In this document: positions 1 to 38,767 of the stretch, one piece after another
Layout: every line of letters begins with the position of its first letter
Position numbering within the stretch: the first letter of the stretch is position 1
DNA from: Viridothelium virens
Lineage: Eukaryota > Ascomycota > Dothideomycetes > Trypetheliales > Trypetheliaceae
Direction of reading: 5' to 3'
NCBI GenBank assembly: GCA_010094025.1
Contig: ML991894.1
Coordinates: 1 to 38,767, forward strand
Length of the DNA: 38,767 nucleotides
Notes under the pieces: generated by a model
What the model saw: the letters and a program-made list of their open reading frames with translations, nothing else
Told to the model about the DNA's origin: nothing
The model's database searches: none
Program-made: the position numbers and the translations under genes

Positions 1-1709
1 TCCCGTCGCTCCACTAACCGTCTTCCCCACATTCCCCGTCGTGTCACCGACCAACTTCCCCGCCGGCCCCCCCACCGTATCCCCCACATTCTTCCCCGCC
101 CCCCCGACCGTCCCTTCAACCCCATCCCCCAGCCCCGACACCGTGGTCCCGACCCCGCGCCCCGCGCCGCCGACTGTATTGCCCACGCCGCCCGCGAGGC
201 CCTTGCCCGTGCCGATGATGTCGCCGCGCGAGGCCGCGCCCGCGGTGTCGGTTGCGGTCTTGCCCAGGTTGCTGATCGCGCCGTCGGTGGTGGACTTGAC
301 GTTTTTGCCTGCGCCGGAGACGGTGCTCGAGGCGCCTTTGACGGCGCCGGTGGCGGGTTTGGTGACGGCGTTTGCGCGGTTACCGGTGGCTTTGTTGAGG
401 CTGCCTGTTGGGTGGGGGAAAGACTCGTTAGCGGATGCTGTTCTGGACGAAGCCGCTAATAAGGCCTGCTAGGGCGTTGCTGAAGGATGGGCTGTTGTTG
501 GGGGAGGGGGCAGCGGTGCTTGTGGCAGGGAGTGGGAAGGTGTGAAGAGGGAGCTGCATCCCGTACGATCGCAGTTTGAGGGCGTATTTGGAGATGAGGG
601 CGAAGAGGAGGGGGTCGGTCAGGAAATCATGCGAGAGGGAGGCAAGGCGGGGGTCGGAGAGACAGGCTTTGAGGAAGGCTGGGAGTGGGAAGATGGCTTA
701 ACGGATGCGTTCCTCAAAGTAGAATCGACAGAGGCAGATAGGGACTTGTGTGGTGGGTCAAGAAAAGGAATTTGAACATACCAGCACCAGCATCGACACC
801 TTTATCCAAAGCCCCTGCTGCTGTTCCCACAGTCTTGTTCACACCTCCAGTTGCTGCACCTGTACCCTTTTGTAATGTTCCCGTCCCGGCGCCCACAGCT
901 TTCTGTGCAGTTGTTGGTGGAGGTTTCTGTTGTGCACCACCCGCAGCTGGTTTCTTGGCTGCTCCTGCCGGAGATGCTCCTCCCACCCCAGTACCTTGCT
1001 TTGCTGCAGCAGGGGCACGGGAAGCGGTATCATTGAGCAGCTTGGAAGCTGCAGCTGGGGAGGCTCCCTCAGCGGCATCTGTTGCACCCTTTGCAGGAGT
1101 TTTCTTAGCGGCCGAGACGGGAGTTTTGGCAGCACCAGCGGCGGGTGTTTTGTTCGCTGCGGTGGGGGTTGCAGGTTTCTTCGCAGCAGATTGTGCTGTT
1201 GCGGGCTTCTTTTCAGAGCTCGTGCCAGTCGGAGGAGTCGAAGGAGTCTTTGGAAGCGATTTCTGCGTTCCAAGAGCAGTTCGAGGTTTCACTGGTGTTT
1301 TTGAGCCTCCGATAGGCAGCTTTGCTGGTCCATTTCCTGATGTTTTGTTTGCTGCTCCTGTCGCAGCTGTTCCTGATGTTGAAGTCTTACTTGTATCTGT
1401 GTTCGCAGGTGCAGCAGGCTTCTTAACCTGACCGACTGGAGTTTTGTTTGCAGTTGCTGCTGGTTTACCGGCTCCAGCCGCTGGTGTCTTATTTGTAGCT
1501 GCCGAAGTAGCTGGCTTCTTAGTACCTACAGGCGTATTGGAAGTCGAAGGTTTGGTGGTGGATGAAGCTGCGGCAGGCTTGGCCGTAGCAGAAGGTGCCG
1601 ACGCGCCTGAAGCGGAAGGCTTTCGAGGACCAAGCTTAGCAGGCTTCGGTCTAGGTGCTGCTGGCGATTCCGTTTGGGGATCGTTGTCTTGCATCTGTAT
1701 GGCAGCCAT
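1..1709 (-). CDS. Lys/Ala/Pro/Thr-rich protein with LEA-like repeats (3' end outside window)
   Basis: The start is the ATG at 1709-1707 (MAAIQMQDNDPQ), in good context (GAAATGGC). Exon 1 (1709-782) encodes about 309 residues of low-complexity sequence built on short Lys-Pro/Thr-Pro-Ala units, with no hydrophobic core and no signal peptide. A GTATGT donor lies at 781-776. The best distal acceptor is CAACAG at 405, with GCTAAC branch site 25-30 nt upstream. It joins in phase 1 to an exon (404 to the window edge) of glycine-rich 11-15-residue repeats such as VGNTVGGAGRGVG and VGKTVSGATG. These resemble group 3 LEA/desiccation-type repeats found in fungal 'LEA domain' proteins. A nearer acceptor at 679 gives a different C-terminus (see 428-678). 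The family call is an inference from composition. It is probably an intrinsically disordered stress-related or structural protein, and the protein continues beyond base 1. Confidence 0.6.
40..420. other. C-to-G skew-switch island 1 (LEA-like gene)
   Basis: Counted on the plus strand, bases 61-120 hold 37 C and 7 G, while 241-300 hold 24 G and 16 C and the stretch beyond is G-rich to about 420. The centre near 200 is CpG-dense. Confidence 0.65.
428..678 (-). other. Alternative terminal exon of the LEA-like gene
   Basis: With the same donor at 781 but the CAG acceptor at 680-679, the frame stays in phase 1 and reads 83 further codons to a TAA at 430-428. The encoded tail is unlike the rest of the protein. 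It is hydrophobic and ordered in character (FLTDPLLFALISKYALKL), then Pro/Ser/Asn-rich. Its stop codon overlaps the GCTAAC branch site of the longer intron. The two splice forms are therefore mutually exclusive, with predicted lengths of 392 residues for this form and at least 444 for the other. That both are used is an inference. Confidence 0.4.
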
Positions 1710-2823
1710 TTCTGACTGAATTGATATATGAGGAAATCGAAAAAGCAAGAATTGACGTTGTAAAAGCGACTGAAGCCACCCTTAACAGAAGATCGGAGCT
1801 TGTAAAGCTTGGGGGGAAAGGGCGTTAAGTGGTTGGATTTCTGCCGTTTGGTGCAGTCGGCCGTGATGTCATCTTTTTCAGCCACAGCATTACCGCATCA
1901 TCGCAGCCACACAATATCAAGGACAAGCTTTCTGAAGATTTTTTGCAATGCCTCGCATTCCATTGCAAGGGAATAGCTTACCATTCACCGTATACTCCGT
2001 ATCTTGTTTCACAGTTCTCAATGTCCAGATAATCTTGCGCGTGTTTGGGGATGCTATGTAAATTGCATGCAAAACCTCTGCTTCCCTGCAAGCCATTCTT
2101 CTCACACGGGTTGCCTGTGGCTGCAACTTGTAGTGGCGATTTACGTACCCACGTATTCGAACGCGTCTTTTCTGTCACTTTCCTATCCACCGAAGAGAAT
2201 GATTTGCGGATGGGGTTCAAGTTGCCACCAGCTAACGTCTTAGGCCCAATGGCATGGGGTTCGAACGTTCGTCTGAATTCAGCTATGCCACAGAGAAGAA
2301 TTACGACGGTCTAAGCGAATTGCAGCATAACGAGGACAGAAGGGTATTGCCGACGCGGCGATGACAAACAATAGAGACATTGCGCAAAATATCTGATCAG
2401 TCCACCCCAGTCCTTGGGGACTCGTCGTCTATCGGCTATGGCTTTCCAACCCAATCGTGTCTCCATGGTTGAAACTAATCTAGAGCGTGCCTGCTTCAGA
2501 GGTGAGACAACACTTTGCAGGGACATGGTAGGAGAGCTCACATTGAGTAAGACGCAACGATTACTAGACTATGAGGTGTATAGTGGAATCTATGAATAGC
2601 TGTCCTCTGTCATAGAGCGTGGAGCGTAACCGTGAACATTGCAACACATTTGCTTTCTCCTGAAGACAAGCGCAGCCATATTTAACAACCTCGTTCTTCA
2701 GTCAGCATTTCTTTTTTGAGTTCCTTCCTATCCATCAGAAATTGAGACTTGGTGGTCTCCTGACGCTCACATGATTTAAGAGAATAGGAGAAACGTGCAG
2801 AGACAGCATACCACCTCTTCGTC

Positions 2824-2843
2824 GCTATATATAGTGATATAGC
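2824..2843. repeat. Short perfect inverted repeat
   Basis: The arms GCTATAT (2824-2830) and ATATAGC (2837-2843) are perfect inverted copies around a 6-nt loop. The function is unknown. It is AT-rich and could serve as a promoter element or arise by chance. Confidence 0.35.
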
Positions 2844-3861
2844 AGATTACTTTGCCTGACATCTCATATTATGGCATTCCACTTTGTGCCTGTCTTATGT
2901 TGTACTGGTATATATTCACACCACGCATATGGTGTAGCTCATCCATTGTCAACTGGCTGGGCTTCAAGTATTCCGTTGAGGCGCATTTCATACCGAGCAA
3001 GCGGAAAAAATCGCTCAGGGGGCCTCGAGAAGATTCGTCCAAGGACGATGAGACTTCAAGCGATATTTGGAGGATGTCTGTAGTCTACTAGAGTGGAAAA
3101 CCGCCCTCATGGCCCTATCCTTTAAGATCAGCGCCTGCCAGGCCTATCCCAACCATTCAAACTACATAGCCACCAGGTGCACATTGGTGGTGTGTACTAA
3201 TTCAGCACCTTTTCTCCTCGACGCCACGAATAGGAAGGGCGATGCGAAAGCTCTATAAGCTAAATTCAATATCGTAATTGTATTAAAGGCAGGGTTTTGC
3301 AAGCCTCTTTAGTCTACCAATTTGAACCGGCCTGTTCCATCTCTGACGCAGTCTAAATCGTTCAGACGTGGCCCCTGAAGCAGCTTGGGCAGCTCATTTG
3401 CGGGTATACACTTCCGACGGCTGGGCCCGAGTCTACTGGAGCCGCCATGAGCTTCCCCGGGGGACTACATCCTTAGGTGGCTGGCCCATTCGCCCTAAGC
3501 TTTCATGAGACGTGGTAGCGGGCCCTCAAGATATCGCAAGAACCGAAGCATGCGCCACCAACATCTAACGTGCCCAGCATTCTGGTAAAATTTTCAATGA
3601 GACGAGGGATTTTGAGGGCGGCCTGCATTACATACTCCGTCCCTGATGACAAGCTCGCCCAGACCTCCTACCTCACTCCACAGACTTGCGCACGTGCAAG
3701 CGAATCAAACTGTGAGCAAGTAGGCGGCCAGTCCAGAGCTATCGATTTATCGAAGTATGAAGAACTGATGAATCCTCAGCTATCTCTATTTTACGCATCA
3801 TTTTATGGAGTCGGCAGTCATCCTTTTCTTTACATAATTAGGCAAAGAGGGGTGCCCCCGC

Positions 3862-3890
3862 GGGTCACCCATCACCAGAATGGATGACCC
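3862..3890. repeat. Imperfect hairpin
   Basis: GGGTCA (3862-3867) pairs with TGACCC (3885-3890). Inside it CCAT pairs with ATGG, with one mismatch between the blocks. No gene or RNA family was recognised. Confidence 0.3.
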
Positions 3891-4453
3891 CTGTGCCTCA
3901 ATACTACTGTATTATGAATTCTCTTGGCCAAATCGAAATCTTGGAGAGTGAAAACGATCTAGATTATGTTCAAGGCTTCAAGCTGTTTCTGGTATGGAGT
4001 TAACACATGGTGACATTATTGAGCCATTCCCGGGTTTGTTCCCCTGCACGGCTTCCCGAGCAACGTGCTTCCCAATGTCATGGGCTCGTATTTCCATAAG
4101 GTTCAGCCGTGGGCCCCTGACACCATCTAAGACCCGCACGAGTCTAGGGTGGCACGGCTGGAACAAGATGATCATTCCCCGAGGAAGCGATGCTCTTGAG
4201 TCAAGCAGATGTCGCAAGCTGTAATTCGCTGGGAACCCTTGAGCAAATCGTCCGATTGAGGCACACTCTTGCAGGAATCTGCTGCAGTGGGCTACGGAGA
4301 CTGTACCGGTCCCTCGAGGCACTCCGCATGCCTCCCATAATGGTACTTCTACAAGTACTCCGTACTCTGTACTAGTCTCTAGCTTTTCACGACGCACTTC
4401 ACTCATGACCACACGCAAGATGTAGTCTGCAGTGCGCCTTGCGTTCAATCTCC

Positions 4454-5973
4454 ATGCCATTTTCAGCATCTCCAGAGGCGCTGGGTCAGCCTATTGCCCT
4501 ACCTCCGCCTGGCCAGACAACGAATCTCCTTAATCCACCAGACAATTCGTGGGAAGTCTATACTACTGCTGCTATCTGTCTGCCCCTAGTATTTGGATTC
4601 GCTTCTTTAAGATATTGGGCGAAAGCATATCTCATCAAACAATGGACTTGGGATGATTGTAAGCACAACCTGCCTTTGAATCTATCCTCCAGTCTCGATG
4701 AACCATACTGACAGAAGGGTCATCTTTAGTAACTTGTGCACTTGGATTGGTAGGTTTTCCAAGGAAATTGACCATTGATAGTGCTTACAGTGTCATACAG
4801 ATCGCTACGATTACATACGTAGGAGTCACAATCGCAGGTACACATATGTTCCCACTTTGAAAGTTTCGTCATTGTTCTAACTTGAGTGTAGCCTCCACTG
4901 GCAAAGTCTACGGCCGACACATATGGGATGTAATTCTTGGGGACTTACTTAACGTAGACAATCAATCAGTCCCACACTTACGCGTAAGAACAATCTATCT
5001 TCGACCATATGCGGAAAACACGATACTAACTGCATCTCTCACGAAAGGTCTCATTCGTCATCCTCTGTCTCTATCCAATCTGCATCTGGACGGTCAAAGC
5101 GTCCCTCTTCGTCCTCTACCTGCACGTCTTCGCTCCTATCCGATGGCTGTATCTCCAAGTCGTCTGCGGTATCGTTGCTACAGCGGTCTTCTATCTCACT
5201 GTCCTGGCCATTAACATTTCATTATGCTATTCGAAATCTGGACAATCCGAACTCGCTTATGCGAACTCGATGAACCAGCCGAAATGTCTGCAAGCTGAAC
5301 CAAAGATCTCGCTCGCAATGGGTATTATGAACGTCATTATTGATGTCTATATGATAATCATCCCGCTACCAACAATCTGGTTGATGCAGATGCCACTCAA
5401 GAGAAAGATTGGCGTATCGTCAATGTTCCTTACTGGAATCATGTAAGTGACCAATTCCTCACTAGGGGCCAAGGCCCAAGTTGACCTTGAAAAGTGCCTG
5501 TGTTGCGAGTATCATCTGCCTACGCTTTCGAACCAGGGATGTTGAAGTTCAGGATCCAACCTGGTCAGTAATACCCGTATGGGTACTGACGTGAGTTTCC
5601 GAGGCCGTAACATCTTTCTCCTTGAAGCTCACCTCCCTTGTCAAGTATTGTCGAAATGGCTGCCAGCATGATTGTCTGCTGCATGCCAACAGCTGCTGCT
5701 GTCTTCAAACATTACCGAATCCCAATAACGACAGTGTTCTCCAACCATAAACAAAGCCAACGGATCGGCTCTAATACCGAAGAAGCTGGCCCCCACTTCA
5801 TATACGAAAGTCATGTCGTTAGCAATGCTGGCGTCATGAGCGAAGGGAAACTCTGGCGAGGAAGTAGGGATGCATCAAATCTGCGGATGAAACATGGCAG
5901 TATGGACATTGTACCTTTGAAATCTACCGAGATTACCTTGACGAGGGAGGTGGACATAAGGAGGGACGGCTAG
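4454..5973 (+). CDS. Pth11-like / fungal rhodopsin-domain integral membrane protein
   Basis: Six exons: 4454-4658, 4730-4837, 4892-4983, 5048-5442, 5495-5590 and 5646-5973. All phases agree and give 407 aa. The start is the ATG at 4454. Introns have clear donors (GTAAGC, GTACAC, GTAAGA, GTAAGT, GTGAGT), and branch sites such as TTCTAAC are visible. The protein has seven hydrophobic segments. Landmarks of the fungal rhodopsin-like (PF20684-type) family are QWTWDD after the first helix, the GRHIWDV loop, the TVKASLFVLYLHVF helix, a Cys-bearing extracellular loop (NQPKCLQ), the IPLPTIWLMQMPLKRKIGVSSMF segment near helix 6, and TRDVEVQDPTW before the last helix. The C-terminal tail (about 70 residues) is soluble and polar. 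Family members include putative G-protein-coupled receptors of the Pth11 class. There is no CFEM domain. The ligand is unknown. Confidence 0.88.
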
Positions 5974-6226
5974 AGTTGGAAACGCGAAGGACATTTACCT
6001 TGGGATCTGGCGTAATTTATAGACGAAAAGTGCACAACGACCTGATGAATATTGAAGCAAAACCTTTCATTAATTGTTATCGAAGTTTTTTCCCGACTCC
6101 CTAAACCAGTGCGCGCTCTTCAACCGAATCTTTGCTGCAAGCCACGGCCTTACGAACCCACCTGACAATAGGCTAACAATAGTACAGCACATTCTCCAGA
6201 AAAAGTCTTTTGATGCTCCCAGGAAG

Positions 6227-6475
6227 CTACATCTCTGTAGAAAGCCATGATTCCCCTCCTTCGGAGTCCCGCATCATACGTCGCTCAGATTTCGACATGG
6301 CGCTGATCCTCAGCCCCAACTCTACCGCCACCAATCCCAACCACCATTGCCGCTTCGAATCCTTGCACACTTTGAAGTGCATCCAAGCAATGTCGCGTAG
6401 TGCCTCCGTACGCGACACGGAGTCACAAACTCGATCGATATACCCGCGTACGATGTTGACCGCTTCATCGCAGTA
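6227..6475 (-). other. In-frame continuation after the TAG
   Basis: Directly after TAG (6478-6476) the same frame reads 82 sense codons, then TAG at 6229-6227. The product looks like folded protein, unlike the preceding disordered tail. It has helix-forming stretches (DEAVNIVRGYIDRVCDSV), a Trp/Met/Phe-containing segment (RDIAWMHFKVCKDSKRQWW) and a hydrophobic helix (LGLVAVELGLRISAM). This is most simply the C-terminal domain of the same gene. No canonical GT-AG intron that removes the TAG and keeps the frame was found. Confidence 0.4.
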
Positions 6476-7183
6476 CTATTCGCGCTCTTCGAGGTGCTCG
6501 CTCTCAAGCGGCCGCAACCAGGTGCATGACGAATCTTGAACCGTCGGGTTGTTCACGTTGCCTTCGATTGCAGTAGGTGAGACCAGGTGTGTTTCAGGGA
6601 AGGGTTTGGTCTCGACGGACTCTGGGCGCGTGAGGATAGACTCATCGCGAAATGGGTGTGTATCAGGGACGGGGTTATTCTCGACAGATGCCGGGTACGT
6701 GAGGGCAAAGCCGTCGTAAACCGGGCGTGTATCGTGGAAAGGAGCGGCCTCGAGAGACCCCAGGCGTGTGTGGCGCGTACGATCCTGTCCATCGGGATAG
6801 TTCCCTGAGCCTTGTTCTTCTGGATTGACGGTCTTCTGATTATCCTCGTCCTTATTGGCACCTGCTTCCGTCTGCTGTCCTTCATCTTCCGCACTGTACA
6901 GATCGCTATGGTCGTTGCTGTCACTTTCATCTTGACTGTCGTCGATATCTTCCATCTTTGAGCTGGCTTCACTGTCACCGTGGTACACATTCTGGATGAC
7001 CAGTTTTTCAATGGTGGTCTTGACACGCATAACACTGCTAGGGCAACGCTGCGTCGCGACGAAGTCAACGCCATTCTTCTGCTGATCCTGATTATCAGGA
7101 TGATCCCGAAGACGTACTACGTTCTGCCTGCGATTCCTGTTTTGAGTATAATTCGTGGTATATGATTTGCGGCGGTCGCCCAT
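6476..7183 (-). CDS. Acidic disordered protein with 23-residue repeats, ended by an in-frame TAG
   Basis: The start is the ATG at 7183 (MGDRRKSY), and 235 codons run to the TAG at 6478-6476. The N-terminus is basic and Asn/Gln-rich. The middle is very acidic (SSKMEDIDDSQDESDSNDHSD). The C-terminal third holds three diverged 23-residue repeats of the type S-V/L-E-x-x-P-x-x-x-T. No known domain was recognised. The frame stays open for 82 more codons past the TAG (6230-6475), so the gene is either read through, recently truncated, or affected by a single-base error. The gene is in the same orientation as the downstream receptor's opposite strand and stands alone. Confidence that it is expressed is moderate. 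Confidence 0.45.
   Translation of the reverse strand: MGDRRKSYTTNYTQNRNRRQNVVRLRDHPDNQDQQKNGVDFVATQRCPSSVMRVKTTIEKLVIQNVYHGDSEASSKMEDIDDSQDESDSNDHSDLYSAEDEGQQTEAGANKDEDNQKTVNPEEQGSGNYPDGQDRTRHTRLGSLEAAPFHDTRPVYDGFALTYPASVENNPVPDTHPFRDESILTRPESVETKPFPETHLVSPTAIEGNVNNPTVQDSSCTWLRPLESEHLEERE
6551..6757 (-). repeat. Three in-frame 69-bp tandem repeats
   Basis: Units start at 6757, 6688 and 6619 on the minus strand, each exactly 69 nt (23 codons). They are well diverged in sequence but keep S-(V/L)-E at the start and a P-x-x-x-T core. The exact spacing with diverged sequence indicates an old in-frame duplication preserved in length. Confidence 0.6.
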
Positions 7184-7483
7184 CTTGACGTTCAAACGAC
7201 CAGCTACGTGTGGATACGCGTTTGAATTGGATTTGAGTCACGGCGCTTTATAATCTTGCAGAGAGTAGTGAATGTTCGGTGGTGGCTTCGTCAGTCCCGT
7301 TGTAGTCGCTCTGAAAGATTCGAAAGTCTGCTCAATCTTAAGACCCTGTAATCTCTTGATTGTCTGCTTTCTAGCACCTGCAATAAGAATTCTGCAGAGA
7401 CAAGTATCGTTTACTGCTTTGTGTCGCTTTTCTAGTGCAAGTGTCAACCCATACGGACTCCATTAAAACAACAAAGCTTTGAA
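7184..7483. other. Intergenic spacer
   Basis: This holds the 5' flank of the acidic repeat protein and the 3' flank of the glycosidase, both on the minus strand. No further feature is seen. Confidence 0.5.
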
Positions 7484-9637
7484 TCAAAGTGCAGGCGCAA
7501 ATCCTTCGACCTCCACCTGCCAACCTCTAGGCCAGTGACTGCCCTCGGCTCCGTCCCACCCGCCAGCCAACATGGCCACTGCCCAAAGCAAACTGGCACT
7601 GCCCGGAAAATAAGGTGTGGGAACGCGCGAACCACCGATAGGATATCCCGCATCATCAAACTGGAAGTTGTCATCCAGCAGGAATTTTGTTGCCTGGTCT
7701 GCATCTCCCAATCTCGCAGCATTCATGGCCAAGAATGGAAAGTCCCAGCCGTAGCTATAAGTGAAATTCCATGTTTCGTACACCAAGTCACGCGTGTTTT
7801 GCATGACGGTGAGATTCAATCCAGCTGTAGGTGGAAGCCAACCATAAACACCCAGCATGCTGGGATGATCTTCGTCGTAGGTTTCATTATTCCACATACC
7901 ATCGATGCCCTCATAGATGACATAAGAGTCGTTCTGAACGGGCAAAGGTGCAAGGTTTTCTGCTACATGTGTCCACTGCGCTGGGACTTGTTTTTCCTGA
8001 CGACGTTGCCAGTCGCTTGCAATACTGAGACCAAGGCGCCAATATGCAAGCTCGAATGTTGGATTACGGGTAGCATTGGGGTCAGTGTTCTCTGAAACGG
8101 GGTACATTGGCGGTCCAAGATCGTAGACGCCTGTGGAGTCATTCCAGAACGCGTAGGACACCATGAAGTCTGCAGCTTCAGAGAGTATGGCATCCCATTT
8201 TTGAAGAGTAGAAGCGGACGGGAAGGCACGGTATTCATATTCTGCAAACACCATTGGATGTGGCTGCTGCCATATCAGGAGACTATTGATTTCACCAGGC
8301 GCACTTCGTCCGGTGGGGTCGCTCTCTTTACCCCAACGTGCCCCAGCGTACCCCTGAAGCTCAGCGCGTTGAATGCTGCTGGGTAAAAATCGGCTATACA
8401 CGCCAGGTATTGCACGGGACAGAAGAGACCATTTGCCCCATCTTGCCCAATGGCCGAGATGCCAAAGGAACATTTCAGCATGAAACTTGCCATACCAACC
8501 ATTGTTAGCAAGACCAGATTCCTGAGGTGGGTCGAAGCCGGCCTCGTTGACGGCCAGGAGGTACTGAGAGAGAATAATGCGGCGTTGCAATTCGGTTGCA
8601 TTGCCAGAAGAATTGCGGCTGATAGAGACAAATGCTCCAGTGTTCCAGAACGCTTCCCACCAAGCAGAGGATGCATCTCTGATGGAGGCGATGTTAGTAT
8701 TGATTTGTGTGCCTTGACCCTGCGGAGAATAATAGGGTATCGCGTCTGGGCTCGGATTGAAGTGATATGATGCTGTAAGCGAAAGTGTATTTGATGATTC
8801 TGCTAAAGGTTGAAGTGTGTATCTGTGAGTAGAAGGAATTGGGCCGGAGATAGTGGCATTCAAGTCCCAAGAGATCGTCGTGAGATATGATGTGGAATCC
8901 AAATCGTGCTGGATCTGCGCTTGACGCCCATTCTGTTGCAAAGATGTGGTGTGATTTGTAGTTGCATTGAATACTCCAACGAATGGAGCTTCAAACTTAT
9001 TGGTGTACGTCATGTACGGATAATCGAAGAAGACGCCTAATTGTCCGGTGGAGATAAGCGCAGAGTTAACCTCAATAGCCACAGTTGTTGAATCCGGGTC
9101 AGCAAAAGTCTGCACTTCCACTTTGGAGCCATTGTAAGTGAACTTGGAGACGATGGTCCCAGTATAGAGATCTAGATGTTGGATCTTGGAAGATAGATTA
9201 GACTCTGATACATCATGGTCGCCAAATGACAATCCAATCCTTCCGAGATTCATCCGTTGCGGGTTGCCAATCATCCAATTCGAGATGTCATTTTCGGCCG
9301 GGTTCGGTTGGTCATAGTTTACAATGCGGCCATGAGTCCACCAGTCGAGCCCCGTAAAATCCGCTGGCGACGTCTGTTCCGGAGTGGTTGGGAGAGACGA
9401 GTTGTGCCATCCCCATGTCGAGAGAATGTTATAAGGAAGGAATGTCTGTAAACCCGTTATATCCGCACCGAAAGCGAAATTACCATTTCCGACTTGAAGA
9501 GGAGTAGAATTGGAGCTAGCAGTCCGGCAGGGATTAAAGCTTCTAACAATTGTCTGACGGTCGATGGCAGCATCTACAAGAAGTAGGTGCAACAATAGAA
9601 GCAGTCCCCCGGGCAGGTATGAAGACGTTTTGATCAT
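7484..9637 (-). CDS. Secreted six-hairpin glycosidase-like protein
   Basis: A single intronless frame of 717 aa begins at the ATG at 9637 and ends at TGA 7486-7484. The N-terminus is a signal peptide (charged start, GGLLLLLHLLLVDAA), with cleavage expected after about residue 23, so the protein is extracellular. The mature part starts with a beta-rich domain (VGNGNFAFGADITGLQTF) and continues into an alpha/alpha toroid-like region rich in aromatic residues (GWYGKFHAEMFLWHLGHWARWG, YEYRAFPSAS, YGWDFPFLAMNAARLGD). This layout fits the GH65/GH95-like six-hairpin glycosidase superfamily. More than ten N-glycosylation sequons (for example NSS, NAT, NET, NLT, NFT) support secretion. Acidic residues in FHAEMF and in the WGKESDPTG region are candidates for catalysis, but I cannot assign the pair or the substrate. 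Confidence 0.75.
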   Translation of the reverse strand: MIKTSSYLPGGLLLLLHLLLVDAAIDRQTIVRSFNPCRTASSNSTPLQVGNGNFAFGADITGLQTFLPYNILSTWGWHNSSLPTTPEQTSPADFTGLDWWTHGRIVNYDQPNPAENDISNWMIGNPQRMNLGRIGLSFGDHDVSESNLSSKIQHLDLYTGTIVSKFTYNGSKVEVQTFADPDSTTVAIEVNSALISTGQLGVFFDYPYMTYTNKFEAPFVGVFNATTNHTTSLQQNGRQAQIQHDLDSTSYLTTISWDLNATISGPIPSTHRYTLQPLAESSNTLSLTASYHFNPSPDAIPYYSPQGQGTQINTNIASIRDASSAWWEAFWNTGAFVSISRNSSGNATELQRRIILSQYLLAVNEAGFDPPQESGLANNGWYGKFHAEMFLWHLGHWARWGKWSLLSRAIPGVYSRFLPSSIQRAELQGYAGARWGKESDPTGRSAPGEINSLLIWQQPHPMVFAEYEYRAFPSASTLQKWDAILSEAADFMVSYAFWNDSTGVYDLGPPMYPVSENTDPNATRNPTFELAYWRLGLSIASDWQRRQEKQVPAQWTHVAENLAPLPVQNDSYVIYEGIDGMWNNETYDEDHPSMLGVYGWLPPTAGLNLTVMQNTRDLVYETWNFTYSYGWDFPFLAMNAARLGDADQATKFLLDDNFQFDDAGYPIGGSRVPTPYFPGSASLLWAVAMLAGGWDGAEGSHWPRGWQVEVEGFAPAL

Positions 9638-11128
9638 ATTTCAGTGCTCGGACAGAAAAGGAGATATTGAGTATAGAACAGTTATAGCTTCGTAGAATTC
9701 GATTTTCTATGCGACCCAACATGAAGAAGTGCTCCACCGCGGCTGAAGAGATCTCTTACGCGGATGGATAAATAGATAGGCTGCAAGGGTTGGATAGCTT
9801 CGGAACCCCACAGACACTTGTATTGCGATCGGTGCAAGGTATGCCGAAAGTTCGGCAGTGTACCAAAAAAAAAAAAAATCTGGAGATGGTCGCAGTAGTT
9901 TGGTTCGGATAAAACGGGCGGATAAACGCCTGAATTGGTAGACAAGACTTTGAGACCGAGAGTCAAGCACAAAACCCAAAAGTAGGACAGGAAATAATAG
10001 TGAGATGAAACCAGTAATAAAATCTGGTACAAGCCAATCAACAACGTTTCTGACTTACCAAAGCTCTTGCACGCAGGTTGAGCCCACAGCAGACTATTCG
10101 GACTTGTAGCCGCTAAGAATTACGGCTCGCTTCTGCGTTCTATCTGGCCCGTGAAGACATGACCGCTTCGAGTCAACTTCTCAGGAAAAACTTCCACTCA
10201 CAGATGGTTCTGTAGAATCCAGGGATTTGATCATGGAGAGCTCTTGACGGTCATCAGAACGATGACGAACCACTTTGTCGATGATTGCGAATTCTGGCAT
10301 CGACCTTTTTGAAACCTCCATGATAGATAAGGCAAAAAATGGTCCTTGAAGTTGTCTTGAGGGCTCCCAATGAGTTCCTGATGCCCAACGAGCCGGATCC
10401 GTTCGTCTTACTTGTACGACCCATACGAGTGATCAAAGCTTGTGCGAGAAGTGGTTCCGCGTAACTCAATCACGCTGATAGACGTCCTACCATGCTGCGA
10501 GTCAGACGATGGGCTTGTAATGCGTCTACTTGCATAGAGTACCTGTATCCTAGAAAGTATGCCAGACAGGCGAGCAGACTGGCTCGAGTATGACGCGAAT
10601 GAGCCCAGGCGGACCTTTGGTAGAGTAACGGTCGACTGGTGTTACCTGGAGGTACGGAGTTAATAAGTAGGTACATATTATGAGACAAGGGATGAAAAGT
10701 AGCGAATCTGTTCCGTGGGAAATTGTTAGCGCGTCTTCACCATGGCAACGAGCACGACTCAAACCCCCGCGACCGCGGCCATCTCCTTGCAACACCATCT
10801 CTACTGTCTCATACACAATCGACATAGCTTCAATTCCATTGACACTTTTCCGACTCTCAACCTAGAGATAGAATGGTACGTCCTCGCTGTTTATATGTCA
10901 CCCTGAATCTCGCCATTAGCCTGGGCCTGGTGTAGGATCGGTCCCTGCAGCGCCACGCAGCACGACCAATCAACAATGAAGCATTCATACCTGCAGCCGA
11001 TCAGCTGTACCGCGGAGGCAAAGGCCTTATTCACTTGAATTCACTGTACCATGCCTTCAGGGTGAATTCCGCAACTGGCGATTTCTGTCATTGACGTCCT
11101 ATTCAATCTTTCATTTTATACAAACAAA
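9638..11128. other. 1.5-kb divergent intergenic region
   Basis: This is shared upstream sequence of the glycosidase (-) and the myosin light chain (+). It holds a 14-nt A run at 9865-9878 and a TACGGAGT motif at 10653-10660. Open frames here lack start contexts, domains or splice logic. I see no gene. Confidence 0.5.
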
Positions 11129-11758
11129 ATGGCGCAACGCTCACAACAGCAACAACAGGCATCCACCAACTACAAAGAAGCGTTCGCCCTCTTCGATAAG
11201 CGCGGCAATGGACGCGTTACGCGCGATTCCTTAGGAGACCTCCTGAGAGCTTGTGGCCAGAATCCGACTTTGGCAGAGATCCAAGATCTGGAGAAGAGCG
11301 TCGGCGGAGACTGTATGTACTACACACCTGCGAGAAGGATAGGTGCCGCATTAGTGCCTGCATTCAGGTCGCGCATTTGCAGAATGAGATACAAAACGCT
11401 GACAAGATATCTATTCCATAGTCGACTTTGACTCCTTCTCCAAAGTCCTGAATCGACCTGGCGGCTTCCGTGAGCCCGGTGAACCCGAAGAATACTGTCG
11501 CGGTTTCCAAGTTTTCGACAAGGACATGACGGGCTTCATCGGTGTCGGACAATTGCGGTACATTCTTACGAATCTGGGTGAGAAGATGAGCGATGATGAG
11601 GTGGATGAGCTTCTCAAGGCGGTAGACACGAGTTCAGGGGAGATCAACTACACCGGTAAGTTAGATACGCAGGGGCCTAGGCTGGTATTCTGTATTTGAG
11701 GGTTGCAACACTAATTGGTGGGCTTTTAGAGCTAGTCAAAACGATACTACAGAACTAG
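11129..11758 (+). CDS. cdc4: EF-hand myosin light chain, Cdc4 type
   Basis: Three exons (11129-11312, 11422-11655, 11730-11758), all joined in phase 1, give 148 aa, close to the usual length of fungal Cdc4. Exon 1 has a Gln run and then an EF-hand of degenerate type (DKRGNGRVTRDSLGDLLRACGQNPT). Exon 2 has the PGEPEEYCRGFQVFDKDMTGFIG segment and GQLRYILTNLGEKMSDDEVDELL. The last exon is only 29 nt and gives ELVKTILQN. The loops lack a full set of calcium ligands, as is known for Cdc4. Known role of the family: a light chain of type II (and V) myosin at the contractile actomyosin ring in cytokinesis and septation. A donor GTATGT and the acceptors CATAG and TTTTAG are visible. Confidence 0.9.
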
Positions 11759-12024
11759 TCGCGTCGGCGGGGAGGATCATGAGTTATCAGTGGGAGCAGA
11801 AGGGATACTGAGGAAATCGGAGTGGTTGGGAATTCGGCATGCAGCAATGGCGTTCAAATGGGAGACCACTCCAAGAGTTGACGGGATTTTTCTGTACTGC
11901 ACGGATACCTTATATAGTCCAAACAACTCAGTCGTGGAGTTGAAAACTCCATTGGCAATTTTTGTACTTCCGCGTAATCGTAAAGAATTCCACCGCGCCC
12001 TGAATCATACCTTCCTCCTCTAGC

Positions 12025-13098
12025 ATGCGCCCTTCACGCCTCGTCTTCAACTCTAACCAACCTCTACACTTTCTCCGATTCTCCACACGCGGCGCCATCC
12101 CCTCGTTTTCTCAAACCTCCATCCCCCTCCACATCACCCACCGCCCTCCCCACCGGCGTCCACTCTCCCACAACTTCCGCCCACCCTCCCAAAAGATGTC
12201 TTCCACCGCCCCTCCCACCTCCTCCACATCCCGCTCGTCCCCCAGCGAAATCCTCTTCTCCAGCTTCCCCGTCGCCCACCAAGTCTTCCACACCTCGCCA
12301 TCCGGCCTCTCGCACGCCCTCAACAACCTCCGGCCCTTACTCCCCGGCCACACGCTCGTCATCCCGCACCGGACGTCCGCGCGGCACCTTGAGGATCTGA
12401 GCGAGGAGGAGCGGGCCGATATGCTGGCGACGGTGGTGCGGGTGCAGAAGGTGCTGCGGCGGGTGTACTCGTCTGCGGATCCAAGCGAGAGCGGCGGACG
12501 TGGTGGTGGGGATGGTGGTGCTGCGAGGGGGAAGGAGGAGGACGGGGAGGGAGAGGACATAGGAATGAGGGGACAGCAGAGAAGAGAGGCAGAGGAGCGA
12601 GGGGCAGGGAGGGATGGGCAGGAAGCAGGGAGATTACGGCGGAGACAGGCGAGAAGGCCGGCAGGGAAGGTCACGGCGTTCAATGTGGCGATTCAAGATG
12701 GGGTTGCGGCGGGACAGACGGTGCCGCATTTGCATATACATGTAATACCTCGGCGAGACGGAGATCTGGAGCCGTATGGAGGGGGAGATGTCTTGTATGA
12801 GTGGTTGGAGAGTGAAGAAGGGGATTTGAATCAGCAGTACGAAGCTGCTGGGGTGGAAAAGGGGGATGCTCAAGATGGCACAGGTGTAAAGAGAGATGCA
12901 TCTGGAATTGAAGTGTACGAGAAGGGAGCAAGAGATAACGAAGAGAAGGCATCACAGAGGAGGACGGGCAGTTTCACGCCAGAAGCACATCGGAAGAATA
13001 GGAGTACAGCTGACATGCGTGCTGAGGCAGAGTGGCTGGCTCGAGAGATGGCTAGGGAGGAGGAGATGGAGGGAAAGGGATCAAATTCCCGTGCATAG
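12025..13098 (+). CDS. HIT-family bis(5'-adenosyl)-triphosphatase (Fhit/Aph1 type)
   Basis: An intronless frame of 357 aa. The HIT catalytic motif HLHIHV has His235, His237 and His239. It is preceded by AIQDGVAAGQTVP, typical of Fhit/Aph1 Ap3A hydrolases. The nucleotide-fold start (FPVAHQVFHTS, PGHTLVIPHRTSARHLEDLS) lies at about residues 75-130. Residues 1-57 have no Asp or Glu and eight Arg, so they look like a mitochondrial presequence. Met58 (12196) begins a Ser/Thr/Pro stretch and could be a second start giving a cytosolic form. Between about residues 152 and 213 lies a Gly/Glu/Arg-rich insertion that other members lack. It coincides with a G-rich DNA tract and contains no branch site, so it is coding rather than an intron. 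The acidic C-terminal 100 residues are probably disordered. Confidence 0.88.
   Translation: MRPSRLVFNSNQPLHFLRFSTRGAIPSFSQTSIPLHITHRPPHRRPLSHNFRPPSQKMSSTAPPTSSTSRSSPSEILFSSFPVAHQVFHTSPSGLSHALNNLRPLLPGHTLVIPHRTSARHLEDLSEEERADMLATVVRVQKVLRRVYSSADPSESGGRGGGDGGAARGKEEDGEGEDIGMRGQQRREAEERGAGRDGQEAGRLRRRQARRPAGKVTAFNVAIQDGVAAGQTVPHLHIHVIPRRDGDLEPYGGGDVLYEWLESEEGDLNQQYEAAGVEKGDAQDGTGVKRDASGIEVYEKGARDNEEKASQRRTGSFTPEAHRKNRSTADMRAEAEWLAREMAREEEMEGKGSNSRA
12070..12700. other. C-to-G skew-switch island 2 (HIT gene)
   Basis: Bases 12121-12180 hold 36 C and 5 G, while 12541-12600 hold 30 G and 6 C. The centre near 12370 is CpG-dense. Confidence 0.75.
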
Positions 13099-13769
13099 GC
13101 ATTCATTCCCTACCGGTGTCTGAATAAAGCATCATGATCTTTGTAGAAGGGTCTATGATTTTCGCAATGGAGCACCGTAGGTGCAATCTCGCGTGGCATG
13201 ATCATGCAGGATACAGCACTCTCAAAAAGGAACGAGCACTAAAGCAAACAATATTGTCATAGCCGCCGCTCATATCTCAACGATACTCGGCTGTCTTTAC
13301 TGTTGTGTTTCGTGCTCGAAAGCTAAGAATACTGCTGCTCAAAACGAAAGAAACCAAGAAAGTTGGAGATTTTCCAGTACCACCAACGCCATTGCCGTGA
13401 CTGCAAGTAAAGTTGCGTGTGCGTGGTCTCCAAGTGTGGGGTGAAGGAAAACAATTGAAATAACCAAGAGATTTCAAAGAAGAAGCAAACCGCTGTCATT
13501 GAAAAAGAGATTCCGGTTCATTTCATTGTGGAAAGAGTGGAAAAAAACGGTCATTGGATAGGCTCCGCCCAGTCCAAAAGACATCGTATAGGCATGTCTT
13601 CAGACCTCTGCCTCGAATCTCAAGTGTCCGTGAATAGCCCAATCCCTCGCTTGCTGGGACATCCAAAAATCTGCCGTGACCAAAGAAATAGAACCGTCAG
13701 ACAACTGCATATAATCTCCAAACAACGCCCAGAATCGGGAAGAAAAGTGCCGTACTTTGGTGAAGAGCC
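13099..13769. other. Convergent 3' spacer
   Basis: This lies between the 3' ends of the HIT gene (+) and Argonaute (-). No gene or repeat is seen. It would be a zone of overlapping 3' UTRs. Confidence 0.5.
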
Positions 13770-16700
13770 TCAGAGGTAGAACATGGTGTCCTTGAGCTTA
13801 GGATGGATATTAATCTTACTCTTTTGCGCATCTCGTCCTGCACCACTCGTGCCGGACTCAGTTTCAGCAGGCGTGGCCGCCGCAGTGGCATCGTAATAGT
13901 CAACAAGATAGTCTCTTGCACGTTCGCACGCAAGGTCTGCGTAGTAAGCGGCAGGACACAGGCTGACAGCTTTTGTGGCTCGAGCGTAGAGGTATGATAT
14001 CTCGTGTGTGAGCCTCTCAAGCATATCGGCGGGTCTCTCGTTCGTGGGGTTCAATTTCTTGTTACGGAAAATTTCGTCGTAGATAACGCAGTAATGAGCC
14101 GGCCTTGCCGTGCCTTGGATGGCTGCGTGCGGTTGAAGGAAAAAGTCCCAATTACGTGCTTCGGTCACGCCACGATCAACGACTGTACCAGGCTTGGTGT
14201 TCTTGGGTCTGCCCTGGGCGTCCTTTTCATCGGTGACGTAGAACCTGGTATGGTGGCGTTTTCCGACAACTATGACGGAGAAACGTGGGAGACCACGCTT
14301 CTGCAACTCTGCTGGATACATCTCTTTGCATCCTTGCTGCATGCCACAAAGCTCATCATCGATTGTCGCTTGATACTCACCCTCTGAAACGCCATCGCGG
14401 TATACGAGTATATTTTCCGGCAATTTGGCTTTGTTCATCTTCTGCCACAATCGTAGACGTGTCTTGAGCATATTCGCCACCAATTCCTTAATGACTGTCT
14501 CTTGCCTCGACTTTTCTTGTAGGGAGAGTTCTGCAGGCCACTGCCCAAGGTTTGGACCAGTGCTCGCAACCATTGCAACGACACTTGGAGCATCCTCTGA
14601 AGATCCTGGAGAAGGATGAGTGACATCGATTCCGAGTACCATCGTGCTTCCTTGTCGAATCAAGGAGCAATGTTTTGCTTCTAAGGAATGATTGGTCCCA
14701 CCCAACTTTGCGTTCACTTTCAATGCAATGTTTGCGAAGGTGCCAATGTCGTCTTTCATAAGGTTGGAAACTGTCATGCAAACTGTATGGACTCCATATG
14801 TAACATCTCCGAAGGCTTTAATCTTCTTGTAGATCGCGTCTTTCGTGACATCCTTTGTCGGTAGGATGACGATAAGCATCTGAAGTCGTTGACTTTCACA
14901 TTTCCTGAAAACAGACGTGAGCTGGGCTTCGCGAACCGCGGGCTCCAAGTTCCAATTAACGCTTTCTCCCCACCGAGGCTTGGATGCCTGGATTCCACTC
15001 CTGTTCATTGCTCTTTCGAATGATTGAATCTGTGTCAAACAGTCTGCATGTTTTTCGCCAACATTACCTTGTCTTAGAGTCATATATGCCCATTCGCGCA
15101 GGGCAGTACCCTCAGCAAACTGGACACCGTTGAGATTCCAGCCCGCGTCGCGGATATTTTTCGGTTTCGCTTGAGCTCTATAAGTAACCGACGGACCACT
15201 GAGAACCCTTCCCGGTACCGTAATCATGTTCGGGGGATGGTTCGTCTTGATTTTGAATGAAGTTAAGGTTTGATTCAATGGATCCAGTCCAAGCAGTTTA
15301 GGCCCGTTCCGAACAATTGTATTGGCATTGGCAGCAGGACTTCGAATGGAAAAATCTGTCATGTTCTTGGTCTGACTTGGACTGAGCTTCACGCCAGCTG
15401 GTTGACCTGGAATAATGCGGCATAATTCAGGAGGAACATAGACTGGACGTTTATGAGTTCCGACATTGAGGACAGGAGCTGCGCTACATGTATGGTCGTA
15501 GACCTTTTTGAAATAGTCTGCAACAGTGATAAAACTGCCTTGCGGTATTCCTGATTCTTGAGGCGGGTTCTCGATGTAGAATCGCACCTGCTGTGAAGCG
15601 GCGCCCAAAACAGGGACCTTCGGAGGGTTTGAAGAGTCTTTTCCATCTCGAGGAGTAGCTAAGCCGTAGATGGTCTTGATCCTTGTTACTTTCTCGCCAG
15701 ATTTATTCTTTCTTGCGAGATGGATAAGCTCAACCCGCACTCTCGCCAGAAATTTATGCACCTGCGCAGGCGGAAAGTCCTTGCGGCCCCCTGTAAAGTC
15801 CCTGACAACACTGTTGACCGTACCAGGCTTGTACATAGCTGCGTGCTTCACTTGAATGTTGAGGAGGATACGATAAGTAGCAGGTCGGACGCTCACGAAG
15901 AAGCCTCGAAGGCATTCAAGCCCATAGCCAAGGTCTGCTCGCTCGTACAGGTTTCCTGACAGGGCGAAATGCTTGTTTGCTCCGATTGAGGCAATGTCAC
16001 GATCGGATTTCGGACCGTGGCCGACGATAATATTGAGGGTTTGGATTGCTGTGGCTTTCGCTGTCCGGTCGTACAAAACAGCGGTGCTCTGAGAACGGAG
16101 GTAATTAAGGAGTTCAATGATGGAAATGAACACAGGCTTCTCCCCCTTCTCGGAGTCATGTTGAAGGATGACCGTGTATTGTTGGCCAGTCCCATCAGAT
16201 GCGTCTGCGCCATCGTCTCTATATTCAACCGTGTACTTTTGCTTTACGGGTAGATCCTCGAGTGAGATCAAAGTCCGCTTGTAATCCGTAGCCATGCCTC
16301 TACGCTTTTGAGGAAAGTGATCCTCCAAGAAAATATCAATGATCCGTTCAATCTTACGACCTTTAGCCGCCGGGGCAGGCTTTACCGGAGCGATTTCAAA
16401 TTGATATTTGCGAAGCGTCAAATCTTCCGAAACCTGGAGAGGGAAGTAATTGGCCCACAGTTTCACCTTTGACCCTTCTTGACCGTACCCAGGCCGGTCC
16501 GGAAATTCCTTTCCCAGCTTACTCTGGTTGTCTTTGACGTACTGTTCCAGATTGTTTCCCACTTTGTTTTCTGTCTGGTGAACTTGTTGATCGAAATCTG
16601 GGGCTCTGCCAGTCGCCCCCACAAACACTGAAGATTGTCCACCTTGTTGCTGTGGTCGGGAGCGATATGGTACGCCTGCTTGGGCTCCAGGAGGAGGCTG

Positions 16701-16802
16701 CGGCCTTCCACGTCCAGCATCGCCTCTCCCGCGAGGCCCACCCCCGCGAGATCCGCCCCCGCGAGACCCACTGCCGCGTGAGCTACGACTTCTATCAGCC
16801 AT
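13770..16802 (-). CDS. qde-2: Argonaute (QDE-2-like RNA silencing effector)
   Basis: One uninterrupted frame of 1010 aa, ATG at 16802 and stop at 13772-13770. The N-terminal 55 residues are an RGG/Pro-rich tail. The ArgoN and linker region reach about residue 340, with the ArgoL1 signature (LECLRGFFVSVRP) near 290-310. The PAZ domain is at roughly 355-475 (DYFKKVYDHTC, YVPPELCRIIPGQ). The MID region follows, and PIWI spans about 635-985. The slicer tetrad appears complete: Asp726 (LGIDVTHP), Glu768 (KSRQET), Asp803 (VYRDGVSEGEY) and His903 (PAHYCVIYDE). The protein should therefore be cleavage-competent. In the family it binds small interfering RNAs and cuts complementary RNA in quelling and related silencing. 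It has no intron in the coding sequence. The symbol is by homology class. Confidence 0.95.
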   Translation of the reverse strand: MADRSRSSRGSGSRGGGSRGGGPRGRGDAGRGRPQPPPGAQAGVPYRSRPQQQGGQSSVFVGATGRAPDFDQQVHQTENKVGNNLEQYVKDNQSKLGKEFPDRPGYGQEGSKVKLWANYFPLQVSEDLTLRKYQFEIAPVKPAPAAKGRKIERIIDIFLEDHFPQKRRGMATDYKRTLISLEDLPVKQKYTVEYRDDGADASDGTGQQYTVILQHDSEKGEKPVFISIIELLNYLRSQSTAVLYDRTAKATAIQTLNIIVGHGPKSDRDIASIGANKHFALSGNLYERADLGYGLECLRGFFVSVRPATYRILLNIQVKHAAMYKPGTVNSVVRDFTGGRKDFPPAQVHKFLARVRVELIHLARKNKSGEKVTRIKTIYGLATPRDGKDSSNPPKVPVLGAASQQVRFYIENPPQESGIPQGSFITVADYFKKVYDHTCSAAPVLNVGTHKRPVYVPPELCRIIPGQPAGVKLSPSQTKNMTDFSIRSPAANANTIVRNGPKLLGLDPLNQTLTSFKIKTNHPPNMITVPGRVLSGPSVTYRAQAKPKNIRDAGWNLNGVQFAEGTALREWAYMTLRQGNVGEKHADCLTQIQSFERAMNRSGIQASKPRWGESVNWNLEPAVREAQLTSVFRKCESQRLQMLIVILPTKDVTKDAIYKKIKAFGDVTYGVHTVCMTVSNLMKDDIGTFANIALKVNAKLGGTNHSLEAKHCSLIRQGSTMVLGIDVTHPSPGSSEDAPSVVAMVASTGPNLGQWPAELSLQEKSRQETVIKELVANMLKTRLRLWQKMNKAKLPENILVYRDGVSEGEYQATIDDELCGMQQGCKEMYPAELQKRGLPRFSVIVVGKRHHTRFYVTDEKDAQGRPKNTKPGTVVDRGVTEARNWDFFLQPHAAIQGTARPAHYCVIYDEIFRNKKLNPTNERPADMLERLTHEISYLYARATKAVSLCPAAYYADLACERARDYLVDYYDATAAATPAETESGTSGAGRDAQKSKINIHPKLKDTMFYL

Positions 16803-17992
16803 TGTGCGGGAGTTGCGACTTTGTCAAGTACTGGCCGAGCGCCGTGACGTGTTCGAATGGCTCTATGATCCGGGGCTGAGAACTAAGATAAGTTTTCAGC
16901 TATTCTGTCTCCGAAAAGATCAAAACCTGAGCATAAAGCCAATAAAAAATCTAAACGATTCAAGTGCATTTCTGAAACTGAATTTTGTAGAAGATGAAGC
17001 GAATGAGAAAATGGGGGTGAAACCCATGGGCCTCCCGAACGGAGCCACGGAGTAAACGAGGATAGCCCTATTTCAAAAGCCAGTAAAATTGGAACCTACC
17101 TTGAGACCAGTCAAAGAAAGGACCAGAAGTAGGATCAGCGTTGACTAGGAATGAGAATAGATGAGTTGGAGAAATGTCGAGATACCAGAAAATGGGTTTC
17201 CAGAACCCCAAAGACCTCGGGTTGGGAGCAAAGAGGAGTAGGCTCGACAGCGCTCTGAGCGCCTGAGGAGTGCGACGCCTTAAACGCGGGACATCTGAGA
17301 GCTGAGATTCTTGAGACCTTTTGAGAAAAAGACGCCGGCTGGGGTACGTTTAAGTGAAGGTCTCGAGAAGAGGTGACTGAAGTCACGCCACAAGCCAGTG
17401 GGGCTTGGCCAGCAAGTGAGGGGAACGTGGATGCTTGCAGGACATGACAAAGAAAGAAGCGAGCGATTGCCTTATCATTTATAGCAATGAAATGCAATCA
17501 ATGACTAGTTAGAAGTATGAAACGGTGAAACGATGTGATAGTGCGCTGATTGCGTGGGCTAGGTGCTTGTGCTAAGATCGTGGGCAAACGAGCATGCAGT
17601 AATATGAGATCAATGAAAAAGGTGAAAGCAGGGGAGGAAAACGGGAAAGACGCATGCGCTGCTTGCTTTTGCTCAAAGCAAGGAAGGAGCTGGTGGATCG
17701 ACAGTCCCACCGAGTGGGAATGGCGGTAAGTCGGTAAGGGAATACGTGTAAGGTATTATTACTGGCAGTCGCACCGTATAGGATGCGGCATGCGCCGTGG
17801 GCACCGCGCAGAATTTACCCCACCAGAGCGTTCGAAGGTAGAGTCTTTTGCCGGTACATTCCATAACGAAGAAGTAATTTGACATCGGAAATCATTATGA
17901 CATAACTTCCAGGATCCATTGCGATTCGAAGGAGTTTCTACAGTCTCAAGTACAGAGGAGGGGGGTGTTGTTCGCGGTAGTACGGAAGAGGG

Positions 17993-18008
17993 TACGGAGT
18001 ACTCCGTA
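17993..18008. repeat. 16-bp perfect palindrome TACGGAGTACTCCGTA
   Basis: The sequence equals its own reverse complement. It is two head-to-head copies of TACGGAGT, a motif that recurs in the window at 1993, 4356, 10653, 21722 (imperfect palindrome), 32097 and 38444. Confidence 0.7.
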
Positions 18009-18272
18009 GATTGAGATCCGAAAATTTTGCTTGGGGTGGCCGCATTGGAGGTCCGAGTGCGACCACCTTATAGACTACCTAGAGTATTCTGGCCACGCCC
18101 ATTGGGAACCCTTTTTGCTCATCCCATCGTGCCTGCATACAGAGAGAGTACCTCACATTTCTTTGTCCGGATTCACCAGGCTCAAGTGCCTAAACAGCTT
18201 TGCGCTGGCCTCAAAGTACTTTAACGGATCAATATTCGAGCCTGTGGCATGCTTGGATCCCCGAGGTACTGA

Positions 18273-18704
18273 CTACATATCAGCATCAAAGCCTCCTCGA
18301 CAATCTAGCTTGCGTATCGGAATAAGTTTCTTCCATTGGTCAGAAGCTACTTTCCACTCTGTGCTCGCATTCCTCTCCTCATACCTGTAGCATGAGGATG
18401 AGCAAAAAAGCAGCAGCAAGGATGTTACTCCGGGTCGCGAAGCTACCTTAACCCGCGGGACCCTCGCCTTCGCTCTTTTAACCTCCAGATGCGCAATAAT
18501 AAAGCCGCCTGCAGTGCTAGCGAAATTTGGCCAGGCCCATACGTCACCGAAGCCCTCTGGATATGAATCCACGAAGTGAGCGTTCAACCCGACGGTGCTG
18601 ATCAGAATGCCGAACATGCAGACAGCCCATGATACTCTAGTCCTTCTCGAGAAAACGCTAACGATTACGAAGGGGAGCTGGGACCTGGGAGCCAGAGAAT
18701 CCAC
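18273..18704 (-). other. Possible membrane-protein coding fragment
   Basis: The frame has no ATG at its beginning but reads well as protein. There is one hydrophobic segment (WAVCMFGILISTVGLNA), then HFVDSYPEGFGDVWAWPNFASTAGG and a basic end. A GTAGCT donor-like site follows a lysine codon near 18447. It starts 44 nt after the HET stop, on the same strand. It could be a remnant of a membrane-protein gene, a downstream exon joined to the HET gene by a weak GTGTAG donor in phase 0, or chance. I favour a remnant. Confidence 0.25.
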
Positions 18705-18747
18705 AAGCAGGCTTCAAGTTCAAGCTCTATTCAAGAATGTACCGTTC

Positions 18748-21503
18748 CTACACTAGTAGAATCTCCTTATGGTTGGAGAAGTCAGGAAGTGGCTGGGCCG
18801 TGGGCCATTCACATACGCCTTGCCATTCCCATGACTCTCTGTCGTTTGCGCCTGCAACACCGAACAGGAAGTAGCTGGTCCCTCTGAAAGGCAGCATCAT
18901 ATATCGAGTATCGGCCATGCGGAGGCGGCCGCGCTGAGGGTCATGACGGGCTGCTATATAGAACATCTGAGTCAACGGTGAGAGAAGTATGCCCCATTTG
19001 TGCGACAGAAACTTCTTTGCAATATCTTGCAATTTCCTTGTGACGCTGTCGTCAGATGGGATGTCGTTAGTTCGAAAGATGTATGCTCCCCATCGCCCCA
19101 CGAGGCCCTCGTTGAAGATTCTGAGCTTAGTTGTGTTAGATCCATCTTCAGGTTGGTAAACCTTCGTACTGTTTGATACTCCTTGAGGCAAATGAAGGCC
19201 GGGCTGCGTTGGGGCCCATTGAAGAGACTTGACTCCCTTCAATCTCGGCGCGCTTGACAAGAGGAATCCGCTATGTATAAATCCCCTGATGCCAGCACCG
19301 CTTGTCATGAAAGTTCCATTACCGGTTACCTTCTCCCGCCACCACGTCTTTGCATCGTAATATGGAGTTTCGTTGGTAAGAAGACTCCAGATGACGATAT
19401 CGTCCTGCGCCCTTGAGGCAAGTCGATGCGCTAGGAGGCATGCCGCTTCTTCGAGAGGCACGAAACCTGTGAGGGCTTCTCCAAGGATCTGTCTAGCAGG
19501 AAAGTATTGAGGTTCAGACTGGCGTGCTGGAAGCATGTGATGACCACTAAGGAACAAGATAGCCACATCAATGCTTCCGTGGGAGCAGACATCCTTGACA
19601 AGATCTACCAGCGAGACGACCTGGTTGTATTTGCAAAGTAAGAGTATGTGTTTTCGCCCCCGAATTGATTCTAGAAGCGTCCAACTCCTTAGGTTCCAGT
19701 CGCATACGAGCAAAGTTGAGATAATAGACTCCCGCAGTCTCAGCATTGGCTCTGACATATCTGTTGGATCTTTTTTTAAGGAGGTAATATCGATGTCCAT
19801 GATATCTCTGTCACATATCAAGGTTGCAAGGCTCTCTCTGAAGACTGTGTTGATATTTGCAATCGATTCTCTTCGCAGTAGATGATCCTCAGGTATGCAT
19901 GGTGTGTCCATCCAGTAAGAAGTACATCCGAGTTCGCGTGCTATATTTTTGTAACGCTCATGTAAACAGGAATTGAAGCCACCCATCTCGCCATGCCTCA
20001 GGAGAGATTCCGGTCTTCCACCTTGCCCATGGTTCCAGACGTGGGACACTGCCAGTGTTTTGTCTGATGTAACTTGGTATCGCAAATACGGACGGGTTGT
20101 GGCTTCAATACATACTGCCCTAGCACCCGATCCTGCCTTCCGGTAGGATGTTTCATCCCAGAAGAGGCGCTCGCAAGATCCATTGCAGGTGAAATTGTGA
20201 GCCAATTGGTTGATGCCTTTTGTGTCGGCACCTGTAAACCTTCTACAGGCTCTTGGAGAACTGCCGTCGCATGGGTGACCATCTTCGAAACACCGAGCTT
20301 TCCGATCGCCAAAAATGTCAGCAAAGCGACGGTGAAACGCTGTGAAGTCCAAAGCCATTGCAACTCGATCTCTGCGCAAGGACCTATAAGCCCAGGTGCA
20401 CATGTAATCTGACTTGTTTGCCGAATCGGACCGAGCCATGATATCTTCGAACGATGTATTGGGCAACAGGGTTGGCTTTTGTATTGTGATTGCGCTGGTC
20501 AGGGTTGCATCGTATCCCCATTCCAGTTGATGGCCGAGAAAATACCTGCTGCATGTCAGAAGAATTCCCGTGCGCCATGACTGGAACTATTGACGACTGG
20601 ATGAAGGTTTGCTCGCTAAAATGGTCATTATGTCCAAGCTTCACTAACCAGAGTAAAAGCATACTGCCACGGTGCCAAGATATCCAGTAGAAGGACTTCA
20701 TTGCATACCACGCCATTTTTTTGGACATGTCATTGCATGAAGCCATTTGGTGTGTGACTTGGTCAATTAGTTCAGAGACATCACCAAGATAATCCTTCAA
20801 TGGCATATACTTGCGATCAAGGCCGTCTACATAGAGATCTGGATAGAACGGCAGCGAAGTGGCTTTCAGTTTCTGAAAAGCATCGCAAGAAAAGGCTAGA
20901 GCGATTCGAACAGTGTTCGTATCGAATCGCGTCTGAGAGCATTGGTGATCTTCTTGTTGTTTCATTGATCTACCATGGAGACTTAGGATTTGTGCTCTCT
21001 TTCAAGCCTATTACTCACTGAAGATCCAGTTCAGGATGGAGCCTGTATACCGGTGGCGGCCGGGTAGGTAGTCGCTCCAGGATACTCACGGCTTTTTTTA
21101 TGATAACATCGTCAGGTCCTTCCGTGCATAGGCTATAGTCGAGTAGGCTTGACAAAGACCCGTCGATTAGAGAAAATCGATCCCCTTGACCTCCGCATAT
21201 TGAGTCGACAGTTTCCGTGCAATATTGCGCAACCCGTTTCTGTTGCTCAGATTTTGAGTAAAGAAGACCGGAATCGTCATCCTGAGGGGTCGGGACAGAA
21301 GCAAACGCGTCTCTTTCTGGAAAGCCGCGAAGCTGAAACTGCCAGCCATGCACGCCAATGTCCTCTGAAGCAGACACTTGAGAAGCTTGAGCAGATATGG
21401 TTGAGGGCTTCCAAAACTTGTCAGATTCTTGACGTGACTCCCACACAGAGCGAACTCGGCCGAGCAAGCTTGGGTCTGTACGAGAGTTCCCTTGCAGCAG
21501 CAT
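18748..21503 (-). CDS. HET-domain (heterokaryon incompatibility) protein
   Basis: Three exons: 21503-21019, 20969-20546 and 20475-18748. Introns are 49 nt (GTGAGT...GGTAG) and 70 nt (GTATTT...AAAAG). Phases 2 and 0 agree and give 878 aa. The HET domain spans about residues 436-530: LAVSHVWNHG (443-452), the YWMDTPCIPED block (490-500) and SIANINTVFRESLATLICD (507-525). The first 300 residues are helical and carry no domain I recognise. A Cys/His-rich stretch (about 362-405) precedes the HET domain, as is common in this subfamily. The C-terminus ends KEILLV. Known HET proteins trigger programmed cell death after non-self fusion; which partner this one senses cannot be told. The ATG at 21503 is the furthest upstream in frame that I can support. 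A further 5' exon is possible. Confidence 0.82.
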
Positions 21504-22537
21504 GGTAATTTATTGGTCAGAGGACGGCACTTCCGTGTCCGGCTCAGCCCTCGAGCAAGTCAGGTCATTCGAGTAGGAAGATAGGTCAACCTTTATGATT
21601 CAAAGAGTCGCAACGGAAGTGTTGCCCATTCGTCGGTTAGCTATGAATGATGGCGGATGAAGCACGACTGAAGTCATATCCAAGGAGGCTTGATCGTGCC
21701 TTATGTGGTGGTGCTCTAGAGTACTCCATACGGAGTAGAGTCGGGAGTATCGTACCGTTGGTAGATTCCGCTCCACCGCAGCCACAGATAAATTGAGCTC
21801 AGCCACTTCGGAGCCCAGCCAGCCACCACAATGTTTTCTCTCTTCTTTTCCACGCAACTGCAAACGTTGCTGATATCGCGATTCCATACAAGCAGACATG
21901 GCAGAAACCTGAACGTCGCCATGAAACGTATGCGCCGAGTTTCAAGCTCCCTGGACCTGCGAATGACGCCTTCTGCAAGATACGCAAGGCGTCAGGTAGG
22001 ATTGGAGTCAGCTGTCCAAGGCTTAGTCGCCCGAATGCATAAGAAATGCCCACTGTTTCATATGGTGCTTGTGCACTCGGCCGCCATTAAGTCGCGGACT
22101 AAAGTCTATCAATTGCCGATGCTGATGTCCAACTCACAGAATACGAATGGGTTGGGGACGCTTTCACCTTTTGTGAAGACGGATTGCACAGAAACTCAAC
22201 CATAATGGCTCAAGCGTAGGCGCAGCAAAAGTTAACTTCAAATGTGCTGCACTAGAATCCTGTAAGTCCCGTTAGCCCGTCGCGAGGCTAGAGAAGCCGT
22301 CTTCATAGCTGCCTGTTGAGCCGCCGGCGGTGCATCGATAGTCGTTAGGCTCCAGCTGCACTGCGGTCTCGTCCACGCACCAAGTTGCTGTGCGTTTGTG
22401 GATCCCACGTCAAAACCAAACATACCATACAAATGACTCCTACTGTATAGTATCCGGCCGATCGTTCGATGACTTCTATGATCGCGTCCTGTGTCGATTT
22501 CGGGATTACTATCTGACGCGGATGTCGACTCAATAAC
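21504..22537. other. Divergent promoter region of HET and membrane-protein genes
   Basis: About 1 kb between two divergent starts, containing the near-palindrome TACTCCATACGGAGTA at 21722-21737. Short frames on both strands (for example around 21800-22050 on minus) are not convincing. Head-to-head arrangement suggests shared regulation. Confidence 0.45.
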
Positions 22538-23983
22538 ATGGCAGCATACATCCCAACCATAGCCCCAAACCTAGGAGCGTTGAACGCTTCCCCATTTCTG
22601 CCGGTTCCACATTTACCTAACATTGTTGCTGAGTGGGCTGCAATCATTCCACTGGTTTGTCACCTTGCTAGCTACAAGCAAGACTATCAGCTCTTAGGAC
22701 ACATCGCATTGACTGGACGAATCGAGATTGACTTGCTTCCACGACTGGGAGTGCTGGCAGGTATAGCTCGTCTGCTTAGGAAGGGCCCAGAGTTTATTGA
22801 TGAGGCAAGCTCCAAGGGATACTCGCACCGGAGAGTTTGGGATGTAAAGTGGGGAGGCACGTTTCCTGCCGCGAATGGAGCGGCCAGCGCCATCATCGCG
22901 AGATATGCGCTGGAGAACAAGCTCAGGGCAACAATTAAGATGCCCGACAAGATTCCAGATGCACCCGGAAAGGCGGTGCGACATCAGTCTGCAGAGCCAA
23001 AGCAATCTGCGGACATCACTGGCTTTGAGCCTAGAGCGAATACCTTCGTGAGTTCAACGTCAGTGGAATCCAAGCCGACAAAATCCAAACAAACGACACA
23101 GCACCGAAGATATCAGACCCTACATGTCCTGCGATTCTACCGCAAGAATTCAAGATATTCCTGGCTCTATCGACTGGATACTATACTTGCATCGGTAGCC
23201 ACTGAAGCACTTGTCCTTATTCTGATGCTTGGCATATCAGTGACCTTGATGCTTTTTGGCTGCTTTGGAACGTCAGTAGCGTTACTCTGCGGGTCTTTTT
23301 CGCAAATAGCGTGCAGAGGCTTCAGTTTAGTAAGGCCTCCCGGCTATCTCCAAAGCAACGAGGAAGACGATCAAAGCTGCATGCTGTATAGTATACATCA
23401 GAATGCGTCCATTTGGTATCTATTCATCGGCGACCGAGGTGTAGTCGACACTTTGCTGAACAAGACCATGGTGGCTTTGCCCGAGAAGTCTCACCGTCGT
23501 GGACTGTCTACTTTTCTCTCCCTCGCTCATGCTCTACAACTCCTTGCCATGACGTATGTGGCGGCGCAGAAAGGATGGGACGGTTTAGCTCTTGTGGTTT
23601 TCATGGTCATCAATGCTGTCTGGAGATGGAGGCATTGCGACACCCTTGCATGCAAGCGCTGGCTTGAATCGGGAGGTATTAATATCGAAGCCAAATCCTT
23701 TGAGTTCACAGGCCGAACCATGATGTTAGGCGCTATACAGGCATTCAGTGGCGGCACTAGAATGGACTGGATGGACGAAATTATCACTCCGCATCCAAGA
23801 CGTGATGCCTGGCTAAGCCGACTCCACCGCCTGGAGGGGGTGGGTCAGGAAAAGACAGATTCCGAAGGCGAAATCGCAAGGTGGACGGCACACGATTGGG
23901 AATACATCCGACGCAGTTCAGGCTTAAGTTTCGCCGCAGCGTCTGTCCTCAAGTCAGAGATGCGTCACACAGTGGAGCCATGA
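22538..23983 (+). CDS. Uncharacterised fungal multi-pass membrane protein
   Basis: An intronless frame of 481 aa from the ATG at 22538. The N-terminal 150 residues are soluble or membrane-associated and include a conserved-looking LLPRLGVLAGIARLLRKGPEF helix and RRVWDVKWGGTFP. A basic, Ser/Thr-rich linker (about 140-195) follows. Strong hydrophobic segments lie at about 222-253, 325-343 and 349-364. The C-terminal 115 residues are soluble and end with a Trp/Arg-rich region. I recognise no catalytic motif. It starts head-to-head with the HET gene, an arrangement that suggests it is an accessory partner of that locus. The function is unknown. Confidence 0.7.
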   Translation: MAAYIPTIAPNLGALNASPFLPVPHLPNIVAEWAAIIPLVCHLASYKQDYQLLGHIALTGRIEIDLLPRLGVLAGIARLLRKGPEFIDEASSKGYSHRRVWDVKWGGTFPAANGAASAIIARYALENKLRATIKMPDKIPDAPGKAVRHQSAEPKQSADITGFEPRANTFVSSTSVESKPTKSKQTTQHRRYQTLHVLRFYRKNSRYSWLYRLDTILASVATEALVLILMLGISVTLMLFGCFGTSVALLCGSFSQIACRGFSLVRPPGYLQSNEEDDQSCMLYSIHQNASIWYLFIGDRGVVDTLLNKTMVALPEKSHRRGLSTFLSLAHALQLLAMTYVAAQKGWDGLALVVFMVINAVWRWRHCDTLACKRWLESGGINIEAKSFEFTGRTMMLGAIQAFSGGTRMDWMDEIITPHPRRDAWLSRLHRLEGVGQEKTDSEGEIARWTAHDWEYIRRSSGLSFAAASVLKSEMRHTVEP

Positions 23984-24706
23984 CCTCTAGCTGTGCTCAA
24001 GCAATGGCACTACCTTACGATGATACCCTCGCGACTGTATCTGTATCTCCCAGGAAGAATGGAGAATCGTCGAACTATACTTTGGAAAAGACAGACAGCG
24101 CCTGCTTCGGTATCTCCAGTTCCTTTGACAGCCGCGAAGATCAGAAACCTGCGTTTATATGAGACAGACGTACGTAAAGATTAACGACCCACGCAGAGAT
24201 CAGAGGCCAATATAGAGGATCTATAGAACCGAAGGCTTTTAACAAAAACGTTGTATTGTAGAGATAGTGGAGGCTAGCTACTGTCGATTTTATACGCGTA
24301 TTCTGGGTTCCCCCAAAAACTTGATGGGGCAGGCCAGGGCTCCCCATTAGAGTACGGCCAGTGACGCTGAACTAGAACATTTGTGTACGAATCATGGAGT
24401 AGAGTATTATTACAATACGATATCGTTGAGTACTCCCTCGTCACGCCTCCGCTTGTCCGGCACGGAGGCTAATCGAATCGGAGCGCTTCTTCCCCTCCTG
24501 AAATCCGGACAATCAGAACTCGTCCTGGAACGTCCGTGACAGCGCTCGGGCTAAAGCTGCACGACAGTGAGCTTAATTGTGTCCAATAGAGAGCACCTCG
24601 CTCGCAATTGAAGCCGACTTGGCACCAGGCAATAGGCACCAAACTCCTTGACTACTAATGTCTTCACCTTTTCAAGGACGCCACTCCAGAGGCCGACAGT
24701 TACACA
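23984..24706. other. Intergenic region
   Basis: No gene is supported. It contains the upstream region of the aldolase-like gene and an AT-rich stretch around 24160-24440 with a GAGTACTCC motif at 24428. Confidence 0.5.
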
Positions 24707-26012
24707 ATGGCGCCTGCTCTTATCGCCGACGATACTGAAAATCAGGTAGTAGCCAAAACAAATGGCAGTAGCGACACTGCTGGCGTGACACCGCTGCAAG
24801 CTATTTCACAAGGCGTTTGTCTTCCTGGAATTCCTACCTTTAACACTTTTGAGAAACAACGGCAATGGATGCTCGAGCACATGGCTGGAGCTTTCCGCGT
24901 ATTTGCTCGCAAGGGCTACACTGAGGGTATGAGCGGCCATATCTCAGTGAGAGATCCTGAATGGAGCGAAGGTGAGCTCTTTCTTGTTCGATCATCTCCT
25001 GGGTGGCAGTACTTCTAGCCCGCCAATGACTGCACATGTCCGTCACCATACTTGAATCCAAGGGTCTCTTTCTTTGATCATATTGGCAAATTGGCTTCGA
25101 AAAACAAGGCAGCTGTGGTGGGCATAAATCGAGCGTTTCGGTTCTCGCCAGCGCGTTCAGCAAGTTTCCAGCCTCTTGTCCTATGTTACTCGTCATCCAG
25201 TCGTGGCTTTATCTGGAATCCAACGAACACCTGCGTTTCTTCAATTCGGCACGTTTACCCTTTGTCTGAAAATCGATCATTTTTTGACTCCATTTGACGC
25301 ATATTCCTTCATACCCCTACACTTGACTCCAACTTCCCCAATATAGACCTCAATATCTAACACCCAATCCCTCCCCACAGCCTTCTGGACCAACCCCCTA
25401 GGCCGCCACTTCGGCCTCCTCCGCGCCTCCGACATGATCCTCGTCAACTACGACGGCACGCCCATCGGCGGCAACCGCAGCCGGCCCGCCAACGCCGCCG
25501 GCTTCCTGATCCACAGCGCGATCCACCAAGCCCGGCCAGACGTCATTGCAGCGTGCCACACACACTCGGTCTTCGGCAAAGCGTGGTCGAGCTTCGGACG
25601 CCCGCTCGAGATGCTGAACCAGGATATCGCGTACCTGTATGGCGACGCGCAGGCGGTGTACAATGAGTTTGGAGGGGTGGTGCTGGGGGAGCAGGGGAAG
25701 GAGGAGGCGCGCAGGATGGCGGAGGCGTTGGGGCCCAGGGGGAAGGGGATGGTGCTGTTGAATCATGGGTTGTTGACGGTGGGGGGTACGGTGGATGAGG
25801 CGGCGTTTTTGCATTGTTTGATGGAGAGGGCGTGTGAGGTGCAATTGCAGGTAGAGGCGGCGGCGGCGAATGGGTTGGAGAAGAAGCTGATTAGTGATAA
25901 AGATGCGAAGTTTACGTTCGATTTGACGAGCGATCCGGAGACGTTGTATTGGGAGTTTCAGCCAGATTTGGATTACGAAGATGAGATGTGTGGAGGAGCT
26001 TTTCGGAAATGA
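24707..26012 (+). CDS. Class II aldolase/adducin-domain protein
   Basis: Exon 1 (24707-24971) and exon 2 (25381-26012) join in phase 1 to give 298 aa. The intron is 409 nt, long for this window, with a GTGAGC donor and a CCCCACAG acceptor. The fold starts with a helix (QRQWMLEHMAGAFRVFARKG) and the sequence TEGMSGHISVRDPE. It continues with the metal-site region (PDVIAACHTHSVFGKAW), whose His-x-His pair plus a later His (LLNHGLLTVGG) matches the zinc ligands of class II aldolases. A conserved Glu region (LYGDAQAVYNEFGG) lies between them. Family members act on phosphorylated sugars or serve as adducin-like scaffolds; the fungal paralogue's substrate is not known. Exon 2 shows the C-rich to G-rich switch described in the findings, centred near 25640. 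Confidence 0.88.
25381..25920. other. C-to-G skew-switch island 3 (aldolase-like gene)
   Basis: Bases 25381-25440 hold 30 C and 11 G, while 25681-25740 hold 35 G and 10 C. The centre is near 25600-25640. Confidence 0.75.
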
Positions 26013-27354
26013 GCCTGATCGTGGTTGCGATGAAATAGGTAAAAGAAACCCTCAATATGCCCTTATGAACAAACCTACTTTGATCTTTCAGCTTGGCAGG
26101 AAAAGATTGAGCAGACAATCTGGCATCACTTCACCCAATTTTTTACTTAATGTTTGTAGTTTAAAGTTGGGGTCGGTGCTAATCAATCCGAACAGTCTTA
26201 ATGCCTGATTGATATAGAGACGAGGTTGGTGATTTACAACCCTTAGTTTCGCTCAGTCACTGTCCAACCATAATGAATCAACCTCGCCAGAATTTATGAA
26301 AGATGTCTGGTGAATTTTCATTCCTATGGTCTACCATCGACCACAATAAACCTGTGATGAGAAGATGCCCCCTTTGTGTATCTGCTGACTCAGGTCGTAG
26401 TCTGATTATTGCCCACGACTACCCTTGCTCAATAGAGCGTCCAGAACTGCTCCGGGACAGAAGTGACGCCTTTTGTAGTGACGCAACTCGCCAAATGAAC
26501 TTGGTTCTACCAGATAGGCAAGGAAGTGAAACAACAGCAGTCCAATTTAGTCTACCTCCCAGTACATGGTAAGGCACTTCAAGAGCAATATAAATGCTCA
26601 AACTAATCCATTTTACTCGGACTGTCAGTGACAGGCAATTCTTTTCATCCCATAGATAGACTTCAGTAGCTTGCTAGAATCAGGTCAATGCCACTGCTGA
26701 AGCTTTCTTCATCATCATTCCGGTTCGAAAGCAGAGTCGGGATCCGCTTAATTCTCCCATTGAATGTGACCCAATTCGATACTCTATTTCTTGTCTAGGA
26801 CATCGAGTGTGACGGGTCAGTTCTGTCCCATGAATATCTTGGAATTCTTAATATCAGGCATCCAAAGGAAGATCGGGCAAAATGTGTCCATTTCTCAACT
26901 GAAGAAATAGCGTTCTCCGTCTTTCCTGTTCAAAGCCAGGATCCAAGGAGACTTACAATTGGTACGAACTACGAATGGAGGCAAACAGCGGCGAAGTGTG
27001 GACAGGTGAGCCGAGGACAAGCCATCTCCAGGTTTTCAGCCCTAAGCCGCAACGCCACATCCCTGACTCCAGACATGACCACGTTTGTACATATTTCAGG
27101 ATAGCCTCAATCCATACAACTCCTTCTCTGGGCCTTGAATTAGGTTTCCTTTCCATCACTACAGCCTAGTGCTGAGGATATTACTTCCTGGTGGATTTGG
27201 CCCAATTGCGCTCGACTGGTCACCCTTGGATCCCAGTTGTGCCCAGTGCATGAAAAGAATGCAGCGGCTACCCAGGCCCGTACGATAGCAGACCCCAATG
27301 TTGGAATGAGGGAATTGGGAGGCAAAATACTAGTTTTGTACCATCCGCCTTGAC
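26013..27354. other. 1.3-kb intergenic region, no supported gene
   Basis: This contains the 3' flank of the aldolase-like gene and the promoter of the GH47-like gene. The longest open frame (26303-26572, 89 aa) has no domain and an ordinary composition, so I do not call it. Confidence 0.5.
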
Positions 27355-29097
27355 ATGCCCTCTTTTCGACGCCATCCGGTTACGGCATTCAAGCTCTTTA
27401 GTGCGGCTTTCATCATCTGCTTCTACCTCATTTATGCCTCGTTCCGAGACTACTTCAGTCCTCCTCCAAAGATCGATCGCATTGAAATAGCAAGCCTGCA
27501 ATACGAAGGATGGCGAGGCGGGGGCAAGGCAGATCTAGGGAAGGCAGGTATCATCCGCGATGCCATGCGAAAGGCTTTCGCAAGCTATCAAGACAGAGCG
27601 TGGGGAAAGGATGAAATCAGGCCTATCAGCGGGGGCAATGTGAACAATCATAACGGATGGGGAGCATTCTTGGTTGAAAGCACATCAACTCTGGCGCTCA
27701 TGGGATTGTGGGACGAGTTGCGTGAGGCAGTGCGGTATATCATTGACAAAGTCGACTTCACGAAGACAGACGAGCTTGTGGACCCCTCAGAAACAATCAG
27801 AAGATACCTGGGCGCCATTTTGTCTCTTGTGGATATGTCTGATGCTGGTCTTATATCTCCCGAAGTCATTGCCCATGATGACCGCAACAAGCTTCTAGGC
27901 CAGGCGTACACACTCGCTTTCAAGCTTCGTCCCTCTTTCGACACAAATACTGGACTCCCGTGGCCGCGCGTCGACTTTGATACCTCCGTCGGCACATCTC
28001 TATTCACTCCCAAAGACGGAAACCCAGAGGAAGAGAACATAGTAACCATTCCCCTCTCTTCAGCCAGCGCCCCACTCCTCGAATCTCGTGTTCTTTCCCG
28101 CCTCACGAACGATGCCTCATACCTAGAAGACGCAACATACGCCATCGTACCGCTCCTCTGGCCCAGCTACAACCTTTCCGCTCTCCCCAACCACCCAGAC
28201 GGCCTCTTCCCCTCACCTCTCAACATCGACACCTCCCACCCCACCGCCCAAGGGTACAGCTGGGACACCAACCACCTCCCCTTCTACACCGCCCTCCTCA
28301 AATCCCTGCTCCTCTCCCCCCACTCCCGCCACGCCCCCACCTACCGCACCACCTGGCTCTCCGCGACACACGCCCTCCGCTGGAACCTGACCTCGCGCTC
28401 CGCCGCATCCCCCACCCACGCAACCTCGCACCTCTACCTCTCCCAGCGTTCCGGCCCACACCTCCTAAACGAAGCCTCGCACACTTCCTGCGCCGCGCCG
28501 GCCTCCCTCCTCCTCGGCGGCGCAGCTTTATCGCGACCCGACCTCATCGGTCTCGGGCAAGCCCTCCTCGAAGGCTGCCACCATGTCCACGCGTCCTCGC
28601 CATCGGGTCTCGCGCCCGATCGTTGGTCCTGGACGCCCGCGGGCTCGGAGCGCGGCGACCCGGCGTTCGAGCCCAGTACGAAGCGCGCGGCGAGGCAGTG
28701 GGAGCTGCGTGCGTGGTGGGCGGTGGAGGAGCGTGGCGGGTTGCGCGCGGGCTATGTCGAGAGTCTGTTTGTGGCGTGGCGGGTGACGGGGCAGGCGCGG
28801 TATCGGCAGTGGGCGTGGGAGGCGTGGGAGGCGGTGCGCGCGCGGCAAGAGGCGCGGTATGGGTTTGCGGCGTTGAAGGATGTGATGAGGGGGAAGGCGA
28901 CGAGTAGTGAGCTGGGGGTGGTGGAGCAGGCGATGAAGCAGGCGGGGGTGGAATTGGTGGATGAGCAGGAGACGGAGTGGATGAGTCGGACGTTGAAATT
29001 TTTGTGGTTGCTGTTTGGAGATGTGAAGGTGGCGGATTTGGATATGTGGGTGATAAGTGAGGGAGGCCATTTGTTTAGGAGGACAGAACCGGGCTAA
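27355..29097 (+). CDS. Divergent GH47 class I alpha-mannosidase-like type II membrane protein
   Basis: An intronless frame of 580 aa. A short cytosolic tail precedes one membrane anchor (about residues 11-28, KLFSAAFIICFYLIYASF), so the catalytic part would face the ER/Golgi lumen. GH47 landmarks are present in order: GWGAFLVESTSTLALMGLWDE, PSETIRRYLGAILSL, LLGQAYTLAFKLRPSFDTNTGLPWP, LRAGYVESLFVAWRVTG, RTLKFLWLLFGD and a final WVISEGGHL. The family's end motif is usually NTEAHP with a calcium-binding Thr. Here the Thr position is Ser and an extra Gly is present. The usual ETLKY is RTLKF, so one conserved Glu is replaced by Arg. The enzyme may be altered or inactive, as in some EDEM-like proteins. 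The second half has a strong C-rich to G-rich composition switch. Confidence 0.8.
   Translation: MPSFRRHPVTAFKLFSAAFIICFYLIYASFRDYFSPPPKIDRIEIASLQYEGWRGGGKADLGKAGIIRDAMRKAFASYQDRAWGKDEIRPISGGNVNNHNGWGAFLVESTSTLALMGLWDELREAVRYIIDKVDFTKTDELVDPSETIRRYLGAILSLVDMSDAGLISPEVIAHDDRNKLLGQAYTLAFKLRPSFDTNTGLPWPRVDFDTSVGTSLFTPKDGNPEEENIVTIPLSSASAPLLESRVLSRLTNDASYLEDATYAIVPLLWPSYNLSALPNHPDGLFPSPLNIDTSHPTAQGYSWDTNHLPFYTALLKSLLLSPHSRHAPTYRTTWLSATHALRWNLTSRSAASPTHATSHLYLSQRSGPHLLNEASHTSCAAPASLLLGGAALSRPDLIGLGQALLEGCHHVHASSPSGLAPDRWSWTPAGSERGDPAFEPSTKRAARQWELRAWWAVEERGGLRAGYVESLFVAWRVTGQARYRQWAWEAWEAVRARQEARYGFAALKDVMRGKATSSELGVVEQAMKQAGVELVDEQETEWMSRTLKFLWLLFGDVKVADLDMWVISEGGHLFRRTEPG
28040..28990. other. 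C-to-G skew-switch island 4 (GH47-like gene)
   Basis: Bases 28261-28320 hold 33 C and 5 G, while 28801-28860 hold 32 G and 12 C. The centre near 28600 is CpG-dense. Confidence 0.75.
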
Positions 29098-29442
29098 GAT
29101 GGTGCTTTGGGCGACGCTGAAAGGCCCATTTATAACAGATCTCTAGTGGGCATGTGTGTGAGCATAGATGGTGCGGCATGTGGCGGAACTGTCGAGACAA
29201 GATGTGGCATAAATCCTTTCCATGATGGGTGTTCTGCTGGACTGTCTGAGCAGGCATTGCGCATTTGCGCAGATGTTTGCCACGACCGCTTTCACACTGG
29301 TGCGTTCTAGTAAATTTGTAGCATATCTGTAAATAGTATGGCGTTTTAGATTTTAGTATTTCAATTTACAGCATTTTACACAGTAATCTCGAAGCAAGGG
29401 TGGTCACTCCTAAAATGAGTCTGCTCTTGAGGTGGTCTCCAC
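29098..29442. other. Convergent 3' spacer
   Basis: 345 nt between the stop codons of the GH47-like gene and the cyclophilin. AT-rich toward 29310-29390; nothing else seen. Confidence 0.5.
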
Positions 29443-30864
29443 TTACCATTTCTCTCTGTATTTCATGCTTCCTCTTCCTTTGAATCTGATTCCGCCTTCA
29501 CTTGCATCTTCTGAGGCACCGCCTAATCTCCCTTCATCTTGCCATCTATTCGCCCTGTCAAATCTTCTGTCCCTTCCGCCATATCCCTGTCTCATGTCTT
29601 CGCTTTCGACTTCTTGCCCCTCAATCCGGTCCTCTTCGTGTCTCGACCAGTCACTGTCGCGATCACGATAATTAGGCCTCCTGCCACCAAAATTCCTATC
29701 ATCCCGCTTTGTCCATACTTTTTCTCTGCCTCTTCTGTCATCCATTCGTCCTTCCGCTCTTCTCTCATCGGGACGATCATGAAAGTCTTGATTAGGTAGA
29801 CTACTCCGCCTCCTCCCCTGTTTCTCCCCTTCGCTACCACGGCTCGGGCTCGCATCTCGCACATGCTTCCTATGCTTCTGTTTCTTTCTACGCCCCTCGT
29901 CCTCTTCTTCCAGAACAGGTGAAATGCTAGCTGTGGCTCCGCGCTTGGGGGCACGACCGCGTAGAGTGGAGTCTAAGGAATGATCTGAGCGCCTCCGGTC
30001 TCTTTTGCTATGCTTGACTCTCAAGTGAGACACCGGGCTTACAGAAGAGCCTGAATCAGATGAGGATGTGGAGGAGCGACGGCGTTTACGGCGGCCTCGA
30101 TCGCGGTCAGTGTCCTTGGCTATAGAGAGGGTGGGATTCGTAGACGCAGATGGTTGGGTCTGCTTCTTCCGTCGCTCGAGCTCGCCACAGTGCGCAATGA
30201 GGAGCGGTGTCAAAGGCCGATCGTTATTGTCGACATCGATCTTCGCCATGCGTCTAAGGACGTCTTGCCCTGAGACTAGGTGTCCGAAAATGGTATGTTT
30301 GCCATTCAGGTGGGGGCATTCTGTCAAAGTGATAAAGAATCTATGAAAGACGACGGTCAGATTTTACTCTTACATTTTTTCTTCTCAGGTATTCGAGGAC
30401 TGAACGTTGAATGAATCGAGAGGCGCGTACTGACTACTGTTGGTACTCTTCCCGCGGTTTGCCATACATAGTAGCCCCTCGGTATCAATCTTTCTCCAAT
30501 TCAAGTTCTCATCTTCGAACTCTCGGCCGTAGATAGAATCACCGCCTGTGCCATCTCCAGCAGTAATGTCTCCGCCTTGGATCATAAATTCATCGATAAC
30601 GCGATGGAAAAGAGAAGTCTTGTAAGAAAGCGTCGTTTCCGAGCTTGTACATATCGCACGGAAGCTACTCAAGCTGTCAGTCTCAAAGCCAGATGCAAAA
30701 GTATATTGACCAAATAGGCAAGGAAAAAACATTGGGAAGGCTTACTTTTCACATGTTTTTGGAGTTTTATCCGTAAAGAGCTCGATAGTGAGACGTCCAA
30801 AGAGCTCGTCACCATGGCTGATGTCGAGAAAAACTCGCGGTCTATGCACAACCTGACTGGCCAT
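29443..30864 (-). CDS. Cyclophilin-type prolyl isomerase with Arg/Ser-rich tail
   Basis: Three exons (30864-30746, 30664-30431, 30340-29443) give 416 aa, with phases 2 and 2 agreeing. The cyclophilin domain covers about residues 1-165: [23 protein letters not shown] with catalytic Arg61, [17 protein letters not shown] and [15 protein letters not shown]. The residue matching Trp121 of human cyclophilin A is His128, a change known to lower cyclosporin A binding. The remaining 250 residues are rich in Arg, Ser, Asp and Lys ([17 protein letters not shown], many RD and SR pairs), as in nuclear SR-cyclophilins that associate with spliceosomes. It lacks a signal peptide. It is transcribed divergently from the splicing factor Ntr2. 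Confidence 0.92.
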
Positions 30865-31027
30865 CTACTGTGTCAAGGTTCACAACGTTTGCGGTGCTTC
30901 ACGGAGAAGTCGCAGCATGATGCTGTGAGAGCTCCGAGAAGGCGCGAAGCGGGGAAATGTGGACGTGAACCTCAACTACCCAATTTGACCACCGAAAAAT
31001 TCATAGCCACACCATACGCCATACGCC
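30865..31027. promoter_or_regulatory. 163-bp bidirectional promoter
   Basis: This is the whole distance between the two divergent start codons of the SR-tailed cyclophilin and Ntr2. Both 5' UTRs must lie inside it, so it likely works as one shared promoter. I see no TATA box. A short direct repeat, CATACGCCATACGCCAT, lies at 31013-31029. Confidence 0.6.
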
Positions 31028-32495
31028 ATGAAGAAATCATTCGCCGCAAAGCGCACTCCGCGCAAGATTGGACGCGACGACGATGATGCACCAATTAACA
31101 GCAGCGAAGATGCTCCCAAAGCTCCAAGTAAGTAGCTCATTACCATGCTATCTCCTCACGTCTCTTTCTGACATGAGACTGAACAGACGCTGATTGCTCG
31201 GCGCAGATTCTGAACCCATCGTAAGACGTCCTGGTCTCTCCTCAAAACCTAAGAAAGGCTCTTCCCTACGCCTGTCCTTTGGACCCGATACCAAATCCAC
31301 CGAACCCAGTCAGGACGACTCAGACGACGTCTTCGCGCCCAAAAAATCCCACCTGAACCGCGTCACCCAAGACTCCAAGCCCCACCCCCTACGCGCCTCC
31401 CTCTCCACCGACCGCCTCCCCTTCCGCGCCAACACCCCCTCCGACCAACCCAGTTACTCAGCCTCCTACCTCACCGAACTCCGCAAGTCCACCCCCAGCC
31501 GCCCCGCACCCTCCTCATCCTCCGCCGCCACACCCTCCGACCCCACCACCACGAGCCCCCGCGCCCTCGACATCGCGTCTAAATTCGGGCTCTCCGCCAG
31601 CAGCGCCCTCGCCACCAGCCACCCCTCGATTCCAACCGACGGCGAGATCCGCGAGAAGAAAGCGCGCCGGGCGCGTCTCGCGCAGGAGCAGCGCGCCGAG
31701 GAGTACATCGGGCTGAGCGCATCGGGGTCGTCGGCATCGGGCTCCGCATCCGACGAAGAAGAAGACTCCGATGGCAACGTCGTGAAGCGCTTCACGCCTG
31801 GCTCTCGCTCTCGTTCTCGTCGGAGGAAGCCGGAGTCGCGGCTGCAGCGGGAGGACGAGGATATCGCGGAGGGGTATGATGAGCTTGTGGAGGATGGGAG
31901 GGTGGCGTTGGGGAGGAGGGCGGAGAGGGAGGAGAAGGTGAGGAGGCGGCGGGAGATGGCGGAGAGGATACGGGAGGCGGAGGGTGGAGGGGTGGTGGGG
32001 GGTGGTGATGGGGAGGAGAGTGCGGAGGGAGAGAGGGATGAGGAGGAGGCGACGCGGCATGCGGCGTACGAGGCGGCTCAGACGGCTGCGGGGGCGTACG
32101 GAGTACCGGGAACGTCGTCGTCGTTGCGGCGGAGAGAGGAGCGGGCGGCGATGGAGAGATTGAAGGGGCCGAAGAAGATGACGGCGGTGCCGGAGTTGGG
32201 GACTGTGCTGGCGAAGTTGAGAGAGGAGGTGCAGAGGAAAGAGTATGCACGGATGATGAAGGCGAGAGAATTAGAGGAGTTGAAGAAGGAGCAGGGGGAG
32301 ATTGCGGTGGAGGAGGTCAGGATACAGCAGGAGCTGAAGGAGGCGGGTAGACGGTATGAGGAATTGAAGGCAGAGGCAGGGATACAGAGACAAGCTAATG
32401 GGTCTGGAGGTACGGAGATGGTCAAAGTAGAACGAGGTCTCGAAAGCTTTGGATCCATGCCTATGGCGGTGGATGGCGATTCAAGTGATGAGTAG
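31028..32495 (+). CDS. NTR2: Nineteen complex-related protein 2 (Ntr2) domain protein
   Basis: Exon 1 (31028-31127) and exon 2 (31207-32495) join in phase 1 to give 462 aa. The N-terminus is basic (MKKSFAAKRTPRKIGRDDDD). The Ntr2 signature appears at about residues 110-130 (SYSASYLTELRKSTPS), followed by a Pro/Ser-rich linker. A conserved IPTDGEIREKKARRARLA helix comes next. The long C-terminal part is coiled coil (LGTVLAKLREEVQRKEY, ELEELKKEQGEIAVEE). Known role: Ntr2 with Ntr1 recruits the helicase Prp43 to release the excised intron lariat and take spliceosomes apart. The middle holds Gly/Glu-rich low complexity (GGGVVGGGDGEES), produced by a G-rich DNA tract. It is divergent from the cyclophilin and convergent with Erv46. 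Confidence 0.85.
31300..32340. other. C-to-G skew-switch island 5 (Ntr2 gene)
   Basis: Bases 31381-31440 hold 39 C and 6 G, while 31921-31980 hold 36 G and 6 C. The centre is near 31650. Confidence 0.75.
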
Positions 32496-32679
32496 GCTTA
32501 TGATACCATCTCAAGGAAGCCAAAGTGCTTGTAACTCTGAACCTTTTTAATAAAATACAAGAAAAGATTTCACACCCCATATGTCGATGAGTATGCCAGC
32601 AAATGCTTCTAGAACGCTCACGATCCAAAGCTCTACTCGACGAGAAGCGCCCAACGCCAAGCCAATCCAAGAGTTACCA

Positions 32680-34187
32680 TCAACTGCTGTGTATCTTCCG
32701 TACTCTCTGTACACCTTCATACAAAGCGCGGTCGACTGCTGCAGCGACGGTCAAAGTACCTCCAACAACGGCACAGACGCCAACGAGGAAACCAGTGAAG
32801 CTCTTGGCGCGAGCTTCGCGATTGATGACTTTCATTGGCGAGATGTCCTAAACATTGTCAACATATGATTCTCTTCAGACGGGGATAGGACGAGATAGGG
32901 ACAATGAGAAAGCACTTACGTAAGAAAAGAACACTCCAGGAATGCCCCCGCGAGCATGCAACCGTTCCTTGTGGCCCTCGTTCGCATCACTGCCGCCTGT
33001 CAGGCTACGCTTGTGGCTCGTTACTGAGTACTGATGCGTCTCAATGCTTCCAGATTCGCTCTTGCCATAGCTACCGAGCTCAGCCAGGTCAGGGCGAACA
33101 TCGAGGAGGTTGCTGCCAAGGTTCTTGGAGTCCCAACCGAGAGGGAGATACGCCGTTGACACAACTTTCACAAAGTACATGTAATTGTATGCCTGCTCAG
33201 TAGTACTCTGTTCGTGACCATCGAGCGGATTTCCGTGGTGATTGCTCCACGCCCACCCCCTTCTCTTCACTACTGCATCAGGAAGCTCGGGACCAAATCT
33301 TAGTTCATGGATCTTATGAGTGAACGTATGGCCCCCCTCGACTGGGCTTTCGAAATAATTTTTCAAGTCATGTACATGTACATTGCCGTTGCTGAAACTC
33401 TTGCCTGGTGCGAAATGAAAGTTACCGATAACTTTGTTGACACGAATGCCGCCTTCGATTCGGCACCCTTCGTTGCGCTGGGCGTCAAGCTGTTCGCCGT
33501 AATGCTCCCGTTCGCATTGCTCGACGTTCTCGCCCCGACCAAATGACCAGGATTTCCCAGCGTAAGCGTCGCGGACTTCATCACAGGTATTGCAACAGCC
33601 GGGTTTTTTGACAGTGGACGGGACCGGGGCACCGTAGCAATCACCACAGTACTCGGGATCAAGATGGACAGTATCTTCGGTAGGGTGTCTTGCGCTGGGT
33701 CAGCCATTTCATCTTCTTTACGATCCGACTGTCCCCCAAGCTGCAATTCGAGAATACACGTTGAGGACCCTGCTTGTATGAAATTTATGAAAGTGAAACG
33801 AGTATCCACTTACAGTTCCAAGTCCTTAATCTCTAATACCCTTCCCCCCTCCCTCTCATTCGACAGCCTCACCTTCTTCACTCCATGCATTACGCCACTC
33901 TGTACCTCTCCACTCACATCCATAACATCTAGCGTCAATAGCTCACATGGTAAGCGCGGGAATGTGATGTTCATATGTATCTCCATCTTCTCCCCTCTCC
34001 CTTTGTCCACCACCAACTCCGGCTTGACAACAATGCGTCGGTAGTCGCTCCACTCACTCCACATCAAGAACAGAATCACCAGTAGAGAGGTGATGGTGAC
34101 GACACCGCCGGAGGTAGTCCGCACGCGAGCATCTTCAACGGTCTTGGTGAAGGCGTCAAGGCGCGTGAAACGAGATTTGGGGGGCAT
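32680..34187 (-). CDS. ERV46: Erv46, COPII vesicle cargo-receptor subunit
   Basis: Three exons: 34187-33814, 33694-32920 and 32847-32680. Phases 2 and 0 agree and give 438 aa. The N-terminus has FTRLDAFTKTVEDARVRTTSGG followed by membrane segment 1 (VTITSLLVILFLMW, about residues 30-45). The lumenal domain holds the Cys motifs HLDPEYCGDCYGA and GCCNTCDEVRDAY, then IGNFHFAPGKSF and LDGHEQSTTEQAYNYMYF. The second membrane segment (TGFLVGVCAVVGGTLTVAAAVD) is near the C-terminus. Known role: with Erv41 it cycles between ER and Golgi, retrieving ER-resident glycoproteins and packing cargo into COPII vesicles. The C-terminus ends in KIHSS rather than a classical KKxx signal. The first intron's acceptor (CCCAG at 33699-33695) is inferred from frame and family alignment. 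Confidence 0.93.
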
Positions 34188-34956
34188 GTTGGCGGAGGAT
34201 TGATGCAGGTGTAGGATCGAAAGGTAGCAAAATTCTCGTCAGATTCTTCAGTGCCGAATTGGGGGAGAAGAGAAGGTAGAAAATCCGGCTGGAATACGAT
34301 ATTAGCCGTCAATGAGGGAGCGGATGAAAGAGCTCGAGCTGGAAACTTTCAGAACGGGAGCTTTCCCCGTGCAAAAACCGCACGACTGCAAATAAAGAGA
34401 TAATGAAAGATTGGTCAATTAAGACATATCATCGCTTCTCATGATACCTTGGAGCCGGTACCTGGATTGGCAGGGCAGAGGAGTGGTAGGAATATTTGCT
34501 GGTAAGCTACAGAGGCTACCCGGAGAAAAAGGCCACCTCCACAATCTCGAAGCTCACCGCCCGGGCTAGCGCAGGTACCCTGGACCATAATAATCGTAAT
34601 CATCCCATAACCCAACACCGGCAGCAGGTAATGACAGAATGCGCATACGGATTAGTGGAAATACGTCTCAGTGGCGGAATGAGGGAATTTCAAGATTTCT
34701 ATCTTGTCCCAATCATATGACTATGACACCTCAAGAATATCTACTCCTGCGCCATAATCGGAGGCATACCAGCTTCCAAAATCCGTCAATACCCAAGATA
34801 TTCGCTCGGCGACGGCCAAACACAATTGACCTTGACCACGATGGTGTAAACGATCGTTCATGACTGCATCTATCCCGCTGTTCTGTAGGATATCATATCC
34901 AACCACCCACTGAATCCATCCGACATCGGAGCCTTCCACATCAGCAGCACCAAGCC
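34188..34956. other. Intergenic region
   Basis: This is the 5' flank of Erv46 and the 3' flank of the TamA-like gene, both minus-strand. No gene is supported. Confidence 0.5.
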
Positions 34957-37257
34957 CTACAGATCATCGTCCGGAAACCCCATAAACCCCGGCCCAGACG
35001 GATACCTCCCCAAAGCCTCCGCCCCCACCTCACCCACTTCGCCAGCCTCATCCCCCATCCCCATCCCCATCCCCATCCCTACCCCCAACCCCTCCCCCAC
35101 CCCTCCCTCGCCCTCCTCCGGCACCCCCGCCTCACTCGTCCTCGGCTGCTGCCCCAACCACGGCTTCTCGGCCAAATTCCTCAAGAGGCCACGACTCGCA
35201 TCCAGCATGCGGACCGCATACCCCAAGAACTCAGCGCGCCTCGAGCTAACACTCAGGGTCCAGCGGTACTCGCGCAGGCGCATGCGATAGAAGTCTGCCT
35301 CCTCCTGGGTGGGCGCCGTGGCCCAAAGGAGGGAGCCGAAGGTGCCGATGAGGGTGAAGTTGACTTTCGAGGCGAAGTACCAGAAGGCCTGCAGGTGCGA
35401 GGGGCGGAGGCGGTTGACGAAGTCCATGGCGGAGATGAGGCGGGTTTTGGCGGCGGAGCGGCAGATGTAGAAGAGGTAGGGGTCGGAGGTGGTGGGGGAG
35501 AGGGACTGGATGATGCGGCGGTGGAGGGTGATTTCGGTGGCGAAGTAGCCGAGGTGGAGGTAGCCTAGATGGGGGTGTTAGGAGGAAGGGAGAAAGGGAG
35601 ATAGGTGCACGGGGGAAAAAGAAGTACGACTTGCCTGTCATGGAAAGCTGCTGGTTATCAGTGGTGTCCATCCGCGCATTTGCGGGGAGCCGAGCAAACC
35701 ACTCTTTGAGCTTGATTTGAACGGGCTTGGCTCTCTCGAGGATCAATCTGGTCGCGTTTGGGCCTGCATCATCGAAGTCTGAGATGGCCGCCTGTGTGTA
35801 GAAGGTGTCCATCACTTCAGCCATTATTGAAGTGAGAGCAATCATCTGATTAAAGACTTCTTGGCCTTGTTCAGCGCTAATTCGCTCCTCTTCAGTTGGC
35901 AGTATCGCTTGAGATCCCGCGATTGGATTTTCCGCAAAATCGTCGTCGGTCAGGGGTTTTACGGCCCAATTGGCGTCAAATATATGCGAGGGACGACCGT
36001 GGATTAAAGAACTCCATTTATCTTGCATGTAGAGGGCCCACGCGATCCTTTTCCGCAGTCCTCGTTCCCAGGCCGGTATCTGCCAACGAGAGCAGTCAAG
36101 ATGCAGACCCAGTTCCTGACCGACTGCAACAAGCTGAGTCGTGAGACTCCAAAGATCGGCATCAGGCCTCTGCAATAATAGAAGACCAGCCTGCATTGTC
36201 GACAATTTTGGCTGCTTCATAGTATTCATCAGAGAACGTGAGGCGATTTCTTCCAGCCTGGCAGAATCTGGCTTTGACTGGCTGGCTAGCTTCTCCTCGA
36301 ATGACCACCAATTCAGGGCCAGTAGATAGATACCCGCAAGCAGCGCGGGATTGTACTGACGATCATTATTTTGGTATCGGTCGAGGAAGACCTGTTTTTG
36401 GATAATGGGAAAACTAGGGTGAACTATCCGGAAATATATGTCAATCAAGGCAGATCCATGGGGCGCGACAGTCTGTTCGACGGTATTGAGTGCCTCAGCT
36501 TCATCATACGACGATTGAGTGGTATCATCAGAATACATAATGAAGCACTCATGTTCATCAACCTTGCGGAGAGTGCCAAAGTCTACTTTGCTCTCGTTAC
36601 GACCGTCAAACTGGGATAGATCCAGCAAGGAGTGGTCGTAAGCAGAGCTCAGCCCAATGTGTCGGCAATGCCGCCCTCTCTGGAGGCTTAGAGTTTCGCC
36701 TAATAGAGTTGGGCTTGGGGTGAGTAGTAAGGGGTGGACCTCTTCTTCTTGCTTTACTTGGGTGGGGGCAATTTCTCTTGGGCTTTTCTGAGGTGGGGGT
36801 CTGTCAAAGTCAGTGAGCCATTAAAATTTCTAGCAAAAAATGACTTTCGACAAATTGACAAGTTGCTTACCTTTTCTTCACACTATCGCCCGAGATCTCG
36901 TTGTTTAACTTTCGTTTACGAGGGAGGGGGCTCTGCACAAAAGTACAATCTTGCTTATGAAACTCGCACAGTACACATAGGACTTTTCCTTCATGAATAA
37001 CGCAACGTGATTTTCTCCTTCGGCAAGCGTCGCCTATCGCAAAAACGTAAGCTGGTAGGGCGTTAGATAAGAGAAGATAGAGATATACATGGTCGTTCCC
37101 TGCGGCTTCTTATGTTCGCTACGGCGGCAGCTGAAGTCTTGGATTGGGGAATGTTTTCTTTCCCGGTCATTACATGAGGACTTTCCGTCTGCGAAGCGAC
37201 TGTAGGCAGAGGCGCCAAACGAGGTAGGACTGGTTTCATGGCAAGAAGCGCCGTCAT
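34957..37257 (-). CDS. tamA: Zn2Cys6 transcriptional activator of TamA/DAL81 type
   Basis: Four exons (37257-37089, 37033-36871, 36800-35635, 35564-34957) give 701 aa with all phases consistent. The zinc cluster is complete: Cys57, Cys60, Cys67, Cys76, Cys79, Cys86, spacing 2-6-8-2-6, with CDACRRRKSRC. Intron 1 splits the first Cys codon (T from exon 1, GC from exon 2). A basic stretch (PLPRKRKL) follows. Then come the conserved TLLGETLSLQRG and RHIGLSSAYDHSLLDLSQF, typical of TamA/Dal81. The fungal transcription factor domain starts near IDIYFRIVHPSFPIIQK and includes QELGLHLDCSRWQIPAWERGLRKR. Known role of the family: co-activator of nitrogen-source (GABA, urea, allantoin, amino acid) utilisation genes. 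Intron 3 is a GC-AG intron (AG|GCAAGT donor, CATCTAG acceptor). The C-terminus carries a Gly-Met repeat. Confidence 0.9.
34990..35560. other. C-to-G skew-switch island 6 (TamA-like gene)
   Basis: Bases 35041-35100 hold 40 C and 2 G, while 35461-35520 hold 33 G and 5 C. The centre is near 35250-35300. The gene is on the minus strand, yet the plus-strand order is the same as in the plus-strand genes. Confidence 0.75.
35049..35080. repeat. Hexanucleotide CATCCC repeat in the TamA-like C-terminus
   Basis: Roughly five CATCCC units encode alternating Gly-Met on the minus strand. It lies in the G-rich (coding strand) arm of the composition switch and is likely length-variable between strains. Confidence 0.7.
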
Positions 37258-37915
37258 ATCAACATAGTTGCACAAGTCTGCTGACGTAGCCTATCCTAGA
37301 TAAGAGTTTAAGTTGCAAGGGACATTACATGACCCTGCAGTAGGCGTGGACGTCCCCGATAGCCCCAACTGAGATCAATGGACAGACTGCAAACCAGGCG
37401 GATGTTAGCGCGAAGGATTGATAGACCTTCGGAAGTCTAGGGAAGCCGCAGGGCTAGCTACTTGAAACACATACGTAGGAAAGCCAAGAACGATCCAATA
37501 TTTATGATTGGTTGTTGATGGAGTTAAAGATATTGCGGTGAAAGAGGCACAGTGCGAATGATTAAATCCCGGGTCTTAGACCGCGGACAAAAGGAAATAT
37601 AAGATAGAACGGTGGATAAAGGGCACAGAAGCACTCAGGCTGGTTCCGACCTCCCGGCAAGAGAGTGAATGAGGATCAAATAGTTTAGACTCCTGGAAGT
37701 CATGAGGCCCGCTCGAAAAATACGAACGGGAGCAAAAGCTCGTCAACGCCTCCGTACGAGGCCAAGAGTAAGATGAGAGCGTGAGAGCTGTAAGACTCGG
37801 GTGCGTCTGGAGGTTTTGAAGATGGTAAAGGGTTGAGCGATGGAAGCTTGGATATTCCAGAGCGAGTACGTAAAACAAACGGGTAGTGAGCAAAGCGTTG
37901 GCTGAAAATATTGGT
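37258..37915. other. Promoter region of the TamA-like gene
   Basis: No gene is supported. A minus-strand open frame at 37576-38010 has no ATG at its start, no domain and no splice logic. The region presumably carries the 5' UTR and promoter of the TamA-like gene. Confidence 0.45.
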
Positions 37916-38682
37916 TCACCTTTGCAATGAGCCTGTGACCGAGGCATGCAAGGGAAGGTGAGACGATGGCCCCGGGTGGGTGCGATAACGATAGCATGAA
38001 CCTCGGCCAATCACGTCTATTTGAGCCATCTCGTCCCACTCTCGTCTACTCTCCACCACTCTCCACCACTCTCTCCTCCACTCTCCTCCACTCTCCTCCA
38101 CCCCACGCGTGCGTCGTGCCTGCAGCACCTACCGAAATGCCCACTTGCAGCCCGTCAAGTGCGTAAGGTGTCTCGTGTTATCATGCCTACCTGAGTCGCC
38201 TCGCTCCAATCGGTCTGTTTGTCTACGTAAGCCTGCATTTCGCGGATAGCTGCCGAGACAACGTCATCTGGACCAGGGGTGGCTTCTTGTACCTTGGCGT
38301 CAGCCGTCTACCTAACCTAAGACGTTGGAAGGCAGCACTCGTCTCAAACTTTAATCGCCGCTTAGCCTATGTAAAAATGCCTCTTATCCACTATTCAGCC
38401 GCACCGTCTTTCTCAACGGCGGTGATGCATAACTCGACGTATGTACGGAGTACAGTCCTTGAAGCCTCTCGACAACCAGAAATATGAGAACCGAGACTTT
38501 CGCAGTCCAAGGCAAGAGACGAAGGCCATCATCTCTTCGAGTTGTAGCTTGGCAGCGCTGATTGCCGTTTTAAGGTTCGTAAGCGCGCAAGAGTGCAATA
38601 TAAACGCTTCCTGGATACTATGAATTGCATTGGCGGGAACGTCGTCAAAACCTCTGCTCGGATCCTTCTGCTCGATGGCTTC
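37916..38682 (-). CDS. Unrecognised gene, 5' end outside the window
   Basis: A strong intron end (branch site CTACTAAC, acceptor TTCTAG at 38688-38683) precedes an exon from 38682. It reads EAIEQKDPSRGFDDVPANAI and then a helix (LKTAISAAKLQLEEMMAFV). A second exon, 38307-38191, is open in phase 0 with a CAGGTAGGC donor and encodes GPDDVVSAAIREMQAYVDKQ followed by TDWSEATQ. A possible last exon, 38128-37916, is purine-rich (Glu/Arg/Trp) and less certain. Alternatively, the protein ends about 12 codons after 38191 by read-through of the donor. The donor of the first exon is unclear. I do not recognise the family, which looks helical and soluble. Confidence 0.45.
38051..38100. repeat. Pyrimidine-rich 10-bp tandem repeats
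   Basis: Two exact CTCCACCACT units (38051-38070) are followed by three exact CTCTCCTCCA units (38071-38100). They either lie in a last exon of the partial gene or in its 3' flank. Confidence 0.75.
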
Positions 38683-38746
38683 CTAGAATCACATGAATAT
38701 TGTGATCGTTAGTAGCTAGAATCAGGCAAAGCCCATCCTCCCAATG

Positions 38747-38767
38747 AAAAAAAAAAAAAAAAAAAAA
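38747..38767. repeat. 21-nt A homopolymer at the window end
   Basis: The run lies upstream of the branch site of a minus-strand intron, so in that gene it is a poly-T tract inside the intron. It may mark an assembly break. Confidence 0.8.

Follow-up and report, generated by a model that had tools for sequence, protein, structure and literature searches.

Why should the DNA of fungal genes turn from C-rich to G-rich, in this order on the plus strand, whether the gene lies on the plus or the minus strand? The question arises in a window of 38,767 nucleotides (the whole stretch analysed here; the lichen-type fungus Viridothelium virens, contig ML991894.1, positions 1 to 38,767), in which an earlier note had described six such islands and had proposed a bidirectional process starting at their centres, either a replication start or meiotic breaks that recur there, with strand-asymmetric mutation or biased repair. 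We recover all six:

Island 1, 1..700, no strand: C arm about 1–200, centre 208, G arm to about 700 (100-nt table); cut by the contig start, with a centre that is not covered by any gene model.
Island 2, 12001..13100, no strand: C arm 12001–12400, centre 12388, G arm to about 13100; host, a HIT-domain gene (12025–13098, plus).
Island 3, 25301..25900, no strand: centre 25607; host, a class II aldolase/adducin-domain gene (model 25434–26572, plus).
Island 4, 28101..29100, no strand: C arm 28101–28600, centre 28679, G arm to about 29100; host, a GH47 gene (27355–29097, plus, 580 aa).
Island 5, 31301..32400, no strand: C arm 31301–31600, centre 31637, G arm 31801–32400; host, the NTR2 gene (ORF 31194–32495, plus).
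Island 6, 34901..35600, no strand: C arm 34901–35200, centre 35254, G arm 35301–35600; host, a short model (34957–35427, minus) located where a Fungal_trans-domain ORF (35246–36820, minus) ends, the ORF that the note labels TamA.

The best 60-nt samples equal or exceed the counts first given, with 40 C/6 G left and 42 G/2 C right in NTR2, and 43 C/1 G left and 36 G/4 C right in the TamA-labelled gene. Other genes of the window were said to lack islands, and five ORFs indeed contain no GC-rich switch (i.e. DUF5703-like, Argonaute, HET, ORF 22517–23983 and Erv46 ORF 32875–33699; maximum D 0.02–0.12, maximum 400-nt GC 0.53–0.57), but a low-GC C-to-G switch lies at 34080 (D 0.23, GC 0.52) within the longer Erv46 gene model (32875–34187). 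The reported spacing of 3–4 kb is a local feature only: the window is island-rich, with six islands seen versus 2.2 expected from the rest of the scanned DNA (P = 0.026).

The suggested GC and skew scan was extended to a total of 318,767 bases from this assembly (30.7 Mb), window included. With arms of 200 nt, D ≥ 0.18 and GC ≥ 0.60, we find 22 GC-rich switches from C-left to G-right and none from G to C (sign test P = 5e-7); outside the window alone, all 16 are C-to-G (P = 3e-5). C-to-G switches outnumber G-to-C switches in 36 of 36 threshold settings, from 54:35 in the loosest up to 12:0. By contrast, low-GC peaks (<0.56) show no C-to-G excess (11 C-to-G versus 16 G-to-C in 278,767 bases). 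D of 0.18 is reached by 21 of 34 GC maxima; the other 13 (hand count of the list), two of which sit in the arm of a called island, have no switch, which counts against meiotic breaks. Island centres lie inside gene models in 20 of 22 cases, at 173–9,618 nt of CDS past the predicted ATG, and no non-coding island of this polarity was found in the scanned DNA. Extrapolation gives roughly 1,750–2,100 islands per genome. Our literature searches listed no earlier report of strand-polar GC islands.

The constant order had been taken to mean that the switch does not follow transcription. This argument is void, because the pattern equals its own reverse complement and would look the same whatever the gene strand. 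The two arms are similarly strong in either gene orientation: at 150–550 nt, the fits give C -0.51, G 1.57 and T 0.32 when the coding strand points outward, and C -0.14, G 1.40 and T 0.09 when it does not. A bidirectional process starting at the centre fits these mirror arms, together with a near-neutral core and an equal skew in non-coding DNA (see below), so that the interpretation first offered is supported in part.

The core, about 60 nt on each side, is GC-rich and nearly strand-neutral (silent-site fit C 1.49, G 1.71). It is also CpG-dense, at a level close to that expected from its high C and G (observed/expected 1.12–1.16). An abrupt switch is not resolved, with C about equal to G over the middle 60 nt each side (centres were set without that stretch). 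In the arms at 150–400 nt, read on the outward strand and bootstrapped over islands, G is strongly favoured (1.77, 1.35 to 2.21), C is about neutral (-0.08, -0.40 to 0.23) and T slightly exceeds A (0.34, 0.11 to 0.55). At 400–750 nt, C is disfavoured rather than neutral (-0.38, -0.61 to -0.13), which also counts against meiotic breaks. A strand-blind bias (C = G) is rejected at 60–550 nt (dAIC 203–467) and nearly holds within 60 nt (dAIC 8.7).

Selection could in principle shape such arms through codons, amino acids or mRNA structure, given that 20 of the 22 centres fall within gene models. In 118 of 150 predicted CDS (≥ 420 nt, no N), each with 200 synonymous shuffles, 19 carry a C-to-G and one a G-to-C switch, whereas the shuffles average 6.5 (maximum 9) and 0.7, respectively; 18 of the 19 beat all 200 of their own shuffles and the remaining one is equalled by 6 of 200. 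The switches are thus commoner than in shuffled synonymous codons, while amino-acid order alone yields a mean of 6.5 of the 19. However, the skew at 250–400 nt is 0.43 in CDS, 0.41 in introns and 0.42 in intergenic DNA and is also present past stop codons, although introns and intergenic DNA have a lower GC content than CDS beyond 250 nt. Arm-to-arm hairpins were rejected, since C arms score little higher against their own G arm (mean local score 29.2, sd 7.9) than against those of other islands (26.4, sd 6.1), which also speaks against mRNA structure. We therefore consider selection very improbable. Two further candidates were rejected: a centre motif, with enriched words that are CpG-rich as composition predicts (word counts), and convergent neighbours, which flank 12 of 20 islands versus 84 of 145 genes and so do not distinguish the islands.

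Replication origins with a leading-strand skew would give the right sign, namely G-rich outward. However, replication forks run for kilobases, while the arm skew is gone by 750–1000 nt and is 0.00 in 146,865 CDS bases beyond 1 kb. Bacterial leading strands are rich in G and, less so, in T in the passages used of PMC3174206, a pattern that fits the arms worse. Of the two processes first proposed, a replication start is thus unsupported, and we give it hardly any credence because the skew is too short-ranged.

If divergent transcription began inside the gene, asymmetry from R-loops or repair would make the non-template strand G-rich in each arm, as at mammalian CpG-island promoters with GC skew (SkewR). 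The form is similar, with a GC- and CpG-rich centre and a G-rich strand running outward (downstream in the excerpts considered of PMC11323403). There, G and C diverge in human first exons with little A/T asymmetry, so that a near-zero A/T skew is compatible with transcription. Such promoters lie at gene starts, whereas 20 of 22 island centres lie inside gene models, with a full mirror arm; internal starts may nonetheless exist at these centres. The same excerpts describe DNA upstream of the human start as mostly symmetric. Moreover, one island arm runs against the direction of the gene and yet nearly matches the other in strength, and 57 island-free genes have nearly no silent-site skew, with a mild G rise only in the last 150 nt. 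These last features make an origin in transcription improbable.

Within genes, the relative positions of the 20 gene-linked islands are compatible with a uniform distribution (KS P 0.41). The centre-to-stop distance has a median of 416 nt (P 0.044) and a narrower spread than when centres are placed at random within their own CDS (P 0.0008), and in genes >1,500 nt the centre falls in the last quarter in seven of nine cases (P 0.0013). We do not rely on this gene-end placement because the 1,500-nt cut was chosen after looking, the models of the genes were made in-house and centres beside gene ends are less likely to pass the GC threshold.

Recurrent meiotic breaks with biased repair are the better of the two processes first proposed, and the composition suggests, with chances we rate as slightly better than even, that each island is the long-term footprint of a stable intragenic meiotic double-strand-break site. 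GC content rises around the centre at silent and non-coding sites and fades over hundreds of bases, as at long-lived hotspots of GC-biased conversion; ordinarily G equals C at such hotspots, whereas in the islands this holds in the core only and the arms favour outward G alone. Conversion tracts are 0.5–1 kb long, and arms of several hundred nt a side fit this length. The assembly contains a TP6A_N (Spo11) match (54.4 bits, cut-off 26), and hence the meiotic break machinery, as well as three pieces that match TIGR02238 (DMC1) below its cut-off (226, 174 and 38 bits; DMC1/RAD51-type). Budding yeast break sites lie mostly in promoters and not inside genes, which counts against a break origin.

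Even if the centres are break sites, the skew could come from new mutations during repair synthesis or on exposed single strands, with conversion bias producing only the GC-rich core. At human break hotspots, a core of ∼100 bp is strand-neutral and mutations are strand-asymmetric in the 2 kb around it, according to the parts used of Hinch et al. 2023 (PMC7615360), and the slight excess of T over A in the inner arms would agree with a mutational origin. However, the human changes (C>N and A>N on the forward strand, the side being inferred from the legend) remove C, and also A, to the left of the break, going by the text and legend of those parts, whereas the left side of the islands is C-rich on the forward strand. 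A transition-type (G+T) model also fits worse than the model with C and G free at 60–750 nt (dAIC 8.6–104) and is nominally best only in the core at 0–60 nt (dAIC 3.9). The base preference is broad across sequence contexts; in all eight four-fold families, and whichever base follows, the third position most often holds G or C. We regard the mutational origin as unlikely, though less so than transcription.

For biased repair, the following steps would account for the arms: (i) Spo11-type breaks would recur near the island centre and their ends would be resected; (ii) the recipient 3'-ended strand would pair with donor DNA as heteroduplex; (iii) mismatch resolution would be biased by base and strand, such that C on the recipient 3'-ended strand, i.e. 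G on the outward strand, is kept and G is not; and (iv) tracts of both sides would overlap near the break and resemble an ordinary strand-blind GC bias, while farther out a single rule would leave C to the left and G to the right. Over time, this bias would also move amino acids. T slightly exceeding A in the inner arms is not predicted by a one-base rule, and the nominal lead of the G+T model in the core also counts against it. The proposal resembles that of Li et al. 2019 (PMC6715734), who, in the passages used here, propose for mouse non-crossovers a strand-aware, GC-restoring repair set by the recipient base that may act on 'G or C, but not both', and call the molecular mechanism of non-crossover GC bias unresolved. 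Their pathway was inferred from pedigree conversions, with no composition footprint in those passages, whereas the islands are read from composition alone.

We tentatively propose, at somewhat less than even chances, that the islands are fossil heteroduplexes at ∼1,750–2,100 stable intragenic break sites per genome that preserve the polarity with which biased mismatch repair treats the two strands. Conversion would then follow a rule for one base on one strand, namely that C is kept on the recipient 3'-ended strand, and would look strand-blind only where the tracts of both sides overlap. If so, the strand rule of GC-biased repair could be read from a genome, and silent sites would show where breaks occur, how long the tracts are and which strand is preferred. 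The mechanism of non-crossover bias could then be tested from sequence alone in every species whose break sites are long-lived. Local intragenic GC skew would, on this view, not have to signal replication or transcription, and a non-adaptive process would be shifting the amino acids of conserved genes.

The shift had been described as mainly synonymous. This is only partly right, as codon positions 1 and 2 shift as well and both Ntr2 and GH47 stand apart from their homologues. For Ntr2, the protein signature of the window species and two relatives exceeds that of 116 other homologues. The GH47 protein of the window is an outlier whose signature is common to two named relatives; one relative is without it (z 0.1). 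In MCM3 proteins the signature is weak at best (z 1.8, rank 11 of 114). This and the GH47 relative without a signature count against a break origin. Signatures common to two named relatives each in Ntr2 and GH47 suggest that the sites may be long-lived; by its homologues, the fungus falls near Trypethelium, Bathelium and Bogoriella. Amino-acid changes in three window proteins, sorted by nucleotide type, are small in number and in the expected direction: A>G 11 and G>A 2 in the 3' arm; A>G 10, G>A 13, T>C 5 and C>T 2 in the 5' arm; and A>G 15 and G>A 13 outside the arms.

The C-to-G islands that the earlier note had described in the window, i.e. a GC-rich core with a C-rich arm to its left and a G-rich arm to its right, are borne out and also occur outside it. 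The V. virens assembly comprises 30.7 Mb in 175 contigs, and the window is one entire contig (C124); adding 280 kb from three other contigs (200 kb of C1, 40 kb of C60 and 40 kb of C30) brought the DNA examined to 318,767 bases, or ∼1% of the assembly. A filter that computes G minus C on the right-hand side of each position and subtracts the left-hand value returned 22 GC-rich switches from C to G vs 0 from G to C, and the direction was identical in each of the 36 combinations of arm, threshold and GC. Switches are present on 4/4 contigs, and the island is a genuine composition feature on all four sampled contigs. By a manual count from the listed maxima, 21 of 34 GC maxima carry a switch, and the rest are GC-rich without one. 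Extrapolation to the whole genome gives ∼2,100 islands, or ∼1,750 without the island-rich window.

Within the longer Erv46 gene model, a low-GC C-to-G switch at window position 34080 (switch strength 0.23, GC 0.52) is perhaps a weak or young island under the GC threshold; the C-rich bases at 33801–33900 (42 C/7 G) are part of a stretch, 33801–34080, that runs into this switch. An isolated C-rich stretch lies at 38001–38100 (50 C/7 G) with a G-to-C edge at 38000, and no G-rich partner follows it before the contig end.

We fitted the base preferences of silent sites by distance from the centre.

Silent-site potentials relative to A on the outward strand (pointing away from the centre), three-parameter model
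0–60 nt from centre: C 1.49, G 1.71, T 0.39
60–150 nt from centre: C 0.78, G 2.24, T 0.41
150–250 nt from centre: C 0.28, G 2.02, T 0.58
250–400 nt from centre: C -0.41, G 1.58, T 0.14
400–550 nt from centre: C -0.52, G 0.93, T 0.06
550–750 nt from centre: C -0.28, G 0.16, T -0.01
750–1000 nt from centre: C -0.30, G -0.10, T -0.17

The core therefore gains C and G in a strand-blind manner, and this passes outward into a gain of G only. Two-fold sites of 19 islands agree: from a baseline 800–1500 nt upstream (C/(C+T) 0.50, G/(A+G) 0.51), values at 200–350 nt reach G/(A+G) 0.89 and C/(C+T) 0.26 in the 3' arm, and C/(C+T) 0.80 and G/(A+G) 0.40 in the 5' arm. The switch position is resolved no finer than ∼120 nt, and the middle is flat when the outer arms alone set the centres. 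The commonest third base in all eight four-fold families is G in the 3' arm (0.43–0.82) and C in the 5' arm (0.49–0.73), so sequence context modulates the preference and does not set it; its lowest values come from Ser and Gly codons in the 3' arm and from Pro and Ala codons in the 5' arm.

The earlier note had also argued, from the same order in plus- and minus-strand genes, that the pattern does not follow transcription. This argument is void: C-left/G-right is its own reverse complement, and the agreement is guaranteed because the order is identical on either strand; a coding strand thus always passes from C-rich to G-rich. What bears on the role of transcription is that the two arms are of near-equal strength and that silent-site composition is almost flat in 57 genes without islands (coding sequence of at least 900 nt), except for a mild rise of G in the final 150 nt before the stop codon (G/(A+G) 0.61 vs 0.49–0.54 elsewhere), which perhaps stems from weak islands.

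The pattern acts at the DNA level and is not confined to coding sequence. At 250–400 nt, coding sequence, introns (372 bases) and intergenic DNA (2,251 bases) have outward-strand skews of 0.43, 0.41 and 0.42, respectively; the intergenic class takes in both islands that lack a gene model, and these dominate the class close to the centre. Skew persists past the stop codons of 18 islands, with values of 0.43 for 150–300 nt (392 bases) and 0.22 for 300–450 nt (1,330 bases), even though GC is lower there.

These properties call for a process that starts near a point, runs in both directions over several hundred bases, affects non-coding as well as coding DNA and acts unequally on the two strands. 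Meiotic break repair has all of them, and Spo11 is encoded in the assembly. On each side of a break the recipient heteroduplex strand is the 3'-ended strand, so a rule retaining C, not G, on that strand would yield C-left/G-right. For mouse non-crossovers, Li et al. (2019) proposed a strand-aware repair that restores GC at the recipient base and might work on either G or C, not on both. A related possibility is that C-containing mismatches are less readily converted than G-containing ones; the C:C mismatch is poorly repaired in yeast. Asymmetric mutation introduced by repair synthesis is disfavoured; the preferred reading of the islands is biased gene conversion in a strand-polar form, acting where breaks recur at stable positions. 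Ordinary GC-biased conversion is strand-blind, whereas the V. virens islands are not, so they would be a variant rather than a member of that class. We did not find the pattern described among the literature matches listed, a search whose coverage leaves out most subscription journals; where gerbil papers speak of 'GC skew', the relevant passages mean raised GC.

Gene models came from our own small dynamic-programming finder and are approximate; they comprise 150 genes with 240 introns, whose median length is 66.5 nt and whose most frequent predicted donors are GTAAGT and GTATGT. Twenty models contain a centre (14 plus strand, 6 minus), one of these centres sitting in a predicted intron, and two centres fall in no model (window 208; C1 56236). 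A Pfam family scores above cut-off for 16 of 19 island ORFs (including MCM, Csf1, SNF2, Med21, NTR2, GH47, P450, NUDIX and Hikeshi; for Csf1 the search took the last 827 residues only), one scores only below cut-off and two have no match. The Csf1 ORF (C1 32583–42482, sequences L005–L006) is one unbroken 3,300-codon frame with the Csf1 C-terminal domain, and its island lies ∼330 nt upstream of its stop. Open reading frames of the window also include:

Window 13770–16823: Argonaute, a single open frame with N, L1, PAZ, L2 and Piwi domains, no skew
Window 18748–20586: HET (heterokaryon incompatibility) domain ORF, barely above the Pfam cut-off (22.7 bits vs 22.5)

The Ntr2 ORF is 83% identical to its Trypethelium subeluteriae homologue. 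The closest matches listed for GH47 and for MCM3 include Bathelium mastoideum and Bogoriella megaspora, and those for MCM3 include Trypethelium too. Protein similarity places V. virens near these three lichen fungi; the family is Trypetheliaceae and the habit lichen-forming.

The islands also affect proteins, as judged by an index of the G minus C expected at codon positions 1 and 2, right minus left, expressed as z. For Ntr2 (best 120 of 693 matches), z is 4.9 in the window, 5.9 in Trypethelium, 4.5 in Bathelium and 2.2 in one further relative; the window, Trypethelium and Bathelium each score above all of the 116 remaining homologues, and the further relative ranks 4. For GH47 (all 110 listed matches, minus four distant or partial rows), z is 3.3 in the window (rank 2/102), 2.6 in Bathelium, 2.0 in Bogoriella and 0.1 in one further relative. 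For MCM3 (best 120 of 7,990 matches), z is 1.8 in the window (rank 11/114) and 0.4–1.9 in seven relatives. The index suggests indirectly that (i) the Ntr2 island predates the Trypethelium–Bathelium split and (ii) islands vary between relatives. The homologues P0003 (Ntr2) and P0122 (GH47) belong to one relative, whose GH47 is without the protein-level signature; the longest contig given for both is 88,018 bases, and Ntr2 and GH47 may therefore be linked there too.
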